A DNA stretch of 64,000 bases from Agelas oroides. Lineage: Eukaryota > Porifera > Demospongiae > Agelasida > Agelasidae. The DNA lies in assembly GCA_949130485.1 (NCBI GenBank), contig OX422184.1, positions 13,738,405-13,802,404 of the forward strand, read 5' to 3'. The notes beneath the pieces are model-generated. The model made no database searches. It had not been told where the DNA came from and saw nothing but the letters and a program-made list of their open reading frames with translations. Of this stretch, positions 1 through 64,000 are shown piece after piece (the stretch's first letter is position 1; each line of letters starts with the position of its first letter). The translations under genes were made by a program, and so were the position numbers.

Positions 1-432
1 GCCAGTGACAATTACACTGCACTTGTACTGCATTCATTCCTAGGCTGCCTGCATAATCCACCTTCCCACATTGAATCACTATAAAACAATAGCTGGAAAG
101 GTGTAAAGGCGTAAACAGCATAGCAAAGTCAATTACCTTATTAATATCTAATGACATAAAAATCTTTCATCAGGTTTGTGCGCACTTTGGTATCATGCGG
201 TACAATGTGCTTCATAGCTATACAGATTATACAACAGTGACAGAAAGGGTACTCAGGCGTATTAAGGGCTGGGTCAAGCTGTTTTGCGGGCTGCCTAAAT
301 TACCCCTGGGGGATGTTATCGCACCATAAACAAGAAGCTGGTTGTATCACAATGCAGGACCTAGGAATGCAATTATGCACCTTGGCTATCACGAGGGACC
401 GGTTTAGGCTTGTACTGGTCCTAACAACAAGA

Positions 433-1112
433 AGTCACAAAAAAGTTTGCCAAATGCAAACAAGCACATGTAGGGATGAAATCCTCAAAAACCAACCAAA
501 CAAGACGGGAACGACACCACAATACTTTTACACCATCCCTACATCTTGTGCCATTTTGCCAAAACTGTGTGTTTGTATTTGTTTTTTAGTTGTGTGTAGA
601 AGAGGGTTGTCTTGTAGATGGAAGGGTGTGGCGTGGGTGTGTTGTGCATAGTGAGTATGTTGTGTTGTTGGTGGTTGCTACTGAGTGTAGCAGGTATGGT
701 CCAAGTTGTGTGTAGAAGGTGTGGAGTGAGTGAGGAGTGGTGAGTGTGTGTGGTATGTTGGAATGTGCATTATGTTGTTAAGTTTTATGCCTGTTTAGCA
801 TGATAGATATGGGTTGTCTTGTATACAGGTGGCTGTGAAGTGAGTAGTGGTAATTTTGTAATGCTTTGTGAAGGATGGGTTATTTTGTGAGATAGTTGAA
901 TGGAGTGAAGTACTATGTTTGTTTGTGGTTGGTGTGGGCTAATAATTACAAATGTAGAGGGTTTTGTGTTGTGTACAGGTGGCAAAATGGCACAAGATGT
1001 AGGGATGGTGTAAAAGTATTGTGGTGTCGTTCCCGTCTTGTTTGGTTGGTTTTTGAGGATTTCATCCCTACATGTGCTTGTTTGCGTTTGGCAAACTTTT
1101 TTGTGACTTGTT
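433..1112. mobile_element. MITE with ~130-bp terminal inverted repeats (CATCCCTACAT family)
   Basis: The left end at 433-560 reappears reverse-complemented at 977-1,112, including the outer AAGTCACAAAAAAGTTTGCC and the inner ACACCATCCCTACATC. The middle is GT-rich and has no coding content. Related elements carrying the same CATCCCTACATC core occur at 48,840-49,390 and about 53,280-53,450. The superfamily was not determined. Confidence 0.8.
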
Positions 1113-1297
1113 TCTGTTGTTTTTTTTTTGTTGTTGTGTAACCACACCCCAAGTGAAATGACTTGTTATGTAGTTTATTGTTGATGTTGATGGATTTCTG
1201 GAGGATGTTAGCTGTTTGCACTTATCCACTTGACAATGGAATCATGGGTGTAACTGTTGTCTAATTGGGTAAGTGCATGTGTGTGTGAGTGGTTGTT

Positions 1298-1564
1298 CTA
1301 AGGCACTGTGGTCTCGGGGTCCTCCCAATAACGGGTATGGGAGGACGCCCTCTTGGTCTCGGGGTCCTCCCAATAACGGGTATGGGAAGATGCCCTTTTC
1401 TTTTCAGGGTTCTTCCAATAACTAGTAAGAGAGTACGCCCGGGAAGATGCCCTTTGTTTTTCCGGGTTCTTCCAGTACTTGTTACGGGACGCTTGCCTTT
1501 TGCTTTCTTTGTTTCGCAGGTAGTTCTGCTTATCCCGCGCCCGTTTCTTGTGGACGTTACGCAT
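1298..1564 (-). CDS. Short repeat-rich ORF (YW-K/E-N/D-PE repeats), probable fragment
   Basis: This 88-aa open frame starts with a basic segment (MRNVHKKRARDKQNYLRNK). It then carries about four imperfect copies of a 15-residue repeat of the form SHTRYWEDPETKRAS, encoded by 45-bp units that are nearly identical at the DNA level in the last two copies. I associate repeats of this style with repetitive proteins in sponge and cnidarian genomes, often near mobile DNA, but no enzymatic domain is visible. It lies wholly inside the left-arm-only block. Whether it is a complete small gene, a first exon or a relic is not decidable here. Confidence 0.35.
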   Translation of the reverse strand: MRNVHKKRARDKQNYLRNKESKRQASRNKYWKNPEKQRASSRAYSLTSYWKNPEKKRASSHTRYWEDPETKRASSHTRYWEDPETTVP

Positions 1565-3452
1565 ACTGCGTTCCTTGTCAAATCCAGCACAAGTACGTCA
1601 ACTGCTGTATGAAAGTAGCAACATATGCAATCGTTTGGGAATCAATCGATCGTCAAGTTCTCTACGGAAGTAGAATAACCGCAGCTGCATGCCAACTTCA
1701 AGTGCTGTAGCTGTTGAACTTCTGTTGACGTAATCGCTATGAATATTCTATTCTAACAAAATGGCGTATAGCAGCAAGCATAAGCGTGGGGTTACCTGAG
1801 AATCGCCGATTAATTCGACTTCTTTCTTTGAGAACGATGAGTGGTGGGTACAATACCCAGTAATTTATGCTGATCTTTCGCGTTTGAATCGTTGTAATAG
1901 CTTCAGCCATTGTCGTGCTATCGTGGTGAGCAAAAGAAGAAGAAGAAGTCAGAAGATAGACGATTTGCTTTTTTAGCGACTTGATGTCAGGTATACTTAG
2001 CGATTCTTTCCAGCAAATTTAACGATCCTGTTGCCCATGGAAGCACTCGATAATGTCTGATATGGCTCATGGAGGCCGTTGACTTATCTAACGCGGACAT
2101 TTCGAGCGTGTCATTTGTGCACTTTGAATGTGGCCGCCATTTTTTTTCGGGGTCATCCCTACATATGGCGTACTACCGTACGCCATGATACTCAGTCTTG
2201 TCCTTACCTCTTTCGACTAAAGCGTGATGTGAGACGCACATCTGTAACACTAGAAGTCATTCTGCCAAGCGCTTCCAGCAATTTTCAAGTGTAGTCATGT
2301 GCTAGCTACCTCCAAATAAGCCGCATAATGGCTGCTTAGCAGCTCTTTTTCCGGAAGTAACTCATGCGAATTTTTTCGAAGAGAACTGGAGTATACTGTT
2401 GGGTTCGATCGAGAAGAAAATCCAATTTTCTTTGATTTCACCATGGGAAAAATTCGTAGCTTACGGCTAAGGGTGGGAAGTGGAAGTGTGAATGCCTGAT
2501 GGGTGTAGCATATTTACAAGTTCAAGTGCTTTGGAAAGAGATATTGACTATTCCCATGGATAAATAGTTAAAGTAGAAACAATAGTGAAATTTTGCTTGC
2601 AAGAATTCCTCATATCGTACCGATATACCCCGAGGGAGGGGCTTGCTATAGCCAAGCTGATTATGGGCATGGCCAGAAATGATGTCACAGTAAACATTAG
2701 CTACACGTAACAACAGTAAACAATTACAGTAAAAAACAAATGGCTAGAAAGGATAACTTAAAGTTGGCACTGGGTGGCTCTTCTTTGCACACATGTGCTT
2801 AGGCAAAGCTCCTCTCAACTTATGGAAACTCCACTCAACACTAAATAACTCAAGTTTCAGTCAGAATGAGTGTTTGTTTGGTGACAACACTGATAGTTGA
2901 AATACGTAAGTATAGTTCAAGATATCCATGGGTTAAATAACACTAGAGAATGGAACTCAGTGGTTAGTGCCTTTTGTTCACAGTACATTATGACCTCGAC
3001 AGAATCTAAAGATCTCAACGCAAACACTCATGCACTCAGTTAGTGTTTCATACAAAATTTGAGATATCCAACATGGACCACATCCTCAACACACAGGTCA
3101 ACTCCTTCCTTTGTGCATGAACACCTCTTTGTGCTCCCACTGACTATAATAAGGTGATGTTGATAAGAGTAGTAGTAATAGCTCTCATCTCAGTACAGCA
3201 AGATAAGAATATTTTCCAATTCACTGTCTCTACTATAGCCTTGCAAATGAGGTCCTTCTCTATCAGTTTTACATTGAACTTTTAATCCTCCTGTAGTGTA
3301 GCAATAATCCGTTTCTCTCTCGGATGGTAAAAAACAAAATTGGGTTACTTGATGAAACCACAAAAGTTGCAAACTGAGTAAAAGATTACATTCCCAAGGT
3401 CAGTTGCGTAAGACTTCAAGAACTCAATAACAGCAAAGACTTACTGTGTAAG

Positions 3453-4111
3453 ACCAGGAGCTTATGAGCGGCAAAGCCGCGAAGGAGCGTGTAACTCTGG
3501 TTTCATTCAAATCCGGATTACTTACGTATTTCCGTTTTGGTGAGGCGCAATGCGTGTCATGCGGTCTATCACCTACTTTAGGTCATGCGGCTACGTGAGA
3601 AAATAAACGATGGCAGAATTGCAAGTACAAGAAATAGTGACTCTATACTCCACAAGACAACAAACAAGAATACTTCTTCAACTTTGAATATCAGTCAGAA
3701 ACACACTGAAAGACACGGAAGCCGCTGTTACTGGCATTTTAAAAAGTCAATCGAGCCATTGGAGATACCTGCTGCAACCGTAGCCTCCGCTTCGAAAACG
3801 AAGCCGCCTCAGAACAGTGAGGGGTCCCGGCATCTTCGAACTTTACGCATTTTTGAGGCAGACCGCTTTTGCCATCACCTGTTCGCTTGCCCATTCCTCC
3901 ACAGCTAGGTCAAAGGGCGTTCTGAGTGAGTGTAAAACATCTCACATTGCTATTACGGAACACGTGGGTTTTTAGGTCGTCACTATGACGCTTGATTTGA
4001 AGAGTGATTTCCTTATTTGGAAGTTCGTTCGCTAATAATGATTTGGATGGCACTCGGTATATGCGGTAGTCACACACTCCTTCGCGGCTTCGCCGCTCAT
4101 AAGCTCCTGGT
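3453..4111. mobile_element. MITE with hairpin-bearing TIRs, left-arm copy
   Basis: The ends are ACCAGGAGCTTATGAGCGGC and its reverse complement, about 38 bp each. Each TIR contains a self-complementary stretch, GCGGC-AA-GCCGC. The flanks suggest a short target duplication of 3-5 bp (AAG or TAAGA). The internal ORF at 3,585-3,908 has no recognisable domain. The same element sits at 20,511-21,149 in the other arm, so the insertion predates the duplication. Confidence 0.75.
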
Positions 4112-4626
4112 AAGACTTCAAGAACTCAAATAGCTGCACTGGGGCAAAGACTTGCTATGTGCACTGGAAGCCCACTGGTCAAGAGATTGGCTTCAAGTGG
4201 TCAATGATCTACACTGTGGTGGTAGTTTGAGGTTTGCGTAACATACCCATGTAAGCACCACCTCTACACTAGACACTCTCACAGTATGCCATAATTTGAC
4301 CATGAAACAATTAACAACAGATTGAAGGGATGTGATCTAACCTAAATTTTAACTTTAGACTAAATACTGCAATCTGATTCGTCACACACAAGTAGTCTAA
4401 GTCACTTATTCCACCAGTAAATTCTTAAGTATAGTTGATTTAACTTGTACCACGCATTAGTGAAAATGCAATTTAATACTTCAACAACTGCAATGTCAGC
4501 AGTTCTCAAACAGTTTGCCTGCACTAAGTGCTAATTGGCTTGTCAACACTTGGATCAGCCAACAACAGTGATCTGATAGATACTGCTGACAATCTCGCTG
4601 GCCAGGTACTGGAACCAGAGCTAGAA

Positions 4627-4764
4627 CTAGGACCATTTCGTATTGGACGACTCTTTGCTGCCACTGCCAGCAGGACTGGGAGGTTTGTGAGTTCTACTGA
4701 GAGCTTGTAGCAATTGTTGCATGATGGCCAGCTTCTGAGAATGACCAGTCCACACAATGTTTCT
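4627..4764 (-). CDS. Putative terminal exon of an unidentified gene, left-arm copy
   Basis: This mirrors 19,858-19,995. After an acceptor reading CTGTAG the frame is open for 45 codons and ends in a stop. The predicted peptide has an amphipathic stretch ([19 protein letters not shown]) and then a Ser/Pro/Gly-rich tail. I do not recognise the protein. The nearest upstream exon-like module, ending at a GTAAGT donor, lies in the adjacent minisatellite. The open frame is preserved in both arms, which gives mild support for coding. Confidence 0.3.
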   Translation of the reverse strand, partial: RNIVWTGHSQKLAIMQQLLQALSRTHKPPSPAGSGSKESSNTKWS

Positions 4765-4840
4765 CTACAGTTTCAATGACAAAAACTCACCAGTATTTGG
4801 TTCACACTTACCAGAAATTTCATCATGTAAAAAATACATT

Positions 4841-7470
4841 TCAGTGTACATTCATGGCCCATGTACGAGGCTAATTTCAGTGTAGGTACATTCATGGCCC
4901 ATGTACGAGGCTAATTTCAGTGTAGGTATATTCATGGCCCATGTATGAGGCTAATTTCAGTATAGGTACATTCATGGTCCATGTACGAGGCTAATTTCAG
5001 TGTAGGTACATTCATGGTCCATGTACGAGGCTAATTTCAGTGTAGGTACATTCATGGCCCATGTAGGAGGCTAATTTCAGTGTAGGTACATTCATGGCCC
5101 ATGTACGAGGCTAATTTCAGTGTAGGTACATTCATGGTCCATGTACGAGGCTAATTTCAGTGTCAATCTCATTCATGGTCCATGTACGAGGCTAATTTCA
5201 GTGTAGGTACATTCATGGTCCATGTACGAGGCTAATTACAGTGTAGGTACATTCATGGTCCATGTACGAGGCTAATTACAGTGCCAATCTCACTAGTATT
5301 TGGTTCATACTTACCACAAATTTCATCATGTAATGAGGCAGTACATTTCAGTGTAGGTACATTCATGTACGAGGCTAATTTCAGTGTAGGTACATTCATG
5401 GCCCATGTACGAGGCTAATTTCAGTGTAGGTACATCCATGGTCCATGTACGAGGCTAATTTCAGTGTAGGTACATTCATGGTCCATGTACGAGGCTAATT
5501 ACAGTGTAGGTACATTCATGGTCCATGTACGAGGCTAATTACAGTGCCAATCTCACTAGTATTTGGTTCATACTTACCACAAATTTCATAATGTAATGAG
5601 GCAGTACATTTCAGTGTAGGTACATTCATGTACGAGGCTAATTTCAGTGTAGGTACATTCATGGCCCATGTACGAGGCTAATTTCAGTGTAGGTACATCC
5701 ATGGTCCATGTACGAGGCTAATTTCAGTGTAGGTACATTCATGGTCCATGTACGAGGATAATTTCAGTGTCAATCTCATTCCTGGCCCATGTACGAGGCT
5801 AATTTCAGTGTAGGTACATTCATGGCCCATGTACGAGGTTAATTTCAGTGTCAATCTCACTAGTATTTGGTTCACACTTACCAGAAATTTCATCATGTAA
5901 TGAAGCAGTACATTTCAGTGAAGGTACATTCATGTACGAGGCTAATTTCAGTGTAGGTACATTCATGGCCCATGTACGAGGCTAATTTCAGTGTAGGTAC
6001 ATTCATGGCCCATGTACGAGGCTAATTTCAGTGTAGGTACATTCATGGCCCATGTACGAGGCTAATTTCAGTGTAGGTACATTCATGGCCCATGTACGAG
6101 GCTAATTTCAGTGTAGGTACATTCATGGTCCATGTACGAGGCTAATTTCAGTGTAGGTACATTCATGGTCCATGTAGGAGGCTAATTTCAGTGTAGGTAC
6201 ATTCATAGTCCATGTACGAGGCTAATTTCAGTGCCAATCTCATTCATGGCCCATGTACGAGGCTAATTTCAGTGTAGGTACATTCCTGGCCCATGTACAT
6301 TCATGGCCCATGTACGAGGCTAATTTCAGTGTCAATCTCACTAGTATTTGGTTCACACTTACCAGAAATTTCATCATGTAATGAGGCAGTACATTTCAGT
6401 GTAGGTACATTCATGGCCCATGTACGAGGCTAATTTCAGTGTAGGTACATTCATGGCCCATGTACAAGGCTAATTTCAGTGTAGGTACATTCATGGCCCA
6501 TGTACGAGGCTAATTTCAGTGTAGGTACATTCATGGCCCATGTACGAGGCTAATTTCAGTGTAGGTACATTCATGGCCCATGTACGAGGCTAATTTCAGT
6601 GTAGGTACATTCATGGTCCATGTACGAGGCTAATTTCAGTGTAGGTACATTCATGGCCCATATACGAGGCTAATTTCAGTGTAGGTATCTCATTCATGGT
6701 CCATGTACGAGGCTAATTTCAGTGCCAATCTCATTCATGGCCCATGTACGAGGCTAATTTAAGTGCCAATCTCATTCATGGCCCATGTACGAGGCTAATT
6801 TCAGTGTAGGTACATTCATGGCCCATGTACGAGGCTAATTTCAGTGTAGGTACATTCATGGTCCATGTACGAGGCTAATTACAGTGTAGGTACATTCATA
6901 GTCCATGTACGAGGCTAATTACAGTGCCAATCTCACTAGTATTTGGTTCACACTTACCAGAAATTTCATCATGTAATGAGGCAGTACATTTCAGTGTAGG
7001 TACATTCATGGTCCATGTACGAGGCTAATTTCAGTGCCAATCTCATTCATGGTCCATGTACGAGGCTAATTTCAGTGTAGGTACATTCATGGCCCATGTA
7101 CGAGGCTAATTTCAGTGTAGGTACATTCATGGTCCATGTACGAGGCTAATTTCAGTGTAGGTACATTCACGGTCCATGTACGAGGCTAATTTCAGTGTAG
7201 GTACATTCATGGTCCATGCACGAGGCTAATTTCAGTGCCAATCTCATTCATGGCCCATGTACGAGGCTAATTTCAGTGTAGGTACATTCATGGCCCATGT
7301 ACGAGGCTAATTTCAGTGTCAATCTCACTAGTATTTGGTTCACACTTACCAGAAATTTCATCATGTAATGAGGCAGTACATTTCAGTGTAGGTACATTCA
7401 TGGCCCATGTACGAGGCTAATTTCAGTGTAGGTACATTCATGGCCCATGTACGAGGCTAATTTCAGTGTC
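4841..7470. repeat. 40-bp minisatellite with interleaved splice-donor module, left arm (~2.6 kb)
   Basis: The unit is about 40 bp, containing GTAGGTACATTCATGG followed by CCATGTACGAGGCTAATTTC, and is repeated more than 50 times. A variant carries CAATCTCATTC in place of GTAGGTACATTC. About every 300-600 bp the array is interrupted by a segment of roughly 57 bp containing ACTTACCAGAAATTTCATCA. On the minus strand this is a canonical 5' splice site (TTTCTG/GTAAGT). Each 40-bp unit is itself an imperfect hairpin (GTACATtCATGG paired with CCATGtAC). The partner array in the right arm is about half as long. Confidence 0.97.
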
Positions 7471-8240
7471 AATCTGATTCTCAGGTGCTCTGAATCTGTC
7501 TTGCAACTACTCTAGCAAGCAATAGAAACTTCAAGGCATAAAATGATCAACAGAAAAGAGAGACTCATTATAGTCATTGCTAGGTGGTTTGGTTGCTATC
7601 CATAAAACAAGAAATGTCAGCCTAAAAGGTCAGAGTACATTCGTTATATGGACTCTAAATCCGAATCATATGTCAGGTACAGTATCACACCAACAGACAC
7701 TCATTCACTCCCACATGCTTAAACATGTGTTGTGTAATGGAGTGTGATGGGTGTTGCTAGGGTAACAGGCACACGAAACCACCCCACAGGGAAGCACCTT
7801 TAAGCTTGTAGCCACTCTTTGTATACAGCAAACATATATCCCTCCAGGATACCAGAATCACCATAGACCCCCTTCATAATTAGAATCAATCTTTAACTGT
7901 TGTTGTGCTACTGAATACTATACGTAGAGGAAAGAGCAGCTTGTGCAGCAGCAACTTTAAGAATTTACAGTCAGTGGCTATACTCCAGGCATTACTTTCC
8001 CACTGCAATTGCAGCCACTTTTGTTGCTTAAAAATGTTGCTATAGTTATGTCACATTGGATTCACATACACATTTCTTGACATTTACCAGTAACTCTTTA
8101 GGTATAATCTTTTTTTGTGTACTGCAGTATAATTAACTTAAACCAAGTCACAAAAGAAAATATGCACAGTAGACAGTACGTATATACTGAATTGAACATC
8201 ATAGTAGGTGCAATAGTATTTATATCTATGACATACTTAC

Positions 8241-8500
8241 CTTTGGTGGTGGTCGTATCTGTGCATGCTGGGGTTATATACCCTTCCCACATCCACTACC
8301 ACATCGCAGCTCTTCAACCGTTCGGGGTCCCGAGTGCGTATTATCTCGGCATTGTTGTACTCTGGGAGCAGTTTGAGCATGTAGCAAGCAAGGGCCTCAT
8401 CACAGTGAAATTTACCATTGTGGGTGCCGATGGTTTTGGTGACACAAGGCCTCTTTGGTTCTGAGTCCATCCTGTACCTCCGCAATACTGTGGAAACCAT
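8241..8500 (-). CDS. MYG1: MYG1 exonuclease, exon 1 of the left-arm copy (partial in window)
   Basis: This mirrors MYG1 exon 1 at 16,858-17,117. The predicted peptide is identical. It includes the motif [12 protein letters not shown] and ends at the DHH motif, followed by an intact GTAAGT donor (ACTTAC/CTTTGG on the plus strand). The one coding difference I saw is a synonymous GAC/GAT at the Asp following the second Met. The start may be at 8,500 ([10 protein letters not shown] extension) or 8,470 (MDSEPK). Exon 2 would lie about 700 bp outside the window start if the palindrome continues. I cannot say whether this copy is a complete gene or a truncated one. Confidence 0.85.
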
Positions 8501-8788
8501 GCAGTAATCACAACATAATAACACACTGCATTATGAACTAGATACTTGTTGCTCTGTAGTTTGCACCTAATGTATGGTAACTTTGTGTTGAGCTGACTTT
8601 ATTTTGTCATGTAACCTTTGAATGAAATGTAGAGGGGTTGGTTGACCAATGCATGTGACAACACTTGAGGTGGGATGTGGGAGATCAATAGTAGTGGCAA
8701 CACACTCTCTATATACTGGCCTAGTACTATACTTTTCTACAAGGCCAAGATACACATTGAAAGTAGACGGCCCCACACTTCTTTTCAT

Positions 8789-9463
8789 GAGGGATACTAG
8801 AAAACGCGGAACAACGGAATAAAAATTCCAAAAATAAATATGTGCACCGTATGCAAGACCAGTCCCATATCCAGAGGTTAGACCACGTAGATGCTGTTTT
8901 GAGCGACAGTTTCTTGCTGGCGAGGATTCACTAGTAAACTAGGCTTCATTATTTCATATTGAGGTAAGTCCTCAAGCATTTAGGATGACAGTGTAATGTT
9001 AATTTATCTCATGCATATCTAGCTAGCTACATAGCTGCCTGTGCTCTAAGATTAGTACTTTTGTTCTATTAAGGCCCTTGACAATTGCTGCTTAGCCAGA
9101 TTAACAGTGGTGGATAGATTGGTGGCATCCTGTCACTACATGCAGAGCCCGAGGACAAGGGTGGTTATTGTAAATCATAAACCCCAGCATTATGTATTAT
9201 CTTCTCCAACCTGATTGGTCCATGTTGTTATCAGTAAACGTACAAGGTAGTTTACACTGTAAACAAAGTAGCTTATAGGAAACATCATTTTACAAATTCC
9301 TGTGGTACATGAAACAGAATCTGCAACTTCCTAGTTGTCAGTATTTTGGAAAACAATACCTACCCACACCATAGAAACTGTAGAAGGGTAAACGTGGAGA
9401 GTATTAACTGATACCATATTTATTCAAATTATTATTTTTATTATTATTATTATTATTATTATC
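8789..9463. repeat. Dispersed repeats upstream of left MYG1, plus ATT microsatellite
   Basis: 8,789-9,170 matches one end of the element at 30,325-31,008 (GGGATACTRGAAAAC start, then GGCGAGGATTCACTAGTAAAC). 9,125-9,360 matches, in inverse orientation, 50,280-50,560 (shared GTAAACTACCTTG and GAAACAGAAT segments). 9,425-9,463 is a (TTA)n run. The mirror copies are at about 15,897-16,571. No gene was seen between here and about 11,700. Confidence 0.7.
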
Positions 9464-9473
9464 GCTTTACAGT

Positions 9474-11730
9474 TCAGATGGGGGCGTGGAATGGATGACA
9501 TAGAACTGAAAGTGAGAGAGTGAACTGATGGTTCATCAGACTTAGGTATAAGCAAACATTAGGTGGATACACCGAGTAGAGAGAAGTTGGTGGAGTGTGA
9601 TACAAAACATTTAAATAAAACACATGATCCAATCCCAGCACAAGAAATTCAATTCTGAGATTTATGGGTGGATCCAACTTAGCGCAAGCTGCCACTAATT
9701 AACTTTCAGTTGTCCCAGTCAGATTAAGTGCGGTCAAGAACAATTTCCAGGAGAAAGAGCTATCCCTTAAATGTTCTACTTTGGCGTTTCATGGTTTCAT
9801 GGGTTTGAAAGACTTTTGTTGCTACAGTTGCTACTGTCTATCAAGAACCTCATGCACTTCTGGACAAGACCGAGAACTGAAGGCCAGGAACTCCGGCTTT
9901 GCATTTCTGTTTTAACCCCCCCCAAAAAATTTTTAATCCATTGCAACACATGATCCAATCTAATGCAAGAAATTCAATTCCTGGGATGGGTGGTTAATGC
10001 ATGCCCACTCCAATGATTTAATTTGAATAAATCCTGTAGTCACTTTACCTCCAATATCTAGGCCATACCTAACCAATTTTATGTTGCTTGGATCAACTGA
10101 CACAAATTTTGGCAGATATTACTCAAAAATACGACACATGGATGAATCTGAACACTGAATTTGTCAGAATGGCATCACCTTCTGCAAGGATCATTATAAT
10201 GTACTTACCAAATAGGGTCTGAAGATCAATCACGATTGTCGACTGTGGATGGGATGACCCTTTTGGAAAGCTGTGTATGTTTTGTAGTGATACTGCCACC
10301 AAGGTGACTGTTATTAACCATTTTTACGCCTACCTACCAACCCTCCTTGAAACATTATCTGGCCCATGCAATGTAAAATATGCTTTGATTTAGCATACAG
10401 TGCAAGAAATCTCTGTTGTACCCCTCAGCTGTGTTTTATGTCATGCATGATGACTTGGTTTCTTCTGATCTGCAACACTTGCAAGACAGGCTGCTCACAG
10501 AAAGGACAGCAGTCTAAGCTGCCTCACAAGGCAAATAGCTACATATAGGATAGATGCTGGTATTATGAGACATCTAATCTTAATTACTACTCATTAGTGT
10601 AATGTAGTTTTTCAGCCCCATTGAAACATTTCTCCTGAGAATGTACCACTTATAGAATAAAAGTCGCATTTTTCCTCCTAGGCAGTGGTTCTAAAAGTAA
10701 GAGCCTATGAAAATCACTCTTGCATGTATTATGAGTCGACTGCTGGTATTATGAGTCACCAGGTGCTTTGTTGATTGAAACATTTTCAGTTGGAGTTCAA
10801 ACTGTATCCTAGCATTTTATAACCTCTCTCTGTGCTGATAGTAATTTTTTGTCACTAGAGCACCTTCCATTCTAACATGGTATTAATGTTACCATACACT
10901 GTTCAGGGTTCATAGTTGGGATCCCTAAAATCATCAAACCTTGAAAAATACTACAGAGTAAACACATTTTGATGGGAAAGTTGCTAGATAATGGCACCTG
11001 TATGTACTCTAAATGGACATCGAGTTTGGAAATTTTTGGAGTAAAAGTTACATGTGAACCCTCTGACTCATAATACCCTATTCCATATGTTGCACACCAC
11101 GTTGTAGTAGTAAAACACGTCTAGTACTGTGACAATACAATACAGCACAAATACACTAGCATCTGCTACACTGACACACTGACATGCTTAGTTAATACCT
11201 GGATGCGTTATTAATCGGCGAAAAAAGAGCATGGTTGGCTGTCATCCAGAGGAGGTCCGACACGCTTACGGAGCTGCACGGAACTCCGTGTCACGTATGG
11301 TGAGGGAACATTGCACGATCAACGTGGCGACGGCTCTCGAAGTCCGTTTTTGTACCTGTCCTATCGCGGGAACTAGAACATGTAGGAGCGCCATACTCGG
11401 TTTGCTGATAGTTGAGATGGGACCCTACTGCTCCTGTGTATCTGTGGAGCTGAGGACTGATAACTTCGCAGCAAGAGCGAGTTAAACCCGGAGCGTGATA
11501 AACATGACCTGGAGGACGGTACTTTGAGCAGTTGTAGCTCCATAACGCAACGGGCTATGAAGCTCGGACTTGCGTTGTATGAAAGTAGAAACACGGCTAA
11601 TTCCAGTGATATGCATTTGTGGGGGGTGAAACCCCCATTGGTTTTGGAGCTACAGAGCTTTGAAAGTTGGCAAGATTTGGGAAATGTGAAAATAGGTTCC
11701 GATTTAGGAGCTCATATCTTCTGGTCAGAT
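9474..11730. other. Noncoding inner part of left arm
   Basis: Short ORFs here (for example 11,231-11,485 and 11,524-11,763) are mirrored in the right arm simply because the DNA is duplicated. None shows a recognisable domain. I see no gene in this stretch. Confidence 0.5.
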
Positions 11731-11734
11731 TATG

Positions 11735-12360
11735 CTATCGTGACAGAACTTACACCAAAATGAAGCCCTTTCCATGTACTTTGTGATGATCTTCACATTG
11801 TTAGTGACACCCTGTGCAGATTTGGAGTAATCCAGCTTTGAAGTTGACTATAATTGTGAAAGACGTAAATCTGGGTAAAATTCAATCACCCATATCTCCT
11901 CAACAATGAAGGCAGTGGTGATGGGACTTACACCAAAATGATGCACATTCTATATGCTTTCTGATGATATCCATATTGCTGTGACATCCCGTATAAATTT
12001 GGAGCTATATGGCTTTGAAGTCAAGTATGTTTGTGCAATATCAAAATATGGGTAAAATAGGAGCCCATATCTTCCAGTCAGATTATCTGCTGTTGTGACA
12101 GAACTTGCACCAAAATGGAGCCCTTTCCATGTACTTTGAGATGATCTTCACATTGTTGGTGACACCCCATACAGATATGGCTTGGAGGTTGACTGTATTG
12201 TAAATCTGGGTAAAATTCAATCACCCGTATCTCCTCAACAATGAAGACAGTGGTGATGGGACTTGTACCAAAATGATGCACATTCTGTGTACTTTCTGAC
12301 AATATCAACATTGTTGGTGACACCCCATGAAGGTTTAGAGCTTTGAGGTCAACCATGTTA
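11735..12360. repeat. Degenerate ~165-177 bp tandem repeat flanking the palindrome centre (left)
   Basis: Four diverged copies begin near 11,745, 11,922, 12,095 and 12,260. Each starts with a CTTRYACCAAAATG motif, followed by CATGTACTTTSTGATGAT-like text and GTGACACCC. Odd and even copies resemble each other more closely, giving a higher-order period of about 345 bp. Inverse copies of the same repeat occupy about 12,890-13,570 on the other side of the centre. Confidence 0.8.
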
Positions 12361-12428
12361 GTGCAGTATCTGAATTTGTTTTTGAAACTTTGAACTATCC
12401 AATATCTTTGAGAACAGTGTATTGACGG

Positions 12429-12586
12429 TAGCCTTGTTCCCAGGCTCTCCCCGCTAAGGAGGGGGAGAGCCTGGCAGTGTTGTTTTAGTTAACTGTCTAC
12501 CTCGCGTCTACCCTTGACGTCACACACGTGATAAAATGTACCAGGTTCTCCCCCTCCTTAGCGGGGAGAGCCTGGGAATGAGGCTA
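12429..12586. mobile_element. Small MITE (TAGCCT...AGGCTA) inside the palindrome spacer
   Basis: The ends read TAGCCTTGTTCCCAGGCTCT and the matching reverse complement. The long inner stems contain CTCCCCGCTAAGGAGG. Termini of the same family occur at 49,819-49,869, 60,751-60,894 and 62,497-63,442. It lies near the centre of symmetry and has no partner in either arm. Confidence 0.75.
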
Positions 12587-12889
12587 CATCACAATGCATA
12601 CCTAATGACAAATTTCTATGTGGTATTCACCTGAATGCATATGTGTAAACTTACTACAATCAAACCATTCTCTAATGTAATGACCTCATTTATATGCCTT
12701 CCCTGTCTCCAGCATATTACCTCTCCATTTGTTTGCATACTGGAAATGACTAAACGTTTGATGTGGAAGGCATGAGAATGAGAGGCAACTAGAGTGTCAC
12801 CATCAAAGTGGAATCATCGATATCAGAAAGTATAATTATATTATCACTTTCACATTGTTGGCTATACTTGAGTAGATAATACTTTGAAA

Positions 12890-13570
12890 ATCAAAGCTCC
12901 AAAATATAAATGGGATGTCACCACTATAGGTATCATCAGAAGTATACATAGAATGTGCATCTTTGGTGTAAGTCCCATCACTGTCCTATAAAGATGTTTA
13001 TTTTTATCAGCAAAATTTCACATGACTTCTGAGCAAGATGGTATGATATGTCACAGAAAATCTGAATATCATCAGAAAGTGCACAGAATGTGCTTTTGGT
13101 GAGAGTCCTATCACCACTGTCTTCTTTGCTGAGGAGATGCAGGTGATGGAAGTTTTACGAACATATTGGTAGTCTCACTCCATAGCCTATTGCTAAGATA
13201 TTGGTAGTTCAAAGTTTCACAGACATAGTTGACTTCTTCACCATTTGGTGTGAGTCCCATCACTTCTGTCTCTTTTTCAGAAGATATACACTGTCGGGTG
13301 GTAAATTTTTTTAAGCCATATTCGGATACTGCACTAACATGGTTGACGTCAAAGCTCTAAACCTTCATGGGGTGTCACCAACAATGTTGATATCATCAGA
13401 AAGTGCACAGAATGTGCATCATTTTGGTGAGAGTCCCATCACCACTATCTTCATTGTTGAGGAGATACGGGTGATTGAATTTTACCCAGATTTATGTCTT
13501 TCACAATTATAGTCAACTTCAAAGCTGGGTTACTCCAAATCTGTATGGGGTGTCACTAACAATGTGAAGA
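12890..13570. repeat. Degenerate ~170-bp repeats flanking the palindrome centre (right)
   Basis: These are copies of the repeat at 11,735-12,360 in opposite orientation (CATTTTGGTGTAAG and GTGTCACCAACAATGTTG motifs). The part beyond about 13,323 is the mirror of the left arm. The copies nearer the centre are more diverged and have no exact mirror. Confidence 0.7.
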
Positions 13571-16500
13571 TCATCACAAAGTACATGGAAAGGGCTTCAT
13601 TTTGGTGTAAGTTCTGTCACGATAGCATAATCTGACCAGAAGATATGAGCTCCTAAATCGGAACCTATTTTCACATTTCCCAAATCTTGCCAACTTTCAA
13701 AGCTCTGTAGCTCCAAAACCAATGGGGGTTTCACCCCCCACAAATGCATATCACTGGAATTAGCCGTGTTTCTACTTTCATACAACGCAAGTCCGAGCTT
13801 CATAGCCCGTTGCGTTATGGAGCTACGACTGCTCAAAGTACCGTCCTCCAGGTCATGTTTATCACGCTCCGGGTTTAACTCGCTCTTGCTGCGAAGTTAT
13901 CAGTCCTCAGCTCCACAGATACACAGGAGCAGTAGGGTCCCATCTCAACTATCAGCAAACCGAGTATGGCGCTCCTACATGTTCTAGTTCCCGCGATAGG
14001 ACAGGTACAAAAACGGACTTCGAGAGCCGTCGCCACGTTGATCGTGCAATGTTCCCTCACCATACGTGACACGGAGTTCCGTGCAGCTCCGTAAGCGTGT
14101 CGGACCTCCTCTGGATGACAGCCAACCATGCTCTTTTTTCGCCGATTAATAACGCATCCAGGTATTAACTAAGCATGTCAGTGTGTCAGTGTAGCAGATG
14201 CTAGTGTATTTGTGCTGTATTGTATTGTCACAGTACTAGACGTGTTTTACTACTACAACGTGGTGTGCAACATATGGAATAGGGTATTATGAGTCAGAGG
14301 GTTCACATGTAACTTTTACTCCAAAAATTTCCAAACTCGATGTCCATTTAGAGTACATACAGGTGCCATTATCTAGCAACTTTCCCATCAAAATGTGTTT
14401 ACTCTGTAGTATTTTTCAAGGTTTGATGATTTTAGGGATCCCAACTATGAACCCTGAACAGTGTATGGTAACATTAATACCATGTTAGAATGGAAGGTGC
14501 TCTAGTGACAAAAAATTACTATCAGCACAGAGAGAGGTTATAAAATGCTAGGATACAGTTTGAACTCCAACTGAAAATGTTTCAATCAACAAAGCACCTG
14601 GTGACTCATAATACCAGCAGTCGACTCATAATACATGCAAGAGTGATTTTCATAGGCTCTTACTTTTAGAACCACTGCCTAGGAGGAAAAATACGACTTT
14701 TATTCTATAAGTGGTACATTCTCAGGAGAAATGTTTCAATGGGGCTGAAAAACTACATTACACTAATGAGTAGTAATTAAGATTAGATGTCTCATAATAC
14801 CAGCATCTACCCTATATGTAGCTATTTGCCTTGTGAGGCAGCTTAGACTGCTGTCCTTTCTGTGAGCAGCCTGTCTTGCAAGTGTTGCAGATCAGAAGAA
14901 ACCAAGTCATCATGCATGACATAAAACACAGCTGAGGGGTACAACAGAGATTTCTTGCACTGTACGCTAAATCAAAGCATATTTTACATTGCATGGGCCA
15001 GATAATGTTTCAAGGAGGGTTGGTAGGTAGGCGTAAAAATGGTTAATAACAGTCACCTTGGTGGCAGTATCACTACAAAACATACACAGCTTTCCAAAAG
15101 GGTCATCCCATCCACAGTCGACAATCGTGATTGATCTTCAGACCCTATTTGGTAAGTACATTATAATGATCCTTGCAGAAGGTGATGCCATTCTGACAAA
15201 TTCAGTGTTCAGATTCATCCATGTGTCGTATTTTTGAGTAATATCTGCCAAAATTTGTGTCAGTTGATCCAAGCAACATAAAATTGGTTAGGTATAGCCT
15301 AGATATTGGAGGTAAAGTGACTACAGGATTTATTCAAATTAAATCATTGGAGTGGGCATGCATTAACCACCCATCCCAGGAATTGAATTTCTTGCATTAG
15401 ATTGGATCATGTGTTGCAATGGATTAAAAATTTTTGGGGGGGTTAAAACAGAAATGCAAAGCCGGAGTTCCTGGCCTTCAGTTCTCGGTCTTGTCCAGAA
15501 GTGCATGAGGTTCTTGATAGACAGTAGCAACTGTAGCAACAAAAGTCTTTCAAACCCATGAAACCATGAAACGCCAAAGTAGAACATTTAAGGGATAGCT
15601 CTTTCTCCTGGAAATTGTTCTTGACCGCACTTAATCTGACTGGGACAACTGAAAGTTAATTAGTGGCAGCTTGCGCTAAGTTGGATCCACCCATAAATCT
15701 CAGAATTGAATTTCTTGTGCTGGGATTGGATCATGTGTTTTATTTAAATGTTCTGTATCACACTCCACCAACTTCTCTCTACTCGGTGTATCCACCTAAT
15801 GTTTGCTTATACCTAAGTCTGACGAACCCTCAGTTCGCTCTCTCACTTTCAGTTCTATGTCATCCATTCCACGCCCCCATCTGAACTGTAAAGCGATAAT
15901 AATAATAATAATAATGATAATAATAATAATTTGAATAAATATGGTATCAGTTAATACTCTCCACGTTTACCCTTCTACAGTTTCTATGGTGTGGGTAGGT
16001 ATTGTTTTCCAAAATACTGACAACTAGGAAGTTGCAGATTCTGTTTCATGTACCACAGGAATTTGTAAAATGATGTTTCCTATAAGCTACTTTGTTTACA
16101 GTGTAAACTACCTTGTACGTTTACTGATAACAACATGGACCAATCAGGTTGGAGAAGATAATACATAATGCTGGGGTTTATGATTTACAATAACCACCCT
16201 TGTCCTCGGGCTCTGCATGTAGTGACAGGATGCCACCAATCTATCCACCACTGTTAATCTGGCTAAGCAGCAATTGTCAAGGGCCTTAATAGAACAAAAG
16301 TACTAATCTTAGAGCACAGGCAGCTATGTAGCTAGCTAGATATGCATGAGATAAATTAACATTACACTGTTGTCCTAAAAGCTTGAGGACTTATCTCGAT
16401 ATGAAATAATGAAGCCTAGTTTACTAGTGAATCCTCGCCAGCAAGAAACTGTCGCTCAAAACAGCATCTACGTGGTCTAACCTCTGGATATGGGACTGGT

Positions 16501-16857
16501 CTTGCATACGGTGCACATATTTATTTTTGGAATTTTTATTCCGTTGTTCCGCGTTTTCTAGTATCCCTCATGAAAAGAAGTGTGGGGCCGTCTACTTTCA
16601 ATGTGTATCTTGGCCTTGTAGAAAAGTATAGTACTAGGCCAGTATATAGAGAGTGTGTTGCCACTACTATTGATCTCCCACATCCCACCTCAAGTGTTGT
16701 CACATGCATTGGTCAACCAACCCCTCTACATTTCATTCAAAGGTTACATGACAAAATAAAGTCAGCTCAACACAAAGTTACCATACATTAGGTGCAAACT
16801 ACAGAGCAACAAGTATCTAGTTCATAATGCAGTGTGTTATTATGTTGTGATTACTGC

Positions 16858-19800
16858 ATGGTTTCCACAGTATTGCGGAGGTACAGGATGGATTCAGAAC
16901 CAAAGAGGCCTTGTGTCACCAAAACCATCGGCACCCACAATGGTAAATTTCACTGTGATGAGGCCCTTGCTTGCTACATGCTCAAACTGCTCCCAGAGTA
17001 CAACAATGCCGAGATAATACGCACTCGGGACCCCGAACGGTTGAAGAGCTGCGATGTGGTAGTGGATGTGGGAAGGGTATATAACCCCAGCATGCACAGA
17101 TACGACCACCACCAAAGGTAAGTATGTCATAGATATAAATAATATTGCACCTACTATGATGTTCAATTCAGTATATACGTACTGTCTACTGTGCATATTT
17201 TCTTTTGTGACTTGGTTTAAGTTAATTATACTGCAGTACACAAAAAAAGATTATACCTAAAGAGTTACTGGTAAATGTCAAGAAATGTGTATGTGAATCC
17301 AATGTGACATAACTATAGCAACATTTTTAAGCAACAAAAGTGGCTGCAATTGCAGTGGGAAAGTAATGCCTGGAGTATAGCCACTGACTGTAAATTCTTA
17401 AAGTTGCTACTGCACAAGCTGCTCTTTCCTCTACGTATAGTATTCAGTAGCACAACAACAGTTAAAGATTGATTCTAATTATGAAGGGGGTCTATGATGA
17501 TTCTGGTATCCTGGAGGGATATATGTTTGCTGTATACAAAGAGTGGCTACAAGCTTAACCCTTTAGGGCCCATTGCGCCAAAAGTCGCACTTTTGACTTC
17601 GTACTTTTTTGTGGCTTCTCACTTTGAAACGAAGTTCGCCCACGAACTAGTAGTCTTGTTTGTAGTTTGTTAGTGTTTCCACTCTCTAGGACTGTAGTAA
17701 TAAGGGCGGGCAACGGTTCTGAGCATAGCAGCGAGCAGCTGTTCAGACGGAGACCACCAGCTAGCGATAATATCGATCGAACGGTACAAGTAGGCAGGCG
17801 TATTTTGCCTTCGTTTTATGTTTACCTGGAGTAACGCCTCCCGCTGTGAGCTACTATGGACCTCTCCTCTCCAGCAGCAAAGCAGGTGAAAGCATCCAAC
17901 CAGAGAACAGACAGCTTTACACAAGCCTTCGGCTAGTACTCCCGCCGCGTGGCTACCTCAGTGTGGCCCCACCCCTTGAATCCCACCCCTTCCTGCCTAG
18001 GATAACAATCATTACTAATCATTACTAGTAACTATAGGCGCATACCCCCGAGGTATAGAGAAGCCGTAAACGTTGCCGTAGGGCAGGATGGGAATTGCTA
18101 CGCACAGTGGAAGCAGTTATATCGGCAGCCATACCACGTGAAGAAAATTTCCAGATAAATCTGGGCCCTAAAGAGTTAAAGGTGCTTCCCTGTGGGGTGG
18201 TTTCGTGTGCCTGTTACCCTAGCAACACCCATCACACTCCATTACACAACACATGTTTAAGCATGTGGGAGTGAATGAGTGTCTGTTGGTGTGATACTGT
18301 ACCTGACATATGATTCGGATTTAGAGTCCATATAACGAATGTACTCTGACCTTTTAGGCTGACATTTCTTGTTTTATGGATAGCAACCAAACCACCTAGC
18401 AATGACTATAATGAGTCTCTCTTTTCTGTTGATCATTTTATGCCTTGAAGTTTCTATTGCTTGCTAGAGTAGTTACAAGACAGATTCAGAGCACCTGAGA
18501 ATCAGATTGACACTGAAATTAGCCTCGTACATGGGCCATGAATGTACCTACACTGAAATTAGCCTCGTACATGGGCCATGAATGTACCTACACTGAAATG
18601 TACTGCCTCATTACATGATGAAATTTCTGGTAAGTGTGAACCAAATACTAGTGAGATTGACACTGAAATTAGCCTCGTACATGGGCCATGAATGTACCTA
18701 CACTGAAATTAGCCTCGTACATGGGCCATGAATGAGATTGGCACTGAAATTAGCCTCGTGCATGGACCATGAATGTACCTACACTGAAATTAGCCTCGTA
18801 CATGGACCGTGAATGTACCTACACTGAAATTAGCCTCGTACATGGACCATGAATGTACCTACACTGAAATTAGCCTCGTACATGGGCCATGAATGTACCT
18901 ACACTGAAATTAGCCTCGTACATGGACCATGAATGAGATTGGCACTGAAATTAGCCTCGTACATGGACCATGAATGTACCTACACTGAAATGTACTGCCT
19001 CATTACATGATGAAATTTCTGGTAAGTGTGAACCAAATACTAGTGAGATTGGCACTGTAATTAGCCTTGTACATGGACTATGAATGTACCTACACTGTAA
19101 TTAGCCTCGTACATGGACCATGAATGTACCTACACTGAAATTAGCCTCGTACATGGGCCATGAATGTACCTACACTGAAATTAGCCTCGTACATGGGCCA
19201 TGAATGAGATTGGCACTTAAATTAGCCTCGTACATGGGCCATGAATGAGATTGGCACTGAAATTAGCCTCGTACATGGACCATGAATGAGATACCTACAC
19301 TGAAATTAGCCTCGTATATGGGCCATGAATGTACCTACACTGAAATTAGCCTCGTACATGGACCATGAATGTACCTACACTGAAATTAGCCTCGTACATG
19401 GGCCATGAATGTACCTACACTGAAATTAGCCTCTTACATGGGCCATGAATATACCTACACTGAAATTAGCCTCGTACATGGGCCATGAATGTACCTACAC
19501 TGAAATTAGCCTCTTACATGGGCCATGAATGAGATTGGCACTGAAATTAGCCTCGTACATGGGCCATGAATGAGATTGGCACTGAAATTAGCCTCGTACA
19601 TGGACCGTGAATGTACCTACACTGAAATTAGCCTCGTACATGGACCATGAATGTACCTACACTGAAATTAGCCTCGTACATGGACCATGAATGTATCTAC
19701 ACTGAAATTAGCCTCATACATGGGCCATGAATGTACCTACACTGAAATTAGCCTCGTACATGGGCCATGAATGTACACTGAAATGTATTTTTTACATGAT

Positions 19801-22800
19801 GAAATTTCTGGTAAGTGTAAACCAAATACTAGTGAGTTTTTGTCATTGAAACTGTAGAGAAACATTGTGTGGACTGGTCATTCTCAGAAGCTGGCCATCC
19901 TGCAACAATTGCTACAAGCTCTCAGTAGAACTCACAAACCTCCCAGTCCTGCTGGCAGTGGCAGCAAAGAGTCGTCCAATACGAAATGGTCCTAGTTCTA
20001 GCTCTGGTTCTAGTACCTGGCCAGCGAGATTGTCAGCAGCATCTATCAGATCACTGTTGTTGGTTGATCCAAGTGTTGACAAGCCAATTAGCACTTAGTG
20101 CAAGCAAACTGTTTGAGAACTGCTGATATTACAGTTGTTGAAGTATTAAATTGCATTTTCACTTATGAGTGGTACAAGTTAAATCAACTATACTTAAGAA
20201 TTTACTGGTGGAATAAGTGACTTAGACTACTTGTGTGTGACGAATCAGATTGCAGTATTTAGTCTAAAGTTAAAATTTAGATTAGATCACATCCCTTCAA
20301 TCTGTTGTGAATTGTTTCATGGTCAAATTATGGCATACTGTGAGAGTGTCTAGTGTAGAGGTGTTGCTTACATGGGTATGTTACGCAAACCTCAAACTAC
20401 CACCACAGTGTAGATCATTGACCACTTGAAGCCAATCTCTTGACCAGTGGGCTTCCAGTGCACATAGTAAGTCTTTGCCCCAGTGCAGCTATTTGAGTTC
20501 TTGAAGTCTTACCAGGAGCTTATGAGCGGCGAAGCCGCGAAGGAGTGTGTGACTACCGCATACACCGAGTGCCATCCAAATCATTATTAGCGAAAGAACT
20601 TCCAAATAAGGAAATCACTCTTCAAATCAAGCGTCATAGTGACGACCTAAAAACCCACGTGTTCCGTAATAGCGATGTGAGATGTTTTACACTCACTCAG
20701 AACGCCCTTTGACCTAGCCGTGGAGGAATGGGCAAGCGAACAGGTGACGGCGAAAGCGGAAGGCCTCAAAAATGCGAAGATGCCGGGACCCCTCACTGTT
20801 CTGAGGCGGCTCCGTTTTCGAAGCGGAGGCTACGGTTGCAGCAGGTATCTCCAATGGCTCGATTGACTTTTTAAAATGCCAGTAACAGCGGCTTACGTGT
20901 CTTTCAGTGTGTTTCTGCCTGATATTCAAAGTTGAAGAAGTACTCTTGTTCGTTGTCTTGTGGAGTCTAGAGTCACTATTTCTTGTACTTGCAATTCTGC
21001 CATCGTTTATTTTCTCACGTAGCCGCATGACCTAAAGTAGGTGATAGACCGCATGACACGCATTGCGCCTCACCAAAACGGAAATACGTAAGTAATCCGG
21101 ATTTGAATGACACGCTCCTTCGCGGCTTTGCCGCTCATAAGCTCCTGGTCTTACACAGTAAGTCTTTGCTGTTATTGAGTTCTTGAAGTCTTACGCAACT
21201 GACCTTGGGAATGTAATATTTTACTCAGTTTGTAACTTTTTTGGTTTCATCAAGTAGCCCAATTTTGTTTATTACCATCCGAGAGAGAAACGGATTATTG
21301 CTACACTACAGGAGGATTAAAAGTTCAATGTAAAACTGATAGAGAAGGACCTCATTTGCAAGGCTATAGTAGAGACAGTGAATTGGGAAATATTCTTATC
21401 TTGCTGTACTGAGATGAGAGCTATTACTACTGCTCTTATCAACATCACCTTAGTGTAGTCAGTGGGAGCACAAAGAGGTGTTCATGCACAAATGTTTGAG
21501 TTGGATATCGATGAAAGGAGGGGAGAAGGAGGAGGAAGGAGTTGACCTGTGTGTTGAGGATGTGGTCCATGTTGGATATCTCAAATTTTGTAAGAAACAC
21601 TAACTGAGTGCATGAGTGTTTGCGTTGAGATCTTTAGATTCTGTCGAGGTCATAATGTACTGTGAACAAAAGGCACTAACCACTGAGTTCCATTCTCTAG
21701 TGTTATTTAACCCATGGATATCTTGAACTATACTTACGTATTTCAACTATCAGTGTTGTCACCAAACAAACACTCATTCTGACTGAAACTTGAGTTATTT
21801 AGTGTTGAGTGGAGTTTCCATAAGTTGAGAGGAGCTTTGCCTAAGCACATGTGTGCAAAGAAGAGCCACCCAGTGCCAACTTTAAGTTATCCTTTCTAGC
21901 CATTTGTTTTTTACAGTAATTGTTTACTGTTGTTACGTGTAGCTAATGTTTACTGTGACATCATTTCTGGCCATGCCCATAATCAGCTTGGCTATACCAA
22001 GCCCCTCCCTCGGGGTATATCGGTACGATATGAGGAATTCTTGCAAGCAAAATTTCACTATTGTTTCTACTTTAACTATTTATCCATGGGAATAGTCGAT
22101 ATCTCTTTCCAAAGCACTTGAACTTGTAAATATGCTACACCCATCAGGCATTCACACTTCCACTTCGCACCCTTAGCCGTAAGCTACGAACTTTTCCCAC
22201 AGTGAAATCAAAGAAAATTGGATTTTCTTCTCAATCGAACCCAACAGTATACTCCAGTTCTCTTCAAAAAAATTCGCATGAGTTACTTCCGGAAAAAGAG
22301 CTGATAAGCAGCCATTATGCGGCTTATTTTGAGGTACACTGTAGCTAGCACGTGACTACACTTGAAAATTGCTGGAAGCGCTTGGCAGAATGACTTCTAG
22401 TGTTACAGATGTGCCTCTCACATCACGCTTTAGTCGAAAGAGGTAAGGACAAGACTGAGTATTGTTGTTAGGACCAGTACAAGCCTAAACCGGTCCCTCG
22501 TGATAGCCAAGGTGCATAATTGCATTCCTAGGTCCTGCATTGTGATACAACCAGCTTCTTGTTTAGGGTGCGATAACATCCCCCAGGGGTAATTTAGGCA
22601 GCCCGCAAAACAGCTTGACCCAGCCCTTAATATACGCCTGAGTACCCTTTCTGTCACTGTTGTATAATCTGTATAGCTATGAAGCACATTGTACCCCATG
22701 ATACCAAAGTGCGCACAAACCTGATGAAAGATTTTTATGTCATTAGATATTAATAAGGTAATTGACTTTGCTATGCTGTTTACGCCTTTACACCTTTCCA

Positions 22801-25800
22801 GCTATTGTTTTATAGTGATTCAATGTGGGAAGGTGGATTATGCAGGCAGCCTAGGAATGAATGCAGTACAAGTGCAGTGTAATTGTCACTGGCTAATTTA
22901 GTATTGCTATTTGCCACTCTAGTAATGAATGCAACTAGTGAGCAGTGTAAGTGATATATGGCATGCACACTGCAGTGGATTCTTTAATTTATCAATTCAA
23001 TTATTACCTACGCTTGTTTAATCCACTTGGCCTCCCTTACTGCTTCATGTATGGACAATCAATTGACCATATCCCCTCAATAAAACCAGGCCTAGATGTT
23101 CTATACACATAGTCACCCACTGTGCAGGACACATTTCAGCCAATACCAGACCTCATCAGCTGCACGACAACTTTCGAAACAACTACCGTAGATCAGGAAA
23201 ATTTCGCTGTTAAGAAAATTTCGCTGTTAAGAAAATTTCGCGGTTGAGACCAACCGCAAAAATTTAACACGCAAATAAAAACATATGTGGCGGTGATTAA
23301 CGAATAAGAGTGCGCACACACGTCCACACCTCGAGCTCCCGTCCGATCAACGACCACTCCTGACAGCCATAGCATTACAGCCAGCGATACGTATGTTTTT
23401 ATTCGCGTGTTAAATTTTTGCAGCAATACCTGGCTCTCCCGATACCTGGTAGTTGACTAAAATTAATGCTAAGAATGCTTCAGGCACTCGTCCATATTGT
23501 AACCGTCAACAGTTTTTACGCAAATTATTTATAATGTGAAAATTTCCCGATCTACGGTATAACAATTATACTTCACAGCTCCCTCGTACTTTAATTATCA
23601 TTTTACAGGACATTCAATGATACGATGTGGAATTTAACGGATGGAAGAAGACGTTGGAAAACAAGATTAAGCAGTGCAGGTCTTATCTACTTTCATTTTG
23701 GTCATCGAATCATAGCCAAAATAACTGGTAAGTCATCCATTTCTTAATTAACTGTATAGCCGGAAATTTTCGCGAGGTCCAAATTTTAGTTAGCCCGGTG
23801 ACAATAAAGGGGCATGGTCAATAGCTCATGGCTAAATGCAAAAATTAAAACGGTGGAAATTTCTTCTGGAGGGGAAACAGGATTTTCGTGCAAATTTGGA
23901 CCAGCGAAGATTTCCTGCAATAATGTACTTATTCTGATGTCGTCCAAATTTGACTACTGTGAGTGAGCCTCACAGTAGTAACTCAAGTGTGAATGAGCTT
24001 CACACTCGTAATGTAACTGTGAGTGAGCCTCACAGTAGTAACTCAAGTGTGAATGAGCTTCACACTCGTAATGTAACTGTGAGTGAGCCTCACAGTAGTA
24101 ACTCAAGTGTGAGTGAGCCTCACACTCGTAACGTAACTGTGAGTGAACCTCACAGTAGTAACTCAAGTGTGAATGAGCCTCACACTCGTAATGTAACGGT
24201 GAGTGAGCCTCACAGTAGTAACTCAAGTGTGAGTGAGCCTCACACTCGTAACGTAACTGTGAGTGAACCTCACAGTAGTAACTCAAGTGTGAATGAGCTT
24301 CACACTCGTAATGTAACTGTGAGTGAGCCTCACAGTAGTAACTCAAGTGTGAGTGAGCCTCACACTCGTAACGTAACTGTGAGTGAACCTCACAGTAGTA
24401 ACTCAAGTGTGAATGAGCCTCACACTCGTAATGTAACGGTGAGTGAGCCTCACAGTAGTAACTCAAGTGTGAGTGAGCCTCACACTCGTAATGTAACTGT
24501 GAGTGAACCTCACAGTAGTAACTCAAGTGTGAGTGAGCCTCACACTCGTAATGTAACTGTGAGTGAACCTCACAGTAGTAACTCAAGTGTGAATGAGCTT
24601 CACACTCCTAATGTAACTGTGAGTGAGCCTCACAGTAGTAACTCAAGTGTGAGTGAGCCTCACACTCCTAATGTTTAATGTGAATGAGCTTCACACTGTG
24701 AGTGAGCCTCGCAGATAACACAAAGCAGCCCCAACCCAGCCCTAGTCCTAGCTCAGCCTTATGGAACCGACTACACCTCTAGGCGTACCGTTACTATAGT
24801 AAAGCACACGCCATAACTAGCGTAACAATGCCGTTACTAGGATAGGTACGCCGTTACTAAGAGAAGCATGCTCCCATTTAAAGCCCGTCGACCGAGTATC
24901 ACACACAAACAACTAATAATACTCACCGTGAGATAGTCGCCGCAGTACAGACCCGAATAATCTTCGGTACAGGAGCGCCTACCAGCGAAGAACAAGCCTT
25001 CCAGACGTTCCACCAAGACGACACGATAGCGAGCCAGAATCCCGTACCGTACGTTAACCGTTCGCCCATCCCCCTAGTTATTATAAGTTAATATGATAAC
25101 TCCACCCATTGAGCCCCACCCCCAATTTGTTTAGTAATTTCAATATTTATAGCACTGTGAATGCCCATAGCACTATGTGCCAACCAAAAGCTGGGCTCCT
25201 CAAAAGCAAACCTTAGGCGGGGAGTGGTCCTGCCCTTTCTGTAGTAGGCCACGGGTTGGAGTTCAAAGGGACCGAAACCCGTGGTCATGCGAGGACCAGA
25301 AAGGGTACTCCCCTGAAGACCAGTATTTTTTGAGCATATCTCCCAAAAACAGTAACTATTAAACCGCCCCATCCATTTGAGCCATAAATGCCCCACCAAT
25401 TTGTCATAAATGCCACACCCATTTAAGCCATAAATGCCCCACCCATTAACGCCATAAAATGCCCCATCCATTTAATTAAGCCATAAATGCCCCATCCCCA
25501 TCTCCCTTTATGTTTTAACTTCACACTTTATGTATGTGTGAAATTTTGAACATCGATGTGCCAGTGGTGTTGGTGCTCCCCCACTCGACACACAACTTCT
25601 GCCGCACATCAATGAAAGTAGGTTCTGCATAAATAGAAATGGTGGGGCGAATGGGTTGAAACATGGGGGGCTGTGCACAACTCAGTGCAGTTAAGGCAGG
25701 CTCAACTATTTTTCTAGTTCAAAAAGTGTGCATGCATGGTGTTTTGAAACCATTCTGATTGCTAACAGCTACATCTTTGGGTCTAGTAAAGGTCCTATCT

Positions 25801-28800
25801 GCATCCTATCTACCCAAAAGATTAACCACAAGCACTTGGTTTCCATGGCGGTGACACACCCATGCTAATTGTGAATGTGTGATTGCAGTTTAGGTAATTA
25901 GAGGCACACGAAGCAGTAGTGTGCACTGTACTTGCACAACTTCACCACACTTGTACAGATTCGTCCTAGTTAACTTGGACCAGCCTTAACTGCACTGAGA
26001 AGGCAGCTAATGTGGCTGGCTGTGCATGGTAAGGTCTAGGGAAGTATTGGCCTGGCTATTTCTCTCCTTGGGCTTACAAAACGGCTTACAAAATGCTCCT
26101 CTTGTAGGGGCTCCATTTCTAGCACTGTAGGCACTTCTCAGTCGAGACTGGTGTTCCCTGGTTGGAGAATCCTGACTATTGAAAATTTATTAATGAGTTG
26201 GTTAAGTTATAGCCTCGTACCGCTCATTAACTGGTAACTTACCTGGGTTCAAACTGTTGACTTACGCTGCCGTAGAGTTGGCAGTACCAATCAAATTTCA
26301 GAATGTTTCACATGACAGTTGTAGCATTTCAGTTGCGTCATAAATGTATCACAGTACAGTATAACGAAAATACTGCTAGCACTTGGAACAACCTGTTTGA
26401 GAGTACTGTCAGTCGGGCTTATTGACATCAGTGAGCGAGAGCGAGTCTACTGCAAGTGGTGCGTCTACAGATGACAAGTAAGACAGCAACCATCCAACAT
26501 AAGCCGGTAACGAGTCTTGCTGGCAGCAACAACGCAACGGGCTTGCACATTAGGAGCAGTCATGTGGCTACGTTCAAATATCTCTTCCATTGTCCAATAT
26601 TCATGGCTTGTACAGTTGTCATCTCCGAATACAGTTCTACCCGGGTAAGTTACTAGGCCATTTCTCCTATGTGATGCCTGGGTATGAGGCTAGTGAAGTT
26701 ATGGTTACGAATCCATACAGAATGGCCAAAGTTTACAATGCTAGCTTCTAGAAATCTGAATACAGTACGTTGAATGCACCCCTAAGTTCAGAATAAACAT
26801 CTAGAAGGAGAGTAAATGTTACTCAGTAAAGGACTGAGAAGTCTTTGAAGTGTGCTTGTACTTTTGTTGCAGCCTCTGAAATAGTCTTGAGGTTGGGCAC
26901 ACCTGCACAATTGTGTAAACAACCACATGGAATGAGAAATTAAATACGCAAAGCATTGCTGTGGGCTGAGCTTTTAGCTTGTCCGTTTATCCTGGCACCA
27001 CAAAGGGAAGCCGCCTTGGCAGAGTTGTGGACAACCTTGATTCACCACTGCTATGGATTACATTTCATCCATACCGTGTTCATACCATACTAATTGTTTC
27101 TGTACACAATGTATTGCTACATGTATTTTACTGATATGAAGAAGCATTGCATGTGTGGAAGCATTTTCCAAGCTGGAGAGTCAGTCAAGTCCTCTCCATG
27201 CATGTAAATACTAGGTACTATGCACAAACGTCAGTATATTGTCCAGAACTCATGTATGATTAATTAGTTAATGTCTTGTTTAGACTAGTCACACCTTTTT
27301 TCACCTATATTTCCGCTTCTGCTGCGACTTAGCCCTGCAACTTGAGCCACAGCTTCTTCCACATGTCCTTTACAAGTACATGACCTTCACCACACCCACT
27401 CATTAGTGAGCATTCAATAGTCAGGGCCCTTCTACCAGAGAGCGCTCCTCCGGACTGAAAGCTGCCTAAAAATGTCGGAAACGGAGCCCGTACAAGGTGA
27501 AAGGAGCTTTTTTAGGCCCGTTTGTGCAAGAAAGCAGAACAATGGCCCACCTGGCATTGACCAGGGCTTTTCTACAGCCAGCTACAACAGCACTGTCACC
27601 TTCCGGAGGTGGGTGGGTGTCACCTCCCCTCGTCCCACCCTTTTTGCTAGCACAGAACCTATGTTCAAAACGGATTGTGCCTGTTGATAACATGCGAATT
27701 TCGATGACGACTATGGTTGTCATTAGTAGTTAAAGGGTTAAGCACTAGTATTGGTTACCAGATGGTGATTTTCACTGACGCTATGTACAGTCCCTAAGTA
27801 CATAAAGTCTTTGATGGTTTTCTATCCTTGTTTGAGATGTGGGGTCAACGGATGTTGATGATAATAATCCTTGGGATATTACTGCTTCATAGTATATGGA
27901 AGTAAAATAATATGTAGACCTTATTATTGTGTAGGAGGGCAGAGTAATGATGGTCTAACAGATGACATCTTTGAGCGTGTGTACACTAACTTTGTTGAAG
28001 AGGTAGATGCAGTGGATAATGGAACCAGTGACAAGGATGGAGCAGCAAGGTAATATACTGTAGTCTCGCAAAAGAGCGTCCACTCACGAAAGAGCGCCCA
28101 CCCCCCCACTTTTGGCCCAGTTTTCTGTATAGGGTCATAGTTTACTCAAATGAGTGCCCACCCTGGAGCAAGCTTTGCATGCAGTTTGAGAAGCACAGCC
28201 TCAAGCGCTATGCATATCTGAGGTAAGAAAAACTTTGTGTGATACTTCAGTCTTCACCGAAGGTTACTAGAATCATAGATAGTAGAGTGCAAGGCATCTT
28301 TGCGTAGACGAACAGAGCTAATGCGGTGCACACCATAAGCTACACCATGCTACAGTTCAGAGTGTTGTGTGCCGTCAGGACTCAACCTCGAAACCACTGG
28401 TGGTTCCGTTGTACGTTATTGCTTGTCAAATTATTTGCTTCAAGGGTATCGAGTCGCTGTACACATGACATGGGTGCTGTTTTGCATAGTTAAGCAGAAA
28501 CACTTGAAAGAGTGCCCACCCCCCTCTTTGGCAGACTTGTAAGGTGCTCTGCCCATGGGCGCTCTTTGTGATACTAACGGTAAAAGGAAATTGTATGTCT
28601 TCATCATCAAAGCACCATGGTAACATTGTAACTAGGTGATGATAAGGGCTCTTTGTGTTGGTTACTACGTACACAACATCTCAAATTACATTCCCATAGT
28701 TTTGTTAAGTACTGATCTTTATGTACACAGGTATAAGGTATCTAGCACAATCAGCGAACGTGTGGGTAGACTGAATCCATCTTGGACCGATCCTGATCAA

Positions 28801-31800
28801 GACACTGATGTAAGGTTATTGCCTGCCCAGATTTTGTCACTGATGTTTTATGTTGTTTCTTAAGACTTGGCTGTTCAGTCCTTGGCAGTCACTTGTACAT
28901 TCTTTTCTTATTGTCTTAGGGTAAATTTCACAAGGCTATGGAGCTTGTTGGGGGAGAGTTTACCGAATGTGTGGTGGCCTACAGGGATGTATGGCTGCCG
29001 ACAAGGAACATTGTACAAAAAGCCATTGAGAAACGTCGAGAGGTTTGCACACAGGCTAGCTCATGTCCTAGTATCTTGACTACCATGCACATTGAAATGT
29101 TTGCGAGGATGATATTTCGTGAAAGCTTACCACACGGAACGTTTAATTTGCACAATTCACAATAGTGCAGCAAGCATGCCACATACTAATGCACACAATA
29201 GACATAATTTTGTAGTTTTTAATTTTACGAGTGTAGACTGTTGTGCAAAATACACCAAATAGTTATCCATCGCAGTGATCAACCGTATATTTTCTACCTT
29301 CTCATTGTGCGTAGATATGTCAGCAAAACTAACATTCCCTCTTAACTGTATGGAAGAATTGTTAATCATGTTAGCATGCTGTTTGTGTCTGCACTCAGGT
29401 CGACAGTAGCGGAGAAATTATTCAACTGGAAATGCGTTGTCCATGGGTGGAGCACCTGTTTGCACTAGAGAAGAAGCTTTCCGTCTCTCCTAGCATCAAG
29501 TATGTCCTCTACCAAGAAGAGGAGAATGAAAAGTGGAGAGTTCAGGTAAACATACTACTGTACACTGCAATGTGTGCCAATTCTTAGTTGCTGAAATACA
29601 GTGGAACCTACACCTCCCAATAGCAGCCACCTCACTTACGTGGCCACTTGACGCCGTCCCTGTTGAAGCACCATTAAATACAGTACTTAAGAATACTCCA
29701 AATTGCGAACACCTCGCTATTCCGTAAAGCGGACAGATTTTTTGGCCCCGCTAGTACCTGGACTGTACAAAATTCACTCATTAATGTGGACACTGGCAGG
29801 CCTCTTGCACAAGATTGTCCAGCACCGCTGATTGATTCACCAACTGGACATTACACTAACACTGGTACGCATAGTTCTAGCCTCTGGTTATCCTTTCTCG
29901 CCACCACACACCAAGGGAGAGCTCTGGAACGCGCCTTCATAGCGCTAAATGGCACGAGTACGCATTGCCATGCCTACCGGAAATATACCGGAAGCCTCCA
30001 AAGTAGGGACACCTCTTTACTCAGCACACTTTAGATGGCACCAATGGTGTCCGCATTGTAGAGGTTCCACTGTATAACCTTCATGCATTGGTGCATTGGT
30101 GTGTTTTACTTTGTCCTTTGAAAATACTGGCCTGAAGCATTCCCTGGTTAACTTTAGCCATTGTGGCATGTTTTGTACATAGATGTCATTCATAGTTACT
30201 AGCCACAAATCTCCTGTGTGTTGTCTCACACAATGTGATACTTTTCATGTTGTCCATTACTCAGGCAGTTCCTGTTACACCGTCTTCATTTCGCACCAGG
30301 TACCGTTTGTGGTGTAGTTTATTAGGGATACTGGAAAACCCAGAATAACAGAACACGGGAACAACGGAATAGAAGTTCACAGAATGCGCATGTGTACGGT
30401 GCATAAGCCACGCCCCTTTGCCTTGACCAGTCCTTATATACAGAGGTTAGACTGTGTAGACATTGTTTTGAGCTACAGGTTCTTGGTGGCGAGGATTCAC
30501 TAGTAAACTTGGCTTTATTTCATACCTCAAGCTTTTAGGACGACAGTGTAACGTTATTTTTGTCTAGCTAGATACATAATTGCCTAGCAAAGCCTTCACT
30601 ACTTGCCTCCACTGTAAAGATTAGTACCCTTGCTTTATTAAGGCCCTCGACAATTACCGCTTACCCACGTAAACCATAGTGGACAGATCGGCGGCATCTT
30701 TTCTCACTACATGAAATTTTTCATCTCTGTGAACCCTCTAAAACTAGTCTCGTCCCCAGACACCAAATTTTTCGCGCGCGCCCTGCGGCCTTGTCGAAAA
30801 ATAGGGTCTGGACACATTCACTGGTAAAACTGGTGCGTAATCATGAACCCTCTAAGACAAACAGATATGAAGTTTACAGTAGACTGAAGTTCAGTGAAGG
30901 GGTGTGGCTTGGCATGTACGTAGGGATAGGCCTACTCTGCACATGTGCAGTCTAGTATTTATTCCGTTATTCCGCTTTTCTGTTATTCCGTGTTTTCCCA
31001 TATCTCATTTCATTAATGCTAACATGTTACTATACTACAGTGTGGCCATAACACAATCTGCTGATACTTGCTCACTTTTCTCAATGTTTTGTTGCAACTT
31101 TCCTTGAAATGGCAATGCCAGTTTTTGTTAATCAAGTTACAGTTTCTGTTATTGCCTTTGGCAACTCATGACTGTGACCCTTAAGCATGTTGAGTGGTTG
31201 GACATGAACGCATACACAAACGAAACCAATGGCCATTCCGTAACAGAAGACAATATGGTAGCTTCTGGCTACATGAATACATGCTGGACTAGCCTCGTTC
31301 TTAGGCTATACATGGCAACACTGGATGTATTTAGGGTTTGTCTGTCAGGTATACGTAACATATACTGCACTTTATTATATACCTAGTATACGCGCCAATA
31401 GTATTTCCCATAGAGCAACATGACTAATATTTTTCCCATATTCGATAGTCCGTATTCGATAGCCCGTGGGGCATATGCTGCGTAGCAACCGTGGCATGTG
31501 CTTTAATTGGAATGCACCTAAACAACGAATAAGCTTTCATTACAGATGAAGATGGCATTATTTACTAACTTATGGTACTTTCTTCCACTGGTAGAGGGAT
31601 CGGTACACATGCTGGTGCCATCCAAACCTAGAAACAGGCCAGCAGCCTGAAGCTTATTAAATTGCACACAGCAACGACCTTCGTACTGCGCATGCGCACT
31701 AGATGTCTATCTTCTTGGTGCTGCTAAATCACAGTAGTATTATTATAATAAATCTATTATTTGATGTGTGAGAAGGCAATATGGCTGGATATTGCCTTCT

Positions 31801-33574
31801 CACCCATCAAATAATATATATTTATCTTATTTAGCATTATAGAAAGTTATTGGGCGAGCGTGAGCGAGCCCCACACTAGTGAGTTGAATCGAGATTTTTC
31901 ATCGAATATTATTATTATTATTATCATCATTATTATCTGTCGTACGTCGTTCCGTATATTCTTGACGCTGTAATTTAACGCGATAGCCGCGGGCTGCGTG
32001 CGGACCTTAAGTAAGATTTTCGTACAACTTGGCAGCCAGCTAGCTCCAAGGTGACTTTGAAGGATGGCACTTATGAAAGATAGCCAGGGATTGCAGGCAG
32101 GCGTGCACACTTTTTGAAGAAAGGATAGCCTATAGAAGTTGTGTTTGCAGCGACACCCAGGATATGTAGGTAGCTGGATCGAGCGTGAGTGTCTACTGTA
32201 TGTAAACAGTTGTGTAGGTCTCCTCTAAGCTGTTAAGCACTTTTGTAGAGAGTAGAGTGACAAGCTTTGTTCAGCTTCATGCGTGCTGTGATCTGACACT
32301 TCACTGATTCAGCCTTTGATATAAGTTAAAGCTGTGTATTGCTTGCTCACGCTCGCCCCACAATGTCCTACATTCTCCTAGTTTTAAGTGTTGTTACAGT
32401 CAAGTTAAGGGCAGTTTTGGGTGTATTTCAGTGTGTAGTGAAAGTTATTGTAGGTACACTTGTTGGATGTTGCTTAGCAACCAAATTTTTGAACTTGAAT
32501 CACACAAAGTGGAATGGGTGGAGGTGATAATGGGTGTGGCAGTGAGTTGCTAAGGGTAACATCCAACAAATAAGTTATTCCCCAGACAGAACAACAAATT
32601 CAACAATCGCCCTTCAGGCTTTGGGCTCATGCTGCTCCGTCTGGGGAATGTAACTATTATGCACGTAAGTATTTTGAACTTAGAATGTGTTAGTTGCTGT
32701 AGTTGTAATGTGTTTAGTTCATCCCCTTATGGTAGCTTATACCTTGTTATCTACAGGTTCAGTTGATTTCTCTTGCTTTACAGTGGAACCCCGCTTAACA
32801 GACACACCTCAACAGCAGACACCTACGATATAACGGACAATTCCGAAAGTCCCAACTGTCCTTCCATTCAGTTCAATACTTAAGCAACCCCTGAACAACG
32901 GACACCCTGCTACTCCATATAACAGACAGTTTTCGTGGTCCCAATTGTACGCAAACAATACAACACCAGGACACTTTTCAGCAAGATTGTCCACCATCGT
33001 TGTTGGGGTTAACAACTTGACATTACGTTAGTGCTGTTACTCATAGTACTAGCCTCTGCTTAACCTTCCCTGCCAGCTTACAGCACAGGAAACCTCTGAA
33101 ACCTAGCCATGTTGTGCTCACCAGCTCGATTACGAAGTACCACGCCTACTGGAAATATACCGGAAGCCCCTGAGTTAGGGACACCTTGCTATAAGGGAAA
33201 AAATGTTGGTTCCCAATGGTGTCCACTATAGAGGGGTTCCACTGTATCTCACACACGTCCTATTGCTCTTTGATGAAATTCACTGGGGTTGTAATGTTGA
33301 ATCTGTTATTTATCAGATGGCAGTGCTATACATCCAATTGTAATTTAGCAACTAGCAATTGTATTCATTGTAGGTCATGCTTTCTCGTCATTTTTCTGCT
33401 CTGTGTAGGAAGCCACTACCTGAGCCATGGCGGGGTCTACGAGATGAACAGCTGTCAGAGCTGACGGGTATTGCTGGGTGTGTGTTTGTCCACACCTCTG
33501 GATACATTGGTGGCAATAGAACACATGAAGGAGCTCTGAAGATGGCAATGCATGCTTTAGGGGGTACACAATAG
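16858..33574 (+). CDS. MYG1: MYG1 exonuclease, complete eight-exon gene
   Basis: Exons are 16,858 (or 16,888)-17,117, 23,609-23,727, 27,935-28,049, 28,731-28,809, 28,920-29,042, 29,399-29,545, 30,265-30,299 and 33,409-33,574, all with GT-AG junctions and compatible phases. Joined from 16,888 they total 1,014 nt (337 aa plus stop). The upstream Met adds a basic 10-residue extension that could help mitochondrial targeting. Numbered from 16,888, conserved motifs are HNGKFHCDE at 17-25, DHH at 73-75 and VDAVDNG at 140-146, with [11 protein letters not shown] and [13 protein letters not shown] near the C-terminus. The family is a DHH-like 3'-5' RNA exonuclease acting in nucleus and mitochondria; human MYG1 is about 376 aa. 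Introns are loaded with MITEs and satellites; intron 1 (about 6.5 kb) lies largely inside the right palindrome arm. A second exon 1 lies at 8,241-8,500. Confidence 0.93.
17559..18175. mobile_element. piggyBac-type nonautonomous element, right arm only
   Basis: TTAA at 17,555-17,558 and 18,176-18,179 flanks ends reading CCCTTTAGGGCCCA and TGGGCCCTAAAGAG, an inverted repeat of about 14 bp. The left arm has the intact empty site AAGCTTAAAGGTGC at about 7,793. TTAA targets and CCC-starting termini are typical of the piggyBac superfamily. There is no transposase, so it is a 617-bp MITE. The insertion happened after the arms separated, or is an allelic difference. Confidence 0.93.
18508..19785. repeat. 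40-bp minisatellite with splice-donor module, right arm (~1.3 kb)
   Basis: This is the reverse-complement counterpart of 4,841-7,470, with roughly 28 units. The interleaved module reads TTACATGATGAAATTTCTG followed by GTAAGT on the plus strand, near 18,612, 19,009 and 19,793. It lies in MYG1 intron 1 on the same strand, so these are potential cryptic donors for the MYG1 transcript. Confidence 0.97.
19858..19995 (+). CDS. Putative terminal exon of an unidentified gene nested in MYG1 intron 1
   Basis: After the acceptor ACTGTAG the frame reads [20 protein letters not shown], then a Ser/Pro-rich tail, and stops at 19,993-19,995 (45 codons). An exon-like module ending in TTTCTG/GTAAGT lies 49 bp upstream of the acceptor (intron 19,811-19,857) and would join in frame as MMKFL+RNIVW. 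It lies on the same strand as MYG1, inside its first intron. It may be the 3' end of another gene, a retained fragment, or an alternative last exon. No family was recognised. Confidence 0.3.
   Translation, partial: RNIVWTGHSQKLAILQQLLQALSRTHKPPSPAGSGSKESSNTKWS
20511..21149. mobile_element. MITE with hairpin-bearing TIRs, right-arm copy
   Basis: This is the counterpart of 3,453-4,111. It starts ACCAGGAGCTTATGAGCGGC and ends with its reverse complement, with CTT on both sides as a possible 3-bp target duplication. It carries no transposase. Confidence 0.75.
23186..23561. mobile_element. MITE with TACCGTAGATC termini, 48 bp upstream of MYG1 exon 2
   Basis: The ends are TACCGTAGATCAGGAAAATT and its near reverse complement at 23,541-23,561. 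An inner inverted repeat (AAATTTAACACGC with GCGTGTTAAATTT) forms a second stem. Just inside the left end are direct repeats of AAGAAAATTTCGCTGTT. It is in MYG1 intron 1. Confidence 0.7.
23760..23922. mobile_element. Small inverted-repeat element in MYG1 intron 2
   Basis: GGAAATTTTCGCGAGGTCC at the left pairs with GGACCAGCGAAGATTTCC at the right, with no coding content between. It starts about 30 bp after MYG1 exon 2. Confidence 0.55.
23954..24713. repeat. 60-bp satellite of nested hairpins, ~12.5 copies, MYG1 intron 2
   Basis: The period is exactly 60 bp. Each unit contains two palindromic motifs, TGTGAGTGAGCCTCACA and GTGTGAATGAGCTTCACAC, separated by AGTAACTCAA and TCGTAATGTAAC spacers. 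One forward frame (23,950-24,678) and one reverse frame (23,954-24,586) are both open throughout, a side effect of the period being a multiple of three with no stop in the unit. It lies inside an intron and has no start context, so it is not treated as a gene. Confidence 0.97.
25369..25495. repeat. Short tandem repeat, ~23 bp unit
   Basis: About five imperfect copies of GCCATAAATGCCCCACCCATTT-like text, noncoding, in MYG1 intron 2. Confidence 0.8.
25496..27284. other. MYG1 intron 2, no recognised feature
   Basis: Only short unsupported ORFs are present (for example 26,456-26,656). No exon, RNA gene or clear repeat was seen. Confidence 0.5.
27285..27741 (-). mobile_element. Dispersed repeat with TTAACCCTTTAAC end (family copy A)
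   Basis: Read on the minus strand from TTAACCCTTTAAC at 27,741 it matches 36,381-36,935: a similar start, then a shared body containing ACAATCYGTTTTGA, and a shared tail containing GAAGCTGTGGCTCAAGTT. The TTAACCCT terminus resembles the piggyBac-type element at 17,559. No transposase. Confidence 0.6.
28057..28580. mobile_element. MITE (AGTCTCGC...AAAGAGCGCCC family) abutting MYG1 exon 3 donor
   Basis: The ends resemble TAGTCTCGCAAAAGAGCG and GGGCGCTCTTTGTGATACTA. A shorter relative at 58,807-58,995 shares the termini and the GGGCCAAAAGT/ACTTTTGGCCC interior. The element begins within 10 bp of the MYG1 exon 3 splice donor at 28,050. Confidence 0.75.
29599..30072. mobile_element. pogo/Tigger-like MITE in MYG1 intron 6
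   Basis: It begins TA/CAGTGGAACCTACACC and ends AGAGGTTCCACTG/TA, giving a TA target duplication and CAGTGGAACC termini as in pogo-type Tc1/mariner elements. No transposase ORF. A relative is at 32,781-33,244. Confidence 0.8.
30325..31008. mobile_element. MITE-like element in MYG1 intron 7
   Basis: The left end GGGATACTGGAAAACCCAGA pairs imperfectly with the right end (TTATTCCGTGTTTTCCCATA). Its left portion matches 8,789-9,170 and the mirror copy in the right arm. It has no coding content. Confidence 0.65.
31756..31814. repeat. Near-perfect 59-bp hairpin
   Basis: ATTATTTGATG plus GAGAAGGCAATAT pairs with ATATTGCCTTCTC plus CATCAAATAAT around a 6-bp loop, in MYG1 intron 7. Confidence 0.85.
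31850..32363. mobile_element. MITE with GGGCGAGCGTGAGCRAGC termini (copy 1)
   Basis: The left end TTGGGCGAGCGTGAGCGAGC pairs with GCTTGCTCACGCTCGCCCCA at the right. A second copy at 46,521-47,109 shares both ends. A TTA/ATC-rich microsatellite lies at about 31,907-31,937. Confidence 0.7.
32781..33244. mobile_element. pogo/Tigger-like MITE in MYG1 intron 7
   Basis: TA flanks CAGTGGAACCCCGCTTAACA and GAGGGGTTCCACTG. It is related to 29,599-30,072 and sits 164 bp before the last MYG1 exon. Confidence 0.8.
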
Positions 33575-33670
33575 TAACTTGAGAAACACGTACAACAGTT
33601 TGCAGAGTATGTTATGCAGAGTGTGTTTCTGAGCAATGATAGTATGCAGTCATTGTGAAGCAATACTGAA

Positions 33671-33676
33671 ATTAAA
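33671..33676 (+). terminator. Possible MYG1 polyadenylation signal (ATTAAA)
   Basis: ATTAAA lies 97 bp after the MYG1 stop. It is the only near-canonical signal I noticed close downstream. Confidence 0.35.
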
Positions 33677-35040
33677 CTCACATAGAGTTACTTGCAATGT
33701 GAGAGAACAGTGCAAAGGATAATGGTAATTCAGATTGTGAGGCATGTAAAATAATTATGGTGTATGGAATGGACAAAGCAGCAATACTGCGCAAGCTTCA
33801 AATTTTCATTGATTCATGTCACTACAGGAAAGATACACGGCATGCAGATTGCTATACAGAATTAAATGGTACTCAATTACACACTGATAAGTTAGTTCTT
33901 GTCGTTGAGCAGAAAATTATTTTTGTAAGGTTGAAAGGCTGTTTCAGGGTTCTCATTGATTTGTTCATTGTGGTCTTTGGGAAGGTGAGCATTTTTCCAT
34001 GAAGAAGCAGAGTGTCTCCAGTGCCAGTGTGCCACTAGAGCTTGCTGGATGAGGAGGGCCAGTGCACTATCGCAACAAGGCACAATGTTGTAGTAATTAT
34101 ATAAGGTATACCTATACATGCTTAGTGAGGAGCACCTTGTATGTAAGTAAAAAAGCTGAGAATATTGTAGCTGCATCCAAACACTACATATAATCAAGTG
34201 TGCAATATCATCTACTGAGTAATACAAATAAACGGATGGTTGCAATCCACCCATCATAAGCAGCATGCTTTGCACAATCATACAAAATGGAAGCCGTACA
34301 AGCAAACATCCTTCCTTGTTCATCAAACAGCTACAGGTCATGCAAGCAACTTCTCTCGACAATCTGACACCACGTAACTTACATTCTAATCATGATTCCT
34401 TTTCATCAGTGGACTGTTGTGACTGCATGAGATGCTCGTATATAGTATAGGAAAGCCTCTAATCTTTGACTTAGTGTTATACCACAAGTATAGGCCAATT
34501 TCAGTCTGGAGGTAGATGGAGTTTGGTGCAAATATTAATACCTTTGTAGCTATATAGTTGGGACTGAATGTGTGGTTGCTGTCTATTGGTTCATTGTGTG
34601 CCAAGGCAATTTCATTTAGTTTCTAGTTTTATTAGGGGCCATCCTTCCCCCTAAACGAAAACAAAGATTCTTGGAAATCCCCCCCAAAAATATTTTTGCA
34701 GACATTTTGACTCCAGTGAGGTTGTTATCTGAATGTGCAGAGGTGCATATCCAGCAGCTCCTGTCACCTGCCATGGTCCAGTGGATTGGAGGATAGTTCT
34801 CCCATGCATACTCCACTACAGCTGACTTCTCTAGATGTATCTGTCATCCCTTTCTTGCCAGTGTCCAAGCTGTTTCTTCAATCTTGTCTGTACTCTCTTC
34901 AATGTAAACTAGGTCACAGCAGCAGATCTAGAGAATACAACATACCACACTGAGTTGTGTTGACCTAGGGGTAGCTATATAGAACTTGATTTAAGACCAA
35001 ACTAGTAGCTACTGATGTTATATCCATCGTAGGGGATTAC
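33677..35040. other. Intergenic, no supported gene
   Basis: Overlapping small ORFs (33,757-34,002; 33,892-34,362 minus) show no recognised domain and no exon structure I could join. Confidence 0.45.
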
Positions 35041-35044
35041 CACC

Positions 35045-35870
35045 AATATGGCTCTGTCCCTTCCTACTCAACATGACTGCTGCCATGCATCTACTTCTTT
35101 CTGTGTGGGCAAAGAGAAGCATTGTGAAATACCTTGGCAGGGTGGTCTACTTCCTTCTGGTGGTTCCCCAGCGTATGCTGCCCATCCCTTTGGCCCTACT
35201 CAACATGACTGCTGCCATCTACGTCTTTCTGTGTGGGCAAACAGAAGCACTGTGAATGCATGAACTTAGCAGGGCTCTGGCTAAGTGGTCTACTTCCTTC
35301 TGGTGGTTCCCCAGCATATGCTGCCGATCCCTTTGGCCCTCTCATGTAGACATCTCACCGCATTTCTCTTTACATGGTGGTATACTCAAAGTGGAGATAT
35401 TGATCCTTGAGTGTGGGCTTCACGTAGACAGTGATGTCCATGTTGCAATCTTCTCTTCTCCAGAGAAGAGTGTCAAGAACGGGGAGTATCCACATTAAAC
35501 TTGATAGTCCACCTGACCTCATTGAAATGATGGAATTCTTCACTAGAGCCAATTCTTGAGGATGCAAAAGTGTCATGAACAAACCTCAACAAACCTCTAC
35601 CACAGCCTGGGCCTGGTCTGCATTCCAGCTCCTCAAAAGAACTCCAAGTAGGCCAAGTAGGCCACCATGTCAGAGTCTGGGAAGCTATCACTGCACCTTC
35701 CTTCTTGCTTGTAAATGTTTCCTCTGTAAATAAAGTAGACACATCTCCAGCAGTTCGGCAATGTGTTCCGAAACTCCATACATACAGTTTCAGTGATGAT
35801 GGTGCATGAACATGCATGTAGAAAGTGATGAGTTTCCAGTCAGTTTGATGTCTCCTCACTTTTCACTAAG
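35045..35870 (-). pseudogene. Penelope-like reverse transcriptase remnant
   Basis: Read on the minus strand, one frame carries GLLRFVHDTFASS and IKFNVDTP; the next carries LPVLDTLLWRRE and VYVKPTLKDQYLHF. This order and wording match the RT palm and downstream region of Penelope-like elements, where the catalytic box is normally YVDDT-like. Here it is FVHDT, so one catalytic Asp is replaced. Frames are broken between the two blocks. The 3' part (about 35,060-35,343) carries a tandem duplication of roughly 135-150 bp. It is a dead copy. Confidence 0.7.
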
Positions 35871-36380
35871 GTGCCTGTAGGTGAGGCAGTTGCCCCCTGT
35901 GAGAGGCTTCAGGAGGACTAGCTACAAGCTGATTGAAGGGACATTTCTTACCCCTGACATGGCACTTAGTCTGTCATGCTAGGGGAGATATGAGGGATGT
36001 AGTATTATGGTTGAGAGGGGCAGTGGTTATGATTGTCACTGAAGCATTCAAGTCATAACGTCTATAAAATGTTATCCAATTTCAAGTTGGTAACAAGGAG
36101 CATGTTATGAACTATTATGACGATTCCTTCAACATGCTACTGCATAAGTTGCAACTTATATAATGTTGGGGGCAATAGATTCAAGGGGCAGAGCGATCGC
36201 TGCCTGCAGTACGTACACAGCAACTGTGTAGCTGAGATAGTCAGTACCCCAGCCCCCTTCCAGTTATGCAGCCAGAAGGGTCTGGGGTCCAGACTACAGT
36301 TGCACCTTGCAAGCGAATCAAGGGTTGTAAGACGAGCAAGCGTTGAGTTGGTTGTGTCTTTGATGCTCTTTGCTATTGCT

Positions 36381-36935
36381 TAACCCTGTAACCACAAATG
36401 ACGACTACAGACAGTGTGCCTCTAGAATCTAGTGGGCATGGCTTCGGACTTAGAATGTTGCCATGGTGATACCAATCAGAATGACTCAACTCTGAAATAT
36501 GGAATATCACCATGGAAACATTTTAAGTCCGAAGCCACGCCCCCTGGATTCTAGTGGCACAAGGTCATCATCCAAGTTCGGCCACATGTCCGTTGGCACA
36601 ATCTGTTTTGAGGATAGGTTCTGCAGTAGCGAAAGGGTGGAACAGGAGGAGGGTGGGTGACAGTGCAGGCGGCTGGTGCAACTGGTTGTAAAAAAAAGCC
36701 CTGATCAGCACAGGGTGAGCTATTTTTCTGGTTTCTTGTGCAAATGGGCGTGGCTTCGGACTTGCACATAGTAGGGACTTCATTCTGAATGCTCGCTAGT
36801 GAATGGTGTGGTCAAGGTCACTGATGAACTTGCAAGAAAAATCTGAAAGAAGCTGTGGCTCAAGTTTCCAGGGCTAACTCCTAGCAGAAGTCAAAGTACA
36901 GGTCAAAGAAGGTGTAAGTCTAAGACCTCTAGAAA
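36381..36935 (+). mobile_element. Dispersed repeat with TTAACCCT end (family copy B)
   Basis: It starts TTAACCCTGTAACCAC and shares its body and tail with copy A (27,285-27,741), including GAAGCTGTGGCTCAAGTT. An inner inverted repeat at 36,411-36,558 (CTTCGGACTTAGAATG paired with CATTTTAAGTCCGAAG) is not evident in copy A and may be a nested insertion. Confidence 0.6.
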
Positions 36936-37501
36936 ATACAATTCAGCATGCAGTTAAAGACGTAGACGTAGACGGGAGACGTACATAGCACTGATAAGCG
37001 TCGGTCCAAGTGGAAAATGCTCGGATTTAGAAATGCGGAGACCGAGCTGATACGCAAACAGAAGTACGGAGGCGAGAAGAAAAGCCGCTCTAAGCCTAAT
37101 ATCTCACTACCGACAGAAGTAGTTCTGTAACTGGTTGAGGCAGTCTTTCGAAGGGTCTCTTGAGGGAATCACGACAACACTTACATCTGTATCACTGTCA
37201 AGGGTACGTCAGGAGCACAGAACCCCTTGGTTGTCCGACTCACCGCGGCATCACGAATGAACTGTGTGGGAACACTCGCTGAAGTCAGAAATCTGGCCCT
37301 CGCATAATTTGCTGGTAGACAGTCAACCCTTGGCTACAAGGCCTCAACACACAGTCTTGAGTCAGTAAACACTTCTTCTCGCGTTCGTGGCGTTTTCCAC
37401 TGATTAGTGCTTTGATTATGTCTTCTTTTCCTGCACTGTCAGCAAAAGAACGCAATATGCAATCAGAGAGGCTATGACGTCAAACCGGACTTGCGCGCGC
37501 G

Positions 37502-37509
37502 TATATAAA
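37502..37509 (+). promoter_or_regulatory. TATA box (TATATAAA)
   Basis: TATATAAA lies 45 bp before the ATG at 37,554, after a GCGCGCGC stretch. This implies a 5' UTR of only about 15-20 nt. Confidence 0.6.
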
Positions 37510-37553
37510 GCGGAATTTTTCGCTCTTCATCAAAGTCTCCCGCCGCCCAGAAA

Positions 37554-37847
37554 ATGGAAGACGTGGTAGTTGATCGAGATAAATCCGTGTCGCTTATCAG
37601 GCTATCAAATAAGCCGGAAAGTGGAAAATGCAATGAACCAGAGGAAAGTAATTCTGGCCTGCAGCCATCTAGCAGCTCTCTCACCGCTAGTTCTACCGAC
37701 ATAGTAATAACTCCAGATGCGGATCGTGAGCGTCAGAGAAAGTCCAAAACTAGGATGTGGGTTGAATGGATTTTCGTTGGTATGGTGATTACTGCTGTGT
37801 GGATATTAATAGTGGGATTGGCCATCGTCTTCTACCATCTTCCAGAG
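37554..37847 (+). CDS. First exon of a membrane protein gene (possibly the 7TM receptor)
   Basis: The ATG lies just downstream of a TATA box. The exon has 98 codons and ends in phase 0 at a canonical donor (CCAGAG/GTGAGA). The N-terminal 65 or so residues are acidic and Ser-rich. A basic stretch (RERQRKSKTR) is followed by one hydrophobic segment (WIFVGMVITAVWILIVGLAI) ending YHLPE. This fits a signal-anchor with a cytoplasmic N-terminus. The next plausible exon on this strand (45,019) starts in phase 1, so the two cannot splice directly: an intervening exon was missed or lost, or this is a separate gene. I do not recognise the family. Confidence 0.65.
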
Positions 37848-39710
37848 GTGAGACCTCACCCACTGATTCAATACTACTACAATTTTTTTTTATGGCATTG
37901 TGATGACCTTTTAGTGTTGACCTCAAGTTTCAAGTACATCAAACAGTTGCTAGTGCACGGAAGAATTTGAATAAACGTATAACTTAAAGTAAGAATGCCA
38001 TCTCTCACTTTTCTGTGCTGTAAGCGACAAGAAAATATGTGGGGCATGGGGACAAAGCTCCCCCACCCCCAATAAAAAAATTGTGTATAATAGTGTGTTC
38101 AGATAGGTAACTGAACATGTGCGAACAGTGTGTACTGTGCTCTGTTGTCTCTGTGCACATGTGAACTTTGAAGTAGCATGGAGTTTTTTCAGGGCTGAGG
38201 ATTATTCAACATGCAGCACACTGAAACAACAATGAATGGCAGTTTCAAGCTCCTTCGTGCAGTCTTCAACAGTGGTGGGCACATGAGAAAATAACTTTTA
38301 AAGGCTTATTTGTATTATGCAGATGTGCATAAAGGCTTATCGATCTTCACTGTGGAAATCGATTCGCGGTGTTGAAAATTTTGTGGTGGCCTCAACTGCA
38401 CATTATTGTAACAGCGGAATTTACCCTATCTATATGGTAGCCAGGTTGCTTTGACAAATGGTTTAAGTTTGTGAGTTAATGCTTATCATCTGTTCAGAAT
38501 TCATTCTGTTTAGTTACATACCTTGGTTTTCTGCTGTGAGCTCACTGTGCACATGAATCACCGCCTACAAGTAAACCTCTTAGTATAGGTAATAGCACAG
38601 TTTACTGTGGTATTTGGGATTATTAGCACGAGTAATGCCCTAAATAGCATGAGGCGAAGCCTCATGCTATTTAGGGCATTACAAGTGCTATTAATCCCAA
38701 ATTCCACAGTAAACTGTGCTATCACATGCTAATAGTAAACTATATTCTTGTATAGTATAAGCTATATTTGTATACTATAAACTATGCCATAATGTTTACA
38801 GGAAACAATATCAGTGTAGCTATAAACTATGCTATAATTTACAAGTAAACAATATCAGTGTACTGCTGTGCACATTGACCAATCAAATCACTATTACAAC
38901 TTTTTCTCAGTAGACAGCCATCTGAGCAATCTCATTGGTTGTCCCAGATGCCTATTACAAAAATAACAGGTGTAATAGACATAGGCACTTTATACTGGGA
39001 CTAAACTAAGTTTACTATTATGTGTGTACTTGGTAAACTGTGTGGACCTTGAGCTCACAAAATGCACCCACCTTGACCTCATCAAGTGCACCCACCATGA
39101 TCTCAAAGTGTCAACAATTCACCAACTGTGCCCACCATGAAGTAATTTTGTGGACAATTCCCCAAATGAACCAACTATGAGGTGACAGTGCACAAAGTTT
39201 AAGAAGCCATTATGTGCATGCATATCCAATTCTGGTTCACCAAGTGCACCAGTGTTGGTCCAGTTCACCAAGTCCACTCTCCAAGAAGACATTAAAATGA
39301 TATAATCCATTCTCAGTTCACCAACACCTCATTCCTTACCAATGAGGCTCACCAGCACCCGCCAGCATCAGGAGCATCTCACCACCTTGCATTCTAATGC
39401 TCCCCCCTATTGAACTCTGACCTGCATGTAGTAATTTAACACCAAGAATCAAACTTTACCGTAGCCATAGTTAAAGGCTACTGGGACTGCTAGGCCAACA
39501 CCAGTGTGTGCACGATTTTGGACTCTACAAGGTCTTATAGTTCACTAGTTTTAATCATTCTACTGCATGCTATGTTTGTTTTTGCCATTTACAGTGTTAG
39601 GAAGCCTGAAGGGGAGAAGTGGTTGGGGAGGGAAGAGGCTTGATGTTGATGGAGTTGCAAAATATATAAAATTGCTTTTTCACATTCAAACCTTACACAG
39701 GCAAATTGTA
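37848..39710. other. Intron or intergenic stretch
   Basis: It holds the large palindrome at 38,591-38,723 and a CACC-rich degenerate region at about 39,040-39,390. No coding exon was recognised. Confidence 0.5.
38591..38723. repeat. 133-bp near-perfect palindrome
   Basis: AATAGCACAGTTTACTGTGG at the left pairs with CCACAGTAAACTGTGCTAT at the right. The symmetry runs through GGGATTATTAGCAC and TAATGCCCTAAATAGCATGA to a GAGGCGAAGCCTC centre. It is probably a hairpin-type MITE. Confidence 0.9.
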
Positions 39711-40257
39711 GATCTCACAAGGATCTGTAAGATCTGATGTGAGGTCGGAATTCCACTAGTGGCAAGGCGAATATATGACAGTGTATTTGGCCTCAGACCT
39801 GTCTTATCAGGTCTTAATCAACAGCAAGTTCAAAGTACATCTAAATTTAAAAATTGCACATGCGCACTAGGGTTCCACCCCACGTGAGATAAGGCGGCCT
39901 CAATTTTTGTGAGGCTACCAATGATTGTGATTTTAGTTCATATTATATTTGTTCCTTTATTCCTTGATTAAATTTATTATTATTCTTTTTATTGGATGCA
40001 TGTCAATACGCTGAGAGGAAAAATGTAGAATCAGCAAAACCCAGAATCTTCAATAGTGCTAAGTCATTCTCCTGTAACAGGAATATACTTGAGTATTACG
40101 GGATGGGCACTTACCACAGATCCTGGGAGGGACTGTCATATATTCGCCTTGCCACTAGTGGAATTCCGACCTCACATCAGATCTTACAGATCCTTGTGAG
40201 ATCTACAATTCCACATCGTGGCAAGGCTTCATATATGACAGTGTATGGTTTAAAGAT

Positions 40258-42767
40258 TTACCTTGTGGACAACTTAACCTTTGAGAAGTTGTTGCCCTCA
40301 TAGTAGAATCTTTCCAAGGTTGATTTTTGTGACCATCCAGACATGACCAGGATGTTTGCTGTTAACACCCCTTGCATCCTTGGGCTGATGAAGATGCCGC
40401 TCTTGATCATGATGAATAAAATTTCTGTGTTGATGCCTGCCTTGGCGAGGAGCTCCTTTATCCATCGGCTAATTGATGCAGATGTGTCTGGCTTATGAGG
40501 CTTCCAGAAGGAAATCAAGAGTGGATATGGTTCATTAGAAATTGCCGTCCTTAAACACTTTGTCTTTTCCTCATACAAGACCAGAGTATCCACAGGGCAG
40601 AGATTTTTGTTGTGAAAAGCCTGCAAAGGCTTCTTTTGGAGGACCTGATCGTCTTGTTTATGTAAGCCCTGGGATGAAGAACTGTACACCTTCCGGTGTG
40701 AACTGTCGGAAACTGATGTCAAGATATGCCAGATCTGAAGCCCTACTAGCATTGCTAAGAGCCAGCAGCATGACCAGCTTCATTGAGAGGTCCTTCAAAG
40801 AGAGATCTGCCGAGGAGAGGTGTGACTGAATGTACTCAATTACTGTGTCAACACTCCAAACTGTTCTGCAACGTGGAGCCGGAGGGTGTTGGTTAAACAT
40901 CCCTTGCAGAAATCTGCAAACCAAAGGGTGTGCCGTACGTGATGGCCTTCAATCGGTGGAAGAGTGGCTGACAAGGGCAATCTATATGAATTCATGGTAG
41001 AATACTGCTTTCCCTCCTTGAATGCGCCGTCAAAAATAACTGGAGCTATAACTGTTGGAAAGGAATTGGAACTCCTTTCACTGCACCAGCGAACCCACTT
41101 TGACCAGGCAGATGAATAGGATTTCTCGGTGCCATGTCTCCATGAAGAGCAGATGATCTTGAAAGCTTCCTCCGAAAAACCTCTATCTTTGACTTGACCC
41201 CAGACACTTTCCAGGCAGCCAGTCTTAGATGGTTTCGGATTACTCTCCCATAGGGTTGTGGAGGAGTGCTGGTGTTTCTGGGAGAATGATTGGGAGATCG
41301 ACCAGACTCTCTAGCAGTAGGGAAAAAACCACGACTGATTTGCCCATACTGGTGCAATGAGTACAACTTCCCTCACTCCCTCCTGCTCTATCTTGTGGAG
41401 TATTCTCCCTAGGAGGATGAATGGCGGGAAGGCATGTGGTCTTAGATTTGACCATGGATGAGCCAATGCATCTATCCTCTCGGCTTGTGGGTCTGGACGA
41501 AAACTGAAGTAACATTTCAACTGCTTGTTATGACAAGCTGCAAAAAGGTCCACGTTGAATGGTCCCCATTTGGCTTCTAGTGACTTGAAGATTGTCCTCT
41601 TGAGGAACTAATTGCTTGGATCAAGAGACCGTCTGGATTTCATGTCCGCACTGACATTTTCCCATCCTGGGATGTGAATCGACAGGTTCCTTACCAAGCA
41701 CCACTCCCACATTTCGATTGTTAGGTTCGACAATGCCTGAGAAATGCTTGCCTCCTTTGTGGTTGATGTAAGCTATTGCCGTTGTGTTGTCTATCAACAA
41801 TAGGATGTGGCCATTGCTGAACTGTGCTGCAAAGGTCTGGAGGTCTAGGAAGGCTGCCTTCAGTTCTAGTATGTTTATGTGGGACATTCTCTCCTGTCTG
41901 GTCCAGGATCCCCCCGTACTGGTGTTCTGACAGGTTGCACCCCATCCTGTTGATGAGGCATCTGACATGATTACTAGATTTGCTACTGGTGGTACTATTG
42001 GGGGTCCATTGGTCTTTCTTGCTTCGTGAATCCACCAATGAAGGTCCGTCAACGATTCCTGGTCCATTCTTGTTGGATGATCGTAGTCCTTCCTGCCCTG
42101 TTGTAGGACTTTGTTTCGGTATCCCTGAAGGACTCAATAATGGAGAGGGGCTGGAACAATTGTGGAAGTTGAGATGAAAGTAGGCCTATCAAGTGTGCCA
42201 ACTGCCGTGCTGTCACTTTGTGCTTGTGAGACATATGCCTGCATTTCTTGTCAATCTTCTCCATTTTGTGATGAGGGAGGTTGACTGTCATTGTTAGTGA
42301 ATTGACCATGAATCCCCGGAACTCGATGGTTTGAGTAGGTGACCAGACACACTTCTTCTGATTGAGTGTGAACCCCAACTTCTCCAATTTCTTGGCCACT
42401 AATGTCAGATTGTTGGTCAGGTGGTCGCTGGAACTGGCCAGAACAAGAAGTAGCTTTGTAAAGGTTCTTGGTGCTGAGGCCAGGCCAAAGTGAAGTGACT
42501 CAAACTGGTAGGACTGACCTTCCCAAGTAAAGTTGAGAAACTTTTGATGCTCCTTTGCAATGGGGACTGACAGATAATTTCCCCATGAAGTCTCCTTTCT
42601 GGATCACATCCTTCAAACTGGTAATAGACTCCATCTTGAAATGAGGTGTTGAGATATATTTGTTCAATCTCTGGAGGTTGATGACTGGGCGCCATCCCCC
42701 GTCCTTCTTGGGACAGCAAAAATCGGGCTGAAGAAACCCTCTGTCGGAGAGGTTGGTTTGATAGCAC
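40258..42767 (-). pseudogene. DIRS pol relic: RT, RNase H and tyrosine recombinase in broken frames
   Basis: RT block: PKKDGGWRPVINLQRLNKY near 42,700 and FGLASAPRTFTKLL near 42,460, then KKLEKLGFTLNQKKCVWSPT near 42,390. The stretch that should carry the catalytic Asp-Asp box between APRTFTK and LGFTLN is missing, about 25-30 residues short. RNase H block (about 41,620-42,070): VIMSDASSTGWGA, ILELKAAFLDL and LLIDNTTAIAYI. Linker: DLFAACHNKQL and RPDPQAERIDALAHPWSNL at about 41,450-41,553. Recombinase block (about 40,260-40,930): LSNASRASDLAYLD with the first catalytic Arg, and GWSQKSTLERFYYE with the Tyr. The expected His-x-x-Arg part is obscured by a frameshift. The copy cannot be active. 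Confidence 0.85.
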
Positions 42768-43689
42768 CCCTGAGCAGCAGATCTTCCACCTTGTGTCTCA
42801 GTATCTGATGTTGCTGTAAGGGTAGGTGTGTTTCTGTAAATATGATGCTCCAGAGCTCAACCTGCTGATGACCCTGTTTCTTGGCGATGGGACGGCTTCA
42901 GAAATTTTTCTGTTGTTGCCTGCTTCTGGAAATGGGGAGTTTGCTCGGCCCAGTCCGCTCCCATAATTGACGGCTGGGCGTTTGGATAAAAACGACTGTT
43001 GGTTGGATTACGCACTTGGGAAGTACAGAGGGGAGAATAAACAGGGCCTTCAACTGTGATGGGGGCCTTTTTAAAGGCTTAGATTGTGTTAGCCCTTTCC
43101 GTTATTTTCTTTCTGGACTGCAGACCAAACAACTCTGACCCTGTATTTCCCAGACCTTCTTTACGAATTTCTCTCAAAAATCTAGTAAAGCTTGGGTTTG
43201 GCTTTGCTAATGCTATCAATGAAGGCTTTCCTCCTTGACTGGTAATGTAGTTTGATGCATTACCAATTAAGCAAGGGTATCCTTGGTAACCTTTATTACC
43301 TCACTCACTGGAATGAGCTCCTGGTCAATACCTGTAAAACCCTGCTTGGCAATATGGGACCAGAAATTCGTCAAGTTGTTCCAATGTATGTTTTCACTTC
43401 TTGCACCAGACTATCTGTGGTGCTGAGGAATAACATGAATCTGGGTCTACAGCATCTTCCTGATCATCTTCGTCCTGCTCTGCAGTTGATGTATCAAGGG
43501 CTGCATAAGCACAGTAATTTGAGGTACTGAATTCATCATGTGTCTCAAAATATTGGGGACGTTTGGTGAGTGGGGGGGGGGCATCCCCATTATCACCCTC
43601 CAGATTGATGTAGTCAGGGGGTAGGCATCACCATATGTTTGCCTAGTCCATCATATGTGTAACCTCCATAGAAACATAATCAAAAGGGG

Positions 43690-44345
43690 TCATTGGGTAT
43701 CATGTTTACAGTGTGGACCTAGTAGTCATGTACAATGACTTATACGATATATGTAGGGCATATGTAAATAGTAATAGTTTTATTCAACCTTATGCACATA
43801 CCAACAGTTTCTTGTACTCATTTGTTCCACATTCTATTTCACTTTGGAATTCATTACCTAATAGTGCTACTAATGCACGTTCATTCACTTCCTTTAAGTC
43901 ACAGTTAAATACTCATCAGTTAAATACTCATCTTTATTATAATAGTTAAATACTTACTGGTAATATGGGTACATCCTATATTAGCTTACTGCTACTGTTG
44001 TACCCTTTGCATATTGCATAAATTATTATAGGGCGGTCATTGGGCAAGGTGTGCCAGCGTAGACCTTGGCCCTGGACAAGGGGTCGTTGGGCATTATATG
44101 CCAGCATGGACCCAGTAGTCACGTAGAATGACCGATAAGATATATAGGGCGGTCATTGGGCAGAGCGTGCCAGCGTAGACCTTAGCCCTGGACAAAGGGT
44201 CGTTGGGCATTTTATGCCAGCATGGACCCAGTAGCCATCTAGAATGGCTACCATGATATATAGGATGGTCGTTGGGCAATGTGTGCCAGCGTAGACCTTG
44301 TGTGGCTTACCACTGAGGTCGCCGGGCGCTGGGCGCCAGCATTAG
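43690..44345 (+). mobile_element. 3' end of a LINE with ~115-bp tandem repeats
   Basis: The ORF 43,713-43,949 contains SFVPHSISLWNSLPNSATNA followed by RSFTSFKSQL. This is the usual C-terminus of non-LTR retrotransposon ORF2. Downstream, 44,033-44,300 holds about 2.3 copies of a 115-116 bp unit (GGGCGGTCATTGGGCA ... GTGCCAGCGTAGACCTT). It is inserted inside the DIRS element. Confidence 0.65.
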
Positions 44346-45018
44346 CCCTCAGGTATTATTATCGGAACCCCAAAATAAACTGACACAGAAAATGTATTTA
44401 TACCTTGCGAGATCCAACACATGAAGGGGCTTGTCGACAAGGACCCCGTTGACTGTGGAGCCACGCGACTACTACGCTCGTCTCCGGTTGACGACAGCAC
44501 CGCTCGATCTTGGGCGGCGTGGTTTTGGCGGGAACTCGAACCGAGCAGGAAAATCCATGTTCTTCTCCTCCAACGCTCTTCTAAATCCTGACGGAGGAAG
44601 TAGGAAAGTTTTTCGTTTGGAAGGACGCTTCTGGATGTCCTTAGGACCGAAACAATACGGAGATCAAAAAATCGCCAACCGTCTCTTTAGATGTACTTCG
44701 AACTTGCTGTTGATTAAGACCTGATAAGACAGGTCTGAGGCCAAATACACTGTCATATATGAAGCCTTGCCACGATGTGGAATGTAGCACAGCCCAGCAC
44801 AGTCAGTTCTTCATTCAATTTGTGCAACAGTAAGTTGATGGTACTGCATTCACTTATATCTGTGTGACATGTCAATAAATTTGACTTCAACTGTGATCTA
44901 GACTTGTGCTCAGGCCTACCTGATATTTTCTTAAGTTCATTGTGTTCAACCACCTGAAACAGAAGACCAGTAAAACGAGCAGGTCTATCAACAAAGCTGA
45001 TGTTTTTTCTTTCCACAG

Positions 45019-45226
45019 TATCAGACTTGAACTGTACTATTGTGTGTCGTGAGGACTTCTATCTTGATGAAACTATGGGTTATTGCAGACCCCACTGTGG
45101 AAGATGGAAGGCATATCCACCAACAACCCAGACTGTACAAGATGCCTTTGTCATTATGTCAGCTGCTGGTGGCATTATTGCAGCCGTTGTAGTGATTACG
45201 CTTGCTTACTTTCGCCATAAAAAAGT
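45019..45226 (+). CDS. 7TM receptor exon: Cys-rich juxtamembrane segment and TM1
   Basis: Acceptor TTTCCACAG and donor GT/GTGAGT; it starts in phase 1 and ends in phase 2. It encodes a short Cys-rich extracellular segment (CTIVC, CRPHCGRW), then TM1 (AFVIMSAAGGIIAAVVVITL) ending in RHKK. The C-x-x-x-C-G-x-W module just before TM1 is the kind of stalk seen in long-N-terminus 7TM receptors of the adhesion/Frizzled-like superfamily. I cannot name the family. It splices in frame to either 48,657 or 50,820. The next exons supply TM2 to TM7. Confidence 0.8.
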
Positions 45227-46520
45227 GTGAGTAATCACATACATACAGTAGTAGTACACACAGGGCAGGTGGAAATCATGCAGTCTGGTAGACCCAGTAC
45301 GTGCTTGATCGGCAACTTCCAATGCCAATTTTTCTCTTGTTTGGTAACCTGAGTGAGCAGAAACTGGTATCTCAAATCCATGCAATCTGTGCACAAGTGA
45401 CAGACAAAATTCGAAAAACTGTGGATCTAAATGGGCAACTAGAAAAGCAGGGAACGGGAAAAAGGAATGGGAATTTGCGCATAAAAGCCGCATGAGCAGA
45501 AACAAGACAAACTGCTTGTAGAGATCTTGTTCACAAACATCTCCAAGAATGACTCTGACCCAGCTCACAGGGATATTTTTCACATAAAATGGAGCACAAG
45601 AATATCCAAACACACATTTGGAAGCCGTTGAGTCTTATAATATAGAAGCCTGGATGGTGAAGCAGAAGTTGTGTAAACACTATGGATGTAACTGATTATA
45701 AGTCGGTCACTCATTGAGGTTGACCAGCATGCAGACTAAAAACAGGACATGAAGTTTGTGTGGCACAACCACTGTGTCATTTTCTACATACTATGTATGT
45801 GTAACATACAGTGTCTGTGATAATCTAGGTGGGCCAGTGTGCATGAAAAATCAATGAAGCACATCTTCCTAAATAAAAAATAGGCCTAGTCATGTGACAG
45901 TAATTATCACTGCAAGTTCAACGTTGATTTAACCCCAGAAGTGTCATCTTGGTTGCAGTCTGGGTTCATGTGATGACCTATCTCCATTTGCCATGGTTGA
46001 GGTACACAGCACTAGTACAGTCAAAGATTCCGGCAAAACATGAATTTGGTTGCAAATGAAATTCATTTCATGTTTGTGGCAAAAGGGGGTGGAGCCTTGT
46101 AGCGTGTATTCATGCCCTATTGGAAATTTGAGTATACTGAGTCGTAACTCTACACTGGTAAAGGTGGGAGGTGGTATAGCCTGCAACTGAAGTGATCCAT
46201 CTTAGGTTAAATCAACCTAATTTTCCGGTGTATCTACAACCTACATCAGTGATCATCACTATAGTATATAATACTAGGTGGGCTTATGTGCTGTGTAATT
46301 TGACTAACATGAAGCTCACAACCGTTCGTCTCTGTACAAAGTGCATGATTGACTGGAAATGTAAGATGTGTGATTAGCCAGCATACTAACTTCAAGGATT
46401 AATAATTACCAGCAACTTCAAGGATTAATTACCTGGTCAATACAATGTAGTGAATATAGAAACAGCTAGGCATCATTCTAAGTGGTCACAATAGTAAGAT
46501 TACTAGTGAGATGATGCATC

Positions 46521-47109
46521 ATCATGGGACGAGCCTGAGCAAGCAGCAAACTGCTGATTTACTACCTTGTCATGGCACACAGCAGTATTTGTCACTGTTG
46601 ACTGTTTAAGCCAAATTTGACAACACATAAGTAGCTAAGTGATAAATATGTGTATCACATATGCCAACCATTTCTCCAGCCAGGGGAGCTAACGTGGCTA
46701 CACATGCATGGACTAAGCTTTACATCGAAATCGTGAGCTAAATTTCTGGCGTTTATGAGTGCCGTTATGCATCAGGGCGTGCTACCTGAAGCAGGCGACC
46801 CAGTCAACTGGCCACCACCATATTAAGTGTGTACCGCCTGTGAGCGGGCTGCCGTCGTCAGTAGAAGCACAAACCAGTGCCACACGTGCTTCAACTTCAG
46901 TCGTCTTTGCTCCAGGCCCCCGACGCTGCACTCTGACAGTAGCCCTGCACTGGCCTTCACATGCTTCACGATATCGACTTCGTGAAATATTCGAATGTGC
47001 TCACTTAAAATTTACGGTAAGTGGTCGGTCCAAGCAACAAGCAAACATACACACGCATGTGCGCAATGAAGTCACGCTAGTGTGGGGCTCGCTCAGGCTT
47101 GCCCCAATA
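46521..47109. mobile_element. MITE with GGRCGAGCSTGAGCAAGC termini (copy 2)
   Basis: The left end ATGGGACGAGCCTGAGCAAG and the right end GGGGCTCGCTCAGGCTTGCC match the termini at 31,850-32,363. It is in the receptor gene's intron. Confidence 0.6.
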
Positions 47110-48656
47110 ATTACACAATAGTGCAACAGCAAGATTTTCCATTTTCCTTGCACATCTCTCTGCCGATGTAGTATAACCTCCTTCCATCTGCACTGAGTTA
47201 CGGGTTTTTGGTCCATGTTTGCAGTCCAATTATATTGCAGCCATAATGACATCCTGTGAATGCCCTAGACTTTGGGTATTTGCCCACTGTTGTGTTGTAA
47301 CAGAAGCAGCCGGAGTGTAGAGTAACCAGAGCGTGCCTAGGTTACTCAGAATTGAAGGCTGATTCAAAAGCTCTTTAGGTGTAACCTAAAATCTCTGTAA
47401 TAATTACGTACCTAAGGTACTAAGCACGTTATTAGCTTGCAACTAGACCCATGCACTATGGTCGGGTCTGGCTAAACTTTACTGATAGGGATGGGGCCAA
47501 GGGAGTCCCAATAATCCGTAGCAATTATTGTTGCTGGGAATCCCTGCAGGGAAACATGCTTTTTATTGTTTGAATGGCTGTTGTAGGACAAGTTGTTAGC
47601 TGCACTTTAAGGTTACGGGATAGTTTGCTCATGAAAAAGTATTACCTTCCTCTTTTCTCTGTGCAGGATCCAGGCATGCATCCGTTTAACTATACCGCTA
47701 AAAAAAAGTTACATTAGTCTGTAACAGCTGTGCCGGTTGGGTGGGCGGAGCATGCAATTTGATAGCAGTCCCTGCAGTTAACAATCCGCGTACGAACTAC
47801 TGAATTCGGCGTCAGTTATTTCCTGTTGGAAGAACATCTTACCGTATATTACACTGTATTTGAATTCTACGAAGACAGGCACAGGGCGGCTCGAAGAGTT
47901 TTCGCTGAGACGACTTACCGTTTTTGATATATGCCTAGATTTAGTCGCTTGATCGGTCGAAAACCACCTGGGTTTTGGATAGAAACGTGTCACTCACTTC
48001 CCCTGACACACAGCGACGAAGTTGCTCCGAGCCGCCCTCATGTAAGTTGAGTTTTATCCGTAGGTGTTGAAAACTTGTACCTGCAATCCTCTCTGAAGCC
48101 AAAATCTGACGGCAAAAGTCACAAACTTTGTCATTGCCGCTTGCCTTAGTACGCTGTATATAACAATTAATACTATATTGGTTAAAAGGCACTCATAGTG
48201 CTGTTATATGTCGTTTGTATTGCGTGCTGTAACTGGTTCCTGCACGGAGAAATGGGAAGGTAATGAATATTAATGAGTAAACTGTATCCCGTAACCTTAA
48301 GTAAGGGTTCAAGAAGCCCACAGAAGCAGCTGTAGTGAGGGTAGTTTTCAAGGGGGCATTCCATCTTTTTTTTTTTAAATTGGCCACAAAGTTTTTATTT
48401 TGAATTTTTTTTTTGCTTCTTATAGCCCTGAGAACTAAATTCACTTTAGGATCAGTTTCCATGTACATTGAAAATTTAGCAAGCCTGGTAATAAATATGA
48501 ATGTACATCAGTAAACTAGCTAGCCTGTATGTATAGTTTACCAACATTTATATACCTTAGACATTCTGTAACTGGTTTGCATGTTTCTGTCTTGAACATA
48601 AATTTAGTGATATATTGTAAAGTTATAGTTCAACTTGACTTTTTTTTTACATGCAG

Positions 48657-48817
48657 GTTCAAGTTTCCATCAGTGTTCATCATCTACCAAAATATAACTG
48701 TTGTTGTGTACGCAATTTTTATTCTGGTAGGGTATACAGCCAAAACGCCACTTTTCTGCAGCTCTGATGATGTGACAGAGAGCTTGGATAATCCAACTCC
48801 ATTTTGCACCATTATAG
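48657..48817 (+). CDS. 7TM receptor exon 3a: TM2 and first extracellular loop (alternative copy)
   Basis: 161 nt, entered after ACATGCAG in phase 2 and left in phase 1 (ATTATAG/GTAACA). It encodes FKFPSVFIIYQNITVVVYAI, the rest of TM2, and a loop containing FCSSDDVTESLDNPTPFC. The exon at 50,820-50,980 has the same length and phases and a closely similar peptide. Both use the same codon split with the exon ending at 45,226, so one or the other can be used without a frame change. Using both would also join out of frame, since exon 3a ends in phase 1 and 3b starts in phase 2. Confidence 0.88.
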
Positions 48818-48839
48818 GTAACAGTTAATTATATATATA

Positions 48840-49390
48840 CAAGACTTTAAAAACATTAAAAAGATGTAGGGATGGCATGCCAAAAAGTATGCAAACAAGG
48901 TAGGGATAATGCACGAAAGCAAAGGTCAACATATTGGCAAAGCCTCATCCCTACATCTTTTTCACACTACAGTTAGACAGTGCATGGGGGTCTTCCTAAA
49001 ACGTACCACAAGTTCACAACCTTTACTGGCAGTTCATGGCTGTAGCCAGGTCACTTCCTCCTCCCACATGGCCTGGGAACAAGGCTAGTATGAACCTCTT
49101 CAACAACTTGAGCAGTGAGTTGGAGTAGACTGCAGACTTATGATAGTGTCGTTGAAGTACATGGCATGGTTTTAGCCTCGTCCCCAGGCCACTTTCCTTC
49201 TCCAACATCTCGGCTCAGGAACAAGGCTAATATGATCTTGCAGCATTGCATCAGCTGTAGTGTGAAAAAGATGTAGGGATGAGGCTTTGCCAATATGTTG
49301 ACCTTTGCTTTCGTGCATTATCCCTACCTTATTTGCGTACTTTTTGGCATGCCATCCCTACATCTTTTAACATTTTTTTAAAGTCTTGTT
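48840..49390. mobile_element. MITE with ~125-bp TIRs (CATCCCTACAT family) between exons 3a and 3b
   Basis: The left end CAAGACTTTAAAAACATTAA and the ATGTAGGGATGGCATGCC region recur reverse-complemented at 49,265-49,390. The interior carries fragments with AGCCTCGTCCCCAGGC and GGGAACAAGGCTA ends. Confidence 0.85.
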
Positions 49391-49423
49391 TCTGTACTTT
49401 TTTGATGTTAATCTCAATTACAG

Positions 49424-49497
49424 TTAGACCAAAGCCTAAGAAGAATATTTCAAGTGTAACCACAACACCAGAACTTGAAACGGCGTTGACAGTTTAG
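49424..49497 (+). CDS. Possible alternative terminal exon after exon 3a
   Basis: It follows AATCTCAATTACAG. Joined to exon 3a (phase 1) it reads VRPKPKKNISSVTTTPELET and seven more residues to the codon before a TAG at 49,495-49,497. This would give a truncated receptor with only two of the seven TM segments and a basic Thr/Ser tail. It could instead be an unused cryptic exon, or the C-terminus of a decayed paralogue. The acceptor lies 33 bp after a MITE. Confidence 0.35.
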
Positions 49498-49818
49498 TAG
49501 TAGTTCCAGGCATGTAATAATAATGTGTAATATAGCCAGCTAGAACCTGATGAAGGGCCAACCGCTCTCCCTACCAAACTTTGTGAAACCAATTTCATGA
49601 TTCAGTTGTCATGACGACTGACCAGCTGCAGCACAGAAAACTATCATACTGACAACTGACCATCTTAGTTCACTAAAGCTGTGAGTAGGCTATTTTTAGT
49701 GTAGCTACAAGTAGGTAGCGCCTTACCTACGTGGTGTTCATAAGCCTTGCCCAATGCCGCAGGGGGAAAAGACCGTGCCAGCCATGCATACTGCCCACTG
49801 GCCATTTCGCCTGTGAAC

Positions 49819-49869
49819 TAGTCTCGCTTCCAGACCAATGACTGTGGTCTTTGGTCTGGGAACGAGACT
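49819..49869. repeat. 51-bp hairpin (AGTCTCG...CGAGACT)
   Basis: TAGTCTCGCTTCCAGACCA pairs with TGGTCTGGGAACGAGACT around ATGACTGTGGTCTT. It looks like a minimal member of the TAGCCTCGTTCCCAGGC family. Confidence 0.75.
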
Positions 49870-50279
49870 TCATGTGCGCATGCATACAAAATTATAAAAT
49901 TGCGTCCTAAGCAACGGACAGCAGCCTCAGCTCATACTTCTGTCTCCATGCAACTACTCTTAGTTTACTGTACACTACATAGCAATGCTGTAGTACTGAA
50001 GGATAGTAAGAACAGGGGACCAATCAGATGGATACACAGAGTGAAAAGTGAAATCTGTCTGGTGTACGTGTAACAATGGTTGTTCCAGACACATCCAGTG
50101 TTAGTCTATCAAGCCAGACCCTCTCTCACCCTCTCACTTTTCAGGAGGGTGAGAGATGGTCTAGCTTGATAGACTAATCCAGTGTAAGATAAAGCTAAAC
50201 GTCATGCACGGAGAACAGCCATCAGGTTGTATGTCCACAGGGCAGATACACCTTCACCCTGTGATATGCATTCTCCACT

Positions 50280-50560
50280 TCACCATTGTTCATCTACATC
50301 TGTAGTACAGGAAGTTGTAAATTCTGTTTCATATTCCAAGTTGTAAAATGATGTTTACTGTAAACTACCTTGCTTATACAGTGTAAACTACTTTGTGTGT
50401 ATACTACTAACAACATGGACAGGGAACACAACACATGATGTTAGCCTCCCTCCGATTTTTTTAGTGTCTGGGAATGAGGCTAACATAATGCATGGTAGCT
50501 TGGAATTATGGTTTACAATTATCAACCCTTGCTGTCGGGTTCTGCCTCAAAGTCAGGTGG
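50280..50560. repeat. Dispersed repeat shared with the palindrome arms
   Basis: It matches 16,000-16,240, and inversely 9,125-9,360 (GTTTACTGTAAACTACCTTG, CTAACAACATGGAC, TGGTTTACAATTATCAACCC segments). It contains a 42-bp TTAGCCTC...GAGGCTAA hairpin at about 50,441-50,484 that is not apparent in the arm copies. Confidence 0.7.
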
Positions 50561-50819
50561 TACAGTTAGATAGTATCATGCATTTTCTATTACACAGCAC
50601 AGGTGACCTGGATTTTATGGCTTAGTTAACCTCCTACTATGCCCTCAATTGCACTTGGTTTGTTTACTGCCATAAATTGTCATTGCGCTAAATCTCATTC
50701 CCATGCAAACTTTGGTTCCAGCCAAAACACATCAATTTTACTAACATAAACAGCAACGTGCAGCATGAAGATTTAACTTGAAGCACAACTCGACTGGAAT
50801 CCTTATCTCCTTCATGCAG

Positions 50820-50980
50820 GTTCAAGTTTCCATCAGTGTTCATTATCTACCAAACCATTACCGTCACTGTCTACGCAATTCTCATTCTGATCGGATACGC
50901 TGCCAAAGAAGTCCTTTTTTGCAGCTCTGATGACGTGAGAGAGAGCTTAGAGAAACCAACTCCATTTTGCAACCTAATAG
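50820..50980 (+). CDS. 7TM receptor exon 3b: TM2 and first extracellular loop (alternative copy)
   Basis: 161 nt, entered after TCATGCAG in phase 2 and left in phase 1 (CTAATAG/GTAGGA). It encodes FKFPSVFIIYQTITVTVYAI, the rest of TM2, and a loop containing FCSSDDVRESLEKPTPFC. Compared with exon 3a the first eleven residues and both loop Cys are unchanged; differences cluster in mid-TM2 and the charged loop residues. It joins in frame to 51,606. It arose by local duplication; a MITE and a dispersed repeat lie between the two copies. Confidence 0.88.
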
Positions 50981-51605
50981 GTAGGACTTTACTTGTATAT
51001 ACATGTATCAGTAAGACTGGTGTTGTCAAACTAAGCCCTTGAATGATGTACTGTTTTCATTTGGCTATCAGTTGAAGAGGTTAGAACCACTAACTCAATA
51101 AATATTAGGTTTCATACGTGACACTACATATAGCTGTATCTGTTTCAATGTGTGGATCAAGGGCTACTAAACTTCCTGTGTTATTCCAGGTATAGCTAGT
51201 ACAGGTCATGTAGCGGACATACCAGACAGTTCCATGTATACCTGCTACAGTACATAGCATTTCCAGGTTTTATTTTCAAATTTCTTGTAGCTAATTGAAT
51301 CCTTGTGTTTTCGGTTAGACAAATCTTGTTCTAAGGCCTTCAGTCTTGTTACTCAATATGGAGAAATTTGTGAATACAATGAATAAGATTCCATGCATAG
51401 CACATGGCAACTATTACCTTACCTGACATTTAATTACTAATCTCAATTAGTAATCTGTGTTTGATGACATTTTCACAAACAGCGGGTGGTCACAACTCAC
51501 ACATTGGATTCCACATCTCTCCTTTGCTCAAGAACTGTTCATTAATAGATGCAGATGAGTAAGTAAATGGCAATCTTATACATCTGACTCATTATAATAT
51601 TACAG

Positions 51606-51955
51606 GTACTGTCTCATACTACACAGTGCTACAACTAGCACTATGGGCCGTTTTCCATGTGGTGGTGGTGATTTTGGCTGTTATATTTCCGTTATACAAT
51701 CGGGAACTTCATGCCTCAGGCAAGATCAAGTACATCCACATCACGATGGTACTACTAGGTCTCATTCTGCCTTGTGTGCCAGTTGCAGTTACTTTTGGGA
51801 CTGGAGGATTTGCTTTTGGAGACACACGATTTCCCCCCATCATCTGTTTTGGGAGAGACAGGGGAGCTACTGTGTATTCACTTACTATTGCTGAGAGTGT
51901 CCTAGTTGCAACAGGCATTTCTCTTCTAATAGTCGTGTTTTGGAAAATTATCAAG
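51606..51955 (+). CDS. 7TM receptor exon 4: TM3 to TM5
   Basis: Entered in phase 1 after TATTACAG; it ends in phase 0 at AAG/GTGAAG. It encodes TM3 (LALWAVFHVVVVILAVIFPL), TM4 (ITMVLLGLILPCVPVAVTFG), an extracellular Cys (PPIICFGRDRG) that could pair with the loop Cys of exon 3a/3b, and TM5 (SVLVATGISLLIVVFW). If the downstream donor is not used the frame runs to a stop at 52,049-52,051. A longer version using the donor T/GTAGCT at 51,968 would give the phase needed by the next exon. Confidence 0.85.
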
Positions 51956-52116
51956 GTGAAGTTTTTGTGTAGCTACAGTTCAGATGTAATAATCAAAAAG
52001 TCTGTCAGCAAGATTCAAGGCAAATTTCCTACTGAGCAGCCTAAGTATTAAGATAAAGTGTTTTAACTAGCTATAGCTTATTACATACAACAATTATAAA
52101 AATGTTTATGAGCATG

Positions 52117-52122
52117 AATAAA
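52117..52122 (+). terminator. AATAAA polyadenylation signal after intron-retained stop
   Basis: AATAAA lies 66 bp after the TAA reached when exon 4 reads through its donor. A five-TM isoform ending in FPTEQPKY is therefore possible. Confidence 0.35.
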
Positions 52123-52197
52123 CAGTAAAGTTATCTTGTATGTTTCTTACAGTTCTACATTGACCACTTTTCTGTCTGCTTTTCTATTTTTTGTAAG

Positions 52198-52541
52198 TGT
52201 ATGGATTCAAGTTACGGAGATCTAAAGGAGCCGAAGTGCGGATCTTGATTGTATTCTGCTACTATACCATTGTTGGTGCAAGTGCTCTGACAGCTTTCAA
52301 TGTTACTTCTCACAAGCTTCAAGAATTCTCCAGTGAACTTGATGCTTACTTCCTCTGTGAGAGAGGGGGTATTGGAAACAATTGTAACCGAAGTGGATTT
52401 GAGAGCTTAACAAATCCAACACTGCAAACTATAGGCTTCATTCTTGTTGGAATATATCCAGCAATTAACCTGGTGTATGTGATACATATTGCTGACCTAA
52501 GAAATCTTAAGCAAAAAATTTGCTCTTTATTTAAGTTATAA
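52198..52541 (+). CDS. 7TM receptor last exon: TM6, TM7 and stop
   Basis: The acceptor TTTTTTGTAAG is pyrimidine-rich. The frame reads YGFKLRRSKGAEVRILIVFC (intracellular loop 3 into TM6), then a Cys-bearing extracellular loop, TM7 (LQTIGFILVGIYPAINLVYV) and a short basic tail to the stop. This frame needs a phase-1 upstream exon. The obvious exon 4 donor at 51,956 is phase 0, so the donor at 51,969 is more likely, giving FLYGFKL. With exons 2, 3 and 4 the gene then encodes exactly seven TM segments. Confidence 0.8.
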
Positions 52542-53279
52542 TTATTTGCTCTTTGCATTAATTTATATATATATAGTGAGCAGCAGTTGCTAGGTTGAGA
52601 AATCAAACATGTTTAAAACACTCGAGTTGTAATTATTATACTGTTTATTGTATAGGATTAAGCTGCACTTGAACAAGCATGCATGTTGTGATTGAAGTTG
52701 TTAAAATATGAGATGTTTTGCAATTAATTAATATCACTACTATGTGCAACTATGTACAGTTGATGAGCGTTCTGAACTGTGTGATTAGGTGGTAGTGTTG
52801 TGAAACATAAGCGATCAACAAAGTTGTTTAATTGCTATGCTATGCTAAGCTGGCAGTCCTTTCAGCATCGTGGAGAGGACCTGCTTATTAAAAAAACAGC
52901 TTGCACAGAAATACATGTTTTGTAGTTTGCAACATGTACTCAGAAGTGTTCACAATTGTAGTGTAATAATCGTAACTCAATGCTTGGTTCAAAGCATCCC
53001 TAAAGTTGCTCCCATACCTTGGCTTGCACCCACAGATTTAAGTAAGTAGTACAAATAACAGTTCAGTACAGTTGGCATAGCATCAGCGAATGGCTGTTAA
53101 TTGCACAAGACAATGTCAACAGCAGTTATGCCATTCATGATGCTGTAAATTCCATACTGTTCTGTTAATCATTAGTGTACACTTTACTGTGGTAAGTATA
53201 TAATGAACAACTGCACACAGCAGTGCTGGTTCCAGAGGCTAGTACGTGAAAAAGGAGACACAGTAACAATAGGAACTTT

Positions 53280-53450
53280 TGTACTAGATATACAAAGCCC
53301 CATCTTTTTTGTGCTACAGTTTCTGAGTGTAACAAAGATGTAGGGGTAGATGGGGCTTTGTATATTTGCCTTCACCTTTATATCATCCCTATCTTGTTTC
53401 TATACTTTTTGGCATGCCATCCCTATATCCTTTTCCATTTTTAATGTTTT
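53280..53450. mobile_element. Partial CATCCCTACAT-family MITE
   Basis: AAAGATGTAGGGGTAGATGG and GGCATGCCATCCCTATATCC match the right half of the element at 48,840-49,390. CAAAGCCCCATCTTTTTT pairs inversely with the middle. Confidence 0.65.
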
Positions 53451-54581
53451 TTAACTGTATAATATTATATGTTGTTGATTATTGACTGAGACACAAAGAA
53501 CTCACCAGCCTATTAGTCATTTATTCACATAGCACACGATATGCATCAAACCTGAGTACCATACTATAGATGAATCTATAGCAGTGGCGTACAAACCACA
53601 TGCAGGGGCTCTGGGGGCTGGCACCTTTCTTTATATTCTGGTGAAAGTTTAACTTACCTTCTATCGCCTTCTATAGCTCTATAACCTATTGTCTCGGTCA
53701 AATTATTGTAGTGAGTGTTATAGATAGCATGTTGTAGTGTGCGTTTTACCACATGTTGACCCAACATATGTACTTAGGTAATGTCTGAGCCATAAGCAAA
53801 AGCTGAGTGTCATACAGGATTACACTTTTTCTTTACCTGAATGAGAGGATTCTGGTAGGTGAACTTAATTTTAGCTTTATAAGGTCTGAGCTTGGCTGAT
53901 CTAAGTGTGCATGATTTATTTCAGTCGTCAAAATCATCACATCAAAAACGGTACGCATTGGACTTGTCTAAAAGTGTGCGAGATTTTGTTTGTGTTAATT
54001 CTTTCAAGAATTAAACACTTAGGAAAATTATAGCTATTTTTGAACTGATGAATTAACCCATTGCTTGCTGACTAATATACAGATATACACATCAAATTCA
54101 AAATTTGTGTTTCCCACCACATCACATACTGACGGTGAGACCTCTGGGGCACGTGCCCCAGTGTGCCCCAGCTTGGCTACGCCACTGCTGTCAAAGGCTA
54201 TTGTGGTGGTTTACAGAATACAAGTTTATCTTTTTTTTCACATAGCTATATAGTTTACAGCAAATTGTTATCTTATGCACTAACCAGACTTAAAGCACTG
54301 AATTTCAACAGGAACAAACCATCGTCTCAGCTGTATAGCAAACCCTAGGAACACTGAAACCATCGTCTCACGTTGTACAAGTGGCCAGGTATCTGGGTGT
54401 GGTCAATAGGCGTGCCTGTGATGCCAACTCAAAACGCAGGATTTTAAGCATTTGTAGAGTGTATCTAGCAAAAAGAAGCACAGACAAGACAGTTTTTCAA
54501 CATTTCACACAGTTTGAAGGTACTTAGCACTAATAGAACGGCCTTGATCTGGAGAACTGGCGGTTTTTTTGTGCCGACAGA

Positions 54582-54585
54582 CAGC

Positions 54586-54621
<36 letters not shown>
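54582..54621. repeat. (CAGA)n microsatellite
   Basis: About ten tandem CAGA units. Confidence 0.95.
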
Positions 54622-54834
54622 GGACAATGACGACAGATGTACACGACTGATCACTTTACCCTTTGTGCATGCGCGCGGGGTAAAAAGTACAAAAACTACA
54701 TCACCATGCAATGTGTAATAGCCACTGATTACAAGCAGATCTCTACTGAAGCGGATTTTTTCGAATTCCAGAAGGATGTTATCTTATTTCAATTTGGACT
54801 GTATATCTTATAGCTATACCCTCAAGTCCAAGCT

Positions 54835-55010
54835 CATGATCACTTCCCACTAAACATAAGTGTCTTGGCATCTGGATTTCTGATGACATGACCTGGGCAA
54901 AGCACATTCAGTTTGCTCTTAACAAGGCTAGGCACCACTTGAGGTACATCTTCCGCACCTTCTCGGTACACCTATGTAAGTTATTGTTGCATAGAATGTG
55001 CTGTGGTGGA
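54835..55010 (+). pseudogene. LINE reverse transcriptase fragment
   Basis: One frame reads CLGIWISDDMTWAKHIQFAL followed by NKARHHLRYIFRTF. This matches the conserved segment after the RT catalytic core of non-LTR elements (K-YLG-x-x-x-D-x-x-W-x-x-H). The frame is broken shortly after. Only a short piece remains. Confidence 0.65.
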
Positions 55011-55669
55011 GCTTAGTATTATTATTGACGCAGAGTGTGGATACGGCATCATGCACCCACTGTGGCACATAGCAACAGTAGCAAAAGTAGATGCCCCCTA
55101 ATTCCACTACTAGTGCTATAGACATGGCAGGAGTGATTGACATCCAAATGCTCTGGCCTCCATATATAATTATATATGTCTATATGCCGCATCAATAAAG
55201 GTTCAAACTATAGCCTTGCAACCAGGCTTTTCTAGTCCACTTTCTTTGTGCTGTTATTGTGTGTCATTACAGTGAAGCATGTACATGCAAACATTCCCGA
55301 CAAACAAACCGAGGACATAACGTCAATTCGGCATTGGCTATCTTATCTTGTGACCCAAATCCCCTCCTCCCTTTAGCATCATGCACAACTATCATCGTGT
55401 TATTTGAGAAATATCAGTTCTAGATGCCCTCTTAGGTCCTTTAAGTATCAACCTTGTATAATAAGTAAAAGGTTTACAACTCGAGTTACATGTCTGTAAA
55501 GATTGGCCGACATGTTACCACAATGACCGTGAGCTGCGCAGGAAATCAATTAAATTTAGGGCGTTACCGTGCATTGCGTGAAGGACAGCCTTTGGCTAGG
55601 CATAGCTATTAAACAGAAAAACATCCAGTCGATGCGTCTTTTTTCTGGGGAATTGACTTCTGTGCCATC

Positions 55670-57088
55670 ATGAGTACCGGTATATCGTATTATTTACGCG
55701 CAGTGATGATCATGTTTGCTTCAGCAGCGATATCTTCTAGAGAGCAAGATTCTGCAGCTGTGACCGTCAGTTCCTCCAGTGCAGTTCCTGTTAAGATCGT
55801 CAGCAACGAGAGCATTGCTACAGATGTTAGGAATCAAGCATGCTACTGTAACCCAAACTATTGCGCTGTTTGTCGAGTAGGGGTATGTTGCGAGGGGTTT
55901 TGCTGCCCCGATGACAAACCCATTTGCTGTAGAAACGAGAACGACGTCGAAACATCAATATGCTGTAAAGAGAGCTACACGTGCTGTGACCGTCCCGACG
56001 CAGCTACCGGTACAATGAAGGTAATGGAGTGCGTCGATGTTTCAACGATCACCTCAACGGAAGATTTACTCGTGATACCTGCTCCTACAACGTTTTTGAA
56101 CATATATGCTATGCCAGTGGGCCAAGGGGACTGTACTATCATCCAGTGTCCAAATGGGAACATCGTCGTTGTAGACTGTGGATCAACTAGTGTCGCAGGT
56201 TGGAGTTATCAGCAGGTACAGACGTTTCTCTCTGACTCCATAAACAATGTTGTAGCCGTAATTATTACGCACAGCGACAGGGATCATTTCAACTACCTCC
56301 CATTCATAGATTGGAATAGTGACAGTATTCAGCGTATCATAATCGGCGGAAATTTTGAGGACTACAGTAACAATGCAGACATATGGAACTGGTTTAATAA
56401 CTTTGGATTTTACCCAAATGGAAAGGTGCAGAATGTGAACAATGGACAAAAATGTATTGGTAACTGTTCGGTGCCAGATGGATTAAATTTTTGCGCAAAT
56501 ACTAATGTTAAGTTTGAGATCTTAGCTGCCAATGTTGGTTCCAGCGATAATCAGAAAAGTATTGTGATGAAGGTAGCTACTGACAGTACTGTAGATCAGT
56601 GGAGTGTGCTTTTACCAGGTGACATGGAAGGTGCTGCTGCAACAGCAATTGCAGAATCATTGGGTTCAAGACTACAGTCAACTGTATACAAAATGGCTCA
56701 TCATGGTGCAAGTACATTAGCAAATCAGCCTGACTGGCTTACACCAATCAGGCCCTCACAAGCATTTGCAAGTAGTACATACAACTTTGGTAGATATCGA
56801 CATCCCAGATGTGTTACAATCAACCGACTTCTCAGTCTAAACTCCATCACTTCTGCTGTGCCACATCCTCTGCACTGTGGAAATCCCTCTACTGATCCGA
56901 CACCACTAGATAGCTTTTGCCATTCCATGTTCACTACAGCTCCAACTGCAAACTTGTTATGCCTAATTACAAGTAGCTCAAATGGTCACATACAGACAGA
57001 CTGTATGCCAAATAAATCACTTACTACAAGAGTAAATCTTAATGATAAGGAAGAACGTCTACAACTGAACAATGCATGGATCAAATAA
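55670..57088 (+). CDS. Secreted Cys-rich metallo-beta-lactamase (ComEC-like) protein, intronless
   Basis: 472 aa in one exon. Residues 5-21 are hydrophobic and could be a signal peptide. Residues 58-106 hold repeated Cys pairs (CCEGFCCPDDKPICC), resembling half a granulin-type domain. Residues 143-380 form a metallo-beta-lactamase fold of the ComEC/Rec2 type: VGQGDC at 150-155, VVVDCG near 166-171, HSDRDH at 201-206 (first His-x-x-x-Asp-His metal motif), GDME at 317-320, HHGA at 344-347 and FASSTYNFGRYRHP at 366-379. Extra Cys in the last 90 residues suggest an extracellular location. The substrate is unknown; related bacterial domains act on nucleic acids or other phosphoesters. Lack of introns beside intron-rich genes suggests retrocopying or horizontal transfer. 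The ATG was chosen because the hydrophobic leader follows it directly. Confidence 0.88.
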   Translation: MSTGISYYLRAVMIMFASAAISSREQDSAAVTVSSSSAVPVKIVSNESIATDVRNQACYCNPNYCAVCRVGVCCEGFCCPDDKPICCRNENDVETSICCKESYTCCDRPDAATGTMKVMECVDVSTITSTEDLLVIPAPTTFLNIYAMPVGQGDCTIIQCPNGNIVVVDCGSTSVAGWSYQQVQTFLSDSINNVVAVIITHSDRDHFNYLPFIDWNSDSIQRIIIGGNFEDYSNNADIWNWFNNFGFYPNGKVQNVNNGQKCIGNCSVPDGLNFCANTNVKFEILAANVGSSDNQKSIVMKVATDSTVDQWSVLLPGDMEGAAATAIAESLGSRLQSTVYKMAHHGASTLANQPDWLTPIRPSQAFASSTYNFGRYRHPRCVTINRLLSLNSITSAVPHPLHCGNPSTDPTPLDSFCHSMFTTAPTANLLCLITSSSNGHIQTDCMPNKSLTTRVNLNDKEERLQLNNAWIK

Positions 57089-57232
57089 ACGTGAACAATT
57101 CACAGTGTAATGGTTGTTTTTATAATTTACCTTTTGTATGTGTGAAATGAGGACTCAATTGCAAGTGTTGGCTGCTAGGGAGTTTGAATTCGGTTTGTGT
57201 GTAAAGTGATCCCAGCTATACGGTGTGTAGGA

Positions 57233-57238
57233 AATAAA
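57233..57238 (+). terminator. AATAAA polyadenylation signal of the metallo-beta-lactamase gene
   Basis: AATAAA lies 145 bp after the stop codon. Confidence 0.55.
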
Positions 57239-58806
57239 GCTACTCTTACTTTCCTTCAAAGAAAGGCTCTGGAAAAGCAAGAACTAAAATAGTCAATGCA
57301 TGCCTATAGCTGTTCCCCAGCTTCTTGGACCTTTACAGATGCATCTACATATCCGTAACATTCTTTTCAGCCTGTGGTTAATGATTTGTTGAAATTTTGT
57401 ACTTTCACATTTACAGTTGCACAACAAAAGATTCCTCCATTCCCAAGCTCTGTTTATATTACGTAGCTAATGATTCATTTGTGAGTATGTCCAAGATGGA
57501 TGTAGTGAGTCAGTTAATGTAAATGATACTGTTGTAAAGGTGCCTTTGTATATAAAGTGTTCCTCTGAAGCAATCTAGTCATGGTTGCAGTAGTGATATG
57601 CTGCTGTCTACCTCAAGACATACAGTAACAACACAACACTACACAATGTAGTTAGCTATCACCTTTCAGTTCTCGCTAACTGATGAGCACAGCAAAACAA
57701 CTCAAAGTTCCTTGTCATGTGAGCCACAAGAATCAACTAGACTATCTGTGGCCTCTTTACACTTACCATCCCATGTAGCAACTGCAGTTGTTGCAGTACT
57801 CCAATTACTAGATTGCAAAGACAACTGTTACAATAACTGACAGACTTATTAGCCAGCTGTGGGCAATAGAAAGCACATACATGGAGTACTACACACGGAT
57901 TTGCTGTCAGGGCTGATACTTAGACTAAAGGTAAGTGCTATGCCAAGCAGTAATTGTAGATTCTTGTCATGTGAACCACAAGACTCATCACCTGTGACCA
58001 TGCATTGTTGAATTCCCAGCCAATGTAGCAACCTATATTGTGACAGTATTCCAATCTCAAGCATTTGAATGGCAGGCCTCATCAATTTCCTGTAGGTCAC
58101 ACCTAATGCCTCTAGCAATAGTGTTATGCAACCTCTGCCGATGTCCTTGTTGTGTTTAGAGTGCATTTTGACATTATCAATGATAGGAGTAGCAGCTGAA
58201 TTATGTGAACGGCAACACTCAGCTGTTGGCCTGGGAATGTGACACATGCATGTTAATTGGTGAGAGGGAAGATCATGTTGTGTAACTTACTAATGAGATC
58301 TGAGATGTTTATCTTAATGTTGACACTCAGCAACAGTAGGAAAGCAACCCCACCATACCGAAGGAAAAATTCATGCAGGCCAGAAGGATCGATACACTAC
58401 TCTTTTTGGGGACTATGGTTGTTAGCACACTGTTGAGTATCAGCAGTGCCAGGAGCACAGAGCTGAATGGCGTATAACATGGGTAAATGTGCCACTGGTT
58501 TCTGGGGTTCATTCATGCGTCACATAGCTGCTACTGACTTGTGATAATGAAAGAGTTGAACAAAGTTGTGTAAATAGACAGTATTGGCACCACCTTCATG
58601 TTTGACTTGTATCACTTCATGCTTCCTGAAAACATGGGGACAAGCGATAATTGTCATATAAATGTTGAGTCAGGAACAACATGCAGTAGTCTAGGACAAG
58701 GTTACCAACCTACAGGCACTTCATAACTTTCACCTTTTGAAGCACATCATTACCAAGTTTGGCAGTGAAGACATCAAGCTCCTTACTACCCTATCCTAGA
58801 AGTATA
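57239..58806. other. No supported gene; diverged local duplication
   Basis: About 57,700-57,830 and 57,955-58,060 resemble each other (TGTGARCCACAAGA, then TAGCAAC and a CAGTACTCCAAT-like segment). The minus-strand ORF at 57,849-58,247 (132 aa) has no recognised domain and may be chance or a relic. Confidence 0.4.
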
Positions 58807-58995
58807 TACCATAGTCTCGCGAAAGAGCGCCCATGGGCAGAGGACCTTAAAGTCTGGCCAAAGAGGGGGGTGGGCGCTCTTTCGAGCATTTAACCACGTA
58901 GCTAAGTGTGCCATGTACCCTATACAGGAAATTGGGCCAAAAGTAGGGGGTGGGCACTCTTTCATGAGTGGGTGCTCTTTTGCGAGACTACAGTA
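58807..58995. mobile_element. MITE (AGTCTCGC family), short copy
   Basis: TACCATAGTCTCGCGAAAGA and TTTTGCGAGACTACAGTA form the inverted ends. It is related to 28,057-28,580. Confidence 0.8.
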
Positions 58996-59735
58996 TAATT
59001 ATGATTTTACAGTCCTTTCTAAAGGCTACCAGGCTCTGTGATTTATACCATGTGTACATGTTCAGATGTTGGGCAACCTTGGTTTCAATAAGCAACAATA
59101 TACAATGCCAATTTTCTCAAGGTTTGCTTTTGGCAGTGATGTTATTCAGTGAATATTAGATCTTGAGTTAATTTAGAGGTTGGATAAAATTTAAGTGTAA
59201 CACTTCTATCACTCTGGTAAGGTGAATATTGCCAGAATGTGATTGAAACATTGCAAACAAAATTTAGCCAACTACAGTGACACAGTATATAGTCCAAGAC
59301 AATAATACTGCAACATCTGTGCCAGTAAGAGGGAAAGTATTTTTTGCTGTCTATAACAAGCAGATCCTCAAGCAGCTAATGACTTGTTTGTGAGTGGATT
59401 TTACTACATTGACTTTGAGGGTGGTACATTACAAATGTCCTCTGTACGTTATTACCTTGATATCTGGAAACATTCTGTGGACATTTTGACTGAATGCTTC
59501 AGTCATCATCAGGGCAGATATAAAGAAGGGTGAACAAGCACCAACATTAAAATTTTATAGGCACCCCTCATTGCAGTACTTCTGCTCTGGCCACACAGGA
59601 AACAGATACCGGCAGTCATGAAGGAGAGCATGCAGATGAGAACAGCCCATTGGTGGTGATTGTTACATGGCATGGGATGTGTGAGGAGATCAGACACATT
59701 TGCAGGAAATTTGACATCAGAGTAACCTTCGGATA

Positions 59736-59965
59736 TATGAAGGGCTGAGAAGCATAGTGGTCTAACCCAAAATCAAGTACTGGAAATTGCATGAATTGTG
59801 CAAATATGCAATAAAAAATGTATATACCATATGAAGATGTGGTCAGAAATTTCAAATTCCTAAATGTTCAGCATCTTCTGAAATGCATTTTAAGAGTATC
59901 CCCATGTTAGGGGGGGCTAAGTCAACATTTGTGGGTTAGACCACTATGCTTCTCAGCCCTTCATA
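59736..59965. mobile_element. 230-bp MITE with ~33-bp TIRs
   Basis: TATGAAGGGCTGAGAAGCAT continues through AGTGGTCTAACCC and is exactly mirrored at 59,935-59,965. The interior is AT-rich. Confidence 0.85.
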
Positions 59966-60510
59966 TGTGTGTGGACTCTCTGACCAAGGTCAGAATTGAC
60001 TACCTGTAGGGAAATTATCTAAAGCACTATATCTTATCTCTTGCAGCTGTGGCCAGGTTAACATCAGTTGAGCAAAATTAGGCACTCATTTTTCCTTGCA
60101 TTTCTAACATCACACACACACCTGTCAAAACTTATTCACTTGTTCACACACACACCATGTAGTGGTGGTTACATGAGAACTGCACACTTGGCACACATAT
60201 TTAGTGAGGACTGAATGTTGCAGTTTAGGTGCCTAATGCAAAACAGATTGCTGGCTACATGTGATATTCAAAATCAGACAATCTACAAATGTAATTTTGG
60301 TGTACTAAACGAGTTACGTAGAAAGCATGCGAAGTCAACATGTGGACTGTGCAGATTTGTGGCTCTAACCGCACCCACCCCCGCTAGCAAACTTTCCATA
60401 CTCAGGAGTCTTGATCAGCAAACATCTGGCTGTACACACAGACTGAAACTGCCTGTGCATGATGTCAGAAATGTAGCCCCTATAAAAGGTGAGAGGAGTG
60501 CCTTGTGCAA

Positions 60511-60626
60511 TGGTGATGTTAGCCAACACAAAAAATGTTGCAAACATGCAACATTATAAAGGGGTAACTTATCAATAAGCTGGCGAACTTCCTCTTCCAC
60601 AAGTGTTGTGCTGTCATACTTAATGC
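60511..60626 (-). CDS. Possible RhoGAP-domain exon fragment
   Basis: Read on the minus strand after the acceptor CTATAG, the frame gives IKYDSTTLVEEEVRQLIDKL then PLYNVACLQHFLCWL. This resembles the helix of RhoGAP domains written roughly as L-x-x-L-P-x-x-N-x-x-x-L-x-x-L-x-x-x-L. No GT donor was found where the exon should end, and no neighbouring RhoGAP exons (for example an NKM-x-x-x-N-L motif) were recognised. It may be a relic or a chance match. Confidence 0.25.
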
Positions 60627-60750
60627 CTATAGTGAGTGTCTATGACATTCACTGAATGTCGGTATGTTGATTATTGTATGTTCTGCAATCTGATTGGACT
60701 GCAACATTGCTGCAGTGGGTGCAAAACCCATTATAAACTTGCAACCAGCC

Positions 60751-60894
60751 TAGCCTCTTTCCCAAGCCTTCCACCGTCCAGTTTTTGATTGCTTACAGTA
60801 TGCAAAAGCAGAGTGGAAAGCCGGGAACAAGTAGCTATACATACTGTATAAGTGATCAAAAGGTGGATGGTGGGAAGGCCTGGGGATGAGGCTA
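60751..60894. mobile_element. 144-bp MITE (TAGCCTC...GAGGCTA), hAT-like target duplication
   Basis: The ends are TAGCCTCTTTCCCAAGCCTT and AAGGCCTGGGGATGAGGCTA. The CAACCAG flanks on both sides look like a 7-8 bp target duplication. The interior (CCAGTTTTTGATTGCTTACA) matches the ends of 62,497-63,442. Confidence 0.8.
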
Positions 60895-62496
60895 CAACCA
60901 GACTGCATGCTGGGATGCATGGTGATTTGGTCTACAAATCAAGACAGGTTCAGTGACAAGTTACATACAAGAGGCAGGAATAAAAACTCATTTGGCAACA
61001 AAGCTACAGGAGGGAGAGACCTTTGAAATTGTCAGGCTTACTTAACTGTAACAGTTTGCTCAACTAATGCACTGCCGTTTCTTATAACAGTTGAGTTACT
61101 CTACAGAACACAAAGAAACCAGTTCCACCGTGCTGCATATTTCTATTCCTGCTAATATAGCCTACGTATGAGTTGTATCTATGTTAATTGTTGCTCCGGT
61201 TTACGTATGGACCAGGCTCACCTAATTGTGTCTCCAAACAATCCTTCAATCTAGTCATGAGTCAATGGAACACACACACACTTTTATACTGTGTACTGCA
61301 AGCGATGAACTCTGGGGTGTGAGAAGCTGGGAATGGCGCTGCAGCATCACCATCACTTGAAAGAAAATCAATGGAAAGGAACTAGGCTAGAAGACCCCAC
61401 TACTACATTTCATTTTAGTCCCCAAAGCAGAGCTGCTCATTAAGTTAGTTCCCCAATGCAAGTATGCTACAAGCTGGTTGTGAATGGTGAATTAAGTTGC
61501 CTAACAGTAACCCAGAAATGGTGTGCGTGGAGCATGTAATGTCAAAGTCATGCTTCTTGGTGTGCCATCTTTCAGGTGAAGTGTCAGCAACAGTTTCAAA
61601 ATGAAATGATCCTGAATTTGATTACCTCAGACTGCATAGTTAAACTGTATTTGTCAAATCCCCAGTAATCTCCTATCTTTTTCGAGGGAATTTGATTAAA
61701 GGGTCTGCCCCACTATAGGGGCAATTGATGTTTTAATCCCCACCTTGCCCCACTATAGCCCAATTTGGGGGGTAGGGGCCGAGCGCGTAGAAGATCGTGA
61801 GGCGGAGAGATGCTCCCGACACTATTGCCCGATTTGGGGGGGGGCATAACATTGCTATCTGATGTAAGTGGCTAAAACTGTTGTTTAAAGTGCCCTGGGC
61901 CTTGGCAAGGCATCTCATGTGACAATATATGCATGCAGCAAGAGAGTGGCTGTAAATGTGGATCAGCATTGCAAGGTCCAAGACCCATGTTGGTATGTCT
62001 ACTAACTTTGACCAAGGCACATTTGATATATTCATGCAACAACTGTGGGTATGGATCAGGCCCAAAACATTTGCTCAAGAGCATTGTAGGTTATGGTGTT
62101 GTGGTCAAACAGACAACAGCATTCTTGTAGCTATCTTGAAGGTGGTGTAGCTAGTTCATTTGCTGCACAGTTCAGCCTCACCATCAGCCCATAGAAATCA
62201 ACCCATGTCCTCAGAGATCGTGACAAATGTTTGTACTGCCTTCGCTCTCGTGAAAATTATGCAAGAGATACTCGTGCATGTTTGTGCTCACTCTGCCCTC
62301 TTGAACCGTTCTTGGGACAGAACCCAAGTCTCAGGTAGATCTAACCTGTTGTCAATTAAAAAAGCACATTTTGTACATTATTACAATATTCACAGAGAGC
62401 AACAGAACCTCTGCTCTTGCTTAGATACGATTCGGAGTGGTCGGTCCAAAACTCAGTCCAAATATCGGTCCATAGTCCAGTCCATGAGTCCAGTCC
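60895..62496. other. Intergenic, no supported gene
   Basis: A possible start-exon-like stretch (MTRLKDCLETQL followed by a GTGAGC donor on the minus strand near 61,220-61,258) is too short to support. G-rich text near 61,690-61,850 repeats CCCCACTATAG. Nothing else was recognised. Confidence 0.4.
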
Positions 62497-63442
62497 TAGC
62501 CTCGTTCCCAGGCCGTTCCCGCCTCCAGTTTTTGATCGCTTGCAGTATAAAAACGGACTGCAAGGGGTCACTCTAAAAGTAGGAACAAGAAATGAGAAAT
62601 GGGAAATGGGGAAATGAGGAAATGGGAAGAAGGTACATTGCATTTCACTCAGCAAACTGCCGATGTTTTGTTACTGCTGTGATGAGAAAGTCAATGTCCA
62701 TCCATGCACTCACTGAGAGATCATCTTTGCCTGACAGTTGGCACCAAATGGGTATGCAATGGCATTGCATCACAGTCTGCAAGCTAGCTCTATGTATAAG
62801 TTCTTCACTTTGGCAGCTTGTTAGCTTGTTTGTTGAATCTGCAAATTGTTATTGTTTGTTCCAACTTCATACAAGGAGTCATTTTGAGGCTTCTTCATGC
62901 AGTTGCTTGCATTGTTATTGATTTTGTCTCACATACAGCACTATTATTTACGACAGCATGTACTATTCAAACGTAATGCATCTATAATGGTGTTCACAAA
63001 ATGCCTGTTTGCAGTCATTCATCACAGTGGATACACACACCGGCTCTGCAGAGAATATAATTACTGTCAGTGAATTATAGTTTGCATGCACTGAGTGGAG
63101 GAGGGAATGTACAACAGCATGACTGAGACAATTCTGTTTACTGTCTTAGATATTAGCCTATGCACACACTCCAGTTCTATTTCCATGCTACTGTTAGTGC
63201 TGATTTATTCTTCCTGCTTTTCTCACTGAGGACTCTATAGGCCTACCTCCTCTAGCTACTCTGCACAACATGTACACTCCACTGTCCTCATTTACACTGA
63301 CTCACCACTTGTGCGTTGCAGTTCCATTTCCCCATTTCCTCGTTTCCCATTTCTCATTTCCCATTTCCCGTTCCTACTTTTAGAGTGACCCGACTGCAAG
63401 CGATCAAAAACTGGAGGCGGGAACGGCCTGGGAACGAGGCTA
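62497..63442. mobile_element. 946-bp nonautonomous element, TAGCCTCGTTCCCAGGCC ends, hAT-like
   Basis: Inverted ends of about 130 bp: TAGCCTCGTTCCCAGGCCGT through AAAAACGGACTGCAAG and GAAATGGGAAATGGGG-like text, mirrored at 63,325-63,442. TCCAGTCC borders both ends exactly, consistent with an 8-bp target duplication, although the left flank is itself CCAGTCC-rich. No transposase; the inner ORF at 62,592-62,921 has no recognised domain. Confidence 0.85.
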
Positions 63443-63650
63443 TCCAGTCCAGAGTCCAGCCTTTTACAGTACAATGACACCGCCCACTGTCCCTATTGAC
63501 GCATGCGCACAACGGTATAAGTAGTCAGGGCACGTGTTTTGACAGTTTGGATCAACTGGAAAGAACGATGAGAGGAAAGGGATACTGCAGTCAACTTTGT
63601 TGGAAAAAAGGCAAGTGTGGAGATTAATTGTATGGGTGTCTGTATGTTAA

Positions 63651-64000
63651 CCCTTTTAGCCCGACGCGCATGCGCAGAAATCGATCGCGTGGTTACGAGA
63701 GAAGCTAATAAAAAATGGCGATTTTGTGTAGTGTTGATTCATTGCGTTATATCTTTTAAAATAGCTGAGTTCAGGCAATGATAGTTAGGCTTAGCTTAGT
63801 TGAAAACAAACCTGCTTTACTCAGAATGTAGTCAGAAGACCTGCTAGTGAAGTCCGAAGAAGCTACAACGGTGGAAACGTAGGTACCCGCTGTGTACCTG
63901 AAAATGACCGATAATACACGGCAAAAGTTGGCAGAGATTTCCAGCGAAGGTACGTTTCAACCGTCGTTGACACGATTAGATAGTATATAGACGATAGAAC
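63651..64000 (+). mobile_element. Possible piggyBac-type element running off the window end
   Basis: TTAA at 63,647-63,650 is followed by CCCTTTTAGCCCGACGCGCA, similar to the CCCTTTAGGGCCCA terminus at 17,559. The other end is outside the window. Confidence 0.4.

Follow-up and report, generated by a model that had tools for sequence, protein, structure and literature searches.

Foldback transposons at the axes of a palindrome array in the sponge Agelas oroides are candidate seeds of inverted duplication

Does the large inverted repeat in a 64,000-nucleotide stretch of the Agelas oroides genome (here called the window, C2:13,738,405-13,802,404) represent a real palindrome or a head-to-head joining of two haplotypes, and, if it is real, how might it have arisen? 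A sequence-only reading had described an imperfect palindrome of more than 22 kb, occupying positions 1 to 22,893 around a spacer of about 1 kb. Self-BLAST recovered the inverted repeat as three pairs, each with an E-value of 0: 7800-12057 with 13310-17558 (98.5% over 4,259 bp), 2188-6114 with 18510-22462 (91.8%, spanning a 40-bp tandem array of unequal copy number), and 1-430 with 22462-22893 (99.1%). The spacer of about 1 kb was also confirmed, at 12,058-13,309. The proposed size and ends were wrong: window base 1 merely cuts the left arm, and the apparent end at 22,893 is an effect of the window edge, as 20 kb of added left flank keep pairing with window 22.5-32.7 kb at 90-97%. When the genome (259.3 Mb in 141 contigs) was searched with the right arm, left-arm counterparts reached C2:13,643,612, which pairs with window position 63,329. 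On our own assignment of minus-strand pieces to the left arm from their order, this arm extends about 95 kb (94.8 kb) beyond the left edge of the window, and the whole palindrome, designated P, spans about 158 kb. Judged by its sequence, the inverted repeat is a true feature of the assembly and forms the middle of this larger palindrome.

The inner left arm (P-left) occupies positions 1-11246 on the minus strand and continues beyond the window, while the right arm (P-right) occupies 14114-63329 on the plus strand; of the 50,020 positions from 13,310 to 63,329, 38,075 have a left counterpart, with the intervals copied by hand from the searches. Several discrete differences separate the two arms. 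The segment 431-2187 of the left arm is missing from the right arm, the 40-bp tandem array is longer in the left arm (4838-7480) than in the right (18510-19784), and a 60-bp tandem array at 23956-24695 of the right arm is skipped by the P-left homology chain. A 5-kb retroelement-like insertion on the minus strand (39,706-44,792), with a weak reverse-transcriptase match below the Pfam cut-off, was found in P-right only among the arms matched and has related copies on contigs C1 and C6, and the left arm is interrupted by 47 kb opposite window position 50 kb. The copy number of the 40-bp minisatellite varies in other palindromes too. Like ampliconic palindromes, P consists of long inverted arms on either side of a short unique spacer, but it does not keep an arm identity above 99% along the arm: the arms are 0.2-1.0% apart at 13.8-17.4 kb and 0.7-9.2% apart further out, tandem arrays included, with outer P-left matches at 86-97%. 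No Rfam family matched at gathering scores.

The spacer coincides with the loop of a foldback element of 2.87 kb (11247-14113, termini CAGAGGAGG...CCTCCTCTG) that sits at the palindrome axis. Its inverted ends are about 0.8 kb long and contain sub-repeats: the left terminal inverted repeat lies at 11247-12057 on the minus strand, with sub-repeats of about 177 bp, and the right one at 13310-14113 on the plus strand. The 1.25-kb loop between them (12058-13309) includes a self-inverted stretch at 12428-12587. The element at the P axis has no target-site duplication; its flanks are instead inverted copies of each other, with GGCTGTCATC preceding the element and GATGACAGCC following it.

Genome searches placed P within a larger arrangement. 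At least 11 copies of the arm lie between 12.790 and 14.303 Mb of C2, which is one contig of 26 Mb; since a genome search with a DNA query scores only its best 40 or so candidates, the number of arms may well exceed 11 and a missing match is weak evidence. Along this 1.5-Mb array the arms follow one another as C-left, C-right, D-left, D-right (short), A-left, A-right, P-left, P-right (the window), B-left, B-right and E-left, in strictly alternating orientation (- + - + - + - + - + -), and they form at least five head-to-head palindromes, P, A, B, C and D. The tail spacer beyond A-right was found again, at 99-100%, beyond C-right and B-right, and the array therefore reads as the blocks C-D, A-P and B-E. 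Tandem arrays with a 79-bp unit lie just outside the inner right arms of C and D, and others with a 94-bp unit lie within the KDZ segment discussed below (L021, L026).

Such an array might in principle be an assembly artefact, whether a head-to-head haplotype misjoin at a hairpin-forming element or a false haplotype duplication within the array. The axis is an inverted repeat, the sort of place where an assembly graph may turn back, and the arms near it are about 0.5-2% apart, an allele-like distance. Furthermore, the palindromes of the first rotifer assembly were mostly not found again: one was re-found in a later assembly, in a report whose authors note a low N50 (PMC7749112), and none is described from a sister species (PMC5916493). 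Caution is therefore due. Nevertheless, at least 11 arm copies exceed what two haplotypes could yield, four palindromes built like P lie on the same contig, and all ten element-arm junctions among the scored matches fall into five inverted pairs. When 8,298 sites were compared across the six arms of P, A and B, 118 were informative, and 46 of these split A-right, B-right and P-left from A-left, B-left and P-right, 44 of them inside the element. The asymmetric centre is therefore old and common to the three palindromes, which independent misjoins of two haplotypes would not predict. A second exon of a seven-transmembrane (7TM) receptor-like gene, at 81-82%, likewise marks the left arms only (C, D, A, P and E; five of six left arms against none of five right arms, p 0.013, or none of four without the short D-right, p 0.024), and the 55 fetched loci (294,585 bases, some overlapping) contain no N. 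Strict alternation would arise by chance once in 1024, provided only that orientations were independent, and block duplication breaks that independence. Taken together, these observations support a real palindrome over the haplotype misjoin that had been offered as its alternative, and we regard an artefact as quite unlikely, with partial false duplication (A versus P, C versus D) conceivable within a genuine array.

All five axes share the same outer flanks, and over 1 kb these are inverted copies at 99.7% identity in P, 99.6% in B, 99.9% in C and 99.3% in D; in A the identity is 99.2-99.5% in two pieces, with 681 of 1,000 bp aligned. In P, A and B a single element occupies the axis without a target duplication, and the inverted flanks start exactly at both of its termini. 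This one-element axis is found in three of the five palindromes only, because C and D carry two foldback elements with a KDZ element in between. Dispersed copies of the foldback element were sampled at ten loci (L027, L028 and L047-L054), with both ends present in nine and one end at L052. Eight of the nine have 9-bp target duplications (seven exact and one with a single mismatch), one has none, and in all nine the flanks are unrelated, with an inverted-flank identity of 0.19-0.34. With its long sub-repeated inverted repeats, its loop, its dispersed copies and its target duplications of fixed length, the element belongs with the Foldback-type DNA transposons, and its family is common (185 first-look candidates, of which the best 40 were scored). 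The dispersed copy without a target duplication, which is complete (L050, C16:490,164-492,805), is a possible second rearrangement point.

The KDZ element in palindrome C is 13.5 kb long (L018-L019, C2:12,852,004-12,865,521) and has an inverted copy in D (L023-L025). It is flanked by a 9-bp duplication, ACGTAGACC in C and the reverse complement in D. The D copy matches the KDZ transposase family PF18758 (E 2.8e-9) as well as PF18718 (E 1.5e-6), and the element also matches the CxC5 companion domain and DUF3987. Its ends match each other at 89.4% over 142 bp, and a KDZ transposase inside an element with matching ends places it in the KDZ family. Target duplications described for this family measure 8 bp in Zisupton and in a Dileera-lineage element and 7 bp in Kyakuja (PMC12730594); with 9 bp instead of 7 or 8, the element is therefore a KDZ variant. 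It shares with the Kyakuja-Dileera-Zisupton elements of that account the PF18758 transposase and the CxC5 companion domain, and differs from them in its 9-bp duplications and foldback derivatives (PMC12730594). The ends of the foldback element match those of the KDZ element at 86.8% over 463 bp and 88.7% over 142 bp, so that, by sequence, the foldback element looks like a non-autonomous derivative of it. The Tm1 foldback family of root-knot nematodes also has long composite terminal inverted repeats with tandem sub-repeats and target duplications that are mostly 9 bp, but it is titled a Mutator/Foldback family, whereas the matching full element here has a KDZ transposase (PMC3169594). The D copy of the KDZ element contains a 2.8-kb internal duplication; fragments of the element occur at 89-92% at C2:9.10 Mb, with more distant matches elsewhere.

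E is the right-most arm found and the sole one found without a head-to-head partner. Its match to the other arms, at 92-93%, runs as far as L056:666 and stops with ...GGCTGTCATC at the base that precedes the element in the palindromes; about 540 bp of the arm are absent from E near this junction. Past the junction, E continues element-free into different sequence with a frame resembling trypsin (PF00089, E 1.8e-6); neither the window nor any of the 55 further loci fetched contains this sequence. Most simply, E is read as a candidate empty site that preserves the state before the element arrived. Alternatively, E could be a palindrome that has lost its element and its right arm. E lies 4.55% from the ten others, which among themselves differ by 0.43% in the same columns; this divergence fits an unpaired arm, but an older arm as well.

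Considering these data, we propose, with moderate confidence, that the window holds the centre of a real palindrome of about 158 kb produced by foldback-primed inverted duplication, followed by block duplication and then by exchange among the arms. The palindrome, the array, the elements at the axes, the lack of a target duplication in P, A and B and the coinciding break of E can all be read from the sequence; from them we infer the following order of events. First, a KDZ-family foldback element would have entered next to the arm, at a position that locus E would still show unoccupied. A break at or near the far end of the element would then have allowed its long inverted repeats to fold back and prime outward synthesis, with the outcome that an inverted copy of the left flank replaced the unique right flank. 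An inverted copy in place of the unique flank would account for the order arm, element, arm without a target duplication. Blocks of two palindromes each, linked by a tail spacer, would next have been duplicated, and conversion and other exchange, within and between palindromes, would hold most inner arms about 98-99.8% alike. In yeast, inverted repeats close to a break are reported to drive inverted duplication, and dicentric intermediates are described in that work (PMC10622511, PMC10164571). An interstitial palindrome needs an extra rejoining step, of which no sign was seen here, and this counts against the proposal. The hairpin-shaped transposon at the axes probably started the mirroring.

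The palindromes may instead have formed independently of the element, for example through template switching at a fork, the foldback element having arrived later or merely adjoined the switch point. The C and D axes, with two elements and a KDZ element each, show that an axis can take several elements, and the foldback family is common; both points favour this route. Against this, the flanks in P, A and B begin precisely where the element ends, on both sides and with no target duplication, and the unpaired arm E breaks off at the same base; we therefore consider an unrelated origin unlikely. A giant mobile element with the arms as its long inverted ends would also account for several near-identical copies accompanied by transposases. 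However, every arm copy found among the best candidates falls within a single 1.5-Mb stretch of C2, and the target duplications that we see are those of the small foldback element and the 13.5-kb KDZ element, which leaves this explanation very little room.

Once formed, the arms would be expected either to decay or to be kept alike, and the sequence-only reading had named gene conversion as the means by which large palindromes stay similar. Two-against-four splits among the arms of P, A and B point in this direction, as 26 of 55 unite the arms of one palindrome where an even distribution would give 11. In the ten-arm distances, computed with tandem arrays and the element left out, native left-right pairs averaged 0.595% at 14,118-17,558, compared with 1.008% over all 120 possible matchings (3 of 120 as low, native included), and 1.340% compared with 1.712% at 19,860-23,950 (1 of 120 as low), ranks that are owed in part to the separation of C/D from P/A/B. 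With only P, A and B considered, the native pairing came second of six in the first block and first of six in the second; in C and D it ranked first of two in both. Could recent duplication alone, without gene conversion, make the arms this alike? The C/D versus P/A/B split resembles a duplication order, and crossed pairs are closest in some blocks: in the inner block a crossed A/B pairing (0.589%) beats the native one (0.707%), and only P, one of the five palindromes, has arms that are mutually nearest. In the outer block, however, the arms of A, B and D (three of five) are mutual nearest neighbours though each palindrome was already two-armed, and within-palindrome splits are over-represented, so we judge duplication alone to be improbable. 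Gene conversion between arms is likely on this sequence evidence; the claim holds as an average over the palindromes but not for each single one, C-left for instance lying 3% from C-right in the outer block.

The opposite orientation of the P centre relative to A and B was considered as proof of crossover between arms and rejected, because P and A face each other as mirror partners across a tail spacer and mirror duplication already predicts it; the inversion of the KDZ segment in C relative to D is likewise expected. One flip or inversion, or one indel, may nevertheless have occurred, since the polarity of the outer arms, marked by the second 7TM exon in left arms, conflicts with that of the centres.

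The large palindromes that we found in the literature lie mostly on sex chromosomes, and the Attacin genes of Drosophila subobscura lie on an autosome. These form a head-to-head inverted duplicate for which concerted evolution and spacer reversal are described, but as one small pair, whereas the array here extends over more than a megabase and has an element at the axes of its palindromes (PMC7584159). Human Y palindrome P6 shares with P its large inverted arms and arm-to-arm conversion, and inversions within it are known; its reported arm similarity exceeds 99.9%, whereas the arms here are less alike, and unevenly so, with large indels, and at least five palindromes stand in an array with foldback transposons at the axes (PMC3723533). 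The willow W chromosome is described with consecutive palindromes, several arms with gene conversion and a treatment of LTR retrotransposons in the palindrome, but with two palindromes over 200 kb of a sex chromosome rather than five over 1.5 Mb, and its summary mentions no foldback element (PMC7023750). In the springtail Folsomia candida, invertebrate gene blocks are likewise found in inverted duplication; the account gives 11 such blocks with wide synonymous divergence, for which its authors see no explanation in concerted evolution, in contrast to the inner arms here, which are 0.2-3% apart (PMC5490193). Exchange between arms would easily erase the origin of a palindrome. At the present locus, one contig unites a candidate seed, a candidate empty site, the product of duplication and a diverged unpaired arm, so that both how a palindrome is born and what exchange between its arms does become directly testable. 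Our broader proposal is that a KDZ-family foldback element acts as a palindrome seed, its insertion leading to fold-back copying of at least 50 kb of flanking genes and then to a self-homogenising megabase array with about ten copies each of receptor-like and metallo-beta-lactamase-like genes; we offer it tentatively, as possible rather than probable. If true, it would connect a class of transposons with the origin of an inverted, gene-rich array.

Both genes are carried by the arms. The metallo-beta-lactamase-like region (55613-57088, plus strand) follows a cysteine-rich N-terminal part and matches PF00753 at E 1.2e-4 and 22.6 bits, just below the cut-off of 22.7. It has ten copies in the array at 97-100%, of which seven are full-length without a stop, the other three comprising one with a stop, one short copy and one split copy; elsewhere, partial matches occur on contig C22. 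The 7TM receptor-like gene lies on the plus strand from 44958 to 52538, with predicted exons at 44958-45227, 50782-51039, 51563-52048 and 52197-52538 that hold one, one, three and two hydrophobic segments, respectively; its matches to the Frizzled region (E 0.009 and 0.022) both fall below the cut-off. Its exon at 51563 has ten array copies at 90-100%, three of them with a stop. Pooled pN/pS is 0.37 for the metallo-beta-lactamase-like gene and 0.41 for this 7TM exon (45 pairs from ten copies each); the pairs are not independent, and we therefore claim only weak constraint on the two sequences. Seven of the ten copies of the 7TM exon, from several palindromes, show zero synonymous differences, and exchange or recent duplication therefore links the palindromes too. 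An extra copy of the 50782 exon lies at 48520-48825, with 81% DNA identity over 193 bp, and the two are perhaps alternative exons.
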